Assembly: GCF_010731615.1 (NCBI RefSeq)
Contig: NZ_AP022618.1
Span: 3,782,001 to 3,846,000, forward strand
Reading direction: 5' to 3'
DNA length: 64,000 nt
Source: Mycolicibacterium insubricum
GTDB taxonomy: Bacteria; Actinomycetota; Actinomycetes; Mycobacteriales; Mycobacteriaceae
Positions 1 through 64,000 of this stretch are shown one piece after another. Made by a program: the position numbers and the translations under genes. A model generated the notes under the pieces. That model searched no databases. It was not told the origin of the DNA and saw nothing but the letters and a program-made list of their open reading frames with translations. The first letter of the stretch is position 1. The number at the start of each line of letters is the position of its first letter.

Positions 1-677
1 TGGATGACGCCGTCCTCGGCGAACGCCGGTTTGAGACCGGCCAGCTTCTCGGCGGTGGTGCCGCGGCGGATGCCCTCGTCGGCGTCGAGTCCGTCGACGG
101 CGACGATCTGCTCGGCGAAGGCACCGCGGTCGGCCGCGGCGGCGGCCAGCTCATGGGAGCGCACCGAGTATTCGTCGACGGCAGCGCGGTCGAAACCCCA
201 GCGCTGGCAGATCAGTTCGGCGCCCAGGCCCTGGTTGAACTGGAATCCGTCGTAGCGGGCCAGCGCCTTGGGGCCGAACGGCATCCCGGTGGACCGGGTC
301 GCCCCCAGCGGTACCCGGCTCATCACCTCGACACCCCCGGCGACCACCACGTCCTGCATGCCGGACATCACCGCGGCGACCGCGAAGTCCAGTGCCTGCT
401 GACTGGAGCCGCAGGCCCGGTTGACCGTCACCCCCGCAATCTCCTCCGGCCAGCCGGCCGCCAGCACCGAGTACCGGGCGATATTGCTCGACTGGTCCCC
501 CACCTGGCCGACGCAACCCCAGACCACGTCGTCCACGACCGCCGGGTCGATGCCGGCGCGGTCGGCCAGCTCGTTCAGCACCAGTGCCGACAGGTCGGCG
601 GCGTGCTGTTCGGCCAGGGCGCCGTTGCGCTTTCCGATGGGTGTCCGCACGGCGGCGGCGATGACGGCTGCTGGCAT
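1..677 (-). CDS. Thiolase (acetyl-CoA acetyltransferase family), 3' end outside window
   Basis: This is the N-terminal part of a thiolase, about 225 residues, running off the left edge. The family cleaves 3-ketoacyl-CoA with CoA in the last step of beta-oxidation. The start ATG at 677 opens with AAVRTPIGKRNG, the usual thiolase N-terminus. The acyl-accepting cysteine is in NRACGSSQQA at residue 89, the canonical position, and the GG.E.MS..P segment follows. It is the last visible gene of a minus-strand run (amidohydrolase, acyl-CoA dehydrogenase, CoA-transferase, thiolase), which fits the thiolytic step of a dedicated acyl-CoA degradation pathway. The C-terminal Cys and His motifs lie outside the window, so substrate length cannot be judged. 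Confidence 0.9.
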   Translation of the reverse strand, partial: MPAAVIAAAVRTPIGKRNGALAEQHAADLSALVLNELADRAGIDPAVVDDVVWGCVGQVGDQSSNIARYSVLAAGWPEEIAGVTVNRACGSSQQALDFAVAAVMSGMQDVVVAGGVEVMSRVPLGATRSTGMPFGPKALARYDGFQFNQGLGAELICQRWGFDRAAVDEYSVRSHELAAAAADRGAFAEQIVAVDGLDADEGIRRGTTAEKLAGLKPAFAEDGVI

Positions 678-729
678 CAGTTCACTTCGCTTTCAGGAGG
701 ATTCGGTCTTGGTCACGCTCTGGATCGGA

Positions 730-1944
730 TCAGTGGTAGGCCGGGCCGACGGCGCCGGCGGCGCGCAGCGCGGCGATGCCGTCGTCGTCGAAGCCGAGTT
801 CGGCCAGGATCTCATCGGTGTGCTCACCCAGGCCGGGTACCGGGGCCATGGGATGGGTGAAGTCGCTGATCACCGGTGGCGGCAGCAGCGCGGAGATCGT
901 TCCGTTGGGGGTGTCGACGGGCCGCCAGCGGTCCCGGGCGGCCAACTGCGGATGTTCGATCACCTCGCTGGGCACGTTGTAGCGGGAGTTCCCGATCCCG
1001 GCGGCGTCCGCGGTGGTCTGGATCTCGGCGAGATCGTGTTCGGCGCACCAGCTCCGGATCGCCGCATCCAGCTCGTCGCGCCGCGCGCAGCGATCGGAGT
1101 TGGTGGCGAACCGTGGATCGTCGGCCAGATCCGGCCGCTCGATGATCTCGCGGGCCAGCCGCTGCCATTCCCGGTCGTTGGTGGTGCCCAGTACGACGGT
1201 CTGGCCGTCGCGGGTACCGAACGAACCGTACGGCGCGACCGCCGGGGAACTCATCCCGAGCGGGGTCTGGTCGATACCGGAGTGCTGGGTGTAGGTCAGC
1301 GGGTAGCCCATGATGTCGGTCATGGTGTCGAACAGACTGACCGCCACCGACGGCATCGGCGCCCCGGCGGCCGGGAAGCCGCCACGGGCCCGGCCCAGCA
1401 GCAGCGCCATGATCGACAACGCCGAGTACAGGCCGGTGGAGATATCGGCAACCGGCGGACCGGGTTTGGCGGGCGCACCGGGGCTTCCGGTCACCGCGCA
1501 CGCCCCCGACTCGGCCTGCACCAGCAGATCGTAGGCGCGTTTGTGCGAGATCGGGCCGCCGGGCCCATAACCGTCGATCTCGCAGGCGATCAGGTTCGGG
1601 TGCCGAGTACGCAGATCCTCGGGGCCCAGGCCCATCCGGGCGGTCGCGCCCGGGGCGAGGTTGGACACCAGGGCGTCGGCTCCGGCCAGCAGCCGGTGCA
1701 GGACGTCCCTGCCCTCGGGCGCCTTGAGATTGAGCGTCAGCGACTGCTTGCCGCGGTTGGCCCACACGAAATGCGCGGCCATGCCGTTGACGACGGTGTC
1801 GTAGTCGCGGGCGAAGTCCCCGCCGCGCGGGTTCTCCACCTTGATCACCCGGGCGCCGAAGTCGGCGAGCACCCGGGTGCACATGGGCGCGGAGACGGCC
1901 TGTTCCAGGGCGACGACGGTGATTCCGGAAAGCGGTGCGGTCAC
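730..1944 (-). CDS. Class III CoA-transferase (CaiB/BaiF family)
   Basis: A 404-residue protein of the family that moves CoA between carboxylic acids. It begins with the typical LSGITVVALEQAVSAP strand and has the conserved L.D.GARVIKVE segment. The predicted catalytic aspartate is Asp139 in the AYDLLVQ motif. The GTG start at 1944 lies 18 bp after the stop of the upstream acyl-CoA dehydrogenase, so the two are almost certainly co-transcribed. The likely role is activation of a pathway acid by CoA transfer, or racemase-like handling of an acyl-CoA; alpha-methylacyl-CoA racemases belong to the same superfamily and cannot be excluded. A second family member lies at 18649-19680. Confidence 0.9.
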   Translation of the reverse strand: MTAPLSGITVVALEQAVSAPMCTRVLADFGARVIKVENPRGGDFARDYDTVVNGMAAHFVWANRGKQSLTLNLKAPEGRDVLHRLLAGADALVSNLAPGATARMGLGPEDLRTRHPNLIACEIDGYGPGGPISHKRAYDLLVQAESGACAVTGSPGAPAKPGPPVADISTGLYSALSIMALLLGRARGGFPAAGAPMPSVAVSLFDTMTDIMGYPLTYTQHSGIDQTPLGMSSPAVAPYGSFGTRDGQTVVLGTTNDREWQRLAREIIERPDLADDPRFATNSDRCARRDELDAAIRSWCAEHDLAEIQTTADAAGIGNSRYNVPSEVIEHPQLAARDRWRPVDTPNGTISALLPPPVISDFTHPMAPVPGLGEHTDEILAELGFDDDGIAALRAAGAVGPAYH

Positions 1945-1962
1945 GGTGAACGGCTCCGGCGG

Positions 1963-3141
1963 TCAGTAGCTGCGGGGCAGGCCGAGCACGTGCTCGCCCA
2001 GGAAGTTCAGGATCATCTCCTGGCTGACCGGGGCGATCTTCATCAACCGGGATTCCCGGAAGTAGCGGGACACGTGGTACTCCTCGGAATACCCCATACC
2101 TCCGTGCAACTGCAGCGCCCGGTCGGCGGCGCCGAACCCGGCGTCGGCACACAGGTATTTGGCGGTATTGGCCTCGCGCCCACAGGGTTTGCCGTTGTCG
2201 TAGAGCCAGGACGCCTTGCGCAGCACGAGTTCCGCGGCGTCGAGGCGGGCCAGTGAATCGGCCAGCGGGAACTGCAGGCCCTGGTTCATGCCGATCGGCC
2301 GATTGAACACGTGGCGCTCGTTGCCGTACTTGACCGCCTTCTCCAGCGCGACCCGGCCGATACCGAGCGCCTCGGCCGCGATCAGCATCCGCTCGGGGTT
2401 CAGGCCGTCGAGGATGTAGCGGAAACCTTGGCCCTCCTCGCCGACCCGGTGTTCGACCGGCACGATGAGGTCGTCGATGAACACCTCGTTGGAGGCGACG
2501 GCGTTGCGGCCCATCTTCTTGATCGGGCGGATGTCGACGTGCTCGGGGTCCAGGTCGGTGAGGAACAGCGTCATGCCGTCGGTCTTCTTCGCGCACTCGT
2601 CACGCGGGGTCGTCCGGGTCAGCAGCAGGATCTTCTCCGACTCGCCGGCCTTGCTGATCCAGACCTTGCGCCCGTTTACCCGGTAGTGGTCGCCCTCGCG
2701 CTTGGCGAATGTGGTGATCCGCGAAGTATCCAGTCCCGCACCGGGTTCGGTGACACCGAAGCAGACGTGCAGGTCGCCGTTGACGATCCGCGGCAGGGTG
2801 GCGGCCTTGAGTTCGTCGGAACCGTGTTTGACGACGGGCTGCATGCCGAAGATGTTCAGGTGGATGGCGCTGGCGCCGTTCATCGCCGCGCCCGAGCGGG
2901 CCACCTCCTCCAGCAGCAGGGTGGCCTCGGTGATGCCCATGCCGTGGCCGCCGTATTCCTCGGGGATGGTCATGCCGAGCCAGCCGCCGGCGGCGATGGC
3001 GTCGTAGAACTCCCTGGGGAACTCGTGGGCGAGGTCCTTGTCCATCCAGTAGTGGTCGTCGAAGCGGGCGCACAGCTCGGCCACCGACCGACGGATCAGC
3101 TCCTGGTCCTCGGTGAGCTCGAAATTCATTCCGCCGGACAC
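1963..3141 (-). CDS. Acyl-CoA dehydrogenase, single full-length type
   Basis: A 392-residue FAD-dependent acyl-CoA dehydrogenase that introduces an alpha,beta double bond into an acyl-CoA. It starts with ELTEDQELIRRSV, carries the flavin-binding CFGVTEPGAGLDTSR segment and the VWISKAG substrate-loop region, and ends in a helical LHGGMGYSEEYHVSRYFR segment. The GTG start at 3141 has an AAGGAG ribosome site six bases upstream, which favours it over the internal ATG at 3129. Unlike the other six dehydrogenase subunits of the cluster it is not paired with a short partner. It lies between the amidohydrolase and CoA-transferase genes of the same strand. Confidence 0.93.
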   Translation of the reverse strand: MSGGMNFELTEDQELIRRSVAELCARFDDHYWMDKDLAHEFPREFYDAIAAGGWLGMTIPEEYGGHGMGITEATLLLEEVARSGAAMNGASAIHLNIFGMQPVVKHGSDELKAATLPRIVNGDLHVCFGVTEPGAGLDTSRITTFAKREGDHYRVNGRKVWISKAGESEKILLLTRTTPRDECAKKTDGMTLFLTDLDPEHVDIRPIKKMGRNAVASNEVFIDDLIVPVEHRVGEEGQGFRYILDGLNPERMLIAAEALGIGRVALEKAVKYGNERHVFNRPIGMNQGLQFPLADSLARLDAAELVLRKASWLYDNGKPCGREANTAKYLCADAGFGAADRALQLHGGMGYSEEYHVSRYFRESRLMKIAPVSQEMILNFLGEHVLGLPRSY

Positions 3142-3199
3142 TGTCTACTCCTTAATCGTTTCCGCCCCCGACGCACACGCCGGTGAGCCTACTCATGGC

Positions 3200-3286
3200 G
3201 AGCGTGCGCGTCCCCGGGTGTCGTACCGGGGACACGCACGCTCGTACCATCTGGGGCGGCGTGTCGCACCGGGGACACGCACGCTC
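3200..3286. repeat. REP-like intergenic repeat with hairpin
   Basis: Three copies of an 18-base unit lie in the gap between two minus-strand genes. The unit CCGGGGACACGCACGCTC occurs at 3226-3243 and again at 3269-3286, and its inverse with one mismatch at 3200-3217. The first two form an inverted repeat of 17/18 paired bases around an 8-base loop. The bases just before each direct copy (GTGTCGTA, GTGTCGCA) are also nearly identical, so the repeated block is about 26 bases. It could be a mobile REP-type element, an mRNA-processing or stabilising hairpin, or a partial terminator downstream of the amidohydrolase. There is no U-run. Confidence 0.75.
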
Positions 3287-3302
3287 ACGCAAAGACTGTG
3301 CG

Positions 3303-4598
3303 CTACTTGGCCCCGGTGATCGTCTTGGCGTTGACCTGGAAGTCGGCGAAGGTACCGCCGGCACGTTCCTTGTGCTGAGACAGCGCCTGAATCGACACGT
3401 CGTGCCCCTCGACCGTGGAGCGCAGCGCACCGACCGTGCACTGCTCGCGCGGGATGTGCGCGAACGGGTCGAAATGGTAGAGCCGCATGGCGTTTTCGTG
3501 GGTGATCTTGTTGATCTCGTAGTCGGCGAGATTGTTGTCGCTGAACACCCCCCACAGCTCCTCAGGGGCGTGCGGCCACATCGAGTCGCTGTGCGGGTAG
3601 TCCATCTCCCAGCAGATGTTGTCGATGCCGATCAGGTCCCGGTTGGCCACCCCGACCGGATCGGAGATGAAGCAGGTCATGAAGTGCTCACGGAATACCT
3701 CCGAGGGCAGCTTGCCGCCGAAGTCCTGATGCGTCCAGGTGGAGTGCATCTCGAAAGTGCGGTCCACCCGGTCCAGGAAGTAGGGGATCCAGCCGGTGCC
3801 GCCCTCGCTCAGGGCGATCTTCAGCGTCGGGAAGGCCTTGATCGGTGCCGACCACAACAGGTCGGCGGCGGCCTGCACGATGTTCATCGGCTGCAGGGTG
3901 ATCAGCACGTCCATCGGGGCGTCCGGGGCGGTGATCGCCAGCTTGCCCGACGAGCCGATGTGCACGTTCATCACGGTCTCGGTGTCCACCAGCGCTTCCC
4001 ACACCGGCCGCCAGTACTCCAGGTCGTGGAACGACGGGTACCCCAGGGTCGACGGGTTCTCGGTGAAGGTCAACGAGTGCACGCCCTTCTTGGACACCCG
4101 GCGGATCTCCTCGGCGCACAGCACCGGGTCCCAGATGACCGGGATCGCCATCGGGATGAACCGTCCCGGGTGCGCCGCGCACCACTCGTCGATGTGCCAG
4201 TCGTTGTAGGCCTGCACCAGCGCCAGCGAGAACTCGGCGTCCTCGGTGGCGAACAACCGGGCGGCGAAACCGGGGAAGGACGGGAAATTCATCGTCGCCA
4301 GCACGCCGCCGGCCGACATGTCCTTGACCCGCTCGGCCGCGTCGTAGCAGCCCTTGCGGATCTCGTCGAGGCCCTGGGGCTCCAGGCCGTACTCCTCCTT
4401 GGGCCGGCCGGCGACTGCGTTGAGCGCCACGTTGGGGATGACGGTATCCCGGAACTGCCAGGTGTCACTGCCATCGGGGTTGTGGACCAGCCGCGGCGCA
4501 TCGTCGGCGTACTTCGCCGGCAGGTGGTTCTTGAACATGTCCGGCGGCTCGATGATGTGGTCGTCCACGCTGATCAGGATCATGTCGTCTTTGTTCAT
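3303..4598 (-). CDS. Metal-dependent amidohydrolase (amidohydrolase_2 family)
   Basis: A 431-residue TIM-barrel amidohydrolase of the family that includes ACMSD-like decarboxylases and ring-cleavage-product hydrolases. The N-terminus ILISVDDHIIEPPDMF has the metal-site first strand, with His14 in the DDH motif. Downstream are NVHIG, ALSEGGTGWIPYFLDR and WEMDYPHSDSMWP, typical of the later metal and substrate strands. The ATG at 4598 is preceded by AGAGGAA at suitable spacing; a longer frame to 4682 exists but has no ribosome site. It is the first gene of the minus-strand run and is divergent from the carboxymuconolactone decarboxylase-like gene, with operator-like palindromes between them. 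Its substrate is unknown. Confidence 0.9.
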   Translation of the reverse strand: MNKDDMILISVDDHIIEPPDMFKNHLPAKYADDAPRLVHNPDGSDTWQFRDTVIPNVALNAVAGRPKEEYGLEPQGLDEIRKGCYDAAERVKDMSAGGVLATMNFPSFPGFAARLFATEDAEFSLALVQAYNDWHIDEWCAAHPGRFIPMAIPVIWDPVLCAEEIRRVSKKGVHSLTFTENPSTLGYPSFHDLEYWRPVWEALVDTETVMNVHIGSSGKLAITAPDAPMDVLITLQPMNIVQAAADLLWSAPIKAFPTLKIALSEGGTGWIPYFLDRVDRTFEMHSTWTHQDFGGKLPSEVFREHFMTCFISDPVGVANRDLIGIDNICWEMDYPHSDSMWPHAPEELWGVFSDNNLADYEINKITHENAMRLYHFDPFAHIPREQCTVGALRSTVEGHDVSIQALSQHKERAGGTFADFQVNAKTITGAK

Positions 4599-4632
4599 GA
4601 CGGTTCCTCTCTGGGCACATCTGGCAGCTCTG

Positions 4633-4675
4633 GGTTCTCCGAAGTAGGTAACTAGCTTCTCATACCGAGAGAACC
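4633..4675. promoter_or_regulatory. Degenerate operator-like repeats upstream of the amidohydrolase
   Basis: Upstream of the minus-strand amidohydrolase start are several GAGAA/TTCTC half sites: GGTTCTC at 4633-4639, TTCTC at 4657-4661 and GAGAACC at 4669-4675. TTCTC and GAGAA (4669-4673) form a 5-base inverted repeat with a 7-base spacer. The half-site polarity is the reverse of the strict palindrome at 4818-4832. I treat this as a weak candidate for a second regulator site controlling the leftward operon. Confidence 0.3.
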
Positions 4676-4815
4676 AACTCACGAAAACATTTGATTTCGC
4701 ACGTCAAGCGGTACGCGAGGACCGGTTTGAGGGTGTTTGCCGCCCGTCCGGCGGCCACCCGGGCCAAACCCGAGATTGACCAAATCACAAGTTCGTGGAA
4801 ATCTGTTATTCGTCT

Positions 4816-4834
4816 ATGAGAATATGATTCTCAT
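4816..4834. promoter_or_regulatory. Palindromic operator GAGAAT-n3-ATTCTC, site A
   Basis: The 19-base sequence ATGAGAATATGATTCTCAT is two perfect 8-base arms around a 3-base centre. Its core matches sites at 11610 and 18193 and, with one mismatch, 21656. It ends 18 bases before the GTG of the plus-strand gene at 4853 and overlaps a possible -10 hexamer TATGAT (4823-4828), as expected for a repressor site. It lies in the divergent gap of 254 bases between the two catabolic operons. TetR-type binding is inferred from the symmetry and the presence of two TetR genes in the cluster. Confidence 0.75.
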
Positions 4835-4852
4835 CTACGAGAAGGAGGGCCC

Positions 4853-5422
4853 GTGTCCGGGAGGACCCCGTCGGCGGTGCTGTTGGCGCCGCTGCCCGCT
4901 GAAGCCTGGGGCGAGGAGGTGCAGCGCGCACTGGCGCCCATGCTGCCCGCCGCCCGGCGCAATCCCGACGGCGCCGGCAACGCACTGGCCACCATGGTCC
5001 ACCACCCCGCGCTGACCAAGGCGTTCCTCGGGCTCAACGTGCACCTGCTGTTCGGTTCCACCCTGCCCGAGCGGCTGCGCGAACTGGCCATCCTGCGGGT
5101 GGCCGCCCGCGGCGACGCCGCCTACGAATGGCACCATCACGTCGACATGGGCCGGCAGGCCGGACTGACCGACGCCGACATCGCCGGCATCCGGACTGGC
5201 ACCGCGACCGACGAGTTCGACCAGACCGTGCTGAGAGCCGTCGACGAACTCGAAGACGACCACCGGATCTCCCCCGACACCTGGGCCGCACTCGGCGCCC
5301 GGTTCGACGATCAGCAGCGGATGGACCTGATCTTCACCGTCGGCACCTATCGCACGCTCGCGTGCGCCTTCAACACCTTTGGCATACAGCTCGACAACCC
5401 GACCGCTCACGAAACGAGGTAA
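4853..5422 (+). CDS. Carboxymuconolactone decarboxylase (AhpD-like) family protein
   Basis: A 189-residue all-helical protein of the carboxymuconolactone decarboxylase family. The recognisable core is LFGSTLPERLRELAILRVAA followed by AYEWHHHVDMGRQAGLTDADIAGI. The thiol-active AhpD members have a CxxC pair here; this protein has EWHHH and no cysteine, so it is more likely a lactone or muconate-type enzyme or a non-redox member. The GTG start is preceded by GAAGGAGGG. It is the first gene of a plus-strand operon that continues with the Rieske oxygenase at 5427 (4-base gap) and probably extends to 10748. The upstream operator suggests pathway-specific control. Confidence 0.88.
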   Translation: MSGRTPSAVLLAPLPAEAWGEEVQRALAPMLPAARRNPDGAGNALATMVHHPALTKAFLGLNVHLLFGSTLPERLRELAILRVAARGDAAYEWHHHVDMGRQAGLTDADIAGIRTGTATDEFDQTVLRAVDELEDDHRISPDTWAALGARFDDQQRMDLIFTVGTYRTLACAFNTFGIQLDNPTAHETR

Positions 5423-5426
5423 CCCC

Positions 5427-6761
5427 ATGGCGCATTTTCCGAAACCAGCCGTCGGAAGCTGGACCGAGAACTGGCCGGAGCTGGGCACCGCTCCGGTCGA
5501 CTACACCGACTCGATCGACCCCGAGCAGTGGAAACTGGAGCAGCAGGCCATCTTCCGCAAGCTGTGGCTGCACGTCGGCCGCGTGGAGCGCCTGCCCAAG
5601 GCTGGTAGCTACTTCACCCGGGAGATGCCGTCGGTGGGCCCGGGCACCTCGATCATCGTCAACAAGGACAAAGAGGGCAACATCCACGCCTTCTACAACC
5701 TGTGCCGCCACCGCGGCAACAAGCTGGTGTGGAACGACTACCCCGGCGAAGAAGTCTCCGGCAGCTGCCGCCAGTTCACCTGCAAGTACCACGCCTGGCG
5801 CTACGCGCTCAACGGTGACCTGACGTTCATCCAGCAGGAGGACGAGTTCTTCGACGTCGACAAGGCCGACTACCCGCTCAAGCCGGTGCGCTGCGAGGTC
5901 TGGGAAGGCTTCATCTTCGTCAACTTCGACGACGACGCCGAACCGCTGGAGGACTACCTGGGTGATTTCGCCAAGGGCCTGCAGGGTTACCCGTTCCACG
6001 AGATGACCGAGCACTACAGCTACCGCGCGGAGATCAAGTCGAACTGGAAGCTGTTCATCGACGCGTTCGTCGAGTTCTACCACGCCCCGATCCTGCACAT
6101 GAAGCAGGCGACCCCGGAAGAGGCCGCCAAGCTGGCCAAGGTCGGATTCGAGGCGCTGCACTACGACATCAAGGACCAGCACTCGATGATCTCGTCCTGG
6201 GGCGGCATGAGCCCGCCCAAGGACCTCAGCATGGTCAAGCCGATCGAGCGGATCCTGCACTCGGGCCTGTTCGGCCCGTGGGACCGGCCCGACATCAAGG
6301 GCATCCTGCCCGACGAGCTGCCCCCGGCGGTCAACCCGGCGCGCCAGCCCACCTGGGGCCAGGACTCCTTCGAGTTCTTCCCCAATTTCACACTGCTGCT
6401 GTGGGTTCCGGGCTGGTACCTGACCTACAACTACTGGCCGACCGGGGTCGACAGCCACATCTTCGAGGCCAACCTGTACTTCGTACCGCCGAAGAACACC
6501 CGCCAGCGCCTGAGCCAGGAGCTTGCCGCGGTGACGTTCAAGGAGTACGCGCTGCAGGACGCCAACACCCTGGAGGCGACCCAGACCCAGATCGGCACCC
6601 GGGCGGTCACCGAGTTCCCGCTCTGCGACCAGGAGATCCTGCTGCGCCACCTGCATCACACCGCGCACAAGTATGTTGACGCCTACAAGTTGGAGCAGGC
6701 GGCCAAGGGTGCCACCGCCAACGCCACCAACGGTTGCCCGAAGGAGACCGCACATGTCTGA
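5427..6761 (+). CDS. Rieske non-heme iron oxygenase, alpha subunit
   Basis: A 444-residue aromatic-ring-hydroxylating type oxygenase. The Rieske [2Fe-2S] ligands are Cys93-x-His95 (CRHRG) and Cys119-x2-His122 (CKYHAW). The 23-residue spacing between the pairs is longer than the common 15-17. The catalytic iron motif FVEFYHAPILH supplies His219 and His224 near Glu216. The ATG at 5427 has GAGGTAA upstream and directly follows the decarboxylase-like gene. The end overlaps the next gene by 8 bases. It would need a ferredoxin and a reductase; a plant-type ferredoxin is encoded at 18324 but no reductase is in the window. Hydroxylation of a cyclic substrate is inferred from the family. Confidence 0.93.
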   Translation: MAHFPKPAVGSWTENWPELGTAPVDYTDSIDPEQWKLEQQAIFRKLWLHVGRVERLPKAGSYFTREMPSVGPGTSIIVNKDKEGNIHAFYNLCRHRGNKLVWNDYPGEEVSGSCRQFTCKYHAWRYALNGDLTFIQQEDEFFDVDKADYPLKPVRCEVWEGFIFVNFDDDAEPLEDYLGDFAKGLQGYPFHEMTEHYSYRAEIKSNWKLFIDAFVEFYHAPILHMKQATPEEAAKLAKVGFEALHYDIKDQHSMISSWGGMSPPKDLSMVKPIERILHSGLFGPWDRPDIKGILPDELPPAVNPARQPTWGQDSFEFFPNFTLLLWVPGWYLTYNYWPTGVDSHIFEANLYFVPPKNTRQRLSQELAAVTFKEYALQDANTLEATQTQIGTRAVTEFPLCDQEILLRHLHHTAHKYVDAYKLEQAAKGATANATNGCPKETAHV

Positions 6762-7098
6762 TGTCGATACCCGCCTGCTGCCGGAACCCTTCGCCGACCT
6801 GGAGCGTTTCAGCGACTGGATCCTGGCCACCGAACCCGAGCGCTACGCCAAGCGGCTGTCCTCGTCGATGGCCGAGATGCAGGAGCTCTACGACGCGGGC
6901 ATGGCCCGGCTCGAGGAGATCATGGTCTACCTCGACGAGCGTTTCCCGCTGCACGGCATGCCCGACGACGCCAAGCGGCTGATGCACCTGATGCAGTCGG
7001 TGGTGATGGTCAGCTTCCCGGTCGAGGTCTGGAAACAGCCGCGGGTGCTCGACAGCGGCGCGGCCTGGGTCGAAATCGTGCAGGAGCCGGTGGTCTAA
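6754..7098 (+). CDS. Hypothetical protein overlapping the Rieske oxygenase gene
   Basis: A 114-residue acidic, mostly helical protein that I do not recognise. It has no signal peptide, membrane segment or cysteine pair. The ATG at 6754 overlaps the oxygenase stop by 8 bases, and its own stop is 2 bases before the next GTG, so it is embedded in the operon and translationally coupled. Leu/Glu-rich stretches (residues 40-75) suggest an alpha-helical bundle. Conserved coupling to an oxygenase could mean an accessory or small subunit, but nothing in the sequence proves it. Confidence 0.8.
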   Translation: MSDVDTRLLPEPFADLERFSDWILATEPERYAKRLSSSMAEMQELYDAGMARLEEIMVYLDERFPLHGMPDDAKRLMHLMQSVVMVSFPVEVWKQPRVLDSGAAWVEIVQEPVV

Positions 7099-7100
7099 GG

Positions 7101-8378
7101 GTGTCGGACGCGAAACGAGCCGGCGGCCCCAAGCGGCTGACCCTCAAAGCGGCCGGACTGCTCGACGTCGATGCCGGGGCGATCATTCGCCCCGGCATCG
7201 TCGCCGTCGAAGACGATCGGATCGTCGGGATCGGCGGCGACGGGGTCGACCCGGCCGCCCCGGTGATCGACCTCGGCGACGCCGTACTGCTGCCCGGCCT
7301 GATGGACATGGAAGTGAACCTGCTGATGGGCGGCAAGGGCGAGAACCCGGTCCTGTCCCAGGTCCAGGACGATCCGGCGACCCGGGTGCTGCGCGCGGTG
7401 GGCAATGCGCGGCGCACCCTGCGGGCCGGATTCACCACCGTCCGCAACCTCGGTCTGTTCGTCAAGACCGGCGGCTACCTGCTGGACGTCGCGCTGGGCA
7501 AGGCCATCGACGCGGGCTGGATCGAGGGACCGCGGGTGGTTCCCGCCGGGCACGCGATCACCCCCACCGGCGGACACCTGGACCCCACCATGTTCGCCGC
7601 GTTCATGCCCGGCGTGCTGGAGCTGACCATCGAAGAGGGCATCGCCAACGGCGTCGATGAGATCCGCAAGGCGGTGCGCTACCAGATCAAGCACGGCGCT
7701 CAGCTGATCAAGGTGTGCTGTTCCGGCGGCGTCATGTCGCTCACCGGAGAGGCGGGCGCGCAACACTATTCGGACGAGGAACTCCGCGTCATCGTCGACG
7801 AGGCGCATCGGCGCGGCCTGCGGGTCGCCGCGCACACGCACGGCGCCGAAGCCGTCAAGCACGCGGTAGCCTGCGGCATCGACTGCATCGAGCACGGCTT
7901 CCTGATGGACGACGAGGCCATCCAGATGCTGGTGGACAACGACCGATTCCTGGTCACCACCCGCCGGCTGGCCCAGGCTATGGACGTCTCCAAGGCACCG
8001 AAGGTGCTGCAGGACAAGGCTGCCGAGATGTTCCCGAAGGCCGAAACCTCGATCAAGGCGGCGTACGAGGCCGGGGTGAAAATCGCCGTCGGCACCGACG
8101 CACCGGCGATCCCGCACGGTCGCAACGCCGACGAACTGGTCACCCTGGTGGAATGGGGTATGCCGGCCGATGCCGTGCTGCGCGCGGCCACCGTGGTCGC
8201 GGCAGACCTGATCAACGTGACCGACCGCGGGCGCCTGGCGGCCGGGCAGGTCGCCGATATCATTGCCGTGCCCGGCGATCCGCTGGCCGACATCACCGTG
8301 ACCCGAAACGTCAACTTCGTCATGAAGGGTGGAACCGTGTACCGAAACGACCTGTCCCCCAACGGAGGCGCACAGTGA
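7101..8378 (+). CDS. Amidohydrolase (imidazolonepropionase/prolidase-like)
   Basis: A 425-residue amidohydrolase-1-type enzyme with the composite N- and C-terminal beta domain (KAAGLLDVDAGAIIRPGIVA near the start, AGQVADIIAVPGDPL near the end). The metal site usually reads HxH; the matching strand here is LPGLMDMEVNL, so the first HxH is replaced and metal binding may be altered. Later ligands look present: KVCCSGGVMS (possible lysine), VAAHTHGAEAV, CIEHGF and VGTDAPAIPHG. It starts with GTG two bases after the small upstream gene and overlaps the next start by four bases. Hydrolytic ring opening or amide cleavage in the pathway is plausible; the substrate is unknown. Confidence 0.87.
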   Translation: MSDAKRAGGPKRLTLKAAGLLDVDAGAIIRPGIVAVEDDRIVGIGGDGVDPAAPVIDLGDAVLLPGLMDMEVNLLMGGKGENPVLSQVQDDPATRVLRAVGNARRTLRAGFTTVRNLGLFVKTGGYLLDVALGKAIDAGWIEGPRVVPAGHAITPTGGHLDPTMFAAFMPGVLELTIEEGIANGVDEIRKAVRYQIKHGAQLIKVCCSGGVMSLTGEAGAQHYSDEELRVIVDEAHRRGLRVAAHTHGAEAVKHAVACGIDCIEHGFLMDDEAIQMLVDNDRFLVTTRRLAQAMDVSKAPKVLQDKAAEMFPKAETSIKAAYEAGVKIAVGTDAPAIPHGRNADELVTLVEWGMPADAVLRAATVVAADLINVTDRGRLAAGQVADIIAVPGDPLADITVTRNVNFVMKGGTVYRNDLSPNGGAQ

Positions 8379-8818
8379 GCGACGACCGCCGGCCGAGTCG
8401 CATCGAGGATCTGGTCGAGATCCAGCAACTGCTGGCCAAGTACGCCGTCACCATCACCCAGGGCGACACCGACGGTCTGATCAGCGTTTTCACCCCAGAC
8501 GGCACCTACAGCGCATTCGGTGACACCTACACGCTCAACCGGTTCCCGGTGCTCGTCGACGCCGCGCCCAAGGGCCTGTTCATGACCGGCACCGCGCTGG
8601 TCGACCTGGAGGAGGGTGCCGACACCGCCACCGGAACCCAGCCGCTGTGCTTCATCGAGCACTCCCGCCACGACATGCGGATCGGCTACTACCGGGACAG
8701 CTACCTGCGCACCGAGGACGGCTGGCGGCTGAAAACCCGTGCCATGACGTTCATCCGGCGCAGCGGCGACCACGACCACGGTCGCCCGCACGCAATCGGG
8801 AGACCCGAAGCCGGATGA
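8375..8818 (+). CDS. NTF2-like (SnoaL-type) protein
   Basis: A 147-residue protein of the nuclear transport factor 2 fold, starting at GTG 8375 within a GTGA overlap with the preceding stop. It shows the typical pattern of an N-terminal helix (RIEDLVEIQQLLAKYAVTI), the GDTDGLISVFTPDGTY strand and a C-terminal YYRDSYLRTEDGWRLKTRAM strand. The fold is used by dehydratases, steroid isomerases and ring-hydroxylating beta subunits. It could be the small subunit of the Rieske oxygenase encoded three genes upstream, or a separate isomerase or dehydratase. It is coupled by ATGA to the following acyl-CoA dehydrogenase. Confidence 0.85.
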   Translation: MSDDRRPSRIEDLVEIQQLLAKYAVTITQGDTDGLISVFTPDGTYSAFGDTYTLNRFPVLVDAAPKGLFMTGTALVDLEEGADTATGTQPLCFIEHSRHDMRIGYYRDSYLRTEDGWRLKTRAMTFIRRSGDHDHGRPHAIGRPEAG

Positions 8819-9939
8819 CCGATCCCCTGCACGAGCCCGCCGCGTTTCGCACCGCGCTGCGGGCGTGGCTGGCCGACAACGATCTCACTCCACCCGAGGA
8901 TCACACGCTCGCCGGTCACATGACGCAGTTCGCCCGGGTCATGCGGGCGCTCTACGACGGCGGCTGGGGCCGCTACGGCTGGCCGGAACACGCCGGGGGG
9001 CTCGGCGGTCCGGCGATACTGCGCGCCATCGTGGGTGAGGAGATCGTCGGCCGGCGGCTGGCCGAGCCCGGACCGTACTCGATGATCGAGGTCCTGGCGC
9101 CGACGATGATCGACTACGCCTGCCCCGAGCTGGCCGCCGAGATGCTGCCGAAGATGCTCTCCGGCGCCGAGCAGTGGTGCCAGGGCTTCTCCGAACCCGG
9201 CTCCGGCAGCGACCTGGCCTCGCTGACCACCAGGGCCGTGCAGCAGGGCGACAAGTACATCGTCAACGGGCAGAAGGTCTGGACCAGCTTCGCGCAGTTC
9301 TCCCACCGCTGCATCCTGCTGACCCGCACCGGCGACGCCGGCACGCCGAATCACCAGGCCATCACGGCGTTCTTCGTCGACATGGACTCCCCCGGCGTCG
9401 ACGTGCGCCCGCTGCACACCATGCACGGTGTCGACGAGTTCTGCGAGGTGTACTTCGACAACGTCGAGGTCGACGCCTCCCGGATGCTGGGCAGGCCCGG
9501 CGACGGCTGGCAGTTGGCCATGGACCTGCTGCCCTATGAGCGTTCGACCTGCTTCTGGCAGCGGATCGCCTACCTGTATTCGCGGTTCGACGCACTGATC
9601 GCCGAGGTCTCCGACCAAGGGGCCGGCATCGACGACGAGATGGGCGAGACCTATCTGGCGCTGCACACGCTGCGGTGCCGGTCGGCGGCCACCCAGAAGC
9701 GACTGGCGCAAGGCCACCGGCTGGGGCCGGACACCTCCATCGACAAGGTGCTACTGGCCGCCGCCGAGCAGCGGCTCTACGACACCGCCCACGACCTGTT
9801 GCCCGGCGTCATCGAACTCGAAGATTCACCGTGGCGCACCGAGTACCTGTATTCGCGGGCCGCCACCATCTACGGCGGCACCGCGGAGGTGCAGCGCAAC
9901 ATCATCGCCCGGCGGCTGCTGGATCTGGGTAAGGAGTGA
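8815..9939 (+). CDS. Acyl-CoA dehydrogenase, long subunit of pair 1
   Basis: A 374-residue dehydrogenase with the flavin segment CQGFSEPGSGSDLASL and WTSFAQFSHRC. Near the C-terminus it has IYGGTAEVQRNIIA, where the medium-chain enzymes have a catalytic Glu before Gly-Thr (YEGT); here that residue is Gly, so the base must come from elsewhere or from the partner. The ATG at 8815 overlaps the previous stop (ATGA), and its stop overlaps the next GTG (GTGA). The following gene encodes a short dehydrogenase-like subunit. In actinobacterial sterol degradation such adjacent pairs form alpha2beta2 enzymes acting on bulky side chains. Confidence 0.92.
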   Translation: MTDPLHEPAAFRTALRAWLADNDLTPPEDHTLAGHMTQFARVMRALYDGGWGRYGWPEHAGGLGGPAILRAIVGEEIVGRRLAEPGPYSMIEVLAPTMIDYACPELAAEMLPKMLSGAEQWCQGFSEPGSGSDLASLTTRAVQQGDKYIVNGQKVWTSFAQFSHRCILLTRTGDAGTPNHQAITAFFVDMDSPGVDVRPLHTMHGVDEFCEVYFDNVEVDASRMLGRPGDGWQLAMDLLPYERSTCFWQRIAYLYSRFDALIAEVSDQGAGIDDEMGETYLALHTLRCRSAATQKRLAQGHRLGPDTSIDKVLLAAAEQRLYDTAHDLLPGVIELEDSPWRTEYLYSRAATIYGGTAEVQRNIIARRLLDLGKE

Positions 9940-10748
9940 GCGTGACCGATCTGGACGCCGGTTCCCTCGGGCTGCTCGAGGACGCGATGCGCACCTGCAT
10001 GGCGAACGCCTCGGGCCCTGAGCTCGACGCCGCGCTGGCCGAATTGGGCTGGGCCGACATGCTTTCCGAGGTGCCCGATATCGCGGTGCCGTTGGTGTTC
10101 CGGCTGCTCGGCGAGACCGGGGCGCACGCCTCTGTGCTCAACGACGTGCTGCTGGAGACCATCGGCGGACTCCCCGGGGGCACGCCGCCGATGCCGTTCG
10201 CCGGCGGCCACTGGGTGGTGTGGGAACGCGAGGACACCCAAGCGCCGGACAACCCGACGCTGGGCGGGCTGCCGCTGCGCCGGGTCCCCGACGGGGAACT
10301 CATGCGCATCGGCGAGGCCCGCCGGGCCCTGGGCTGGTGGCTGGTGGGATCGGCGCGGGCGATGCTGGCGCTGGCCCGCACCCATGCGCTGGACCGTGTG
10401 CAGTTCGGCAGGCCGATCGCCGGCTTCCAGGCGATCCGGCACAAGCTCGCCGAGACCCTGGTGGCCATCGAGGGCGCGGAGGCGACCCTGAGCCTGCCTG
10501 ACACCGACAGCCCGGATTTGACCGCGATGCTGGCCAAGGCCGCCGCCGGCAAGGCCGCGCTGACCGCCGCCAAGCACACCCAGCAGGTGCTGGCCGGGAT
10601 CGGCTTCACCGCCGAACACGACCTGCACCATCACATCAAGCGGGCGCTGGTCCTCGACGGCCTGCTGGGCAGCTCCCGGGAACTGACCCGCAAGGCCGGC
10701 GCCGGGCTGCGGGCCCGTCGTTCGGCACCCCGGCTGGCCGAGCTCTGA
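9936..10748 (+). CDS. Acyl-CoA dehydrogenase-like, short subunit of pair 1
   Basis: A 270-residue dehydrogenase homologue, well short of the usual 380. The N-terminal helical domain is brief and the EPG.GSD flavin loop is missing, while the C-terminal helical domain is kept (DRVQFGRPIAGFQAIRHKLAETL and GIGFTAEHDLHHHIKRA). This matches the shorter partner of heteromeric acyl-CoA dehydrogenases. The GTG at 9936 overlaps the upstream stop; a GTG at 9942 is an alternative. It is the last gene of the plus-strand operon that begins at 4853. The gene after it, on the other strand, encodes a TetR regulator. Confidence 0.87.
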   Translation: MSVTDLDAGSLGLLEDAMRTCMANASGPELDAALAELGWADMLSEVPDIAVPLVFRLLGETGAHASVLNDVLLETIGGLPGGTPPMPFAGGHWVVWEREDTQAPDNPTLGGLPLRRVPDGELMRIGEARRALGWWLVGSARAMLALARTHALDRVQFGRPIAGFQAIRHKLAETLVAIEGAEATLSLPDTDSPDLTAMLAKAAAGKAALTAAKHTQQVLAGIGFTAEHDLHHHIKRALVLDGLLGSSRELTRKAGAGLRARRSAPRLAEL

Positions 10749-10827
10749 CACCCCGGCGGAATCACCGGCGATAGCGGAGGCCGCCCACGAGGCGACGGTG
10801 GTTCTCGCTGACCCAGAACCTTGTTCT

Positions 10828-11487
10828 CTAGCTAGCTGAGGCGGCGAAACCCAGCGCGCAGAAGCTCCACACCTCGTCGGCGGTGATCGGGTGGATCTCC
10901 TCTTCCTCGGCCGGTGCCGAGGACTGCGCGGTGAACATCACCGTCTGCATCGTCATCGCCGCGACTCGGCGCGGATTGACGTCCGAACGCAGCTGGCCGG
11001 CCTCGGCGGCCTCCTCCATCAGCTCGGTGAACAACACCAGCAACGGGGCGTGAGCAACGCGCACCTCGGTCGGATGCGAGATCAGCAACTGGGGGGCGAA
11101 ATCGGTGAACAACGGGCGCTTAGCCGACGGATCCGGCCGCGACAGCTCAAAGAGCAGCTCAATTGCGACCTTCAACCGGGCCAGCGGCTCCTCCTGGCCC
11201 GATGTCGCGGCGCGGATCTGATTGGCCGCACGGCTGAGCGCATCCTCGAACAGCGCCAGCAGCAACTCATGTTTGCCGTCGAATTGGAGGTAGAAACTAC
11301 GCAGTGACTGCCGGGACCGGTCGACGACTTCCTGCACGGTGAAATCCGTGCTGCCCTTCTCGGTGATGATCGCCTGGGCGGCGTCGAGGAAGCGCTGCAC
11401 GCGCTGGGCGGCACGCAGCTTGGCGGTCTTGATGGACCGCTCGACGGCGCGCTGCTTCCAGGCCGGTTCTTCGCTGGGGCTGCTCAT
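10828..11487 (-). CDS. TetR-family transcriptional regulator
   Basis: A 219-residue regulator. The N-terminal helix-turn-helix domain covers about residues 30-75: AAQAIITEKGSTDFTVQEV, then VVDRSRQSLRSFYLQFDGKHELL, where TetR proteins have ...GTFYxxFxxKxxLL. The rest is a helical ligand-binding and dimer domain, with an acidic EEEEI loop near the end. The ATG at 11487 faces away from the dehydrogenase gene at 11665; the palindrome at 11610 lies between them. It is a good candidate for binding the cluster's operators, but the TetR at 21699 is an equally placed competitor. The ligand is probably a pathway acyl-CoA or acid. Confidence 0.9.
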   Translation of the reverse strand: MSSPSEEPAWKQRAVERSIKTAKLRAAQRVQRFLDAAQAIITEKGSTDFTVQEVVDRSRQSLRSFYLQFDGKHELLLALFEDALSRAANQIRAATSGQEEPLARLKVAIELLFELSRPDPSAKRPLFTDFAPQLLISHPTEVRVAHAPLLVLFTELMEEAAEAGQLRSDVNPRRVAAMTMQTVMFTAQSSAPAEEEEIHPITADEVWSFCALGFAASAS

Positions 11488-11608
11488 CTGAGGCCCGAAT
11501 CGCGGCGACGTGCAATGTACATGGACAAACTGTAACGGACAATAGGTCTACTTAGGGGGTCCTCGGCCGCATTGTGACGCAGATTTCGAGATTCTTCCTA
11601 CCACATGA

Positions 11609-11625
11609 GGAGAATGTTATTCTCC
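11609..11625. promoter_or_regulatory. Palindromic operator GAGAAT-n3-ATTCTC, site B
   Basis: GGAGAATGTTATTCTCC is a perfect inverted repeat with 7-base arms and a 3-base centre, identical in its core arms to sites A and C. It lies 40 bases upstream of the dehydrogenase ATG at 11665 and 122 bases from the divergent TetR start, so it could control both. A possible -10 hexamer TATTCT overlaps its right arm. The sequence TTATTCG lies just downstream at 11631 and also just upstream of site A. The palindrome would be inside the coding frame if translation began at 11605, which argues for the 11665 start. Confidence 0.75.
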
Positions 11626-11664
11626 GATGGTTATTCGACCGGCGACCGACGAGGTGAAATCCGA

Positions 11665-12675
11665 ATGCTCCTGGAGCTCGATTCCGACCAGCGATTCTGG
11701 CGCGACACGGTGCGCGACGCGCTGGCCAAGGAATGCCCCGCCAGCCTCGTTCGCGCCGTCGCCGAGGACGGTGCCGACACCACGGCGCTGTGGCAGACCT
11801 ACGTCGACATGGGGTGGACCGAGCTCACCGACGCGTCGGAGACCGTCGAACTCGGATTGCTGGTCGAGGCGCTCGGCGCCGCGAGCGATCCCACCCCGTT
11901 CCTGGCCACCCTGACCCAGTTCAGCCCGCTGGCCGGCGACCGGATCGATGCCAAACTCTCCGGCGCCGCGGTCTACGACGGTGTCACCGCGGCCCGCACC
12001 GCCGACGGCTGGGTGCTCGACGGCACCTGCCGGCACGTCCTCGACGGCGACCGCGCCGACCGGCTCGCCGTGCTCACCCCCGCCGGGGTGTTCATCCTGG
12101 GCTCCGATCAGGTGACCGCCCGCCGAGTGCAGGTGTTCGACCCAGTACTGCACGTCGCCGAGGTGACGCTGGCCTCGGTGGCGGTGCCCACCGAGGCCCG
12201 GGTGTCCGGGGTGAACGTCGAGCGCGCCCGGGAGCTCGCGCTGACCGGGATGGCGCTGACCGTGGTCGGTTCCTGCCAGCGGATCCTGGACCTGGTCCTC
12301 GAACACGTCGGGTCCCGCAAGCAGTTCGGCGTGCTGATCGGGTCCTTCCAGGCCGTCCAGCACAAGGCCGCCGATATGCACGTCGCCATCGAGCGGGCCC
12401 GCGCGCTGGCCTATTTCGCCGCGCTGACCCTGGCCGAGGGGGACCCACGCAGTCGGATGGCGGCCATGATGGCCAAGGCCGGCGCCGGCGAGTGCCAGTC
12501 GCTGGTGTTCAAGCACGGCGTACAGCTGTTCGGCGCCATGGGGTTCACCTGGGAGAACGACGTGCAGTTCCCGCTCAAGCGGGCCAAGGCCGGCGAGCTC
12601 ATGCTGGGCGGCGCCGCCGAGCACCGCGCCCGGATCACCGAGGAATCACTGGCCGCGGCACGAGCGGGGGCCTGA
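11665..12675 (+). CDS. Acyl-CoA dehydrogenase-like, short subunit of pair 2
   Basis: A 336-residue homologue that lacks a recognisable EPG.GSD flavin loop but keeps the C-terminal helical domain (SRKQFGVLIGSFQAVQHKAADM and HGVQLFGAMGFTWENDV). The ATG at 11665 has GAGGTGA upstream at 11651 and opens MLLELDSDQRFWRDTV, the normal family start. The full-length partner follows after 3 bases. The divergent TetR gene and operator site B upstream place this pair in the shared regulon. Confidence 0.9.
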   Translation: MLLELDSDQRFWRDTVRDALAKECPASLVRAVAEDGADTTALWQTYVDMGWTELTDASETVELGLLVEALGAASDPTPFLATLTQFSPLAGDRIDAKLSGAAVYDGVTAARTADGWVLDGTCRHVLDGDRADRLAVLTPAGVFILGSDQVTARRVQVFDPVLHVAEVTLASVAVPTEARVSGVNVERARELALTGMALTVVGSCQRILDLVLEHVGSRKQFGVLIGSFQAVQHKAADMHVAIERARALAYFAALTLAEGDPRSRMAAMMAKAGAGECQSLVFKHGVQLFGAMGFTWENDVQFPLKRAKAGELMLGGAAEHRARITEESLAAARAGA

Positions 12676-12678
12676 GCC

Positions 12679-13857
12679 GTGCAACTGACCTTCGACGCCG
12701 ACGTCGAGGCGTTCCGCGACGAATTCATCGCGTTTCTCGACGAGTACCTGCCCGACGAGGCGGTCACCGACCAACGCTCGGAATCGACCGCCGACGTGCC
12801 GCCGTGGGCCCGGGACTGGCAGCGCGTCCTGTTCGACCACGGCTGGCTGGTGCCCGGCTACCCGCCGGAGTTCGGTGGCCGCAACGCCAACATCCTGCAG
12901 CAGTACGTGTGGAACCAGGAACTGTGCCGCCGGCGGATCTATCAGTCCTACAACCCGCAGGGCGTCGGCATCATCGCCGCCTCGCTGCTGACCTTCGGCA
13001 CCGAGGAACAGAAGCGGCGCTGGGCCGTGCCGATCCTACGCGCGGAAATGACTGCGGCACTGGGCATGAGCGAACCCAACGCCGGATCGGATCTGGCCGG
13101 CCTGCGCACGTCGGCGACGCTCACCCCCGACGGGGATGCGTTCATCCTCAACGGCCAGAAGGTGTGGACCTCCGGTGCCCACGACGCCGACGTGATCCTG
13201 GCCTTCGTGCGTACCGACCCGGATGCGCCCAAGCACAAGGGCATCAGCGTGCTGGTGGTGCCCGCCGACACCGAAGGCGTGGTGCGCCGGCCGTTCCCGT
13301 CCTGGTGCGACCGCGAGGACATCGACTTCAACGAGGTCTTCTTCACCGACGCCCGGGTGCCCGCCGAAAATCTGGTCGGGCCACTCAACGGCGGCTGGGG
13401 AGTGGCCAACGGATCGCTGGGCCACGAACGCACCCTGCTGTGGATGCTGTTCGCCGACCGGCTCGACCAGCTGATCGCCGACTACAGACCGGCCACGGTG
13501 CTGGAACGCGACCAGTACGCCACGCTGCTGATGGACGCCGCCGCGCTGCGGTTGTTGGGCTCGGCGGCAATCGCCCGCGAGGCCCGCGGTGAGCAGGACA
13601 CCCAGAGTCTGTCGGTGCTGAAACTGCTTGGATCCGAGTCGGTTCAGACCCATTCCGAGCACGCGCTGGACGCCGCCGGGATCGACGGGCTGCGCCATCC
13701 CAACATCACCTCCAGCTACGCACCGTTCGGTGAGGACGACGCGTCGACCAGTCTGTTCGAACGGCTGCAGCGCACCTTCGGCGGGACCATCGCCGGTGGC
13801 ACCTCGGAGATCCAGCGCAGCATCATCGCCCAGCGGATCCTCGGCCTGCCGCGCTGA
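12679..13857 (+). CDS. Acyl-CoA dehydrogenase, long subunit of pair 2
   Basis: A 392-residue acyl-CoA dehydrogenase with all normal regions: DWQRVLFDHGWLVPGYPPEF near the start, the flavin loop GMSEPNAGSDLAGLRT, the WTSGAHDAD loop, and a C-terminal IAGGTSEIQRSIIAQRILG. As in pair 1, Gly stands where medium-chain enzymes have Glu before Gly-Thr. The GTG start lies 3 bases after the short-subunit stop, so the two are co-translated and probably form one heteromeric enzyme. It is followed by a 125-base convergent gap to the enoyl-CoA hydratase, in which I see no strong terminator. Confidence 0.93.
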   Translation: MQLTFDADVEAFRDEFIAFLDEYLPDEAVTDQRSESTADVPPWARDWQRVLFDHGWLVPGYPPEFGGRNANILQQYVWNQELCRRRIYQSYNPQGVGIIAASLLTFGTEEQKRRWAVPILRAEMTAALGMSEPNAGSDLAGLRTSATLTPDGDAFILNGQKVWTSGAHDADVILAFVRTDPDAPKHKGISVLVVPADTEGVVRRPFPSWCDREDIDFNEVFFTDARVPAENLVGPLNGGWGVANGSLGHERTLLWMLFADRLDQLIADYRPATVLERDQYATLLMDAAALRLLGSAAIAREARGEQDTQSLSVLKLLGSESVQTHSEHALDAAGIDGLRHPNITSSYAPFGEDDASTSLFERLQRTFGGTIAGGTSEIQRSIIAQRILGLPR

Positions 13858-13982
13858 CGGCCCGCCGATCGCGAACGGCCGATTGGCGCACGAGCGGCCA
13901 TCCAGGAACACAAAAACCCAGGACGGCCCGACCCGAGGCGGACGCCACGGAGCCTTCGTGCAGTAACTGGCCACTCGCCGGA

Positions 13983-14747
13983 TTACTTCTTGGCGATCAG
14001 CCCGTCGACGATGCGGTTGAAGTCGGCGGTGCCGAAGGAGACGTACTCGCTGAGGTTGGCGTAGTCCAGCGAGGTGGTCACCGACCGTTCCAGCTGCATG
14101 TTCATCAGCCGCTTGGTGGCCTCGACGGCCTGCTGCGGCTGCTTGAGGATGCCCCGGGCGCATTCGAGGGCCGCGGCCACCGGATCTGCCACCACGTGGT
14201 TGGCCAGGCCCAGCTCGAGTGCCTTCGCCGCGGGGATCTTCGCCCCGGTCAGCGCGTACTCCTTGGCCTGCAGGAAGCTGATTTGCGTCGGCCAGACCAG
14301 CGGCCCGCCGTCGGCGGCCACCAACCCGATCGACACGTGCGGGTCGGCGAAGAACGCCGTCTCGGCCATGTAGACGACGTCGGACATGGCGGCCAGGCTG
14401 CAGCCCAGGCCGACGGCCGGCCCGTTGACAGCGGCGATGATCGGGATCCGGCACCGGATCATGCCCAGCACCAGGTCGCGGCCGTGCTTGATGGTCTTGG
14501 TGCGCAACGCCTCGTCACGGCGCAGCTCGTCGAGGTAGTTGAAATCGCCGCCGGCCGAAAACGCCCGGCCGGCACCGGTGAGCACCGCGACCCGCGCCCC
14601 GGCGTCCTCGTTGAGCTCGTTGAACAGGTTCGCCAGGCCGACGTGCAGGTTGTCGTTGACGGCGTTGAGCGCATCGGGCCGGTTCAGTGTGATGATCCGC
14701 AGCGGCCCGTCGGCCGCGACGTCGATTTCTTCTGGCATTCCATACAT
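13983..14747 (-). CDS. Enoyl-CoA hydratase/isomerase family protein
   Basis: A 254-residue crotonase-fold protein that hydrates or isomerises enoyl-CoA. The oxyanion-hole segments are present: AGRAFSAGGDFNYLDEL and NGPAVGLGCSLAAMSDVVYM. In the usual hydratase the second catalytic Glu follows at PE.GL; here the sequence is DPHVSIGLVAADGG, with no Glu at that place, so a hydratase, isomerase or hydrolase variant is possible. It is the last gene of the leftward fadD operon; its ATG at 14747 is 1 base after the dehydrogenase stop. A start at 14738 (MPEEID) is an alternative. Confidence 0.9.
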   Translation of the reverse strand: MYGMPEEIDVAADGPLRIITLNRPDALNAVNDNLHVGLANLFNELNEDAGARVAVLTGAGRAFSAGGDFNYLDELRRDEALRTKTIKHGRDLVLGMIRCRIPIIAAVNGPAVGLGCSLAAMSDVVYMAETAFFADPHVSIGLVAADGGPLVWPTQISFLQAKEYALTGAKIPAAKALELGLANHVVADPVAAALECARGILKQPQQAVEATKRLMNMQLERSVTTSLDYANLSEYVSFGTADFNRIVDGLIAKK

Positions 14748-14748
14748 T

Positions 14749-15837
14749 TCAGACTCCCAATCCCAGGATGCGTGAGGCGATGATGTTCTTCTGAATCTGC
14801 GAAGTTCCGCCCATGACGCTCTGCGCCCGGCTGTACAGATAGGAGTTGAACAGTTCGGTGTCGGCGGTCCCGGTCACGGCGAGCGCGGCGTGTCCCACCG
14901 ACTGGTCCACCCAGGTCATCAGCAGCTTGTCGATCGAGCCGTTGGAGTTGTGGGTGATGCCGTCCAGCTGTTCGGACAGCCGGCGCCGCACGTGGTGGGT
15001 GAGCATCTCGGTCTGCACCGCCGCCCAGGCCAGGTCCTCGGGGACCGATCCCTCGCAGCGGGCGGCCATCTGGCGCACCAGCTTGCCGTACCGGGCGGCG
15101 TAGCCCAGCGTCGAGGGTTCCCGCTCGTGGCCGACCACGGTCATCGCCAGCGCCCAGCCGTCACCGGGTTCGCCGACCATGTTGGCCGCCGGCACGGTGG
15201 CGTTGTCGAAGGCGACCTGCCCGAATTCGGTGGTGATGCCGTTGATCATCTCCAGCGGGCGCTGGATCACCCCGGGCTGGTCCATCGCCACGATGAACGC
15301 CGAGATGCCCTTGTGCCGCTTGGCTTCCGGGTCGGTCCGGGCCAGCACCAGGCACCAGTCGGCGACGTCGGAGTAGCTGGTCCAGATCTTGTGGCCGTTG
15401 ATCACCCACTGGTCGCCGTCGCGGACGGCGGTGGTGGTCAGCGACGCCAGATCCGACCCGGCACCGGGCTCGGAGAACCCCTGGCACCAGCGTTCGGTGC
15501 CGTTGATCATGCCGGGCAGGAAGCGTTGCGCAATCTCCTTGCTGCCGTGGTGGCCGAGCCCGACGACCAGGTAGCCCAGGCTGGGCCGCGGCGGGGCGCC
15601 GTAGCGGGCCAGTTCCTCGTCGAGGATGACATCGTAGACCGGGGGCAGCTCCTGGCCGCCGTACTCCTTGGGCCAGGTCACCCCGAAGAACCCGCCGGAG
15701 TACAGCGCGCGGTGCCACTCGCCCTGGCGGGCCCAGTACTCGTCGCCGGACGTCGGGAATTCCTTGGCGTGCACCGAGAGCCAGTCCCGCAGCCGGGCGC
15801 GGAAGGCGGCCTCGTCGGCCGAATCACGAAAGTCCAA
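14749..15837 (-). CDS. Acyl-CoA dehydrogenase, long subunit of pair 3
   Basis: A 362-residue acyl-CoA dehydrogenase with the flavin segment CQGFSEPGAGSDLASLTT, IWTSYSDVADWC, and a C-terminal VMGGTSQIQKNIIASRILG. It begins MDFRDSADEAAFRARLRDWL, as in many sterol-pathway dehydrogenases. The ATG lies inside the 3' end of the preceding short-subunit gene (14-base overlap), which indicates translational coupling within the pair. It closely resembles the long subunit of pair 1, consistent with duplication of a two-gene module. Confidence 0.93.
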   Translation of the reverse strand: MDFRDSADEAAFRARLRDWLSVHAKEFPTSGDEYWARQGEWHRALYSGGFFGVTWPKEYGGQELPPVYDVILDEELARYGAPPRPSLGYLVVGLGHHGSKEIAQRFLPGMINGTERWCQGFSEPGAGSDLASLTTTAVRDGDQWVINGHKIWTSYSDVADWCLVLARTDPEAKRHKGISAFIVAMDQPGVIQRPLEMINGITTEFGQVAFDNATVPAANMVGEPGDGWALAMTVVGHEREPSTLGYAARYGKLVRQMAARCEGSVPEDLAWAAVQTEMLTHHVRRRLSEQLDGITHNSNGSIDKLLMTWVDQSVGHAALAVTGTADTELFNSYLYSRAQSVMGGTSQIQKNIIASRILGLGV

Positions 15838-16729
15838 GATCGATCTCCTCCAACTTGACGGGCCACAGTTCGGTCGAGGTGAGCGCCCGGCGCAGGTAGA
15901 CGTGCGCCAGGCATTCCCAGGTGTTGCCGATTCCGCCGTGCACCTGGATCGAAGTCTCGCACACCGTGCGAGCCGCGCGTGCGCAGTACAGCTTGGCCAC
16001 CCGGGCCGCGCGCAACGCCTCGGCCGGGGTGAGTTCGTCGACCGCCCACGCGGCGTGGCGCAGGATGCTGATCGAACCCTCGACCAGGGTGGCGGCCTCG
16101 GCCAGCAGGTGGGCGACGGCCTGATACGAACCGATGGTCTTGCCGTACTGTTCGCGGATCTTCGCGTAGTCGACCGCCAGGTCCAGCGCGCCGCGGCTCA
16201 CCCCGACCAGGTCGGCAGCGGTGATCACCAGCGCGAGCGCCTGCCAGCGGGCCGCGGCGTCGTCGTCGATCGCGCCCACCTCGGCCAATTGCGTTGCCGT
16301 GGCCCGGGTCCGGGTGAGATCGGCACCCGCGACGGAGTCCCCGACGGATCCGGCGAGGACCCGGGAGCCGTCCACCGCGACCGCGACACCGGCGCCGCGG
16401 GCATCGAATGTTTCGCCGCCGACCACCACGGTCAGGCCGGCGGCGGGATCCAGGCCGGCCAGCCGGTAGGCCTCGTCGGCGAGCACCGGGCCGGCAAACG
16501 GGGCATCGACCAGGCCGCGGCCGAACTCCTCGGCGACGATGGCGACCTCCACCCCGGAGGCGCCGTCGGAACGCAGTGCGCACCAACCCGTTCCGGCGAG
16601 CTGGCGGTCCAGCCGCTCGATCCGTGCGGCGTCGGCGAGTTCGGCGACTGAGGACGGGCCCAGGTCGTCGGCCAGCTTGGCGGCCGCGTTGCGCAGCTGC
16701 TGCTGTTCACCGGTCAGTCGGACATCCAT
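15824..16729 (-). CDS. Acyl-CoA dehydrogenase-like, short subunit of pair 3
   Basis: A 301-residue dehydrogenase homologue without the EPG.GSD flavin loop but with the C-terminal domain (REQYGKTIGSYQAVAHLLAEAA and IQVHGGIGNTWECLAHVYLRRA). It starts MDVRLTGEQQQLRNAAAKLA. It overlaps the fadD gene upstream by 23 bases and the long subunit downstream by 14 bases. The tight coupling suggests a stoichiometric complex with the long subunit. Confidence 0.9.
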   Translation of the reverse strand: MDVRLTGEQQQLRNAAAKLADDLGPSSVAELADAARIERLDRQLAGTGWCALRSDGASGVEVAIVAEEFGRGLVDAPFAGPVLADEAYRLAGLDPAAGLTVVVGGETFDARGAGVAVAVDGSRVLAGSVGDSVAGADLTRTRATATQLAEVGAIDDDAAARWQALALVITAADLVGVSRGALDLAVDYAKIREQYGKTIGSYQAVAHLLAEAATLVEGSISILRHAAWAVDELTPAEALRAARVAKLYCARAARTVCETSIQVHGGIGNTWECLAHVYLRRALTSTELWPVKLEEIDLGLS

Positions 16730-18146
16730 GGCTCTCCTTCAACACACGACGCAACACCTTGCCCGAGGGCAGGCGCGGGATTTCGGAAACGAAGACGATT
16801 TCGGCGGGCCGCTTGTAGGACGCCAGCCGCGCGGCCACCAGGTCTTGCAGTTCACCGGCGCTGACGTCTGCGCCGGGAAGTGTGGCAACCGCGGCGATCA
16901 CCTGTTCCTGGCCGGTCAGCGCCGGACCGTCGGTGTCCGCGACCGGCACCGGCGCGCCGAACACCGCGCAGTCGGCCACCGCGGGGTGGGCGTGCAGCAC
17001 CGACTCCACCTCGGCCGGGGCGACCTGGAAGCCGCGGACCTTGATCATCTCCCGGGTGCGGTCGGTGATGCGCAACCAGCCGTCGGCGTCGAGTACCCCG
17101 ATGTCGCCGGTGCGGTACCAGCCGTCGACGATCACCTCGGCGGTGGCCTCGGCGGGCAGATAGCCGGCCATCAACGAATCCGCTCGGGCCCAGATCTCCC
17201 CAGGGACACCGGGTTGGACCTCGGCGCCGGTTTCGGTGGACCGGATGCGCAGCGCCACCCCCGGCGCGGCGCGTCCGACGGTGTCCAGGCGCCCGCTGCC
17301 GAGTTCGTTGCAGGCCAGCACGGGCAACTCGGTGGCACCGTAGCCGGTCATCCAGGTGACGCCGGTGCGCGCGGTGACGGCCTCGGCGACCGCGGGGGTG
17401 ATCGGGGTGGCGCACCACATGATGTAACGCAGCGAGGACAGGTCGTAGCGTTCCAGATCCGGGTGGGCGGCGATCGCCAGCGCGATGGGGGCCACCGCCA
17501 TCTCCACGGTGATCCGGTCGGCGGCGATGCCGGCCAGCAGCTCGTCGACGTCGAACCGGCGACGCAGCCGCACCCAGCCGCCCGCGTCCAGCATGGCGGC
17601 GATGTTGAGCAGCCCCAGGATGTGCGACGGCGGCGTGACCACCTGCATCCGGTCGGCCGCCTGCAGACCCAGGACGGTGCGCCAGTGCTCGACGCCGGCG
17701 GCGAACGACCGGTGGGTGTGCCGGACCGCCTTGGGGGTTCCGGTGGTGCCCGAGCTGAACACCAGCACGGCCTCGGCATCGGGATCGGCGGCGAAGGGGG
17801 CGGGCCCGGCGACCGGGGTGATCGGTTCGTCGAGGTGGCGCATCGCCCTCAGCTCGGCCAGCGCCGGGTGGTCACCGACGGCGGCCACCGGTTCGGTCAG
17901 CGCCAGCGCGTGGGCCACCTCGCGGTGCTTCCAAGCCGGGCTGAGCAGCACGACGGCCGCCCCGGCCCGCCAGATCCCGTAGAGCGCCATCACGAACTCC
18001 GGCCGGTTCGACGACATCAGCGCGACCCGGTCGCCGGGGCGCACGCCGCGGTCGGCGAGTTCGGCGGCGAACCCGGCGATCAGACCGTCGAGCTCACCGC
18101 GACGGTACTGCCGCTCGGCGCCGGCGAGAACGACCGGGTCGGGCAT
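16707..18146 (-). CDS. Acyl-CoA synthetase (FadD-type AMP-binding ligase)
   Basis: A 479-residue member of the ANL superfamily that activates a carboxylic acid to its CoA thioester through an acyl-adenylate. Motifs in order: VFSSGTTGTPKAVRHTH (phosphate loop), MTGYGATELPV, WYRTGDIGVLDADGWL, DRTREMIKVRGFQVAPAEVE, and PSGKVLRRVLK with the C-terminal lysine. It is slightly shorter than the usual 500-550. The ATG at 18146 has AGGAGGACC just upstream; the frame is open further but without a start that fits. It heads the leftward operon fadD, short and long dehydrogenase, hydratase, and lies 46 bases from operator site C. Confidence 0.93.
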   Translation of the reverse strand: MPDPVVLAGAERQYRRGELDGLIAGFAAELADRGVRPGDRVALMSSNRPEFVMALYGIWRAGAAVVLLSPAWKHREVAHALALTEPVAAVGDHPALAELRAMRHLDEPITPVAGPAPFAADPDAEAVLVFSSGTTGTPKAVRHTHRSFAAGVEHWRTVLGLQAADRMQVVTPPSHILGLLNIAAMLDAGGWVRLRRRFDVDELLAGIAADRITVEMAVAPIALAIAAHPDLERYDLSSLRYIMWCATPITPAVAEAVTARTGVTWMTGYGATELPVLACNELGSGRLDTVGRAAPGVALRIRSTETGAEVQPGVPGEIWARADSLMAGYLPAEATAEVIVDGWYRTGDIGVLDADGWLRITDRTREMIKVRGFQVAPAEVESVLHAHPAVADCAVFGAPVPVADTDGPALTGQEQVIAAVATLPGADVSAGELQDLVAARLASYKRPAEIVFVSEIPRLPSGKVLRRVLKESHGCPTDR

Positions 18147-18192
18147 CGGTCCTCCTGGTCGGTGTGTGCCGGGGCGGCGGGAAACTCCGGAT

Positions 18193-18207
18193 GAGAATAC
18201 TATTCTC
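18193..18207. promoter_or_regulatory. Palindromic operator GAGAAT-n3-ATTCTC, site C
   Basis: GAGAATACTATTCTC is a perfect 6-3-6 palindrome in the divergent gap between fadD (start 18146) and the ferredoxin gene (start 18324). It shares both arms with sites A and B. A further half site TAGAATAC follows at 18215-18222. Possible -10 elements (TACTAT, TATTCT) overlap it. One bound repressor here could block both directions, tying acid activation to the ferredoxin that may serve the Rieske oxygenase. Confidence 0.75.
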
Positions 18208-18323
18208 GTTGGAGTAGAATACACGTACCATGGTGGTGGTCGCGCCGCCTGTGGCACCCGGGGTGGCACGTTCCCCGGGACTCGGCGCGACGCCGCCGAC
18301 AGCATGTCGAGAGGTGTGAATCC

Positions 18324-18638
18324 ATGACTTCACCGGCTTCGGGTGACACCGCGGTGGCGACCGGCCGACCCGAGGTGACCGTGCACCTCGACGGTCGAAC
18401 CGAGACCATTGCCGCGCAGCCGGGTGAGACCATCCTGGAATCCGCGCGCCGCGCGGGGCTGACGCCGCCGTTCTCCTGCGAGGCCGGCAACTGCGGCACC
18501 TGCATGGCGGTGCTGCGCGAGGGCACCGCGACCATGCGGGTCAACGATGCCCTGGACGACGACGAGGTCGAGGAGGGGTACGTACTGACCTGTCAGGGCG
18601 TCCCGGACTGCACCGTCGTCGTCGACTACGACTGCTGA
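18324..18638 (+). CDS. Plant-type [2Fe-2S] ferredoxin
   Basis: A 104-residue stand-alone ferredoxin of the fer2 type. The cluster ligands are in FSCEAGNCGTCMA (Cys-x4-Cys-x2-Cys) with the fourth Cys in YVLTCQGVP. The fold begins at VTVHLDGRTETIAAQPGETI. The same domain forms the C-terminus of KshB-type oxygenase reductases; here the flavin and NAD domains are missing, so the protein is an electron carrier only. It is transcribed alone from the site C region and is the obvious donor candidate for the Rieske oxygenase at 5427, but this pairing is inferred. Confidence 0.93.
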   Translation: MTSPASGDTAVATGRPEVTVHLDGRTETIAAQPGETILESARRAGLTPPFSCEAGNCGTCMAVLREGTATMRVNDALDDDEVEEGYVLTCQGVPDCTVVVDYDC

Positions 18639-18648
18639 CCGCGCCCGG

Positions 18649-19680
18649 TCAGCCGTGCTCGCCGAGCGCGGGCGCGCGCCGGTAGTCCGGTACGTACCCG
18701 TCCATCCCGATGCTGCACCGCACCTGCCGGTACGGCCCGGCCTGCACGACGGCCTCCGGCGTGGCGTCCAGCGCCTCGCCGAGCGTGCGCACCGCGGCCG
18801 CCGGGATCCCGCGCGGGCGCAGCCGCGTTTCCCAGTTCGCCGCCGTGTCGGTGGCCAGCACGGCCGAGACCGCGGCGATCACCGGATCGCGGTTCGCGGC
18901 CCGCTCGGCCATGGTGTCCCAGCCGGTCAGCCCGGTCTCCGCGCACAGCGACCGCCAGAATCCGTCGTGCGTGACGAACAGCGCCAGGTAGCCCTGGGCC
19001 GTCGGGAACAGTTGCGCCGGAACGTAGAACGGGTGCGCGCCGAACGGTCGGCGGGCCGGTACGACACCGTCGTCGAGGTACCCGGCGGCGTGATAGTTGA
19101 GCTGGGACAACATGACGTCGCGCATGCTGACGTCGACCTGCCCGCCGCGACCGGAGTAGATCTGGGCGACCAGCCCCAGCGCGGCGGTCAGCCCGGTGGA
19201 GTTGTCCACCGAGGTGTAGCCGGGCAGCGTGGGCGGCCCGGCGGGATCGCCGGTCATCGCCGCCACCCCGGTCAGCGCCTGGATCACGTAGTCGAACGCC
19301 GGGTCGTCACCGCCGTTGAGCCCGAATCCGGTCAGCGCCACCGCGACGATCGACTCGTTGTACTGCCGCAGCGCGTCGTAGGTGAGCCCGAGCTTGCGGA
19401 TGGCCGACGGCTTCAGGTTCACCAGCAGCGCATGGGATTCGGCCACCAGCTCCCCCAGCCGGTGCCGGCCCGCATCCGAGGCCAGGTCCAGAACGATGCT
19501 GCGCTTGCCGCGGTTGAGGCTGGCGAAGTAGGTGTCGGACACCTGGCGGGAGATGTCACCGGCGGGCGGCTCGATCTTGGTCACCTCGGCGCCGAGATCG
19601 GCCAGCATCAGGGTGGCGTACGGCCCGGCCAGCACGGCACCGACCTCAAGGATCTTGATGCCCGCGAGTGGTCCGGTCAC
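18649..19680 (-). CDS. Class III CoA-transferase (CaiB/BaiF family), second copy
   Basis: A 343-residue CoA-transferase, about 60 residues shorter than the one at 730-1944. The N-terminus LAGIKILEVGAVLAGPYA and ADLGAEVTKIEPP are typical, with the candidate catalytic Asp130 in AFDYVIQAL. It ends convergently 10 bases from the ferredoxin stop. The start GTG at 19680 is 4 bases after the stop of the LLM oxidoreductase gene, so the two form an operon. It may add or transfer CoA to a different intermediate from that handled by the first copy. Confidence 0.9.
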   Translation of the reverse strand: MTGPLAGIKILEVGAVLAGPYATLMLADLGAEVTKIEPPAGDISRQVSDTYFASLNRGKRSIVLDLASDAGRHRLGELVAESHALLVNLKPSAIRKLGLTYDALRQYNESIVAVALTGFGLNGGDDPAFDYVIQALTGVAAMTGDPAGPPTLPGYTSVDNSTGLTAALGLVAQIYSGRGGQVDVSMRDVMLSQLNYHAAGYLDDGVVPARRPFGAHPFYVPAQLFPTAQGYLALFVTHDGFWRSLCAETGLTGWDTMAERAANRDPVIAAVSAVLATDTAANWETRLRPRGIPAAAVRTLGEALDATPEAVVQAGPYRQVRCSIGMDGYVPDYRRAPALGEHG

Positions 19681-19684
19681 GGCC

Positions 19685-20641
19685 CTAGCGTAGTTGGGCG
19701 GCCAGTTCCGCGATCACCTCGCGGGTGCGGTACTTCGACGCGATGAGCTCATCGCGATTCTCCCCGATCGGCAGCAGCCGCACCGACAGATCCGTCACCC
19801 CGGCGTCGGCGAACTGCTTGAACCGCGCCAGGATCGCCTCCTCGTCACCGGCCGCGCACAGATCGCCGACGTTGCGGGCGTCGCCGCGATCGAGCAGCTT
19901 CTGATAATTGGGCGAGGTTTCGGCCTCTGCCAGGATCCGGTTGGCGCGGTCCTTGGCCTCGTCGATACGCGAGTTCTCGCACAGGCAGACCGGGATACCG
20001 GCGATGATCCGCGGCGCGGGGCGCCCGGCGTTCTCGGCGGCCTGGTTGATGCGCGGGGCGATGTGGTCGCCGATGGAGCGCTCGTCGGCCATCCACAGCA
20101 CGGTGCCGTCGGCGTACTCACCGGCCAGCCGCAGCATCACCGGGCCCAGGGCGGCCAGCAGCACCGGCGGGCGGACCTCGGCGCCGAGTGCGGTCGGGTT
20201 GTGCACGGTGAAGGTGCCGTTCTCGACGTCGACGGGCCCGGGTCCGGACATCGCGGCGTTGAGCACCTCCAGGTAGTCGCGGGTGTAGCCGGCCGGCTGC
20301 TCATACGGCAGGCCGAGCATGTCGCGGATGATCCAGTGGTGGGACGGCCCGACGCCCAGCGCCAGTCGCCCACCCGCACCGGCGTTGACCGAAAGTGCCT
20401 GGCGGGCAAGTGCGATCGGATGCTGTGCCTGCAGCGGGACGACGGCGGTGCCCAGCTCGATACGGCTGGTGCGGTTACCCATCAGGCTGACCATCGTCAG
20501 GCAGTCGAAGTCGTCGGGCACCTGCGGCATCCAAGCGCTGTCCAGGCCGGCCGCCTCGGCCCATTCGATGTCGGCGAGGAACTTGGCGACCTTGCGGTTC
20601 ATGTCCCCGCGCTCGGCACCGATCATCACACCCAGACGCAT
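19685..20641 (-). CDS. LLM-class F420-dependent oxidoreductase
   Basis: A 318-residue luciferase-like TIM-barrel protein, probably using coenzyme F420 as in most mycobacterial members. Recognisable pieces are MRLGVMIGAE at the start, the AVVPLQAQHPIALARQALSV strand and helix, GRLALGVGPSHHWI, and VLLAALGPVMLRLAGEYADG. It starts at ATG 20641 and is coupled to the CoA-transferase downstream. Divergent to it is the SDR gene; the gap holds a half operator. Hydride transfer to or from a ring carbonyl or alcohol is possible; FMN monooxygenase activity is the alternative for this family. Confidence 0.9.
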   Translation of the reverse strand: MRLGVMIGAERGDMNRKVAKFLADIEWAEAAGLDSAWMPQVPDDFDCLTMVSLMGNRTSRIELGTAVVPLQAQHPIALARQALSVNAGAGGRLALGVGPSHHWIIRDMLGLPYEQPAGYTRDYLEVLNAAMSGPGPVDVENGTFTVHNPTALGAEVRPPVLLAALGPVMLRLAGEYADGTVLWMADERSIGDHIAPRINQAAENAGRPAPRIIAGIPVCLCENSRIDEAKDRANRILAEAETSPNYQKLLDRGDARNVGDLCAAGDEEAILARFKQFADAGVTDLSVRLLPIGENRDELIASKYRTREVIAELAAQLR

Positions 20642-20739
20642 CTGCGACCCACTCCTTTGCCTCGCCCGGCGCAGCCGTCGTCAACCCGGCGGGCGGCGCC
20701 GGTGCACCCGCTCCCGGTGATAACGTACTTGCAGAAAAA

Positions 20740-20754
20740 GAGAATGCCAATACC
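20740..20754. promoter_or_regulatory. Half operator GAGAAT upstream of the SDR gene
   Basis: GAGAATGCCAATACC has one intact GAGAAT arm and a degenerate second arm compared with the cluster palindrome. It lies 49 bases upstream of the SDR start and 98 bases from the divergent LLM oxidoreductase start. It may be a weak site for the same regulator. Confidence 0.35.
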
Positions 20755-20803
20755 GCTGGATGCAAGCCTGCTTCTGGCGGCGTTTCGATTCCCGGGAGGC
20801 ACC

Positions 20804-21631
20804 ATGCCGTCGCTGCAGGACCGCACCATGATCATCTCCGGCGCCAGCCGCGGCATCGGCCTGGCGATCGGGCTGGCCGCCGCCCGCCAGGGCGCGAACG
20901 TGGTCCTGCTGGCCAAGACCGCCGAACCGCATCCCAAGCTGCCCGGCACCGTCTACACCGCCGCCGCCGAGATCGAGGCCGCCGGGGGCCGCGCCGCCGC
21001 CGTCGTCGGCGACGTCCGCAAGGAGGACGACGTGGCACGTGCGGTGGCGGTCGCCGTCGAGACCTTCGGCGGGGTGGACATCTGCGTCAACAACGCCAGC
21101 GCCATCTTCACCGCCCCCACCGAGGAACTGTCGGCCAAGCAGTTCGACCTGATGATGGACATCAACGTCCGCGGCACCTTCCTGCTGACCAAGGCCGCCA
21201 TTCCGCACCTACGCCGCTCGCCGAACGCCCACGTGCTGACGCTGTCGCCGCCGATGAACATGAATCCGTACTGGCTGGGCCTGCACCCGTCGTACACCCT
21301 GAGCAAGTACGGCATGACGCTGCTGGCGCTGGGCTGGGCCGCCGAGTACGCCGAGGTGCCGATCGCGTCGAACTGCCTGTGGCCGCAGACCTATATCGCC
21401 ACCGCCGCGGTGACCAACCTCGCCGCCGGCAACGACGACATGCTGGCCCGCTCCCGTCGGCCCGAGATCATGGGCGACGCGGCCGCCGCCATCCTGACCC
21501 GGCCCGCGGCCGAGGCCACCGGCAACTGCTACATCGACGCCGACGTGCTGACCGAGGCCGGGCGGACCGATCTGTCCGGCTACGGCGGCGGCGACAACCC
21601 CATCCTGGACCTGTTCCTGGACGCCGAATAG
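20804..21631 (+). CDS. Short-chain dehydrogenase/reductase (HSDL2-like)
   Basis: A 275-residue NAD(P)-dependent SDR. The cofactor loop is GASRGIG (residues 13-19), followed by NNAS near residue 97 and the catalytic YTLSK. The internal PPMNMNPYWLGLHPSYTLSK segment and the C-terminal GNCYIDADVLTEAG resemble hydroxysteroid dehydrogenase-like protein 2 and related sterol or fatty-acyl SDRs. The ATG at 20804 has GGGAGG upstream; the frame runs back far into the LLM gene but that part is antisense. In the pathway it would oxidise the 3-hydroxyacyl-CoA or a ring alcohol. Confidence 0.93.
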   Translation: MPSLQDRTMIISGASRGIGLAIGLAAARQGANVVLLAKTAEPHPKLPGTVYTAAAEIEAAGGRAAAVVGDVRKEDDVARAVAVAVETFGGVDICVNNASAIFTAPTEELSAKQFDLMMDINVRGTFLLTKAAIPHLRRSPNAHVLTLSPPMNMNPYWLGLHPSYTLSKYGMTLLALGWAAEYAEVPIASNCLWPQTYIATAAVTNLAAGNDDMLARSRRPEIMGDAAAAILTRPAAEATGNCYIDADVLTEAGRTDLSGYGGGDNPILDLFLDAE

Positions 21632-21653
21632 GCGAGTTCCCCCGACGGCAACG

Positions 21654-21672
21654 CCGAGAAAGCTATTCTCGG
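21654..21672. promoter_or_regulatory. Near-palindromic operator, site E, upstream of the second TetR gene
   Basis: CCGAGAAAGCTATTCTCGG has 8-base arms with one mismatch around a 3-base centre; its core GAGAAA-gct-ATTCTC differs from the other sites by one base. It lies 26 bases upstream of the TetR start at 21699, a position typical of autoregulation. This makes the adjacent TetR protein the stronger candidate for the regulator of all the sites. Confidence 0.65.
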
Positions 21673-21698
21673 TTCGTGCAAACGAGCAGGTGGTCGGC

Positions 21699-22340
21699 GT
21701 GGTGACCGATACGACGGCGCTCGCCGAGGACGTCCACACCGACGAGGTCGAGCGGATCCTGACCGCGGCCGTGCGGGTGATGGAGCGCGTCGCCCCGGCC
21801 GCACCGAAGGTCAGCGACATCATCGCCGAGGCCGGTACCTGCAACAAGACTTTCTACCGGCACTTCACCAGCAAGGACGACCTGATCCTGGCGGTGGTGC
21901 GCCGGGGCACCGCCAGGGTGGCCGCCGGGCTGGCGGCCGACATGTCCCGCGAGGCCCGCCCGGAAGACCAGGTGGCCACCTGGGTATCCGGACTGCTGGC
22001 CCAGATCACCGACCCGCGGCTGTTCACCCTGTGCCACGCCACCATGGCGCAGATGTCGGCGCCCGCGCAGAACCGGCTCAATCCCGACAGTGTCATCGGC
22101 CCCGAGGGCACCGACACGATGGCGATGGCGCCGCTGCGGGACCTGCTGTCAGCTCCGTTGCAGCAGATGGGCCGGCCCGATCCCGAACGCGACGCCGACG
22201 CGGTGTTCGACGTCACCATGGGGACCCTGCGCCGGCACATCGGCTCCGGGCACCGACCACCGGCCGCCGACGTCGAGCATCTGGTCGGGTTCTGCCTGGG
22301 CGGCATCGGGGTGGCGGTTCCCCAGCGTCGGGTCGACTAA
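21699..22340 (+). CDS. TetR-family transcriptional regulator, probably autoregulated
   Basis: A 213-residue regulator with an N-terminal helix-turn-helix domain: VERILTAAVRVMERVAPAAPKV, then DIIAEAGTCNKTFYRHFTSKDDLILAVVRR, the classic TetR recognition helix and FYRHFxSKxxL motif. The remainder is helical and carries the ligand pocket. GTG codons at 21690, 21699 and 21702 are all possible; GAGCAGG at 21684 best serves 21699. Operator site E directly upstream suggests it represses its own gene and, through the matching palindromes, the rest of the cluster. It marks the right border of the catabolic region. Confidence 0.88.
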   Translation: MVTDTTALAEDVHTDEVERILTAAVRVMERVAPAAPKVSDIIAEAGTCNKTFYRHFTSKDDLILAVVRRGTARVAAGLAADMSREARPEDQVATWVSGLLAQITDPRLFTLCHATMAQMSAPAQNRLNPDSVIGPEGTDTMAMAPLRDLLSAPLQQMGRPDPERDADAVFDVTMGTLRRHIGSGHRPPAADVEHLVGFCLGGIGVAVPQRRVD

Positions 22341-22386
22341 GTTAGCTCGGGAGGCAAACCCGCCGAAACCGAGAGAGCCCTGGCCG

Positions 22387-24831
22387 ATGCGAGTTGACGG
22401 ACGCGAGATCGCGGTCTCCGGCAAACTCCTGCCGCCGTGGAACCGTCGTACCAACGCGCTGATCCGACTGGCGCTGTCGGCGGCTCTCCTCGCCCTGATC
22501 ATCATCAGCTCGATGGTCACCCGCAACGACTGGGAGGCCCTGGAGAAATCCATCTCCGGCATCGTGGGGGTGCTCACCCCCACCCAGTCGAACCTGGTGT
22601 ACCTCGCCTACGGCGTCGCCATCCTGGCGCTGCCGTTCGTCATCCTGATATCGCTGATCGCCGGCCGGCAGTGGAAGCTGCTCGCCGCCTACGCCGCGGC
22701 CGGGCTTTTGGCCGTCCTGTCACTGTCGGTGAGCGGCAAGGGTTTCGCCGCGCCGCAGTGGCATTTCGACATGGACGACCGGCTGCACACCGTGCTCAGC
22801 CAATTCCTCGACGACCCGCGCTGGATCGCGCTGCTGGCCGCGGTGCTGACGGTTTCCGGGCCCTGGCTGCCGGCGCGTCTGCGACGCTGGTGGTGGACGC
22901 TGCTGCTGGCCTTCGTGCCGATCCACCTGGTGGTCAGTGCGATCGTGCCGGCCCGTTCGCTGCTGGGGCTGGCGGTCGGCTGGTTCATCGGCTCGCTGGT
23001 GGTGCTGGTGGTCGGCACCCCCGCGCTGGAGGTGCCGCTGGACAGCGCGGTGCGGGCGCTGGCCCGCCGGGGCCAGATAGTGACCGCGCTGACCGTCATC
23101 CGCCCGGCCGGCCCGGGCGCACTGGTGCTGCAGGCCACCGGCGTCCAGGGCTCGCTGACCGGCGCCCCGGCCGAAGCGGCCGACCCGGCTCCGGACGCGA
23201 ACCCGTCCACCCCCTGCCAACCGGTCCCCGGCGCGGCGCTGCTGGAACTCTACGGGCCCAACCAGCGCAGCGGCGGCCTGCTGCGCCAGTTCTGGCGCAA
23301 GATGCGGCTGCGCACCGACGAGAGCGCGCCGCTGCACGCGTCGATGCGCCGCGCCGTCGAGCACCGGGCTCTGATGTCGGTCGCCATCGGCGCCCTGGGG
23401 CTGGCCAACACCACCACCATCGCGCTCGCGGCCCTGGAACGCGGCTGGACCCTGTATGCCCGCACCCCGGCCCGCGGAACCGCCATCACCCGCAACGTGC
23501 CACCGGCGCGGGTCTGGCAGGCCCTGGCCGACCTGCACGCCGGCCAGATATCGCACGGCGATCTCCGGATGAGCGAACTGAGCGTTCTCGACGACGGGAA
23601 GGTGCAGTTCGGCGGGTTCGGCAAGGCCGAATTCGGCGCGACCGACATCGCGTTGCAGTCCGACATCGCCCAACTACTGGTGACCAGCACGGCGCTCTAC
23701 GGCGCCGAACCCGCGGTGTCCGCCGCCATCGAGGTGTACGGCCGTGACAGCGTGCTCGACGCCTCGCGCCGGCTGACCAAGGGGGCCATGCCGGTCCGGA
23801 TCAAGACCGCGGTGCCCAACGCCGGGGACCTGATCACCGCCGCGCGCGACGAGGTGAAGAAGCAGACCGGCGCCGCGGCGATCCAGACCGAGAACATCGC
23901 CCGGTTCACCCGCTCGCAGATCATCCAGCTGGTGCTGCTGGTGGCACTGGTGTACGTCGCCTACCCGTTCCTGTCCACGCTGCCGACCTTCTTCACCGAA
24001 CTGCGCACCGCCAACTGGTGGTGGGCGCTGCTGGGACTGGGTGTCTCGGCGTTGACCTACCTGGGTGCCGCACTGTCGCTGTGGGCGTGCGCCGACGGGC
24101 TGGTGAGCTACCGCAACCTGACGATCATGCAGGTGGCCAACACCTTCGCCGCCACCACCACGCCCGCCGGTGTCGGCGGCCTGGCGCTGAGCACCCGGTT
24201 CCTGCAGAAGGGCGGGCTCGGCGCGGTGCGCGCCACCACCACCGTCGCACTTCAGCAGACGGTGCAGGTGATCACGCATCTGGCGCTGCTGGTGGTGTTC
24301 AGCGTCGCGGCCGGAACCACGGCCGACCTGTCGCATTTTGTGCCGTCGGCGACGGTGCTGTACCTGATCGGCGGTGCCGCACTCGGTGCGTTCGGCACCT
24401 TCCTGTTCGTACCGAAGCTGCGCCGCTGGCTGGGCACCGCGCTGCGCCCCAAACTCAAGGAAGTGCTGGCCGATCTGGTCGACCTCGCCAAGGAACCGAA
24501 ACGTCTGGGGCTGATCGTGCTCGGCTGTGCGGCAACGACTCTCGGCGCGGCCCTGGCACTGTGGGCCAGCGTCGAGGCGTTCGGCGGCGACGTGTCGTTC
24601 GTGACGGTCACCGTGGTCACTATGATCGGCGGCACCCTGGCGTCGGCGGCGCCCACCCCTGGCGGCGTCGGTGCGGTGGAGGCCGCTCTGATCGGTGGGC
24701 TGGCTGCATTCGGCGTGCCGATGGCGGTGGCGGTGCCCGCGGTGCTGCTCTACCGGATCCTGACCTGTTGGCTGCCGGTATTCGTCGGCTGGCCGGTGAT
24801 GCGCTGGCTGACCCGCAACGACATGATTTGA
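22387..24831 (+). CDS. Large membrane protein: pseudokinase-like middle and LPG-synthase-type (YbhN) membrane domain
   Basis: An 814-residue integral membrane protein. The N-terminal 230 residues hold about six membrane helices. A cytoplasmic middle part (about 250-500) resembles a small kinase fold: HGDLRMSELSV at 390 and GGFGKAEFG at 409 sit where kinases have HGDxxxxN and DFG, but the Asn and Asp are replaced, so it is probably inactive. The C-terminal 300 residues match the lysylphosphatidylglycerol synthase membrane region (AATTTPAGVGGLALSTRFLQ and SAAPTPGGVGAVEAALIGGL). The lysyl-transfer domain of MprF is absent. A role in lipid flipping or polyprenyl-lipid handling is possible. The start at ATG 22387 is chosen because the longer frame overlaps the TetR gene. 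Confidence 0.85.
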   Translation: MRVDGREIAVSGKLLPPWNRRTNALIRLALSAALLALIIISSMVTRNDWEALEKSISGIVGVLTPTQSNLVYLAYGVAILALPFVILISLIAGRQWKLLAAYAAAGLLAVLSLSVSGKGFAAPQWHFDMDDRLHTVLSQFLDDPRWIALLAAVLTVSGPWLPARLRRWWWTLLLAFVPIHLVVSAIVPARSLLGLAVGWFIGSLVVLVVGTPALEVPLDSAVRALARRGQIVTALTVIRPAGPGALVLQATGVQGSLTGAPAEAADPAPDANPSTPCQPVPGAALLELYGPNQRSGGLLRQFWRKMRLRTDESAPLHASMRRAVEHRALMSVAIGALGLANTTTIALAALERGWTLYARTPARGTAITRNVPPARVWQALADLHAGQISHGDLRMSELSVLDDGKVQFGGFGKAEFGATDIALQSDIAQLLVTSTALYGAEPAVSAAIEVYGRDSVLDASRRLTKGAMPVRIKTAVPNAGDLITAARDEVKKQTGAAAIQTENIARFTRSQIIQLVLLVALVYVAYPFLSTLPTFFTELRTANWWWALLGLGVSALTYLGAALSLWACADGLVSYRNLTIMQVANTFAATTTPAGVGGLALSTRFLQKGGLGAVRATTTVALQQTVQVITHLALLVVFSVAAGTTADLSHFVPSATVLYLIGGAALGAFGTFLFVPKLRRWLGTALRPKLKEVLADLVDLAKEPKRLGLIVLGCAATTLGAALALWASVEAFGGDVSFVTVTVVTMIGGTLASAAPTPGGVGAVEAALIGGLAAFGVPMAVAVPAVLLYRILTCWLPVFVGWPVMRWLTRNDMI

Positions 24832-24837
24832 CCGCGA

Positions 24838-25746
24838 GTGACCACCTTCAATCACAGTCAGGGTGTCCATGACTGGGTACCCACCCGCGACGGCCGTCAC
24901 CTCTACGCCCAGGTGCTGGCCGGGCCCGAACCACCCACCGTGGTCTTCGAATCCGGCTCCGGGGCGACCCGGTCCTACTGGGCGCAGGCCCAGCAGGGAG
25001 TCGCGACATTCGCCCGCGCCGTCGTCTATGACCGTGCGGGACTGGGCCATTCCGAACCCGACCCCGCGGGCCGGACGCTGGATCGGATGGCCGACGACCT
25101 GCTCGACGTGCTCGACCACTTCGGTCCCGGACCGTTCATTCTGGTCGGCCACAGCGCGGGCGGCCCGATCGTGCGGCTGGCCGCCTCCCGGCGCCCCGGC
25201 ATGGTCGCCGGGCTGGTTCTCGTCGACCCGACCGACGAGGACGCCGACGTGCTGTTCAAACCGCCGTTCCGGATCGGTGAGCGGATATCGATCGCCGCAG
25301 GCAAGGTGCTCGCCCGGCTCGGCCTGCTGCGGCGACTGTTCGCCGGGCAGCTGGCCGCCATGCCCGACGAGGACGCCCGCGAGGACCTGCGCCACGAGGG
25401 TTTCGGCTACAACGTGCTGGAAACCCAGCAGCGCCAGGCCCGCACGTTCCTCGACGAACTGAAGAAATGGCGCAAGCGGCCCCCGGATCTTCGCGACATC
25501 CCCGTCACGGTGATCTCCGGCGGCAGGCTACGGGTCGACGGTATGCCCGAGCACATCCGGGTGCGGATCAATCTGGCGCACAGCTACCGGGCGGCGCAGT
25601 CCCCGCGCGGCCGGCACGTCGTCGCGCAGCGCTCCGGGCACAATATCCCGCTGACCGAACCCGAGGTGATCGTCCGCGAGGTCGCCGAGATGGCGGCTAC
25701 CGCAGCGGGTCGAACGGGGCGATGGTCGGGTCGATCTCGCCGGTGA
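24838..25746 (+). CDS. Alpha/beta hydrolase
   Basis: A 302-residue alpha/beta hydrolase-fold protein. The nucleophile elbow is GHSAGG (Ser near residue 105), preceded by RAVVYDRAGLGHSEP, and an acid (LVLVDPTDEDADV) and a late His (AQRSGHNIPLTEP) complete a plausible triad. The oxyanion strand VVFESGSGATRSYW is typical of esterases and dehalogenase-like hydrolases. The GTG start is 6 bases after the membrane-protein stop, so they may be co-transcribed. Its last 50 bases overlap the convergent flavoprotein gene. The substrate is unknown. Confidence 0.88.
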   Translation: MTTFNHSQGVHDWVPTRDGRHLYAQVLAGPEPPTVVFESGSGATRSYWAQAQQGVATFARAVVYDRAGLGHSEPDPAGRTLDRMADDLLDVLDHFGPGPFILVGHSAGGPIVRLAASRRPGMVAGLVLVDPTDEDADVLFKPPFRIGERISIAAGKVLARLGLLRRLFAGQLAAMPDEDAREDLRHEGFGYNVLETQQRQARTFLDELKKWRKRPPDLRDIPVTVISGGRLRVDGMPEHIRVRINLAHSYRAAQSPRGRHVVAQRSGHNIPLTEPEVIVREVAEMAATAAGRTGRWSGRSRR

Positions 25747-26920
25747 CGATCTGTGTGGCCAGCATCTTGCCGGTGGCCGGGCCCAGGACGATGCCCCACA
25801 TGCCGTGGCCACCGCCGACGTACACCCCCGGCGCACGGGTCGCACCGACCAGCGGCAGCCCGTCGGGGGTGACCGGGCGAGCGCCCACCCATTCGTCGCG
25901 GCGGTCGTCGAGATCCACCCCGGTCATCAGCGCGCGGGCCTGGTTCACGATGGCCTGGATCCGGCGGGGCTGTGCGGGCTCGTCGGGCCTGCGAAATTCC
26001 ATCGTCCCGGCGATCCGGAACCGGCCCCGGTACGGCGTGCAGGCAATTCGCTGTTTCGGTAGATACAGCGGATGCTCCACGGGAACATCGGTTTTCACCG
26101 TGAAGGAATAGCCCCGGCCGGCCTGCACCCGGGTCCGCACACCGAGCGTGCGGGCCAGTCGCGGCAGCCAGGCACCGGTGGCGATCACCACCGAGTCGGC
26201 CGCCAGACGTTCCCCGGTGTCCAGCAGCACCGCCGGACGGGGTCCGCCGACGACGTCGGTCACCGCCGACCCGGTGCACAGCTCGGCCCCGCGCGCCACC
26301 ACCGCATCACCGAGGGCCGCCAGATACGGACCGGGCTCCAGGAACCGCTGGCCGTCGAGCCGGTAGGCCGTCGTCACCGTCTCGGACAGGACCGGGCACA
26401 GTTCGCGGGGGTTCGGCAGCGGTGTCAGCGGCACGTCCTGGCCGTGCCGTCGGGCGCCGTCGATCTCGCGGAGGAACCCCGCGTCGTCGCCGGGGCGCGC
26501 GAATGCGATGACGAACGGACCCGCGTGGGTTCGCGACAGCACTCCCCCGGCGCCGAGTTCGTCGTAGCAGGCCAGGGCGATCCGGTCGATCGGCGTCAAC
26601 GCGGCCATCGCGCGCTCCCAGGACCGACGGGTGCCGTGCGCGGCGAACCGGGCCAGAAACGACCACAGCGGGACATCCACCCGGATCGGAATATGCAGTG
26701 CGGCATCGGGATCCAGCAATGCCCGGGGCCCGTAGGACCACAGGCTCGGATCGGCCAGCGGGATCGTCTTGCCCGGACTCAGCCAGCCGGCGTTACCCCA
26801 CGATGACCCGGCCGCCACCCCCTCACGGTCGATCACCGTGACATCGACGCCGCGTTCCTGCAGATACCAGGCGGTGGCCAGGCCGACCATCCCCGCACCG
26901 ACCACGATCGAACGGGCCAT
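25697..26920 (-). CDS. FAD-dependent oxidoreductase, D-amino-acid dehydrogenase (DadA)-like
   Basis: A 407-residue flavoprotein of the DAO family. The dinucleotide-binding motif VVGAGMVGLATAWYLQERG is at residues 6-24, followed by VIDREG and GSSWGNAGWLSPG, which is characteristic of DadA-type enzymes. The C-terminal GGGHGMWGIVLGPATGK is the second flavin contact. DadA oxidatively deaminates D-amino acids and feeds electrons to the respiratory chain. The ATG at 26920 has GAGGGG upstream; the frame continues to 27100 through the tRNA gene, which rules out the longer start. Its 3' end is antisense to the hydrolase tail. Confidence 0.9.
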   Translation of the reverse strand: MARSIVVGAGMVGLATAWYLQERGVDVTVIDREGVAAGSSWGNAGWLSPGKTIPLADPSLWSYGPRALLDPDAALHIPIRVDVPLWSFLARFAAHGTRRSWERAMAALTPIDRIALACYDELGAGGVLSRTHAGPFVIAFARPGDDAGFLREIDGARRHGQDVPLTPLPNPRELCPVLSETVTTAYRLDGQRFLEPGPYLAALGDAVVARGAELCTGSAVTDVVGGPRPAVLLDTGERLAADSVVIATGAWLPRLARTLGVRTRVQAGRGYSFTVKTDVPVEHPLYLPKQRIACTPYRGRFRIAGTMEFRRPDEPAQPRRIQAIVNQARALMTGVDLDDRRDEWVGARPVTPDGLPLVGATRAPGVYVGGGHGMWGIVLGPATGKMLATQIVTGEIDPTIAPFDPLR

Positions 26921-27061
26921 GGAACCCCCTCGCGAGACGAGTGCTGCCACTGTCCATCTCAGCACACTGTCGGGGCCCCGGCAGGGCGTCGGACCTACGG
27001 CGACCAAGGCCGTCCCGACGCGACACCGCGTGCCACCCATGACCCGGCCCACCACAACAAG

Positions 27062-27142
27062 TGCGCGAGGGGGGACTTGAACCCCCACGTCCGAAGACAC
27101 TGGAACCTAAATCCAGCGCGTCTGCCATTCCGCCACTCGCGC
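27062..27142 (-). tRNA. tRNA-Leu (anticodon TAG)
   Basis: A class II tRNA read on the minus strand. Acceptor arms GCGCGAG and CTCGCGC pair fully. The anticodon stem CTGGA/TCCAG encloses loop TTTAGGT, giving anticodon TAG for leucine CTA codons. A long variable arm with a TTCG loop follows, and the T-arm is GGGGG-TTCAAGT-CCCCC. The discriminator is A and no CCA is encoded. It lies between the flavoprotein gene and lprD, near the edge where conserved M. tuberculosis-like gene order begins. Confidence 0.97.
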
Positions 27143-27211
27143 GCGACACCTCAGGGTATCTGGTACCGGCTCGATTCCTGCCGCCGCTGGCGCGGACGGT
27201 ACGGTCGATAG

Positions 27212-27619
27212 GTGTCCACCACCCGTCGCCACCGGCCCGCACTGATCGTGCTGGCCCTGCTGGCCGCGTGCGGGTGCCTGGCCCTGGGCTGGTGGCAGTG
27301 GACACGTTTCGAGTCGAGCTCGGGCACCTTCCAGAACCTCGGCTATGCATTGCAGTGGCCGGCGTTCGCGGCGTTCTGCATCTACGCCTACCGCAAGTTC
27401 GTCGTGCTCGAGGAGAACCCGGAGCCCGCGCCGTCGCCGCAGCGCCCGACGGAGATCCCCGCCGACCTGCTGCCGTCGCGCCCGACGGCCGCCTCCGTCA
27501 CCGCCGACGAGGACCCGACGCTGGCCGAATACAACCGCTACCTCGCCGAGCTGGCCGCGCGGAACGACGCCGCGGGCCGCACCGGTACAAAGACCCCGCA
27601 GGACAGGACCACCGCATGA
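27212..27619 (+). CDS. lprD: Conserved lipoprotein LprD (Rv1343c-like)
   Basis: A 135-residue predicted lipoprotein. The N-terminus has a basic start, a hydrophobic stretch and lipobox LLAAC with the acylated Cys at residue 20. After it comes a second hydrophobic stretch (QWPAFAAFCIYAYRKF) and then a Pro/Ala-rich charged tail (residues 68-135). The gene pair with the following DUF3817 gene, coupled by an ATGA overlap, matches Rv1343c-Rv1342c. The second membrane-like segment means it may be a small bitopic membrane protein rather than a classical lipoprotein. The start is GTG 27212. Confidence 0.85.
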   Translation: MSTTRRHRPALIVLALLAACGCLALGWWQWTRFESSSGTFQNLGYALQWPAFAAFCIYAYRKFVVLEENPEPAPSPQRPTEIPADLLPSRPTAASVTADEDPTLAEYNRYLAELAARNDAAGRTGTKTPQDRTTA

Positions 27620-27969
27620 GCAGCAATGAATCCACTCCCCCCGCCGGGGCAGCGACCGTCGAATCCATTCGCAAGGCGCTGCTGCCCTACCGGGTGCTGG
27701 CCTGGACGACGGGTGTGTGGCTGATCGCGCTGTGCTGGGAGATGTACCTGGCCTATGTCATGCACGACCCGAACCCGCCGAAGTGGATCGGCGTGGTGCA
27801 CGGTTGGGTGTACTTCGCCTACCTGCTGGCCACCGCCAATCTCGCGGTGAAGGTGCGCTGGCCGATCGGCAAGACCATCGGGGTGCTGCTGGCCGGCACC
27901 ATCCCGCTGGTCGGCATCATCGTCGAGCATTTCCAGACCCAGGAAGTCAAGGAACGCTTCCAGCTCTGA
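27616..27969 (+). CDS. DUF3817 membrane protein (Rv1342c-like)
   Basis: A 117-residue membrane protein with three predicted helices: YRVLAWTTGVWLIALCWEMYL, WVYFAYLLATANLAVKV and TIGVLLAGTIPLVGIIVEHF. The short acidic ending EVKERFQL and the HG.VYFAYLL.A motif are the family's hallmarks. The ATG overlaps the lprD stop by 4 bases. The function of DUF3817 is not known. Confidence 0.9.
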   Translation: MSSNESTPPAGAATVESIRKALLPYRVLAWTTGVWLIALCWEMYLAYVMHDPNPPKWIGVVHGWVYFAYLLATANLAVKVRWPIGKTIGVLLAGTIPLVGIIVEHFQTQEVKERFQL

Positions 27970-27980
27970 GGCCGCGCGGG

Positions 27981-29408
27981 TCAGTCGTCCGCCAGGGCCG
28001 CGACCGGGTCGGGGATCAGGGCGGCCAGCGCGGTGGCCGCCGCACCGACGGCCGCGGCCACCCACAGCCCGAGGTGAAAGCCCGCGAGTGACGGCGCGGT
28101 GTGCACCCCGGAACCGACCGGCGGCGCGACCACCATCGCCGCCAGGATCGCGCTGATCACCGCACTGGAGATCGAGGTGCCCATCGACCGCGACAGCGCG
28201 TTGATGCCGTTGGCGGCGGCCGTCTCGGTGATCGGCACGGCCGCGTTGATCAACGCCGGCAGCGAGGCGAAGCCGAAGCCGACCCCGATGCTGACGATCA
28301 CGTTGAGCAGGCCCACCAGCGCCGCCGAGCCCAGCATCAGCGGCCCGCACAGGTAGCCGGCGGTGATGATCGCGCAGCCCAGGACCAGGCAGAATTTCGG
28401 TCCCCGACGGGCGGCGACGGCCGCCGAGGCCGACGCGCAGACCATCATCGCCAACCCGCCCGGCGCCATCCACAGCCCGGTGCCGGTCAGCGACTGGCCC
28501 AGGCCGTACCCGGTCTCCGCGGACAGTTCCAGGATCTGCGGCGCGATCAGGCTGAGCGCGAACAGCGCGAACCCCATGCAGATCGACGACAGATTGGTCA
28601 ACAGCACGGGGCGCCGCACGGTGGTGCGCAGGTCGACGATCGGCGACTCGATCCGCAGCTGCCAGAGGGCGAAGACGGCGAAGATCCCCAACGAAGCGAC
28701 GAACATCGACACCGTCACCCGGTCGGTCCAGCCCCACGTCGACCCCTTGGAGATCGGCAGCAGCAGCGTCACCAGCCCGGCGGCCAGCAGCACCGTGCCC
28801 AGCGGGTCGAAGCGGCCCGTCGACACCGCGGGCACCGCCGGGATCAGCAGCACGAACAGCACCAGCGCCAGCGCGCCCAAAGCACTGGACAGCCAGAACA
28901 GCGCGTGCCAGTCGTAGTGCTGGGCGATGATCGCCGACAACGGCAGCCCGAGGGCCCCGCCCACGCCCAGCGAGGAGCTCATCGTGCCCATCGCCGATCC
29001 GACCCGGTCGGGCGGCATGACCGCCCGCAGCACCGCGATGCCCAGCGGGATGATCGGCATGCCCAGGCCCTGCAGACCCCGGCCGAGCACGAAGGGCACC
29101 AGCGTGCTGCTCAGCGCACAGATCAGCGATCCGGCCAGCAGCCCGACGGCGCAGACGATCAGCATCCGCCGGGAGCCGTAGATGTCGCCGAGCCGCCCGA
29201 ACACCGGGGTGGCCACCGCCGCGGTCAGCAGCGTCGCGGTGATCGCCCAGGACGCGTCGGGGGCGTCCACACCGAGCAGCACCGGCAGCGACGGGATGAC
29301 CGGGACGATCAGCGTCTGCATCAGGGACACGCCGATACCGGCGGCCGAGAGCACCACGACCAGCACCGTCGGATGCTCGCTGCCCAGGCTGGCCCGACGG
29401 GAGGTCAC
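27981..29408 (-). CDS. MFS transporter, DHA2/EmrB-like drug efflux type
   Basis: A 475-residue major facilitator with many hydrophobic helices, consistent with the 14-helix DHA2 class. Typical motifs: PVFGRLGDIYGSRRMLI (motif A, loop 2-3), RGLQGLGMPIIPLGIAVLR (motif B region) and LGVGGALGLPLSAIIAQ (motif C). Export of drugs or other small molecules by proton antiport is inferred from the class. The GTG at 29408 is the best start although no clear ribosome site is visible, so a leaderless mRNA is possible. Start-to-start distance to the divergent acyltransferase is 72 bases. Confidence 0.88.
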   Translation of the reverse strand: MTSRRASLGSEHPTVLVVVLSAAGIGVSLMQTLIVPVIPSLPVLLGVDAPDASWAITATLLTAAVATPVFGRLGDIYGSRRMLIVCAVGLLAGSLICALSSTLVPFVLGRGLQGLGMPIIPLGIAVLRAVMPPDRVGSAMGTMSSSLGVGGALGLPLSAIIAQHYDWHALFWLSSALGALALVLFVLLIPAVPAVSTGRFDPLGTVLLAAGLVTLLLPISKGSTWGWTDRVTVSMFVASLGIFAVFALWQLRIESPIVDLRTTVRRPVLLTNLSSICMGFALFALSLIAPQILELSAETGYGLGQSLTGTGLWMAPGGLAMMVCASASAAVAARRGPKFCLVLGCAIITAGYLCGPLMLGSAALVGLLNVIVSIGVGFGFASLPALINAAVPITETAAANGINALSRSMGTSISSAVISAILAAMVVAPPVGSGVHTAPSLAGFHLGLWVAAAVGAAATALAALIPDPVAALADD

Positions 29409-29480
29409 GAGGGGGCAGCGTACACGTCGGTTAGCTTCGCTTACTAAGCTGCGCCGACCGGCGTGGATAGAATCGCCGCC

Positions 29481-30734
29481 ATGACCGCCGGCCCGCCCGT
29501 CCGGGATGGTGCGCTCACCGGGCTCCGCGCGCTGGCCGCCATCCTGGTCATCGGCACCCATTCCGGCTTCATCACCGGGATGCTGTCGCACGGCTACCTC
29601 GGCCACGTGTTCGGGCGCCTGGAGATCGGCGTGCCCATCTTCTTCGCGCTGTCCGGTTTCCTGCTGTTCCGGCCGTGGGTGATCCGGGCCGCGGCGACCC
29701 GCGACGGGCAGCGGGCACCCGCGCCGTCGGTGCGCCGCTACGCGCGGCGACGGGTCCGCCGCATCATGCCGGCCTACCTGGTGACGGTGCTGGTCACCTT
29801 CGCCGTGTTCGCCGTCTACACCCCGGGACCCAATCCCGGCCAGACCTGGCCCGGCCTGCTGCGTTATCTGACCCTGACCCAGATCTACGCGAGCAACTTC
29901 ATGGCTCGCTATCTGCACACCGGGATGCCGCAGATGTGGAGCCTGGCCGTCGAGGTGTCCTTCTACCTGCTGCTGCCGCTGCTGGCGTATCTGCTGCTGG
30001 GCCGGCGGCGGGCCTGGCGCCCGGCTGCGGTGCTGTCCGGGATCGCCGCACTGGCACTGGTCGAACCGGTCTGGCTGATGCTGGCGAACGCGACCCACGT
30101 GCTGCCGGACGCCGCCGGCATGTGGCTGCCGGCGCACCTGTCCCCGTTCGCCGGCGGCATGGCCCTGGCGGTGCTGCAGGTCACCGGCGCGCACTGTCGC
30201 GCGCGGTGGGCTCTGCCGGCGGCGTGCGCGGGGTTCCTGCTGATCTCCGGCTCCTGGGCGTTCGGTTCCTACCTGGGGCCCACCCACTGGTGGCAGCCGG
30301 TGGTCTCGGCGGCCGCCTACGGACTGATCGCCACGCTGATCGTGGCCCCGCTGGCCCTCGGCGACCGCGGTTACTGGCATCGGCTGCTGAACCTGCGGCC
30401 GGTGGTGTGGGTGGGCGAGATCTCCTACGAGATCTTCCTGCTGCACGTCATGGTGATGACCCTGACCATCGGCCTGCTGTTGCGCTGGCCGCCGTTCACC
30501 GGGCCGGTGGCGGTGCTGTGGGCGCTGACCCTGGCGTTGACGATTCCGCCGGCCTGGTTGCTGCACCGGTGCACCGCACCCCGCTCACTGCGCGAGGCGG
30601 ATCAGGCCAGTTTGCGCAATGCGGGCAGCAGCAAAGCCAGCGCGCGGCCGCGGTGCGACGCCGCATCCTTGGCCTCCGGGCTCAGCTCGGCCGCCGAGCA
30701 GGTGCCGCCGTCGGGCAGGAACACCGGGTCGTAA
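29481..30734 (+). CDS. Acyltransferase-3 family membrane protein (OatA-like)
   Basis: A 417-residue integral membrane acyltransferase of the family that O-acylates sugars, peptidoglycan or lipids. It begins GALTGLRALAAILVIGTHS with the catalytic-type His in the first helix, then FALSGFLLFRPWV and RRYARRRVRRIMPAYL, then MWSLAVEVSFYLLLPLL, all family landmarks. About ten membrane helices are seen. The last 44 codons are antisense to rdgB (133-base overlap) and look unlike the family, so the native stop may have been lost. A GTG at 29463 is an alternative start. Confidence 0.88.
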   Translation: MTAGPPVRDGALTGLRALAAILVIGTHSGFITGMLSHGYLGHVFGRLEIGVPIFFALSGFLLFRPWVIRAAATRDGQRAPAPSVRRYARRRVRRIMPAYLVTVLVTFAVFAVYTPGPNPGQTWPGLLRYLTLTQIYASNFMARYLHTGMPQMWSLAVEVSFYLLLPLLAYLLLGRRRAWRPAAVLSGIAALALVEPVWLMLANATHVLPDAAGMWLPAHLSPFAGGMALAVLQVTGAHCRARWALPAACAGFLLISGSWAFGSYLGPTHWWQPVVSAAAYGLIATLIVAPLALGDRGYWHRLLNLRPVVWVGEISYEIFLLHVMVMTLTIGLLLRWPPFTGPVAVLWALTLALTIPPAWLLHRCTAPRSLREADQASLRNAGSSKASARPRCDAASLASGLSSAAEQVPPSGRNTGS

Positions 30735-31210
30735 CCGAAGCCGCCGGTGCCGCGGGGTTCGCGCGCAATGGTGCCGCGCCACTCGCCGCGCACGGTGACC
30801 TCATCGGCCGGATCGGGCCCGGTCACCAGCGCGCAGGCCGACACGAACGCCGCGCCACGGCGCTCCTCGGGAACGTCGGTCAGCTGCGCGAGCAGCAGCC
30901 AGTAGTTGGTGACGTCGTCACCGTGCACCCCCGCCCAGCGCGCCGAGAGCACCCCGGGCATGCTGTTGAGGGCGTCCACACTCAGCCCGGAATCGTCTGC
31001 GACACAGGCAATTCCCGTTGCGGCGTAGCCGTCGCGGGCCTTGGCCAGCGCGTTCTCCTCGAACGTCGCCCCGGTCTCGGGGGCCTCGGGATACTCGGGT
31101 ACGTCGGCCAGCGACAGCAACTCCAGGCCGACGATGCCCGCGGTGTCGAGCACCCGGCGCAGCTCGGTGAGTTTCTTGTTGTTGCGGCTGGCGACCAACA
31201 GTCGGGTCAC
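30602..31210 (-). CDS. rdgB: dITP/XTP pyrophosphatase RdgB
   Basis: A 202-residue house-cleaning nucleotidase that hydrolyses dITP, XTP and ITP to monophosphates, keeping deaminated purines out of DNA. The signature LLVASRNNKKLTELRRVL (SxxNxxK) is at the N-terminus; FEENALAKA, VADDSGLSVDALN and GGFGYDPVFLPDG are the other substrate-pocket motifs. GTG 31210 is the start, 4 bases after the rph stop. It matches Rv1341 in the murI-Rv1339-rph-rdgB order. Its 3' end overlaps the convergent acyltransferase. Confidence 0.96.
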   Translation of the reverse strand: MTRLLVASRNNKKLTELRRVLDTAGIVGLELLSLADVPEYPEAPETGATFEENALAKARDGYAATGIACVADDSGLSVDALNSMPGVLSARWAGVHGDDVTNYWLLLAQLTDVPEERRGAAFVSACALVTGPDPADEVTVRGEWRGTIAREPRGTGGFGYDPVFLPDGGTCSAAELSPEAKDAASHRGRALALLLPALRKLA

Positions 31211-31214
31211 CGGC

Positions 31215-31994
<780 letters not shown>

Positions 31995-32026
31995 CCGCCA
32001 ACACTAACCGGTGGTTCGGCAGCTAC

Positions 32027-32824
32027 TTACAACCGCGCCCCGCGGGCGGCCCGGGTGGCGGCCGCGATCACGTCGAAGGCCTCATCGGGGACCACCGCGT
32101 GCACGGCACCGTCGAATTCGGCCTCGGCCTCGGCGAGCACCGCGTCCCGCGAGGTCCACGGCGGGATGTGGGTCAGCAGCAGCTCCCGCACGCCGACTTC
32201 CCGGGCAATCCGGCCCGCTTCGGTACCGGACAGGTGCAGGTCCGGCGGGTTGCCCGGACTGTGCGTCCACGACGCCTCGCAGAGGAAGACGTCGGCGCCG
32301 CGGGCCAGCTCGTACACCGCGTCGCAGATGCCGGTGTCGGCGCTGTAGACGAACACCGCCCCGGACGGATCGGTGAACCGCATGCCATACGACGGAGCGG
32401 GGTGGGTCATCAACCGCACCTCGACCTGCAGCGCCCCGTACTGGAAGACCTGCCCGTCGTGGAAGGAGTGCAGGTCGAAGATGTCGCGGAAATCGTCGAG
32501 CTCGTCGCCGTGCGGCGAGGACGCCGCGGCCAGCCGCGACCAGGTGTCGGGCGGCCCGTGCATCAGGGCCTTGCCGGTCGGCTTGTTCGGGTGGTAGCGC
32601 CGCCACACGAACAGTCCGGGCAGGTCCAGGCAGTGGTCGGCGTGCAGGTGCGACAGGAAGATGTTGACGACACCGGGATCGACGTGGCGTTGCAGGGCGC
32701 CCAGAACCCCGCCGCCGAAGTCGATCACCAGCGGCTCGGTGTCGGGAGCGGTCAGCAGGTACCCCGAGGCCGGGGAATCCGGTCCGACGACGCTGCCGGA
32801 ACAACCAAGCACAGTGATGCGCAC
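32027..32824 (-). CDS. Metallo-beta-lactamase-fold phosphodiesterase (Rv1339-like)
   Basis: A 265-residue metallo-beta-lactamase-fold hydrolase. The zinc motif is HLHADHCLDLPG, with later ligands in YSADTGICD and LLLTHIPPW. The start GTG at 32824 gives VRITVLGCSGS, matching the conserved core of Rv1339, which has been described as an atypical class II cyclic-AMP phosphodiesterase. It lies between murI and rph as in M. tuberculosis. Two class III cyclases are encoded 15 kb away, so synthesis and breakdown of cAMP could both be served from this window. tRNase Z-like activity is the alternative. Confidence 0.92.
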   Translation of the reverse strand: MRITVLGCSGSVVGPDSPASGYLLTAPDTEPLVIDFGGGVLGALQRHVDPGVVNIFLSHLHADHCLDLPGLFVWRRYHPNKPTGKALMHGPPDTWSRLAAASSPHGDELDDFRDIFDLHSFHDGQVFQYGALQVEVRLMTHPAPSYGMRFTDPSGAVFVYSADTGICDAVYELARGADVFLCEASWTHSPGNPPDLHLSGTEAGRIAREVGVRELLLTHIPPWTSRDAVLAEAEAEFDGAVHAVVPDEAFDVIAAATRAARGARL

Positions 32825-32891
32825 CTCATCAGCTTGCCATGCTCCCTGGCCCAATACCGCAAACTCCGCCGCAATAAACCCGCGGCGCGGT

Positions 32892-33713
32892 TCAGTGCGC
32901 CCCGGGGACTCGGTGCGCCGGTTCGACGCCGGTGATCGACGGTCCGAGGAACCGGGCCGCCAGCGCCAGGAACGCGTCCGGATCGCCGGTCGCCTCGAAG
33001 CGCCGGCCCGGCGCGGGCGCGTCGTGCGGACGCAGCAGGTCCGCCTCGGTCAACACCCGCAGCAGGTCCTTGGCCGTCTCCTCGGCGCTGGACACCAGCG
33101 TCACCTCGTCGCCGACGACGAGCTGGATCAGCCCGGCCAGCAGCGGATAGTGGGTGCAGCCCAGTACCAGCGTGTCGACGCCGGCGCGCTGCAGCGGCTC
33201 CAGATACCCCTCGGCCAGGCCCAGCACCTGACGTCCGCTGGTGACCCCGCGTTCGACGAAGTCGACGAACCGGGGGCAGGCGACGGCGGTGATCTCGGTG
33301 TGCACCGCCGCGGCGAACGCATCCTGGTAGGCACCCGAGGACACCGTGGCGGCGGTCCCGATCACCCCGACGCGGCCGTTTCGGGTGGCGGCGACCGCAC
33401 GCCGCACCGCGGGCAGTATCACCTCCAGCACCGGGACGTCGTAGCGTTCCCGGGCGTCGCGCAGGCACGCCGCCGAAGCGCTGTTGCACGCGATGACCAG
33501 GGCTTTGACCCCGCGGTCGACGAGGTCGTCCATGATCGCCAGGGCGTGGGCGCGGATCTCCGCGATGGTCAGCGGGCCGTACGGCCCGTTGGCGGTGTCA
33601 CCGACGTAGATCATCTCCTCGTCCGGCAGCATGTCGATGATGGCGCGGGCCACCGTCAGCCCACCGACGCCCGAGTCGAACACCCCGACCGGGGCGTAGC
33701 GGTCCGCGGTCAC
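32892..33713 (-). CDS. murI: Glutamate racemase
   Basis: A 273-residue glutamate racemase that provides D-glutamate for peptidoglycan. The first catalytic Cys is in [10 protein letters not shown] and the second in LGCTHYPLL; the N-terminus has [16 protein letters not shown] and [14 protein letters not shown] 33713 overlaps the rhomboid stop by 4 bases. The order matches Rv1338 after Rv1337. Confidence 0.97.
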
Positions 33714-34354
33714 TGCTGCACCGGGCGTTTCTGCGCGCGGGCCGTGCGTTCGGGCCCGGACAGCAGATACGCCGCGACGACGCCGGCGATCGCCCCGCAC
33801 AGGTGGCCCTGCCAGGAGATGCCGCCGCAGGTGTTGAGGTCGGGAACCACCCCGAGCAGCAGGGAGCCGTAGAGCAGCGCGACCAGCACCCCGACGACGA
33901 TCTGCCACGGTTTGCGGACCCACCAGCCGAATACGATCAGAAACGTCAGCCAGCCGAAGATCAGGCCCGAGGCGCCGATGTGCACGGTGTTCGGGCATGA
34001 CGGCAGCGCACCGATCAGCCAGGTGCCCAGCCCGCCGAGCAGCCAAATGATGGCCGTCGCCGCGAGGCATCGACCCATCCCGATGAGCGTCATCAGGAAG
34101 CCGAGCACCAGCAGCGGGATCGTGTTGGCAAACAAGTGGTTCCAACTGCCATGAAGCAGCGGGGCGAACAGGATGCCAGACAGGCCGTCGCGCTGCAGCG
34201 GCCGGATGCCGTCGGCGTCCAGCCGCCCGCCGCCGAGTTGGTCGATGAACTCGATGACGTAGAGCACCGCAACGAAGCCGAGGACGGTGGCACCACCGGT
34301 CTGCCACCCGGGCCGCTGCTGCGGCGCGTCGGGAACCGCGGGTGTCTTCGCCAT
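33710..34354 (-). CDS. Rhomboid-family intramembrane serine protease (Rv1337-like)
   Basis: A 214-residue rhomboid with about six helices. The catalytic Ser is in [12 protein letters not shown] and the His in [13 protein letters not shown]; the [18 protein letters not shown] segment with the conserved HxxxN-type residues precedes them. Start ATG 34354, just after the peptidase gene. In M. tuberculosis mec, cysO and cysM stand between these two genes; here the gap is 56 bases. Confidence 0.92.
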
Positions 34355-34410
34355 CGGCGCTGCGACCGCCTTTGCTCGTGGGGCTGCGCACTCGTGGGGC
34401 AGCGTGAGAT

Positions 34411-35550
34411 TCAGGCTACCGGCGCGGCGTCGGCGCCGAACACCGCCGGCAGCAGATCGGCGTAGCAGGGCACCCCGGCCACGCCGGTCGCCGCGGCGAC
34501 CCCGACGAGCACCGCGCGGGCCAGCGCGTCGGCGGCGGCGGCCCCGACGGCGGCCAACAGTCGGGTCTGCGGATCCAGCTGCGGCGGGGTGTCCGGATCC
34601 GGTTCCACCTCGATCGCACCGGTGGCCAGCGCGAACACCGTGTCCCCGTCGACCGGGGTGTGCGCCGGCCGGATCGAGTGGGCCAGCCCGTCGTGGGCGG
34701 CGATGGCCATCCGGCGGCAGGCGGCGGGCGTGAGAGCGGCGTCGGTGGCGACGACGGCGATGGTCGTGTTGAGCGGCGGATTCGACGAGCGGCGTCTTTC
34801 CGCGAGGAAGAGGTCCGACGGGGGCTGCAACGGGTTGTGTTCGGCGTCGCGGGCGGCGTAAGCGGCGATCTGGTCGGCGGGCGGGGTCGCCAACCCCAGC
34901 ACCCGGGTCAGTTCGGCCATCCACGGCAGCCCGGTGACCGGGTCGACGACGGCTCCGGCGCTGTTGACCACCACGATGGCCCCGACGGTCACCCCGCCGT
35001 ACTCCGGGCCCAGGCGCACCGACGCGGTGCCCACCCCGCCCTTGAGCACCCCGGACCGGGCGCCTACACCGGCCCCGACGGTGCCGACGGCGACCGTCGT
35101 CGCGGCGGCGTCGGCCGCGCTCCGGCCGAAGTCCGCGGTCGGGCGCTGCGCCCAGCCGCCGACGGGCAGGTCGAAGATCACCGCGGCCGGCACGATCGGC
35201 ACCAGCCCGTTCTCGATGGCCACCCCGCGGCCACTCTCCTCCAGCCAGCCCATCAGCCCGTCGGCCGCGGCCAGTCCGTAGGCGCTGCCACCGCACAGCG
35301 CGACGGCGTCGACGTAGCGCACGCTGTTGGCCGGATCGAGCAGGTCGGTCTCCCGGGTTCCCGGAGCCCCGCCGCGGCAGTCGACCGCGCCGACGGTCCC
35401 CGGCGGGGTGAGCACCACCGTCACCCCGCTGGCCCATCCGCTGCCCAGGGTCGCATCGGGATCCAGCCGGTGATACTGGCCGACCCGGATGCCGGCGACG
35501 TCGGTGATGGCGCCCTGCGGCAGCCACCTCGTTTCACCCGGGGTCCTCAC
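34411..35550 (-). CDS. P1/S58-family peptidase (DmpA-like, Rv1333-like)
   Basis: A 379-residue N-terminal-nucleophile hydrolase of the DmpA/6-aminohexanoate-oligomer hydrolase family. Members self-cleave into two chains, and the freed Ser or Thr becomes the nucleophile. The start [18 protein letters not shown] is the family hallmark; [19 protein letters not shown]-type [13 protein letters not shown] and the [15 protein letters not shown] segment follow, with Asn-Ser a candidate cleavage site. The GTG at 35550 overlaps the DUF2017 stop by 4 bases, which fixes the start. Aminopeptidase or amidase activity is expected. Confidence 0.9.
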
Positions 35551-36128
35551 GCCGGCTTCCCCATCAGACACAGCACCAACAGCTCCTGCAGTGTGGTCAA
35601 CCACTGGTAGACGTCCAGGTGCCCGGCCATCGGGTGGTTCGACGATAGCCGGGCGGGCCCGTCGGGACCGATCTCCAGGATGGCGCCCAGCGCCAACCGG
35701 ATGTCGTTGACGGCGGCGATCCACGCCTCGGCGTCATCGGTGGTCAGCTCCAGCCGGCCGCCGTCGCGCGGGCAGGTGCCCAGCATCCGTTGCGCCGCTT
35801 CGCGTTTGGCGGTGATGATCTCCGGCTCGTGCAGGATCCGCAGCGCCGTGTTGACACTCTCCGGGTCCGGGTCGCCCGGGCCGGCGGCGGTGGGACGGTA
35901 GAAGTCCGGCAGCAACCGGCTCATGGTGGCGTCGGCCGGCGGCGCCGGGTTGCCGGTGCGGATACCGGTCAGCTCGGCGAGCTCGTCGGGCGGCGCGGCC
36001 GCCTCGCGGTCGTCGAGCATCGCCAGCACCGAGGTCGCCAGGTCGTGCAGCAGCGCACCCTCGTGGGGCTCCAGCACCGACCGGAAGCGCACACCGTCGG
36101 CGGTCTGCACCCGTTTCCATCTGCGCAC
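35547..36128 (-). CDS. DUF2017 family protein (Rv1332-like)
   Basis: A 193-residue actinobacterial protein of unknown role, always found next to clpS. It begins RRWKRVQTADGVRFRSVLEPHE and is mostly helical; the end RLSSNHPMAGHLDVYQWLTTLQELL is typical. It sits between clpS (8-base gap) and the S58 peptidase, in the same order as M. tuberculosis. A link to ClpS-dependent proteolysis is inferred only from linkage. The start codon is GTG. Confidence 0.9.
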   Translation of the reverse strand: MRRWKRVQTADGVRFRSVLEPHEGALLHDLATSVLAMLDDREAAAPPDELAELTGIRTGNPAPPADATMSRLLPDFYRPTAAGPGDPDPESVNTALRILHEPEIITAKREAAQRMLGTCPRDGGRLELTTDDAEAWIAAVNDIRLALGAILEIGPDGPARLSSNHPMAGHLDVYQWLTTLQELLVLCLMGKPA

Positions 36129-36135
36129 GCCGGGC

Positions 36136-36432
36136 TCAGCGATCCTGCTGCATGCTGGCCCACAGACCGGCCGCGTGCAGCCGGGCGACGTCGGCCTCCA
36201 TCGATTCGCGCGCCCCGGCCGAGACCACCGCCTTGCCCTCGTGGTGGACCTGCAGCATCAGCTTGGTGGCGTGCGGTTCGGAGTAGCCGAACACCTTTTG
36301 GAACACGTAGGTCACGTAGTTCATCAGGTTCACCGGGTCGTCCCAGACGATGGTCACCCAGGGGGCATCCACGGCGTCGACGTGTTCGGCCTCACGCTGA
36401 TCGGCCGGCTTGGTCGGTGCGGACGCAGCCAT
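36136..36432 (-). CDS. clpS: ATP-dependent Clp protease adaptor ClpS
   Basis: A 98-residue N-end-rule adaptor that hands substrates to ClpC/ClpA. The core [20 protein letters not shown] contains the Asp and Asn residues that bind the N-terminal amino group of the substrate, and [15 protein letters not shown] contains the second pocket. An N-terminal flexible extension of about 22 residues precedes the core. Start ATG 36432. It heads the leftward operon clpS, DUF2017, S58 peptidase, rhomboid, murI and beyond. Confidence 0.97.
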
Positions 36433-36586
36433 GCCGACAGGATAACGCCGATCGCAACAGCCGATAAGTCCAAGTGTGCGTTAGCGTCACAGGATTGCGC
36501 CGCGCACATCCCCCGGACGACGCAAATCCCCCGAACGAGGAGTCACCACGGCCGAGGTAGCGGTAGCCGAGCTGCTCGACGCCGCC

Positions 36587-38560
36587 GTGGCCGCGCTCGG
36601 CGGCAGCCGCCGCGACGGCCAGCGGCAGATGGCCGAGGCCGTCGAGCAGACATTCCGCACCGGCGAGCACCTGGCGGTACAGGCCGGCACCGGCACCGGC
36701 AAGTCGCTGGCCTACCTGGTTCCGGCGCTGGCAGCGGCCGCCGACGGCAACGGGCCGGTGGTGGTGTCGACGGCGACCATCGCCCTGCAGCGCCAACTGG
36801 TCGACCGCGATCTGCCCCGGCTGACCGAGGCGCTGGCCCCGGTGCTGCCCGACCAGCCGCGGTTCGCGCTGCTCAAGGGCCGCGGCAACTACCTGTGCCT
36901 GAACAAACTGGCAACCGGGACCGCCGAACACGAAGAAGACGCCCCACAAGAGGAGCTGTTCTCCCCGGTGGCCGCCGGCGCGCTGGGCCGCGAGGTGATC
37001 CGGCTGACCGAGTGGGCGTCGGACACCGAGACCGGCGACCGTGACGAGCTGCGGCCCGGTGTCAGCGACCGGGCCTGGGCGCAGGTCAGCGTCTCGGCGC
37101 GGGAGTGCCTGGGACCGTCGCGCTGTCCGTATGCCCTCGACTGCTTCTCCGAGCGGGCGCGCGCGGAGGCCGGGCGCGCCGACATCGTCGTCACCAACCA
37201 CGCCCTGCTGGCCATCGACGCCATCGCCGACGCGTCGGTACTGCCCGAGCACGCCCTACTGATCGTCGACGAGGCCCACGACCTGGTGGACCGGGTGACC
37301 GGGGTGGCCACCGGCGAACTGACCGCCACCACGCTGGGCACCGCCGTGCGCCGGGGCGGTCGCCTCGTCGACGCCGAGATCTCCCAGCGCCTGGACGCCG
37401 CAACCGCGACGCTGCTGGCGTTGATGCACGACCTGGAGCCGGGCCGCATCGACATCCTCGACGAGGAGCTCGGCACCGCGCTGACGGTGCTGCGCAACGC
37501 CGTCAACGCCGCCCGCTCGTCGATCGACACCGCGCCGTCGGACCCCAAGGCCGCCGCCGCGCGGACCGAGGCCGTCGCCGCGCTGGCCGATGTCGGCGAC
37601 ACCGCCGACCGGATCCTGGCGTCGTTCGGCCCGGCCATCGCGGACCGTTTCGATGTGGTGTGGCTGGATCGCGACGAGATCCGCGGGAGCACCAGGGTCA
37701 CGCTGCGCGTCGCGCCGCTCAGTGTCGCCGGGCTGCTGCGCTCCCGGCTGTTCGCCGACACCACCACCGTGCTGACCTCCGCGACGCTGACCCTCGGTGG
37801 CTCGTTCGACGCGATGGCCCGCGCCTGGGGCCTGGCCGACACCGGGTCCGAGGCGGCACCGCGCTGGCGGGGCCTGGACGTCGGGTCGCCGTTCGACCAC
37901 GCGAAATCCGGCATCCTCTACATCGCCGCGCAGCTGCCCGCCCCGGGCCGCGGCGGGCCCGACAGCCCCGAAGCCGCCGCCCAGTTCGACGAGATGGCCG
38001 AGCTGATCGACGCCGCCGGTGGCCGGACGCTGGGCCTGTTCTCCTCCACGCGGGCGGCCAGGGCCGCCGCGGAGGCGATGCGCGAAAGGCTGGACACCCC
38101 GGTGCTGTGCCAGGGCGAGGACGCCACCGCGCTGCTGATCGAGAAGTTCGCCGAGAACCCGGAGACGTCGCTGTTCGGCACCCTGTCGCTGTGGCAGGGC
38201 GTCGACGTGCCCGGGCCGTCGCTGTCGCTGGTACTCATCGACCGGATCCCGTTTCCCCGGCCCGACGATCCGCTGCTGACGGCCCGGCAGCGCGCGGTCA
38301 CCGCCCGCGGCGGCAACGGCTTCATGGCCGTGGCGGCGAGTCACGCCGCGTTGCTGCTCGCCCAGGGGGTCGGCCGGTTGCTGCGGCGCGCCGACGACCG
38401 CGGGGTGATCGCCGTGCTGGACTCCCGGCTGGCGACGGCCCGCTACGGCGGCTTTCTGCGCGCGTCGCTGCCGCCGTTCTGGACCACCACCGACGGCGAG
38501 CGGGTCCGCGGCGCGCTGCGCCGGCTGCGCGGCGCGCCGGAAACGCCGGGTGGCCAATGA
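36587..38560 (+). CDS. dinG: DinG-family ATP-dependent helicase
   Basis: A 657-residue superfamily 2 helicase of the XPD/DinG type. Motifs: QAGTGTGKSLAYLVP (Walker A, ATP binding), four cysteines around CLGPSRCPYALDCF for an iron-sulfur cluster, IVDEAHDLVD (DEAH box), and GLFSSTRAAR plus VAASHAALLLAQGVGRLLR for the C-terminal motifs. It should unwind DNA structures such as D-loops or R-loops. GTG 36587 is the first usable start. Twelve codons upstream (AEVAVAELLDAA) look like normal DinG sequence but have no ATG, GTG or TTG, so an unusual start upstream is possible. It matches Rv1329c. Confidence 0.92.
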   Translation: MAALGGSRRDGQRQMAEAVEQTFRTGEHLAVQAGTGTGKSLAYLVPALAAAADGNGPVVVSTATIALQRQLVDRDLPRLTEALAPVLPDQPRFALLKGRGNYLCLNKLATGTAEHEEDAPQEELFSPVAAGALGREVIRLTEWASDTETGDRDELRPGVSDRAWAQVSVSARECLGPSRCPYALDCFSERARAEAGRADIVVTNHALLAIDAIADASVLPEHALLIVDEAHDLVDRVTGVATGELTATTLGTAVRRGGRLVDAEISQRLDAATATLLALMHDLEPGRIDILDEELGTALTVLRNAVNAARSSIDTAPSDPKAAAARTEAVAALADVGDTADRILASFGPAIADRFDVVWLDRDEIRGSTRVTLRVAPLSVAGLLRSRLFADTTTVLTSATLTLGGSFDAMARAWGLADTGSEAAPRWRGLDVGSPFDHAKSGILYIAAQLPAPGRGGPDSPEAAAQFDEMAELIDAAGGRTLGLFSSTRAARAAAEAMRERLDTPVLCQGEDATALLIEKFAENPETSLFGTLSLWQGVDVPGPSLSLVLIDRIPFPRPDDPLLTARQRAVTARGGNGFMAVAASHAALLLAQGVGRLLRRADDRGVIAVLDSRLATARYGGFLRASLPPFWTTTDGERVRGALRRLRGAPETPGGQ

Positions 38561-38622
38561 GGACCCCGCCCGGCGCCCGGGAACTATCGTTACCGTTTTC
38601 CCGGCGTCGAGAGGGGGCGGCC

Positions 38623-40053
38623 ATGCGCCGATCCGTCCTGTGCGCCGCGCTGGCCGCCGTCCTGGCGGTGTCGGGGTGCACCGAGCGGGTCGACGGGCAG
38701 GCCGTCTCGGTGTTCGCCGACCCGTTCAAGGTCGCCGGGATGCCCGCCACCGACGGGCCGACTGGGCTGCGGGAGAACCCCAACCCGCCCACCCGCACGG
38801 TGGAGGGCACCGACCACGGCCAGATCGACCTGATCGGTGCGCAATCGGTCAGCGATATCGAGCAGTACTGGGAGTACGCGTTTGCGGACCTGACGACGGG
38901 CACCTTCAGCCCGGTCGGCACGGTGTATTCCTGGGACGCCCGGCAGTACGCCGGGCAGTTCTGCACCAGTGACACCTACGGACTGGTCAACGCCGGGTTC
39001 TGCCGGGTCGACGACAGCATCGGCTGGGACCGAGGGGTGTTGTTCCCCGCGCTGCGCAAGACCTACGGCGATATGGCGATCACCATGGTTCTGGCCCACG
39101 AGTACGGCCACGCCGTGCAGAAACAGGCCCAGCTGGTGGGCCGCAGCACGCCGGTACTGGTCGCCGAGCAGCAGGCAGACTGCCTGTCCGGGGCGTACAT
39201 GCGCTGGGTGGCCGAGGACCGTTCGCCGCGTTTCACGCTGTCCACCGGCGACGGCCTCAACGACCTGCTGCTGACCATGATCTCGTTTCGGGATCCGCTG
39301 CTGAGCGAGGCCGACGTGGCAGCCGGCGGCACCGGTGACGAGCACGGCTCGGCGTTCGAGCGGATCTCGGCGTTCCAGTTCGGCTTCACCGACGGCCCCG
39401 CGGTGTGCGCCTCCATCGACGCCCAGGAGATCAAGGCCCGCCGCGGCAATCTGCCGCACGAACTGCAGCAGAACCAGACCGGCGACTGGCCGGTGACCGA
39501 GGAGTCGATCCGGGCGGTCTTCGACGCGATGACCATCCTGTTCCCGCTGGACAAACCGCCCACCATGAGCACCCAGGCGTCCGACGCGGCGACCTGCTCC
39601 GATGCCCGGCCGAGTCCGCCGGCGTCGTTCTGCCCGGCCACAAACACCATCTACGTCGACGTGCCCGGGATGCAGAAACTCGGCACCCGCGCCGACGACG
39701 TCAGCACGCTGTCCGGTGACAACACCGCCTATTCGGTGCTGATGTCGCGCTACCTGCTGGCGCTGCAACAGCAGCAGGGCCTGTCGCTGGACCGCGCCGA
39801 GACCGCGCTGCGCACCGCGTGTCTGACCGGGGTGGCGACCGCCAAGCTCGCCCCCGGCGTCGACACCCCCGGCGGGCACACTCTCAAGCTCGCCGCGGGT
39901 GATCTCGACGAGGCGGTGGCGGGTCTGCTGGCCAACGGCCTGGTGGCCAGTGACACCAACGGCGACACCATCGCCGCTGGGTTCTCCCGGATCGCGGCGT
40001 TTCGCGCCGGAGCGCTCGGCGACCAGGGGCTGTGCCTGCGCCGCTACCAGTGA
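38623..40053 (+). CDS. Zinc metallopeptidase lipoprotein (YpfJ/neutral metallopeptidase-like)
   Basis: A 476-residue exported protein. A lipobox LAVSGC places the acylated Cys at residue 19. The zinc-binding HEYGH is at residues 159-163 in VLAHEYGHAVQKQAQLV, and an additional Glu/Asp ligand region follows in EQQADCLSGAYMRW, as in the neutral zinc metallopeptidases related to YpfJ. The C-terminal half (about 250-476) has no obvious motif but contains several Cys that could pair outside the membrane. It lies 62 bases after dinG, at the place where M. tuberculosis has glgP. Its substrates are unknown. Confidence 0.88.
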   Translation: MRRSVLCAALAAVLAVSGCTERVDGQAVSVFADPFKVAGMPATDGPTGLRENPNPPTRTVEGTDHGQIDLIGAQSVSDIEQYWEYAFADLTTGTFSPVGTVYSWDARQYAGQFCTSDTYGLVNAGFCRVDDSIGWDRGVLFPALRKTYGDMAITMVLAHEYGHAVQKQAQLVGRSTPVLVAEQQADCLSGAYMRWVAEDRSPRFTLSTGDGLNDLLLTMISFRDPLLSEADVAAGGTGDEHGSAFERISAFQFGFTDGPAVCASIDAQEIKARRGNLPHELQQNQTGDWPVTEESIRAVFDAMTILFPLDKPPTMSTQASDAATCSDARPSPPASFCPATNTIYVDVPGMQKLGTRADDVSTLSGDNTAYSVLMSRYLLALQQQQGLSLDRAETALRTACLTGVATAKLAPGVDTPGGHTLKLAAGDLDEAVAGLLANGLVASDTNGDTIAAGFSRIAAFRAGALGDQGLCLRRYQ

Positions 40054-40146
40054 GCCGTCGCACTTGCTGCGCCGGGCGCGCCGCCGCGCACTACGGTGGG
40101 TTCGGGACGGTATTGGTTGAGCACCCGACGAGAACGGAGCCCCAGG

Positions 40147-42222
40147 TTGCCCGGTCGCATCGAAATCGATGAGGTTTCCCCGGTGGTGTCCTGCGGCGAG
40201 TATCCCGCCAAGGCCGTCGTCGGCGAGGTCGTCGCCGTGCGTGCGACGGTGTGGCGCGAGGGCCACGAGGCCGTCGCCGCCACCCTGGTGGTGCGCTATC
40301 ACGGTCCGCACTATCCGCAGTTGGTATCCGCCCCCGCCGGGCTGGTGCTGCCGGACGCCCCGGCACCACAGCCGGACACCGACCGGGTCAAGCCGTTGTC
40401 GGTGCCGATGGTCGCGGGCGGGCAGCCGGACACCTTCGAGGCGCTGTTCACCCCCGATGCTGTCGGGCTGTGGACGTTCCGGGTGGACGGCTGGGGTGAC
40501 CCGGTGACCGGCTGGCGCGCCGCGGTGACCGCCAAGCTGGCGGCCGGCCAGTCCGAAGCCGAACTCGACAACGACCTGCTGGTCGGCGCCACGCTGCTGG
40601 ACCGGGCGGCGGCCGGGGTTCCGCGCGGCTCCCGCGAACCGCTGCTGGCGGCGGCCACCGCCCTGCGCACTCCCGGTGACCCGTACACCCGCTCGGCGCT
40701 GGCATTGTCGGAGCAGGTCGCCGAGTTGCTGCGGCGCCATCCGCTGCGCGAGTTGGTGACCCGCGGCAAACGCTTCGGGGTGTGGGTGGACCGGCCCGCG
40801 GCCCGGTTCTCCGCCTGGTACGAGATGTTCCCGCGCTCGACCGGCGGTCGCGACGACGCGGGCAACCCGGTGCACGGCAGTTTCGCCACCGCGGCCGCGG
40901 CGCTGGAGCGGGTGGCGCAGATGGGCTTCGACGTGGTGTACCTCCCGCCGATTCACCCGATCGGGAAGGTGCACCGCAAGGGCCGCAACAACTCCGTGAC
41001 GGCGGTGGCCGACGACGTCGGGTCGCCGTGGGCCATCGGCAGCGACGAGGGCGGTCACGACGCCGTGCATCCGCAGCTGGGCACCATCGACGATTTCGAC
41101 GACTTCGTGGCGACCGCGGCCGGGCTCGGCATGGAGGTGGCCCTGGACCTGGCGCTGCAGTGTGCGCCGGATCACCCCTGGGCCAAAGAGCACCGGCAGT
41201 GGTTCACCGAACTGCCCGACGGCACCATCGCCTACGCGGAGAATCCGCCGAAGAAGTACCAGGACATCTACCCGCTGAACTTCGACAACGATCCCGCCGG
41301 CCTCTACGGCGAGGTGCTGCGGGTGGTGCTGCACTGGGTTTCCCACGGCGTCAAGATCTTTCGGGTCGACAACCCGCACACCAAGCCGCCGAACTTCTGG
41401 GCCTGGCTGATCGCCGAGGTCAAGGACCGCCATCCCGAGGTGCTGTTCCTGTCCGAGGCGTTCACCCGCCCGGCCCGGCTCTACGGGCTGGCCCGGCTGG
41501 GGTTCACCCAGTCCTACAGCTACTTCACCTGGCGTACCGCCAAGTGGGAGATCACCGAGTTCGGTGAGCAGATCGCCGAGCACTCGTATGAGGCCCGGCC
41601 GAACCTGTTCGTCAACACCCCCGACATCCTGCATGCGAGCCTGCAGCACGGCGGCCCCGGTATGTTCGCCATCCGGGCGGCGCTGGCCGCCACGCTCAGC
41701 CCGCTGTGGGGTGTGTATTCCGGGTTCGAGCTCTACGAATACCAGCCGCTGCGTGAGGACTCCGAGGAGTACCTGGATTCGGAGAAATACGAGCTGCGGC
41801 CCCGCGATTTCGCCGCGGCACTGGACCGCGGCCAGTCGCTGGAGCCGTTCATCGCCCGGCTCAACGAGATCCGCCGGCTGCATCCGGCGCTGCACCAGCT
41901 GCGCACCATCTGCTTCCACCACGTCGACAACGACGCCCTGCTGGCCTACAGCAAGTTCGATCCGGCCACCGGCGACGCGGTGCTGGTGGTGGTGACGCTC
42001 AACGCATTCGGGCCCGAGCAGGGCACACTGAGCCTGAATCTGGCAGCCCTGGGCATGCACCCCTACGACCGGTTCTGGGTGCGCGACGAGGTCACCGGAG
42101 CGGAATATCAATGGGGCGAACACAATTACGTTCGCCTCGAGCCGCAACACGCCGTGGCGCACATCGTGAACCTGCCGCACATTCCCGTCGAGACCCGCGA
42201 CCGGCTCTACCGCGACCGCTAG
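40147..42222 (+). CDS. glgE: Maltosyltransferase GlgE (alpha-1,4-glucan:maltose-1-phosphate maltosyltransferase)
   Basis: A 691-residue GH13 transferase that adds maltose from maltose-1-phosphate to alpha-glucan in the TreS-Pep2-GlgE-GlgB route. It follows M. tuberculosis GlgE closely: [20 protein letters not shown] at the start, [37 protein letters not shown] with the nucleophile Asp, and [15 protein letters not shown] with the acid Glu. TTG 40147 has GGAG 8 bases upstream and is my choice; GTG 40096 would add 17 residues but has no clear ribosome site. glgB follows after 9 bases, with its AGGAGG site in the gap. Confidence 0.95.
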
Positions 42223-42231
42223 GAGGATCCG

Positions 42232-44433
42232 ATGAGCCAGATCGATTCCAGCCCGGCCCTGCGCCCCGAGGCGTCGGAGCTGCGCCGCCTGCTCGACGGC
42301 ACCCACCACGACCCGCACGCCATTCTCGGCGCGCACCCCGAGGGGCGGCGCACCATCATCCGGACGCTGCGCCCGCACGCCACCGCGGTGTCGGCGCTGA
42401 TCGGCGGCCGGGAGTATCCGCTGGACCATGTGCAGGGTGGCCTGTTCGCCGCCGCGGTGGACATCGCCGATCTGATCGACTACCGGTTGCAGGTCAGCTA
42501 TCCGGGTGCCGACGGCGTCACCGATGTGCACGTCGTCGCCGACGGCTACCGGTTCCTGCCCACCCTCGGCGAGGTCGATCTGCACCTGTTCTCCGAGGGC
42601 CGCCACGAGCGGCTCTGGGAGGTGCTCGGCGCGCACCCGCGCAGCTTCACCACTCCGGACGGCGCCGTCGAGGGCGTCTCATTCGCCGTGTGGGCGCCGA
42701 ATGCCAAGGGCGTCAGCCTGATCGGCGAGTTCAACGGCTGGAGTGGCAACGACGCGCCGATGCGGACCCTGGGCTCGACCGGGGTGTGGGAGCTGTTCGT
42801 CCCCGGCTTCGCCCCCGACGGTCTGTACAAGTTCCGGGTGCACGGCGCCGACGGGTCGGTCACCGACCGGGCCGACCCGATGGCGTTCGCCACCGAGGTC
42901 CCCCCGCACACCGCGTCGCGGGTCACTCAGAGCCACTACCGGTGGAACGACGAGGACTGGCTGACCGGGCGGGCGAGCCGCAACCCGGTGTTCGAGCCGA
43001 TGAGCGTCTACGAGGTGCACCTGGGGTCCTGGCGCCCCGGCCTGAGCTACCGCGAGCTGGCCGCGCAGCTGACCGAATACGTTCTGGCCCAGGGGTTCAC
43101 CCATGTGGAGATGCTGCCGGTCGCCGAGCATCCCTTCGGCGGCTCGTGGGGCTATCAGGTGACCTCGTACTACGCGCCGACGTCGCGGTTCGGCAGCCCC
43201 GACGACTTCCGCTTCCTGGTCGACACCCTGCACGGCGCCGGCATCGGGGTGATCATGGACTGGGTGCCCGCGCACTTCCCCAAGGACGCCTGGGCCCTGG
43301 GCCGGTTCGATGGCACCCCGCTCTACGAGCACGCCGATCCCCACCGCGGCGAACAACTCGACTGGGGCACTTATGTTTTCGACTTCGGCCGGCCTGAGAT
43401 CCGCAACTTCCTGGTGGCCAACGCACTGTACTGGTGCCAGGAGTTCCACATCGACGGGTTGCGCGTGGACGCCGTCGCGTCGATGCTCTATCTGGACTAC
43501 TCCCGTCCGGCCGGCGGCTGGACGCCGAATGTGCACGGCGGGCGGGAGAACCTGGAGGCCGTGCAGTTCCTGCAGGAGATGAACGCCACCGTGCACAAGC
43601 TCAACGCGGGCGTCGTCACGGTGGCCGAGGAGTCGACGTCCTGGCCCGGCGTCACCCGACCCACCAGCCTTGGCGGGCTTGGATTTTCGATGAAGTGGAA
43701 CATGGGCTGGATGAACGACACGCTCGGCTACATCGGCCGCGACCCGATCCACCGCAGCTTCCACCACAACGAGATCACCTTCTCGATGCTGTACGCGTTC
43801 AGTGAGAACTATCTGCTGCCGGTCAGTCACGACGAGGTGGTGCACGGCAAGGGCACCCTGTGGAGCCGAATGCCGGGCAACGACCACCAGAAGGCCGCCG
43901 GGCTGCGCAGTCTGCTGGCCTATCAGTGGGCCCACCCGGGCAAACAGCTGCTGTTCATGGGCCAGGAGTTCGGCCAGCGCGCCGAATGGTCGGAGGAGCG
44001 CGGCCTGGACTGGTTCCAGCTCGCCGAGCACGGCTTCTCCGGTGGTATCGCCCGCTTCGTCCGCGATCTGAACACCGTGTACCGGCAACACCCCGCACTG
44101 TGGTCCCAGGACACCCGCCACGAGGGCTACTCGTGGATCGACGCCAACGACTCGGCGAACAACGTGCTGAGCTTCCTGCGGTTCGGCGCCGACGGTTCGA
44201 TGATGGCCTGCGTCTTCAACTTCTCCGGCTCCGAGCACGCCGCCTACCGGGTGGGACTGCCGCGGCCGGGCCGCTGGCGCGAGGTGCTCAACTCCGATGC
44301 CACCGGCTACAACGGGGCCGGCGCGGGCAACCTGGGCGGTGTGCAGGCCGTCGGGCAACCGTGGCACGGTCGCCCGGCCTCGGCGCCGCTTACCCTGCCT
44401 CCGCTCTCGGCCATCTGGCTGACGCCCGAGTAG
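42232..44433 (+). CDS. glgB: 1,4-alpha-glucan branching enzyme GlgB
   Basis: A 733-residue GH13/CBM48 enzyme that makes alpha-1,6 branches in glycogen-like glucan and capsule precursor. Domain order: an N-terminal actinobacterial carbohydrate module ([14 protein letters not shown]), the CBM48 domain ([20 protein letters not shown]), and the catalytic barrel with [25 protein letters not shown] (nucleophile Asp), [15 protein letters not shown] (acid Glu) and [13 protein letters not shown]. It starts at ATG 42232 behind AGGAGG and pairs with glgE upstream. It matches Rv1326c. Confidence 0.97.
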
Positions 44434-44508
44434 CGGTTCGGCGAGTGCCGGCGGAGCCGGACCGACACCGGGACCGCTCGCAAATAATCACCAGCGGTTC
44501 GGCGAAGC

Positions 44509-45426
44509 TCAGTACAGCGCGCTGGCCAGATCCCGCCGGGCCCGGATGACGTCCGGGTCAGCGGGGTCGAACAGCTCGAACAGCTCCAGCAGCCGGGCCT
44601 TGACCCGGGCGCGATCGTCACCGGCGGTGCGCTTGACCGCGGCGATCAGCCGACCGAAGGCGCCGGCGGCGTCCTGGGACAGCAGCTGCACGTCGGCGGC
44701 GGTCAGCGCTGCCTCCAAGTCGCCGGGATCGGCGTCGGCGGTCGCGATGACGTCTGGGTCGGCGGCGCTGGCCCGGATCAGCCAGTCGACCTGGCGGATC
44801 GCGGCCTTGGCCTCGGCGTGGTTGGGATCGGCATCCAGGATCGCCTGGTAGGACGCACGAGCGGCCAGGAACTCCCCGGCGTCGAGCTGGTCACGGGCGG
44901 CGGCCACCGCCGGGTCCACCTGCTCGGGCTCGGCGCCCGCGGCTCCGGGCAGCTTGCCCGCGGTGGCCTCCAGCAGCGCGTCCACCCACTTGCGCAGTTC
45001 GGCGACGGGCTGGGTGCCCTGGAAGCTGGCGATCGGCTGACCGCCGGCCAGCGCGACGACGGTGGGGATGGCCTGCACCCCGAAGGCCTGCGCCACCCGC
45101 GGGGTGGTGTCGACGTTGACCAGCGCCAGCGACCAGCGGCCGCCGTCGGCGGTGACCAGCGCGCCGAGGGCCTCGGCCAGGGCGATCGCCGCGTCGCTGC
45201 GCGGCGACCACAGCAGCACCACCACCGGCACCTGGTTGGACCGGACCAGCACGTCCGGCTCGAAGTTGGCCTCGGTCACGGCGACGGCGGCACCCAGGCC
45301 GGCGGCGGTGTCCTCACCGGTCTGCGGCGCGGGCGGCTGCGTCGCGCGCTGCTTGAGGCCGGACAGGTCGACGGCACCGGCCATGGAGGCGGCCATCGCG
45401 GGTCGGGAGGGACGGGGTCGGGTCAC
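44509..45426 (-). CDS. Thioredoxin-fold protein with TPR-like tail (Rv1324/CnoX-like), no active-site cysteines
   Basis: A 305-residue protein. Residues about 45-155 form a thioredoxin domain (VTEANFEPDVLVRSNQVPVV, NVDTTPRVAQAFGVQAIPTV, cis-Pro kept). Where thioredoxins have WCGPC, this one has WSPRSD, so it cannot act as a dithiol reductase. The C-terminal 130 residues are helical repeats (QLDAGEFLAARASYQAILDADPNHAEAK), as in YbbN/CnoX chaperone proteins. A chaperone or scaffold role is more likely than redox catalysis. Its GTG start is 45426. It matches Rv1324. Confidence 0.9.
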   Translation of the reverse strand: MTRPRPSRPAMAASMAGAVDLSGLKQRATQPPAPQTGEDTAAGLGAAVAVTEANFEPDVLVRSNQVPVVVLLWSPRSDAAIALAEALGALVTADGGRWSLALVNVDTTPRVAQAFGVQAIPTVVALAGGQPIASFQGTQPVAELRKWVDALLEATAGKLPGAAGAEPEQVDPAVAAARDQLDAGEFLAARASYQAILDADPNHAEAKAAIRQVDWLIRASAADPDVIATADADPGDLEAALTAADVQLLSQDAAGAFGRLIAAVKRTAGDDRARVKARLLELFELFDPADPDVIRARRDLASALY

Positions 45427-45492
45427 GCGCCCAAGTCTGTCACGCCGCCGCGGGGCCCGGCCACACCACCGCCGGGCCTCCCTCGGCCTGCG

Positions 45493-46671
45493 TCAGCGGC
45501 GAACGATCAGGGCGTCGCCCTGACCACCGGCACCGCACAGCGCCGCCACGGCGTACTTGCCGCCGACGCGCTTGAGCTCCAACGCGGCGTGCAGCACGAT
45601 GCGGGCGCCGGACACCCCGATCGGGTGCCCCATCGCGATGGCGCCGCCGTTGGGGTTGACCCTTGCCGGATCCACGCCCAGCTCCCGGGTGGAGGCCAGC
45701 GACACCGCGGCGAACGCCTCGTTGATCTCCACCACGTCGAGCTGGTCGACGGTGATGCCCTCGCGGGCGATGGCCTTCTTGATGGCATTGGCCGGCTGGG
45801 ACTGCAGGGTCGAGTCCGGACCGGCGACCACCCCGTGGGCACCGATCTCGCACAGCCACTCCAGGCCCAGTTCCTCGGCCTTGGCCTTGCTCATCACGAC
45901 GACCGCGCACGCGCCGTCGGAGATCTGCGACGCCGACCCGGCGGTGATGGTGCCGTCCTTGCGGAAGGCCGGACGCAGCTGCCCCAGCGACTCGGCGGTG
46001 GTGTCCGCGCGAATGCCCTCGTCCTCGGCGAACACGATCGGATCCCCCTTGCGCTGCGGGATCTCGACCGACACCACCTCTTCGGCGAACACGCCGTCCT
46101 TCCAGGCGGCCGCGGCCTTGCGGTGGGATTCGGCGGCGAACTCGTCCTGCTCCAGGCGGGTGAACTTGTCCTCGTCGTTGCGCTGTTCGGTCAGCGCACC
46201 CATCGGCTGGTCGGTGAAAACGTCGTGCAGGCCGTCGTAGGCCAGGTGGTCCTTGACCACGACGTCGCCGTACTTGTAGCCGGCGCGGGAATCCAACAGC
46301 AGATGCGGCGCCTTGGTCATGGACTCCTGGCCACCGGCGACGACGACCTCGAACTCACCGGCGCGGATCAGCTGGTCGGCCAGTGCGATCGCGTCGATGC
46401 CGGACAGGCACATCTTGTTGATGCTCAGCGAGGGCACGTCCCAGGGAATACCCCCGGCGACGGCGGCCTGACGCGCCGGCATCTGCCCGGCGCCGGCACA
46501 GAGCACCTGGCCCATGATCACGTAGTCCACCAGTGACGGGGAAACACCAGCCTTCTCCAGGGCGGCCTTGATCGCGATCCCGCCGAGGTCCGAGCCGGAG
46601 AAATCCTTCAGCGAACCGGAGAATCTCCCGATCGGGGTACGGGCACCAGCAACAATCACCGACGTCGTCAT
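45493..46671 (-). CDS. fadA4: Acetyl-CoA acetyltransferase FadA4-like
   Basis: A 392-residue biosynthetic-type thiolase. The N-terminus is [20 protein letters not shown]; the acyl-Cys is in [31 protein letters not shown], the [19 protein letters not shown]is motif and the C-terminal [13 protein letters not shown]ys motif complete the active site. ATG 46671 is best served by GGAGG 8 bases upstream; ATG 46677 is too close to it. It matches Rv1323. It is distinct from the catabolic thiolase at 1-677. Confidence 0.95.
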
Positions 46672-46761
46672 CGACATATCCTCCACAGCCTGGGTTTCGG
46701 GGCCGACCCGGAACCGACCCGGCCCGCGTCGCAATATCGGCCCTCAGGTTACCGTTAGGCC

Positions 46762-47226
46762 ATGAGCACCGATCAGGTTGATGCACGTTCGGCCCTGACC
46801 CCCGACCTGGTGACGGCGATCGACCACGCCGGCATCGCCGTGCCGGACCTGGACGCCGCCAAGGCCTTCTACGTCGAGCAGCTCGGCATGGAGGTGCTGC
46901 ACGAGGAGGTCAACGAGGAGCAGGGCGTGATCGAGGCCATGCTCGGCGTGCGTGGCACCCCGGCCGGCAGCACCCAGATCCAGCTGCTGGCGCCGCTGAA
47001 CGAGTCGTCGACCATCGCCAAGTTCATCGACCGCAACGGCCCGGGCCTGCAGCAGCTGTGCGTACGCACCAGCGACGTCGACGCTCTGTCGGATCGGCTG
47101 CGCGCCGCCGGAATTCGGCTGCTGTATGACACCTCCCGCCGCGGCACGGCCGGCGCCCGGATCAACTTCATCCACCCCAAGGACGCCGGCGGGGTGCTGA
47201 TGGAGCTGACCCAGCCCGCGGGCTAG
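46762..47226 (+). CDS. mce: Methylmalonyl-CoA epimerase
   Basis: A 154-residue vicinal-oxygen-chelate protein that interconverts (S)- and (R)-methylmalonyl-CoA in propionate metabolism. Metal-binding strands include IDHAGIAVPDLDAAKAFYVEQ with the first His, and TQIQLLAPLNE and VLMELTQP with Gln and Glu. The HPKDAGGVLMEL ending is typical. It matches Rv1322A and is divergent from fadA4. Propionyl-CoA from sterol or odd-chain degradation would supply its pathway. Confidence 0.93.
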   Translation: MSTDQVDARSALTPDLVTAIDHAGIAVPDLDAAKAFYVEQLGMEVLHEEVNEEQGVIEAMLGVRGTPAGSTQIQLLAPLNESSTIAKFIDRNGPGLQQLCVRTSDVDALSDRLRAAGIRLLYDTSRRGTAGARINFIHPKDAGGVLMELTQPAG

Positions 47227-47270
47227 TCACAGACCCCCGTTCGGTCCCAGCTTCCCCTCGCTGAACCGAC

Positions 47271-47573
47271 CTAGGACCACCGGCGCGTCGGCCCCCGGTC
47301 GGCACGTTTGACCCAGCACGGCGAATGCCAGTGCCGGCGGTCGTCGACACCACCGGTCCCCCGATCGGCCGGCCACACCACCACGTGGGCCACTCCCGGG
47401 CGGATCTCGTGGTCGCAGCCTGGGCAGCGGTAGACCTTGGTGGCGCGTGACGCGGGGATCTTCTGCACCCGGTAGTCACCGCCGTCGTGGCCGGTTTCGA
47501 CGACGGGATCGGGGCGCACGCTGCGACCGGCGGCCGGCGTCGGTGGCCGCGCGCGGGAATGTCTGCGCGCCAT
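47271..47573 (-). CDS. Small conserved zinc-ribbon-like protein (Rv1322-like)
   Basis: A 100-residue basic protein with a likely metal site: YRCPGCDHEIRPGVAHVVVW supplies a Cys-x2-Cys knuckle, and HWHSPCWVKR supplies His and Cys. The ends are Arg/Pro-rich and probably disordered. It lies convergent to the epimerase gene and divergent from the first cyclase gene. The function is unknown; the pattern suggests nucleic-acid or protein binding. Confidence 0.85.
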   Translation of the reverse strand: MARRHSRARPPTPAAGRSVRPDPVVETGHDGGDYRVQKIPASRATKVYRCPGCDHEIRPGVAHVVVWPADRGTGGVDDRRHWHSPCWVKRADRGPTRRWS

Positions 47574-47658
47574 GTCCGCAGCCTATCGGGCACGGCGCGT
47601 GCGTGTCCGCGGCCGATCGACCTCCCACCCGGGGCACCCCGATTAGGCTGTCGCCTTG

Positions 47659-49278
47659 ATGGATTCCCGAAATACGTTGGCACAGCGACTGGGTCACCTG
47701 CTGGAGCGGGTGACCCGGCAGAGCGGTCGGCTGCTGCCCGAGACGTCGGCCTACGGCTCCTGGCTGCTGGGTCGCGAGACCGAGCGCCCGGAACAACGGC
47801 GTGTCCGCATTCAGGTGATCCTCACCGGATTCCTGTTGATCAACAATCTTCTCGCCATCGGCGTGACCGCCCTGCTGGTGATCGTGGCGTACCCGAATCC
47901 GAACGTCTTCACCGCCGCACCGCGCTGGGTGACGCTCGGGTTGGCCCCCGCCTACTGCATCGGCGCGCTGGTGATCGGCTCGACCGTGCTCACCCGCCAC
48001 GGACTGAAGGTGCTGAACTGGGCCATCGAGCAGCAACCACCCACCGCCGAGGATCTGCGCGCCACCATGCTCGCCCCGTGGCACGTCGCGGTGGTGCACA
48101 TGATCGGGTGGGGACTGGGCGCCGTCGTGCTCACCACCGCCTACGGCTACTACGACACCTACTTCATCCCGCGGTTCCTCGGCGTGATCGTGGCGGTCGG
48201 GGTGATGGCCGCCAGCTTCTCCTATCTGGTCACCGAATTCACCCTGCGGCCGGTCGCCGCGCAAGCGCTGGTGGCCGGGGAGCCGCCGCGGCGACTCGCC
48301 CCGGGCGTCATGGGCCGGATCATGACGGTCTGGATGCTCGGCGCCGGCATCCCGATCATGGGTATCGCACTGTCGGCGTTCTTCGCCCTGATCCTGCGGA
48401 ATCTGACGCTGACGCAGTTCACCGTGGCGGTGTTGCTGTCCTGCCTGGCCGCGCTGGTCTTCGGGTTCACCCTCATGTGGGTCGCCGTCTGGATCACCAC
48501 CACCCCGATCCGGGTGGTGCGCGCCGCGCTCAAACGCGTCGAGGAGGGCGACCTGGACACCACCCTGGTGGTGTTCGACGGCACCGAGCTCGGGCAGTTG
48601 CAGCGCGGCTTCAACTCCATGGTGCACGGGCTGCGAGAGCGCGAGAAGGTGCGCGACCTGTTCAGTCGGCACGTCGGCCGCGAGGTTGCCGAGGCCGCCG
48701 AGGCCGCGACCACCGGCGAGATGACCCTGGGCGGCGAGGAACGCGACGTCGCCGTGCTGTTCATCGACATCATCGGCTCGACCATGCTGGTCAGCGGGCT
48801 GGCGGCGTGGGAGGTCGTCGCCCTGCTGAACCGGTTCTTCGCCGTCATCGTCGACGAGGTCGAGCTGCGCCACGGGTTGCTCAACAAATTCCAGGGCGAC
48901 GGCTGCCTGGTGGTCTTCGGGGCTCCCAACGACCTTGAGCACCCCGAGGATGCGGCCCTGGAGACCGCCCGCGCGGTCTCCATCCGGCTGGCCCTCGAGG
49001 TCCCCGAGGTCGAGGCCGCGATCGCGGTGACCGCCGGCGATGTCGTCGCGGGCAATGTCGGGGCCCGGGAACGCTTCGAGTACACCATCATCGGCGAGCC
49101 AGTGAACGAGGCCGCCCGGCTGTGCGAGCTGGCCAAGACCGCACCCGGCCGGCTGATCGCCTCCGCCGACGCGGTCCGCGGCGCCTCCGAAGCCGAACAG
49201 GCGCACTGGACATTCGGCAATCGCGTCAGGCTACGCGGGCTGGAAGATCCCACCCAGCTGGCCACCCTGGTTCAGTAG
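47659..49278 (+). CDS. Membrane class III adenylate cyclase with HAMP domain, copy 1
   Basis: A 539-residue protein of the Rv1318c-Rv1320c group. It has an N-terminal soluble stub, six membrane helices (about residues 55-280), a HAMP domain around TTPIRVVRAALKRVEEGDL, and a class III cyclase domain. The catalytic Asp residues are in [13 protein letters not shown] and NKFQGDGCLVVFG, the latter with the purine-binding Lys, and the transition-state Arg is in GEPVNEAARLCEL. HAMP control of cAMP synthesis is expected. The ATG at 47659 follows a TTG that is an unlikely start. Its stop abuts the convergent nucS stop. Confidence 0.95.
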   Translation: MDSRNTLAQRLGHLLERVTRQSGRLLPETSAYGSWLLGRETERPEQRRVRIQVILTGFLLINNLLAIGVTALLVIVAYPNPNVFTAAPRWVTLGLAPAYCIGALVIGSTVLTRHGLKVLNWAIEQQPPTAEDLRATMLAPWHVAVVHMIGWGLGAVVLTTAYGYYDTYFIPRFLGVIVAVGVMAASFSYLVTEFTLRPVAAQALVAGEPPRRLAPGVMGRIMTVWMLGAGIPIMGIALSAFFALILRNLTLTQFTVAVLLSCLAALVFGFTLMWVAVWITTTPIRVVRAALKRVEEGDLDTTLVVFDGTELGQLQRGFNSMVHGLREREKVRDLFSRHVGREVAEAAEAATTGEMTLGGEERDVAVLFIDIIGSTMLVSGLAAWEVVALLNRFFAVIVDEVELRHGLLNKFQGDGCLVVFGAPNDLEHPEDAALETARAVSIRLALEVPEVEAAIAVTAGDVVAGNVGARERFEYTIIGEPVNEAARLCELAKTAPGRLIASADAVRGASEAEQAHWTFGNRVRLRGLEDPTQLATLVQ

Positions 49279-49950
49279 TCAGAACAGCCGGTACTCGTTG
49301 CTGTCCATGCCCCGCATCTGATCGTAATCCAAGGTCACACAGCGGATCCCACGATCCTCGGCCAGCGTGCGGGCCTGGGGTTTGATCTGCTGCGCGGCGA
49401 ACACCCCGGCGACCGGCGCCAGCAGGCTGTCCCGGTTGAGCAGGTCGAGGTAGCGGGTCAGCTGCTCGACGCCGTCGATCTCCCCGCGGCGCTTGATCTC
49501 CACCGCGACCGACGTGCCGAGTTCGTCGCGGCACAGCAGGTCGACCGGCCCGATCGCGGTCGGGTACTCGCGGCGCACCAGCGTGTACCCCGCACCGAGC
49601 AGTTCGACGTGTTCGGCCAGCAGCGCCTGCAGGTGGGCCTCCACCCCGTCCTTCTGCAGACCCGGGTCCACGCCGAGTTCGTGCTGAGAGTCGTGCTCGA
49701 TGTCCTCCAGGGTGATCCGCAGCTGCTCGCCCGCCTTGTTCTCCACCACCCAGACCGGGGTCGCCCCGTCGTCCGCCTCGGTGAGCCAACATGGCGGGCT
49801 CATCCAGTTCAGTGGTTTGTAGGCGCGGTCGTCGGCGTGCACGCTGACCGAGCCGTCCGCCTTGATCAGCAGCAGCCGCCGGGCGGAGGGCAGATGGGCG
49901 GTCAACCGGCCGACGTAGTCGACGGTGCACTGGGCAATCACGAGGCGCAC
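49279..49950 (-). CDS. nucS: Mismatch-specific endonuclease NucS/EndoMS
   Basis: A 223-residue endonuclease that cuts at base mismatches; in mycobacteria, which lack MutS/MutL, it provides the alternative mismatch-repair pathway. The N-terminal DNA-binding half begins [20 protein letters not shown]. The RecB-like nuclease motif is [23 protein letters not shown], with Asp and Glu-x-Lys metal residues. The C-terminal [12 protein letters not shown] and ending EYRLF are conserved; the tail is the likely sliding-clamp contact. The GTG start at 49950 lies divergent to the second cyclase gene, and it matches Rv1321. Confidence 0.96.
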
Positions 49951-50034
49951 CCGGACGAGCTTAGGGCACCCGTGACCGGACGCCGTCGCCCGACCGAACC
50001 ACCGGGGTTCGTGCGGCGGATAGGCTGCCCAACG

Positions 50035-51654
50035 ATGAGTGACGACCCGGAACCGGAGCGGCGCGTCGACCGCCTGCTGGAGCGCGCGACCCGGCAGAGC
50101 GGGCGGCTGACCTCGTCGCCCGAGTATGGCTCCTGGCTGCTCGGCAGTTCCAGCGAGAGTCCGCGCCGGCGCCGCGTCCGCATCCAATTCCTGCTGACGG
50201 TCGCCCTGATCACCTCGAACCTGGTCGGTATCACCGTCGCCATCCTGCTGATCACCATCGCGCTGCCGGAGCCGTCGGTGTTCCGCTCGGACGTGTGGTG
50301 GATCGCCGTCATCGTCACGCCGGCCTACATCGTGGCGGCGCTGGCCGTCGGCACCGCCTGGGTGACCGGGCGCACCGTGAAGGCGCTGAGGTGGGCAACC
50401 GAGGGACACCCGGCAACCCGCGCCGATCAGCGCCGCACACTGGCCACCCCCCTGCGGGTGGCGCTGATGAACCTGGTGCTGTGGCTGATCGGGACGGCCC
50501 TGCTGACCCTGCTCTACGGCCTGCACGATCCGCGTTACATCCCGAACGTCGGCTTCGTCATGCTGTTCTGCGGGATCGTGGTGAGCGCGGCCTGCTATCT
50601 GTTCACCGAGTTCGCCCTACGCCCGATAGCCGCGCGGGCACTGCAGGCCGGGCGCCCCCCGGGCCGGCTGCCGTCCGGGGTGACCGGCCGGATCATGAGC
50701 ACCTGGCTGTTCACCACGGCGATCCCGGTGGCCGGGACCATGGTCACCGCCCTGTTCACCATCATGATCCACCAGCTCACCGCCACCCAGCTGTCGGTCA
50801 CCGTGCTGTTCATCGGCGCCTTCGCGCTGACCTTCGGGTTCCTGCTGATGTGGGTCGCCTCCTGGCTGATCTCCACCCCGGTCCGGGTGGTGCGTCAGGG
50901 GATGGCCCGGGTGGAGGAGGGCGACCTGACCCCGACCCTGCAGGTGTTCGACGGCACCGAACTCGGCGAGCTGCAGCGCGGCTTCAACGCCATGGTGGCG
51001 GGGTTGCGGGAACGCGAACGGGTGCGCGACCTGTTCGGCAGGCACGTGGGTCGCGACGTGGCCGCGGCCGCCGAGGCTCAGGACGTGGAGCTCGGCGGCG
51101 AGGAACGCTTTGCCGCCGCGCTGTTCATCGACATCATCGGGTCCACCACGATGGTGTCCAACCGTCCGCCGACCGAGATCGTCGACCTGCTCAACCAGTT
51201 CTTCGCCATCGTCGTCGACGAGGTCAACGGTCACCAGGGCTTTGTCAACAAATTCGAGGGCGACGGCTGCCTGGCCGTGTTCGGCACCCCGAACCAACTG
51301 GACTGCCCCGCCGATGCCGCGTTGGCCGCGTCCCGGTCGATCGCGGCGCGGATCCGCACCGAGTTGTCCGGCGTCCACGCCGGCATCGGGGTCGCCGCCG
51401 GCATCGTGGTGGCGGGCAATGTCGGGGCGCACGAGCGCTTCGAGTTCACCGTGATCGGCCCGCCGGTCAACACCGCCGCGCGGCTGTGCGAGCTGGCCAA
51501 GTCCACGCCCGGGAAGCTCCTGGCCGCCGCCGATACCGTGCGCAGCGCCGGCGCCGCCGAGCAGGCGCACTGGAGCTTCGGCGACACCGTCACGCTGCGC
51601 GGCCAGCACCACGAGACCGTCCTCGCCCTGCCCCGCGACGGCGACGACCGCTAG
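50035..51654 (+). CDS. Membrane class III adenylate cyclase with HAMP domain, copy 2
   Basis: A 539-residue paralogue of the cyclase at 47659, equal in length and layout: a stub with [13 protein letters not shown], six membrane helices, HAMP ([19 protein letters not shown]) and a cyclase domain. The catalytic segments are [27 protein letters not shown] and [18 protein letters not shown] 50035 is chosen; the frame upstream is antisense to nucS. Between the copies lies nucS on the other strand, so the pair probably arose from a tandem duplication, as in the Rv1318c-1320c group. Confidence 0.95.
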
Positions 51655-51736
51655 CGGCCTCGTCAGGTCCGGCGACCGGGACCGTCATGTCGGTTTTCCG
51701 CTAGTAATCGCTTCCGGACCGTGCCAGGCTGGCAGT

Positions 51737-53221
51737 GTGCACCAGGATTTCGACCGCTGCTACCGCGCCGTCGGTTCGCGCGACGCCCGGTTCGACGGCT
51801 GGTTCGTCACCGCCGTGTCCAGCACCGGAATCTATTGCCGCCCAAGCTGCCCCGCCCGTACCCCGCTGCCGGCCAACGTCTCGTTCTTCCCGACGGCGGC
51901 GGCCGCGCAACGGGCCGGTTACCGGGCCTGCCGGCGCTGCCGTCCCGACGCCTCCCCCGGTTCACCGGCCTGGTCTGTGCGCGACGATCTCGTCGCCCGG
52001 GCCATGCGGCTGATCGCCGACGGCACCATCGACCGCGAGGGGGTTCCCGGGCTGGCGGCCCGGCTCGGCTACACCACCCGACAGGTGGAGCGGGTGCTGT
52101 CCGCTGAGCTCGGTGCCGGTCCGCTGGCTCTGGCCCGCGCGCAACGCGCCCAGACGGCGCGGCTGCTGACCGAGTGCACCGACCTGGCGTTCGGCGAGGT
52201 CGCGTTCGCGGCCGGGTTCGCCAGCATCCGGCAGTTCAACGACACCGTGCGAACGGTATTCGGCTGCCCGCCGAGTGAACTGCGCCGCCGCGCGGCGATG
52301 ATCCCGGCTGCCGACTCGGCCGGTGCCATTGCCCTGCGGCTGCCGGTGCGCCGGCCGTTCTCCTACTCGGGGCTGTTCGGGCACCTGGCGGCCACCGCGG
52401 TGCCCGGCGTCGAGGAGGTCCGCGCCGGGACGTTTCGCCGCACCCTGCGGTTGCCGAACGCCACCGGCATCGTCGCGTTGAGGCCGCGCCAGGATCACGT
52501 CGCCTGCGTGCTGAGACTGGCCGACTTCCGGGATCTGCCGATCGCGGTCGCGCGCTGCCGTCGCCTGCTCGATCTGGACGCCGACCCGATACCCATCGCC
52601 GAGACACTGGCCGGTGATCCCGCGCTGGCGGGCGCCATCGCTGCCGACCCGGGCCGCCGCCTTCCCCGGACCGTCGACGAACATGAACTGGCGATCCGGG
52701 TGGTGCTCGGCCAGCAGGTATCCGTCCGCGCCGCCGGAACGCTGGCCGCGCGACTCGCCTCCACCCGGGGTTTGCCGATCACCGATCCCGACGGCGGCCT
52801 GACGCACTGCTTCCCGACGGCCGCCGAGATCGCCTGCCTCGATCCGAATGACCTCTCGATGCCCGAATCCCGTCGGCGAACCGTGCTGGCGCTGGCCGAA
52901 GCACTGGGCAACGGCGCCATCCCGCTGGGGCCGGGCTGCGACTGGGCCGCGACCCGCGCCCGGCTGATTGAGCTACCCGGGATCGGGCCGTGGAGCACCG
53001 AGCTGATCGCCATGCGGGGACTCGGTGATCCCGATGCCTTCCCGGCGTCGGACCTCGGTGTCCGTACCGGGGCCCGGATTCTCGGATTGCCCTCCGGCGC
53101 AGCCGTTCTGGCCACACGTGCCCAGAGCTGGCGACCCTGGCGGTCCTATGCCACCCAGTACCTGTGGGGCGCGGCCGCGTCGCATCCCATCAATCAATGG
53201 CCCCCGAAGGAGGCGGCATGA
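51737..53221 (+). CDS. alkA: Ada-AlkA fusion: methyl-phosphotriester sensor plus 3-methyladenine DNA glycosylase II
   Basis: A 494-residue fusion protein matching Rv1317c. Residues 1-80 are the AdaA zinc domain (GIYCRPSCPARTP and ACRRCRPD, four Cys, one accepting methyl from phosphotriesters). Residues about 85-180 hold an AraC-type helix-turn-helix (LAARLGYTTRQVERVL, FAAGFASIRQFNDTV). The remainder is AlkA with a helix-hairpin-helix LPGIGPWSTELIAMRGLG and the catalytic Asp in FPASDLGVR. It should both sense alkylation and excise alkylated bases. Start GTG 51737; the stop overlaps the ogt ATG (ATGA). Confidence 0.95.
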   Translation: MHQDFDRCYRAVGSRDARFDGWFVTAVSSTGIYCRPSCPARTPLPANVSFFPTAAAAQRAGYRACRRCRPDASPGSPAWSVRDDLVARAMRLIADGTIDREGVPGLAARLGYTTRQVERVLSAELGAGPLALARAQRAQTARLLTECTDLAFGEVAFAAGFASIRQFNDTVRTVFGCPPSELRRRAAMIPAADSAGAIALRLPVRRPFSYSGLFGHLAATAVPGVEEVRAGTFRRTLRLPNATGIVALRPRQDHVACVLRLADFRDLPIAVARCRRLLDLDADPIPIAETLAGDPALAGAIAADPGRRLPRTVDEHELAIRVVLGQQVSVRAAGTLAARLASTRGLPITDPDGGLTHCFPTAAEIACLDPNDLSMPESRRRTVLALAEALGNGAIPLGPGCDWAATRARLIELPGIGPWSTELIAMRGLGDPDAFPASDLGVRTGARILGLPSGAAVLATRAQSWRPWRSYATQYLWGAAASHPINQWPPKEAA

Positions 53222-53709
53222 CCAGCTACCGCATCATCGACAGCCCGATCGGCCCGCTCACCCTGGCCGGTGACGACGGGACGCTCACCCATCTGCGGAT
53301 GGTCGACCAGACCTACGAACCGGACCGCGACGACTGGATCCGCGACGATACCGCGTTCGCGACGGCCGTCGAGCAGCTGGACGCCTACTTCGCCGGGGAC
53401 CTGCACGAGTTCGACATTCCAATGGCCATGGACGGCACGGAGTTCCAGCGGCGGGTGTGGCAGGCGCTGTGCACCATTCCCTACGGCGAGACCCGGTCCT
53501 ACGGCGAGATCGCCGCGCAGATCGGGTCTCCCGGCGCATCACGGGCCGTCGGACTGGCCAACGGGCACAACCCGATTGCCGTCATCGTGCCGTGCCACCG
53601 GGTGATCGGCGCCAACGGCAGCCTCACCGGCTACGGCGGTGGGCTCGACCGTAAGAAGCTCCTGCTGGCGCTGGAACGTGAATCGTCGCAGCCCGCGCTG
53701 TTCGACTGA
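53218..53709 (+). CDS. ogt: Methylated-DNA-protein cysteine methyltransferase
   Basis: A 163-residue O6-alkylguanine-DNA alkyltransferase that transfers alkyl groups to its own Cys in the PCHRVIG motif. The Asn-hinge region is FQRRVWQALCTIPYGETRSYGEIA, and SRAVGLANGHNPIA precedes the active site. ATG 53218 overlaps the alkA stop by 4 bases, forming the alkA-ogt alkylation-repair operon seen as Rv1317c-Rv1316c. The adjacent Ada module is a likely inducer. Confidence 0.96.
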   Translation: MTSYRIIDSPIGPLTLAGDDGTLTHLRMVDQTYEPDRDDWIRDDTAFATAVEQLDAYFAGDLHEFDIPMAMDGTEFQRRVWQALCTIPYGETRSYGEIAAQIGSPGASRAVGLANGHNPIAVIVPCHRVIGANGSLTGYGGGLDRKKLLLALERESSQPALFD

Positions 53710-53714
53710 TCCCG

Positions 53715-53986
53715 ATGACCATCTTCGATTCGCTGCCCACGCACCGCCCGGGCGTGGTGTGCTCGCGGTGCGCACCGACGGAATCGCGACGGGGTCCGGC
53801 CCTCCTGTCGGGCACCGGCACGATCTGTATCTGGCACTGGATCCGACCCGGCCCGAAGGCCCCGGCGCCGGACGGCTCATCGTTGCGGAGTTCAGGGTGC
53901 AGGAGGCGTTCCGCGCGACATACCGTGCGGACCTCGCCGAGCTCGGCGACGGCCTCTACCACGGTTACCTGGGATCCCGGCGCTGA
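53715..53986 (+). pseudogene. Possible frameshifted small gene after ogt
   Basis: An ATG at 53715 opens MTIFDSLPTHRPGV in one frame; about 45 bases later a different frame carries VLAVRTDGIATG, LYLALDPTRPEGPGAG, LIVAEFRVQEAFRATYRADL and a stop at 53986. The second frame looks protein-like. Removing two bases from the GTGGTGTGC stretch near 53755 would join them into an 89-residue protein. It may instead be a short intact gene starting at GTG 53758 or 53767. I do not recognise the product. Confidence 0.35.
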
Positions 53987-53992
53987 ATCCGA

Positions 53993-54496
53993 TCAATCGT
54001 CGGTCCCGACAACCAGCGCCAGCTCGCCGGCCTCCCGGTCCAGCAGGACGAACTCGGTGAAGTGGAAGTTGATTTCGTAGTCGACGCGGCGGTCCTTCGG
54101 CAGACGCGCCAACCGGTAGACGGCCGTCGCGCGCCTCATCCGGGAGTAGACCTGCAGCTCCAGTTCCTCGCGCTGCTGATCGTCCAGCTTCCAGTAGTAC
54201 TCGGCCCAGCCACGTAGCTCCGCCGATGCGTCGGCCGCATTCGTGGCAACGAAATCCGAAACACGCATCTGTTCAATGACGTAAGGGCCGTGGAGCACTC
54301 CGCAATTCCTGGCCTCGGGCCCGCAGTAGCCGTCGCGGTAGTACGACGATTTCAGCAGACACGCCAGTGCGGACGCATCGTCCACTTCCACGGACAGCCC
54401 GAACAGCTTCATGTGCACCCACTGGTAGGTGCCGTTGGAGAAGTTGACGAAGACCGAGTCCCGGTACGGCAGCATCCCATCGGCGGTTCTTGACAT
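53993..54496 (-). CDS. Hypothetical protein
   Basis: A 167-residue soluble protein that I cannot assign. It is rich in aromatic residues (FVNFSNGTYQWVHMKLFG, SSYYRDGYCGPEARNCG, GWAEYYWKLDD) and contains two nearby Cys in CGPEARNCG. The ATG at 54496 has GGAGAAAGG upstream. It ends convergently with the small gene at 53715-53986 and follows the PQQ-like membrane gene in the same direction with a 44-base gap, so the two may be co-transcribed. It belongs to the segment between ogt and the rRNA operon that has no counterpart in the M. tuberculosis order. Confidence 0.7.
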   Translation of the reverse strand: MSRTADGMLPYRDSVFVNFSNGTYQWVHMKLFGLSVEVDDASALACLLKSSYYRDGYCGPEARNCGVLHGPYVIEQMRVSDFVATNAADASAELRGWAEYYWKLDDQQREELELQVYSRMRRATAVYRLARLPKDRRVDYEINFHFTEFVLLDREAGELALVVGTDD

Positions 54497-54540
54497 CGTG
54501 CCTTTCTCCTGCACCCGAGGGTCCGCGGTCTCGTCGGCCG

Positions 54541-56454
54541 TCAGGACAACAAGAACAGTTCGTTGGAGAAATCCGCTGAACTGGAGCACCAGAGCGCGGT
54601 GCCCCCGCCGAAGGCCAGCACCCGGTTGCGCGGGGATTCACCCTGCCGGCACGGACTGGCCACCATGCTGACATCGGCTCCCTGCGCGGACAGCGACACC
54701 ACGGTCAGCGGGGCAGTCTGGGGCACCGACCCGCTCACCGGGTGCGGGTCGCGGTAACCGGCCGCGGTGAGCCAACTGTTGGTGAGCGCCCCGTGGTTGA
54801 CGGGCACCAGCATCCCGCCGTAGTCGACGTTCTGTTGCAGGGACGGGTAGGACAATCGCGGTACCTCGAGGCCCAGGTCGGTGACCCGAAGCACGGTCGA
54901 CTGGGTGGGGTAACCGACGTCCATGACCACCAGTCGGCGGTCGCGCCGGACAGCCAGGACGGTGTAGCTGTAGAAATCGGCTTTGAGCACCGCGGTGATC
55001 ACGTACCCGTCCGGGGCCGACGGCGCAGTGAGGGTACCGGTGACCTCGGAACGCAATGCCAGACCGCCGGCATCCACCACGCCGATCACCCGGACCTCCC
55101 CCGACGTGTCCAATATGACGGGCCGCTCGTCGGCTATGCCCGTGGAGACCGCCGTGTCCTCCACCGGCTCACCCGAGTCCAGGGCAAAGGTCAGCAATCG
55201 CGAATCGTCGGTGCCGCCGCAACCCTGCACCACCATCGCCAGTGCCTGACTGGCCTTGCGGGTGAGGTGCACGTCGGTGGGAACACGGCAGTCGGCTTTC
55301 CACGGTTGGGTGCCATCCCCAGCGGCGCGGAATTGCCGGCTCGACGTCGGTGTGCCCGTCGCGGCGTCGATCATCACCAGGTCGGTACCCACAATCAACC
55401 CGGTGTCTTCGAATCGGCTCGCCGAAACCAAGGCCGCGAAGACCCAGCGCCAGTCGTTGCCGTAGGTTCGACCGCCGGCGGCCGACACCAATTTTCCGAA
55501 AGCATCGCTGCTCCAGGCGATCCGGCCGGTTGCGGCTTCGATCCCGTACGTGAGGGTCACCGGCCCCTTCGACGCGGTCTGCACCAGCAACCAGGGACCG
55601 TCGCGCTCGTACCGCAAATCCGGGCCGAAGGCGTAACTCACCGCCGACGGGAACTCGACCGTCCACAGGGTCCGTCCTTCGGGGCCGTAGGCGCGCAGAA
55701 CCCGATCCGCGGCGACGGCCACCCCACCCGTCAGGGGCACGACGGCAGAAATCTTCCCGCCCGACGCTGGCGACGGATCCACCCGCACCACCCGGAAGAT
55801 CCCCGATGGCCCCGAGCTCGCATACATGGCGGTCGACGCCGACGCCGCGGGACCGGGCTTGGTCCGCGCAATACCGACCATCCCCACCGCGGCCACGCAT
55901 ACGGCAGTCAGCACCGCCACCGAGGCCGTCGACCGCAAACGCCATCCGTCCAACCCGTCGCGACGTGCGCCGAGGATGATCCCGACCACCGTTACCGCGC
56001 ACACCAGGCACACCCACCGGAACCCGAACCGCAGGTCGGGGACTTCCGGCAGATCCCGCACGGCCTCGACGCCCGCAACCGCGACGAATACTCCGCTCCC
56101 GCGCAGCGCGACCACCACCCCTGTCGCACTCAGAATCACCACTGCGGCGACGACGGCGCGTGCCCGGCGGCCCGGGAGCCACTTCGCCACCGCCACCCGG
56201 GCCACCGCCAGCAGCAGCGTGGCCACCGCGACGACGAGGGCCCAGCGGCCGACGGTCGCTCCGGTCCACCAGGAACCACCCGATCGGTACCACGACGGCG
56301 CGGCCCCCAGCATCCGGAGACCGACGGCGACCGCCCCAATCCCTGCGCCGACGAGGCACCCGGCCCGCAGCCACGGTCGATGGTCCGGCGAAACGTCATC
56401 GTTGTCGTCGTCCTTCGGCTCCGTACCGTTGGCGTCAGCAGATTCGGGCTCCAC
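54541..56454 (-). CDS. Membrane protein with PQQ/beta-propeller-like extracytoplasmic domain
   Basis: A 637-residue protein. The first 30 residues are acidic; residues about 30-205 hold five predicted membrane helices (LRAGCLVGAGIGAVAVGLRM, WALVVAVATLLLAVARVAVA and others). Residues about 215-637 lack helices and show repeated short strands with Trp, Gly and Thr (GRTLWTVEFPSAVSYAFG, GIEAATGRIAWSSDAFG, VMIDAATGTPTSSRQF), resembling PQQ-type propeller repeats outside the membrane. GTG 56454 is the start. The function is unknown; sensing or envelope assembly is possible. Confidence 0.75.
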   Translation of the reverse strand: MEPESADANGTEPKDDDNDDVSPDHRPWLRAGCLVGAGIGAVAVGLRMLGAAPSWYRSGGSWWTGATVGRWALVVAVATLLLAVARVAVAKWLPGRRARAVVAAVVILSATGVVVALRGSGVFVAVAGVEAVRDLPEVPDLRFGFRWVCLVCAVTVVGIILGARRDGLDGWRLRSTASVAVLTAVCVAAVGMVGIARTKPGPAASASTAMYASSGPSGIFRVVRVDPSPASGGKISAVVPLTGGVAVAADRVLRAYGPEGRTLWTVEFPSAVSYAFGPDLRYERDGPWLLVQTASKGPVTLTYGIEAATGRIAWSSDAFGKLVSAAGGRTYGNDWRWVFAALVSASRFEDTGLIVGTDLVMIDAATGTPTSSRQFRAAGDGTQPWKADCRVPTDVHLTRKASQALAMVVQGCGGTDDSRLLTFALDSGEPVEDTAVSTGIADERPVILDTSGEVRVIGVVDAGGLALRSEVTGTLTAPSAPDGYVITAVLKADFYSYTVLAVRRDRRLVVMDVGYPTQSTVLRVTDLGLEVPRLSYPSLQQNVDYGGMLVPVNHGALTNSWLTAAGYRDPHPVSGSVPQTAPLTVVSLSAQGADVSMVASPCRQGESPRNRVLAFGGGTALWCSSSADFSNELFLLS

Positions 56455-56585
56455 GCCCCAATCGTGTCACCCGTTCCCCGCAGCCCTCGTCACCAATCAG
56501 CCTGCCGGTAGTTTCGCTGTGACTTCCCTGTGATAGTGCTAGCCTCCGAAAAGGGACGCTGGGGAGGCGTCAGAAATGGGGAACC

Positions 56586-56963
56586 ATGAAGGCTTTTCGA
56601 ATCGCGGTGGCGGCCACGATGCTCTCCGGAGCAGCGATCGGACTCGCCTGTCCTGCCAACGCAGCGCTCGACGCCGGAACCTACAAAATGAAGATCACGT
56701 CGACCAACCAACCCCGTGATTTCAAGGTGGGCAGCGGGCAATACTGGAACGCCGAGGACTGTGGCCAGGACTGCCGGCACGTCACCATCCCCAACGGGGA
56801 CGTCCCCTACGACTTCCAGCGAAGCGGTTCGACCTGGACCGCCGTCAATCCGAACCCTCCGGTCGGACCTGGTTTCACAGTCACGGTTGACGACAATTCC
56901 CTGGCCGGTTCGATGGCCTATGCGGACGGCGCTCAGTTCGGTTTCCAATTGACCAGGAACTGA
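56586..56963 (+). CDS. Small secreted protein
   Basis: A 125-residue exported protein with a Sec signal peptide: MKAF, a hydrophobic core and probable cleavage after ANA at residue 26. The mature part (about 99 residues) has two Cys in EDCGQDCRHV, likely paired, and alternating strands (TYKMKITSTN, SGSTWTAVNPN, FTVTVDDNS, FGFQLTRN) that suggest a small beta fold. It starts at ATG 56586 and ends 22 bases before a strong terminator hairpin. It resembles the many small secreted mycobacterial proteins of unknown function. Confidence 0.8.
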   Translation: MKAFRIAVAATMLSGAAIGLACPANAALDAGTYKMKITSTNQPRDFKVGSGQYWNAEDCGQDCRHVTIPNGDVPYDFQRSGSTWTAVNPNPPVGPGFTVTVDDNSLAGSMAYADGAQFGFQLTRN

Positions 56964-56985
56964 CCGGCAATAAGACATCCAATTA

Positions 56986-57015
56986 CAAAACCCCCCGTTT
57001 TTGCGGGGGGTTTTG
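56986..57015. terminator. Bidirectional rho-independent terminator
   Basis: A 12-base perfect stem, CAAAACCCCCCG (56986-56997) with CGGGGGGTTTTG (57004-57015), closes a 6-base loop. It lies 22 bases after the secreted-protein stop (plus strand) and immediately after the 3' end of the 5S gene (minus strand), so it should end both transcripts. Each direction has a T-rich segment within or after the stem. Confidence 0.9.
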
Positions 57016-57019
57016 TGTG

Positions 57020-57134
57020 TGTTCGGCGGTGTCCTACTTTTCCACCCTGTTGGGCAGTATCATCGGCGCTGGTAGGCTTAGCTTCCGGGTTCGGGATGGG
57101 TCCGGGCGTTTCCCTGCCGCTGTGGCCGCCGTAA
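57020..57134 (-). rRNA. rrf: 5S ribosomal RNA
   Basis: About 115 bases on the minus strand. The 5' end reads TTACGGCGGCCACAGCGGC and the 3' end CCGCCGAACA, which pair as helix I. The segment CCCGGAAGCTAAGCCTACC is the conserved central part. It is the last gene of the operon. Confidence 0.97.
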
Positions 57135-57352
57135 CTCTATTTTATTGTATCTGGTGTCGTGGTGGTGGGTGGCGCGGCCCCGTTTGTGGGGGGTGCTGCC
57201 GGCCCGGTTGTCACCGTGGTCACCATTGAAGTGTGTTTTTGGTGGTGGGGTGTGGGTGGTTTGTGGTGGTTGCGAGACAGTGTGTCTATGTTTTCGTCAT
57301 TGGTTTTGGCTTACATTTGTTCCCGGTCCGACCCTTTTGTGGGGGTTGGTGG
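57135..57352 (-). other. 23S-5S spacer of the rRNA operon
   Basis: A 218-base spacer with no tRNA and no convincing open frame. It carries T/G-rich plus-strand sequence and is expected to be removed by RNase processing of the precursor. Confidence 0.8.
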
Positions 57353-62444
<5,092 letters not shown>

Positions 62445-62777
62445 CCCCCACACAACAGTGCAGGCACGATTTTCAATCAGAAAAAATGATCACAAACAAA
62501 AGACACCAAAAACTGGCATCCAAAAAAACAACCACACCCTAAACGGGAAAAAGAATGCGGCCAAAAAACAACAAACAAAAACCACCAAACACACTATTGA
62601 GTTCTCAAACAACAGGCCGTGACAGTACCGAAGGCTTTTCGGCCTCCAGACTTTGACTTTCTGTCTTTGCTGCCCTCTCCGGGGCAACCCGACCAGCTTA
62701 AGCCGATCCGGTCTGGCAAGTCAAGCTGGCATCTGGGGGATCTTTTGTGATCGCGCCCACACGCTGCCGGACTCTGC
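62445..62777 (-). promoter_or_regulatory. rRNA operon leader region
   Basis: This 333-base gap between murA and the 16S gene has no protein gene. Read on the minus strand it holds the promoter at 62695-62724, then a leader with the conserved mycobacterial segment TTGTTTGAGAACTCAATAG (about 62593-62611), whose GAGAACTC palindrome resembles the box B/box A antitermination elements. The stretch next to the 16S gene is A/T-rich and probably contains the RNase III processing arm. Confidence 0.8.
62695..62724 (-). promoter_or_regulatory. rRNA operon promoter (sigma-A type)
   Basis: On the minus strand TTGACT (62719-62724) and TAAGCT (62695-62700) are separated by 18 bases, matching the -35 and -10 pattern of mycobacterial rrn promoters. 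It lies about 250 bases upstream of the mature 16S 5' end. Further promoters inside the end of murA are possible: a TAGTAT hexamer overlaps the murA stop region. Confidence 0.75.
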
Positions 62778-64000
62778 CTATACTACCCGCTCGATCTCGG
62801 CTCCCAAACCCTTGAGGTTCTCCACGAACAGCGGATAGCCCCGATCGATGTGGTAGACGTCGTGCACCTCGGTCTGGCCGTCGGCCACCAGGCCGGCCAG
62901 AACCAGCCCGGCGCCGGCCCGGATGTCCGAGGACCAGACCGGCGCACTGGACAGCTGCGGGATACCGCGGACGACGGCGTGGTGGCCGTCGGTCCGGGCG
63001 TCGGCTCCCAGGCGGATCATCTCCTCGACGAACCGGAACCGCGCCTCGAAGACGTTCTCGGTGATCATCGAGGTGCCGTCGGCGATGGCGGCCAGCGCGA
63101 TCGCCATCGGCTGAAGGTCCGTCGGGAAACCCGGATAGGGCAGCGTCGAGACATTCACCGCCCGGGGCCGCTCGTACTGGGTCACCCGGAAGCCGTCGTC
63201 GCTCTGGGTGACGGTGGCGCCGGCGTCGTGCAGCTTGTGCAGCACGAGTTGCAGATGGGAGGGATCGACCCCGGTGATGGTTACGTCACCGCGCGTCATC
63301 GCTGCCGCGATCCCCCAGGTGGCCGCGACGATGCGGTCGCCGATGCACCGGTGCCGGGTGGGATGCAGCTTGTCGACCCCGGTGATGGTCAGGGTGGAAG
63401 TGCCGGCGCCCTCGATCAGGGCGCCCATCCCCACCAGCATGTCGCACAGGTCCACCACGTCGGGCTCCCGGGCCACGTTGTGGATCACCGTCGTGCCCTC
63501 GGCGAGCACCGCCGCCATCAGGATGTTCTCGGTGGCCCCCACCGAGGGGAACTCCAGCTGGATCTCGGCGCCGTGCAGCGCGTCGGCGGTGGCGACCACG
63601 CAGCCGTGCTCGATCGAGCACTGTGCGCCCAGCTGGCGCAGTCCGGATTGATGCATGTCCAGCGGCCGGGAGCCGATCGCGTCGCCGCCGGGCAGCGCAA
63701 CCCGGGCCCGTTTGCACCGGCCCACCAGCGGGCCGAGCACGCACACCGATGCCCGGAACTGGCGCACGGCGGCGAAGTCGGCGTCGTACTTGGGTTCGTC
63801 CGGGGTGGTGATCCGGACGACGTCTCGGTCCAGCTCGACAGTGGCACCCAGGCCACGCAGCACCTCGGCCATCAGCGGGACGTCGAGGATGTCCGGACAG
63901 TTGCTGATGGTGGTGGTGCCCTCGGCCAGCAGCGCGGCAGCCATCAGTTTCAGCACACTGTTCTTGGCGCCGCCCACCGCCACCTCACCGGCCAGCCGCG
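62778..64000 (-). CDS. murA: UDP-N-acetylglucosamine 1-carboxyvinyltransferase MurA, 5' end outside window
   Basis: The C-terminal 407 residues of MurA, the first committed enzyme of peptidoglycan synthesis, which transfers enolpyruvate from PEP to UDP-GlcNAc. It enters at the right edge in frame as [17 protein letters not shown], so only about 10-12 residues are missing. The active-site loop reads [20 protein letters not shown]: the residue that is Cys in E. coli MurA is Asp here, the known change behind mycobacterial fosfomycin resistance. It lies immediately upstream of the rRNA operon on the same strand, as in M. tuberculosis (Rv1315-rrs). Confidence 0.97.

Follow-up and report, generated by a model that had tools for sequence, protein, structure and literature searches.

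A palindrome shared by catabolic promoters in Mycolicibacterium insubricum and its probable TetR-family regulator

Genes and palindromes of the window

The window, by which we mean the whole 64-kb stretch of DNA analysed here, holds a set of predicted catabolic genes together with copies of the palindrome GAGAAT-n3-ATTCTC (Table 1). All gene starts are those of our own gene finder, not of the annotation. Allowing up to two mismatches, a scan of the window returned four palindromes only, three exact and one with a single mismatch. The scan bears out a sequence-only reading of this DNA, which had placed three exact copies in divergent promoter gaps and a one-mismatch copy just before a TetR gene; the latter copy also follows the SDR gene, which is encoded on the strand of that TetR gene. 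A further “half copy” that had been placed at 20740, ahead of the SDR gene, did not survive: its sequence is GAGAATGCCAATACC, in which the second arm carries all three mismatches, and it was given no weight and dropped as evidence for the regulon.

Table 1. Palindromes and predicted genes of the cluster in the window
Feature	Position	Strand	Remarks
PF04909 protein, candidate dinuclear oxygenase related to DitZ/PtmU3	3303..4598	-	six ligand residues conserved
Exact palindrome GAGAATATGATTCTC	4818..4832		gap 4598(-)/4877(+): PF04909 gene (-) and CMD/Rieske operon (+)
Carboxymuconolactone decarboxylase-family protein	4877..5422	+	PF02627; start possibly further upstream
Rieske ring-hydroxylating oxygenase alpha subunit	5427..6761	+	PF00848, PF00355
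Small ORF without Pfam match	6754..7098	+	retained in conserved block
Amidohydrolase, PF01979 family	7101..8378	+	
SnoaL-like protein	8375..8818	+	PF13577
Acyl-CoA dehydrogenase	8815..9939	+	
Acyl-CoA dehydrogenase-like	9936..10748	+	C-terminal domain match
TetR1, proposed repressor	10828..11487	-	Pfam TetR_N; motif co-occurrence; site in own promoter
Exact palindrome GAGAATGTTATTCTC	11610..11624		gap 11487(-)/11665(+): TetR1 (-) and acyl-CoA dehydrogenase (+)
Acyl-CoA dehydrogenase-like	11665..12675	+	C-terminal domain match
Acyl-CoA dehydrogenase	12679..13857	+	
Enoyl-CoA hydratase	13983..14738	-	
Acyl-CoA dehydrogenase	14749..15837	-	
Acyl-CoA dehydrogenase-like	15824..16729	-	C-terminal domain match
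Acyl-CoA ligase (fadD)	16707..18146	-	PF00501, PF13193
Exact palindrome GAGAATACTATTCTC	18193..18207		gap 18146(-)/18354(+): CoA ligase operon (-) and ferredoxin (+)
2Fe-2S ferredoxin	18354..18638	+	PF00111
SDR oxidoreductase	20804..21631	+	NF006133; regulon membership unsupported (only the 3-mismatch “half copy” ahead)
One-mismatch palindrome GAGAAAGCTATTCTC	21656..21670		ends 20 bp before predicted second TetR start 21690
Second TetR-family regulator, probably a target	21690..22340	+	Pfam TetR_N; distribution does not follow motif

Clustering of the sites and their recurrence in relatives

When the 4.58-Mb genome was scanned with at most one mismatch, 11 sites were found (five exact and six one-mismatch), ten of them within 119 kb. 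All ten are intergenic, and the closest predicted start is 17–54 bp away; the region is 93% coding. Uniform scatter would place ten of 11 sites in such a stretch with a probability of about 1.5e-15, a figure that overstates the case somewhat because the 119-kb stretch was picked after the sites had been seen. A whole-genome scan had been put forward with the sequence-only reading as a way to refute it, and the matches are not scattered at random. What had to be revised was the extent of the unit, which had been drawn as 22 kb: the sites span about 120 kb, and the predicted regulon has about five times the size first drawn. Among its predicted targets are CoA ligases, acyl-CoA dehydrogenases, a Rieske oxygenase, a ferredoxin and PF04909 “amidohydrolases”. 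The eleventh site, at 2,171,252, overlaps the start of an ORF that has no obvious tie to catabolism, and was treated as a chance match. Direct control of the mce operon was rejected: the 294-bp gap ahead of it has no sequence within four mismatches of the palindrome.

The same arrangement recurs in relatives. In nine motif-bearing genomes with long contigs we surveyed 54 exact and four one-mismatch sites (three of the four exact sites of genome G404 were included); 54 of these 58 are close to a predicted start, and the targets recur from genome to genome. The site in the gap between the PF04909 gene and the CMD/Rieske operon is also present in seven of the nine, and seven of the nine have a site at the promoter of the CoA ligase, the ferredoxin or both. 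A literature search on the palindrome found no account of it, and among the matches listed, none of the texts with its fragments was evidently concerned with it.

KstR and KstR2 are TetR repressors of mycobacterial sterol catabolism, with short palindromic operators and scattered CoA-dependent operons. The system described here is alike in having a TetR protein, a short palindrome and scattered, predicted CoA-dependent catabolic operons, but TetR1 falls far short of the KstR model, reaching 19.5 bits where the cut-off is 280. Using consensus sequences of the two operators, we found KstR matches in the region only at 3,678,453 and 3,765,462, neither of them at a palindrome promoter, and no KstR2 match in the region. 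Control of the palindrome promoters by either protein was rejected on these grounds, in agreement with the initial view that the motif differs from both operators. TetR1 also matches the NCBIfam families FadR, FasR, BetI, RutR and ScbR weakly and chiefly through its DNA-binding part; the scores are 19–39 bits, far under the curated cut-offs, which run from 118 to 368.

TetR1 as the probable reader of the palindrome

TetR1 carries the TetR_N DNA-binding domain (PF00440; score 30.4 bits, cut-off 24), and its distribution follows that of the motif. Among 198 genomes of the genus, both are present in 160 and neither in 32, so that 192 agree and six are discordant (Fisher p 4.9e-30, a value that ignores relatedness). 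The 35 genomes entered in this table without a TetR1 match comprise 20 that were named and 15 deduced from their absence from the list of 163 genomes with a match. In 20 genomes from other genera of the family, TetR1 was found in all five that have at least two copies of the motif and in none of the other 15. Such co-occurrence could partly mirror gain and loss of the entire cluster. One genome, G148, has eight exact sites yet no TetR1; this assembly is 93% complete and 7% contaminated. In plasmid records, no TetR1 match was found at E 1e-20.

The position of the site points in the same direction. All 80 named loci have a site no more than 260 bp upstream of TetR1; it is exact in 68 and differs by one mismatch in 12. 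A search for relatives kept the best 80 of 421. At 29 TetR1 loci, our own genome included, the upstream site was exact in 24, differed by one mismatch in three and by two in one, and was absent in one; within the upstream stretch examined, no site was seen for the TetR1 of G089 or of G026. Paralogues of TetR1, three at 57–58% identity and one at 63%, have the site upstream as well, and none was seen for two more distant TetRs of these genomes, which are about 30% identical. The predicted structure of TetR1 is of middling confidence (mean pLDDT 73.6, with residues 57–71 below 50) and was left unused.

Other readings of these patterns have to be weighed. Short palindromes do arise randomly, and the sites are intergenic, so they could be chance products of AT-richer intergenic DNA; we give this negligible credence. 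The shuffled window yields a mean of 0.51 matches with up to two mismatches, as against the four seen, and none of 100 shuffles reaches four. A reversed control pattern has no match in the host genome and occurs as one copy each in three of the 198 genus genomes. Exact copies are found in 163 of those 198, compared with only 14 exact sites, in 13 of 243 genomes, outside the family. Comparison of the 80 named loci shows arms that are invariant except at position 6 and a centre that varies, which is again not the expectation from chance.

If the palindrome is an operator, its reader might also be a regulator other than TetR1. The second TetR of the window has a site 20 bp ahead of its start, which could be its own operator, and its two nearest homologues (in G166 and G162, at 60% identity) also have a one-mismatch site upstream. 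Its distribution nevertheless makes it a very improbable master regulator, and we have ruled it out as such: just 78 of the 198 genus genomes contain a homologue at E 1e-40, as against 163 with the motif, none exceeds 60% identity beyond the host genome in that set, and 27 of the 30 loci examined lack the upstream site. It is somewhat less improbable, though still unlikely, that TetR1 is a mere neighbour and the motif is read by another regulator of the island, either the IclR protein at 3,726,652, whose promoter gap contains a site in three of nine relatives, or one of several TetR-like ORFs, among them those at 3,692,367, 3,714,263 and 3,729,006. The comparison across genomes covered TetR1, the second TetR of the window and the TetR at 3,760,050. 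Against this reading, the site accompanies TetR1 and its paralogues even down to 57–63% identity; the TetR at 3,760,050, which was present in just two of 44 genomes searched, was rejected as the reader.

We therefore consider it very probable, on comparative sequence grounds, that the palindrome is the operator of TetR1 and that TetR1 governs the catabolic regulon; this estimate does not extend to the substrate. Genome comparison lends good support to the proposal that these catabolic genes form one regulon with a common TetR operator, with binding as a prediction. Both TetR proteins of the window had been offered as binders, and it is TetR1 that remains a credible general one, while the protein at 21,690 is probably a target. 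Most likely, a TetR1 dimer would sit across the GAGAAT and ATTCTC arms. It would occupy nine promoter gaps (ten sites) in the 120-kb catabolic island, including its own, and would act by repression rather than activation, until a pathway metabolite, perhaps a CoA ester, frees it. The controlled genes would make up a CoA-dependent degradation pathway with CoA ligases, acyl-CoA dehydrogenases, a Rieske oxygenase, ferredoxins, a P450 system and several PF04909 proteins.

Candidate dinuclear oxygenases within the proposed regulon

Three of the proteins with the PF04909 fold are considered here, one at 3303–4598 in the window and two encoded at 3,683,281 and 3,763,070 in the genome. We compared them with the ligand set of AibH2 (D25, H27, H211, E265, D337 and H340), drawn from excerpts of PMC12141560, with the second-sphere D342 left off. 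By alignment or motif all six residues are present in all three proteins, and they are identical in 68 of 68 homologues of the window protein and in nine of nine and four of four homologues of the other two (at least 60% identity, or 45% for two of the proteins, at about 85% coverage, identical copies counted once). A further protein, at 3,761,944, lacks several of the six. The three proteins share the fold and the six ligand residues with AibH1H2/AibG, SfbO and PtmU3, which belong to the recently described amidohydrolase-related dinuclear oxygenases (PMC10811679, PMC10401708, PMC12141560). For two of the PF04909 proteins, the best or second-best solved relatives are DitZ/PtmU3 and the SfbO/AibH2 group, and the match of the window protein to DitZ (PDB 8uyr) is nearly full length (E 9.3e-106), with the same aligned ligand residues.

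By these features the three proteins look like amidohydrolase-related dinuclear oxygenases, and we treat them as candidates. That they are instead ordinary mononuclear hydrolases or decarboxylases is less likely but possible, given that the PF04909 family spans hydrolases, hydratases, decarboxylases and oxygenases (PMC10811679) and that weak decarboxylase matches were also seen. The identity of the closest solved relatives and the presence and conservation of the six ligands argue against it, as does a Rieske ferredoxin ORF (PF00355) at 3,764,278, which adjoins the 3,763,070 protein. This pairing follows a neighbourhood rule in the excerpts of PMC10811679, a search rule and not a definition, by which a small Rieske protein is encoded within three genes; such a protein was noted beside the 3,763,070 protein only, and not beside the other two.

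The operator and regulator proposed here would cover a large set of catabolic genes that roughly four in five of the genus genomes examined possess (163 of 198), as do two related genera, and the operator predicts which scattered genes act together. It offers a handle on an unstudied pathway, which the palindrome marks in the majority of the mycobacterial species surveyed. Candidate dinuclear oxygenases, a group with few known native substrates, are thus placed in a pathway that could be induced and investigated. The substrate would be hydrophobic and polycyclic, possibly a terpenoid. The “dit” in DitZ probably stands for diterpenoid degradation, and the match is only a lead to the substrate. 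A literature search on DitZ gave no account of the protein, the word being a surname among the matches listed, and one for the pathway substrate yielded no name. It is possible, and we put it forward tentatively, that the pathway under TetR1 is widespread in mycobacteria and centres on several PF04909 oxygenases with dinuclear metal sites, and that one of its parts would be a new variety of multicomponent monooxygenase for the degradation of polycyclic, terpenoid-like compounds. Its chain would consist of a 3,761,944-like partner, an AibH2-like oxygenase, the Rieske ferredoxin, a NuoF-like NADH flavoprotein and a 4Fe-4S ferredoxin.

An adjoining small Rieske protein is a further likeness to the Aib type, seen in one island operon, that of 3,763,070. 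AibF is described as a flavoenzyme, and a NuoF-like flavoprotein is encoded near 3,763,070; the 3,763,070 protein differs in having T where AibH2 has the second-sphere D342. At the corresponding locus of genome G065, the Rieske ferredoxin gene and the NuoF-like gene are each split in two pieces.

The palindrome in the window and in the genome

The palindrome GAGAATNNNATTCTC, a putative operator of the proposed repressor TetR1 (window 10,828-11,487), was borne out at the places where the sequence-only reading had put it: three copies in the window are exact and a fourth differs at one position, and the exact copies do lie in divergent gaps between predicted genes. The chance mean was 0.51 matches at up to two mismatches, and four or more were reached in 0 of 100 shuffles of the window. 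The half copy also proposed at 20740 differs from the motif at three positions and is no evidence. The single 4.58-Mb contig of the genome, window included, was then scanned allowing at most one mismatch, with the reversed pattern as control. This gave 11 distinct sites, 10 of them between 3,684,494 and 3,803,670, and no match of the reversed motif anywhere in the contig. The ten sites of this catabolic island occupy nine gaps. Every one of them is intergenic, at a distance of 17 to 54 bp from the closest predicted start, and coding sequence makes up 93% of the stretch. The sole one-mismatch site off the island, at genome 2,171,252 (fetched stretches L006 and L018), lies over a predicted ORF start; it is probably a chance match, and its ORF has no evident catabolic link.

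TetR1 as the putative repressor

The best reading of these sequences, and to our mind a highly probable one, is a CoA-dependent pathway controlled by a putative TetR repressor that carries its own operator. TetR1 would repress the pathway genes and its own gene through the palindrome. Of 198 genus genomes, 163 have at least one exact site and 163 have TetR1 (a match at E 1e-60 or better); 160 genomes have both and 32 have neither (Fisher p 4.9e-30, relatedness ignored). TetR1 is found without the exact motif in G056, G089 and G178, with a one-mismatch site upstream of it in G056 and G178 and no upstream site in G089. The motif is found without TetR1 at this threshold in G044 and G070 (one copy each) and in G148 (eight copies), where TetR1 was not found at E 1e-20 either; the G148 assembly has 700 contigs and is 93% complete. 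A wider survey covered 298 genomes of the order, and at least one exact site was present in 34 of 35 from the genus, 7 of 20 from the rest of the family and 13 of 243 from other families. All 5 of the 20 with at least two copies have TetR1, at 75-77% identity, and the remaining 15 (0 or 1 copy) gave no TetR1 match at E 1e-20.

Among the 80 named TetR1 loci (the best 80 of 421 relatives), every one has a site within 260 bp upstream, 68 of them exact and 12 with T to C at position 6, and the site stands 121 or 122 bp before the TetR1 start in 55. A set of 29 loci, our own genome included, gave 24 exact sites, three with one mismatch, one with two, and one locus with none (G026). Three TetR1 paralogues of a second genus, at 57-58% identity, each have an exact site, and a 63% paralogue in G178 has a one-mismatch site; no site was found upstream of two TetRs at about 30% identity that occur in two of these genomes, or of a G009 TetR at about 32-35%. 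Two other candidates were compared, beside which the island has three more TetR-like ORFs and an IclR gene, and neither tracks the motif: the second TetR of the window (21,690-22,340) occurs in 78 of 198 genus genomes, nowhere above 60% identity outside its own, and the TetR at genome 3,760,050 was found in 2 of 44 genomes.

TetR1 matched seven NCBIfam families with scores far under each cut-off. Catabolic regulons run by TetR proteins are an established type of system, of which this member was not found described; a literature search short on subscription journals found no paper describing the motif. It is worth adding that, in the genus, two TetR1 copies are present in 10 of 198 genomes (G016, G022 and G150 among them), which suggests duplicated or split regulons, and that TetR1 also occurs in records titled Acidobacteria MAG (L082, 88%) and Nocardia sp. 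alder85J (L152, 81%), suggesting misbinned or mislabelled records or else transfer.

Genes behind the sites

The analysis covered 58 sites in nine motif-bearing relatives, picked for long contigs; 54 of these sites stand close to a predicted start, and predicted genes contain none of them. All nine relatives have a site before TetR1. In seven of nine each, one stands before the 3,683,281 protein, in the gap between 3,785,303 and CMD-Rieske, and before the CoA ligase/ferredoxin pair; in four of nine each, between 3,761,944 and the acyl-CoA dehydrogenase, and before a phosphotransferase-family gene (3,707,987); and in three of nine, between an IclR gene and a hydrolase. The two-mismatch sites 3,707,939 and 3,726,462 precede genes whose counterparts in the relatives bear exact sites. 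The 294-bp gap before the mce operon holds no site of its own; read-through from 3,751,588 would be one possible route to its control.

Features of the island outside the window (genome coordinates unless a fetched stretch, L, is named)
Feature	Position	Observation
PF04909 gene	3,683,281	site precedes
3-(3-hydroxyphenyl)propionate breakdown-like genes (hydroxylase, extradiol dioxygenase, alpha/beta-hydrolase)	L015:998-5290 (3,722,995-3,727,293)	adjoin IclR gene; two-mismatch site here, exact sites in 3/9 relatives
CoA ligase	3,734,211	site precedes
Two ORFs without Pfam match, near mce operon	3,735,977 and 3,738,297	sites precede
Site between aldehyde dehydrogenase and divergent mycofactocin-type SDR	3,751,588	downstream of SDR: short ferredoxin-like ORF (assigned by eye), P450
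Site between acyl-CoA dehydrogenase and divergent PF04909 operon	3,761,817
Gene chain	from site 3,761,817	order: site, 3,761,944, 3,763,070, Rieske ferredoxin, alpha/beta-hydrolase, opposite-strand ORF, NuoF-like flavoprotein, 4Fe-4S ferredoxin
AibH2-like PF04909, Rieske ferredoxin, alpha/beta-hydrolase, NuoF-like flavoprotein, 4Fe-4S ferredoxin	L017:1070-5773 (3,763,070-3,767,776)
Mycofactocin-coupled SDR gene	L013:13740-14582
Mycofactocin-coupled SDR gene	L016:9637-10494	one-mismatch site before; P450 after, its top-ranked solved relative P450cin

PF04909 proteins and a possible oxygenase

The protein at window 3303-4598 (genome 3,785,303) aligns with DitZ (E 9.3e-106) and with PtmU3 (E 3.2e-29). 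The accessible part of one paper places PtmU3, AibH2 and SfbO among PF04909 dinuclear monooxygenases (PMC10811679). Seven AibH2 residues are listed in an excerpt of another (PMC12141560), and the available text of a third has six residues coordinating the metals and D342 in the second sphere (PMC10401708), so the remaining six of the seven were taken as ligands. All six are present, by alignment or motif, in the 3,683,281, 3,763,070 and 3,785,303 proteins, and are identical in 9/9, 4/4 and 68/68 of their homologues, respectively. The 3,761,944 protein lacks several of them and at best resembles a partner subunit. The solved structure closest to the 3,683,281 protein is 4dzi, a putative hydrolase whose activity is not stated; PtmU3 ranks second.

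The kinship with PtmU3 and DitZ, together with the nearby mce operon, suggests by analogy that the substrate may be polycyclic terpenoid-like compounds, which is the weakest step of the reading. Resin-acid-degrading Mycobacterium strains are listed in a review, the accessible part of which makes no link to these genes (PMC6891630).

The gene order from the site to the 4Fe-4S ferredoxin is the same in G034, G020 and G196; in G065 two genes are in pieces and the sequence examined stops before the last one. This order is compatible with an NADH-driven oxygenase chain, an activity that we infer, and the NuoF-like flavoprotein may be on a separate transcript because of the opposing ORF. The conserved-order genes of L017 are possible candidates for a new multicomponent oxygenase.
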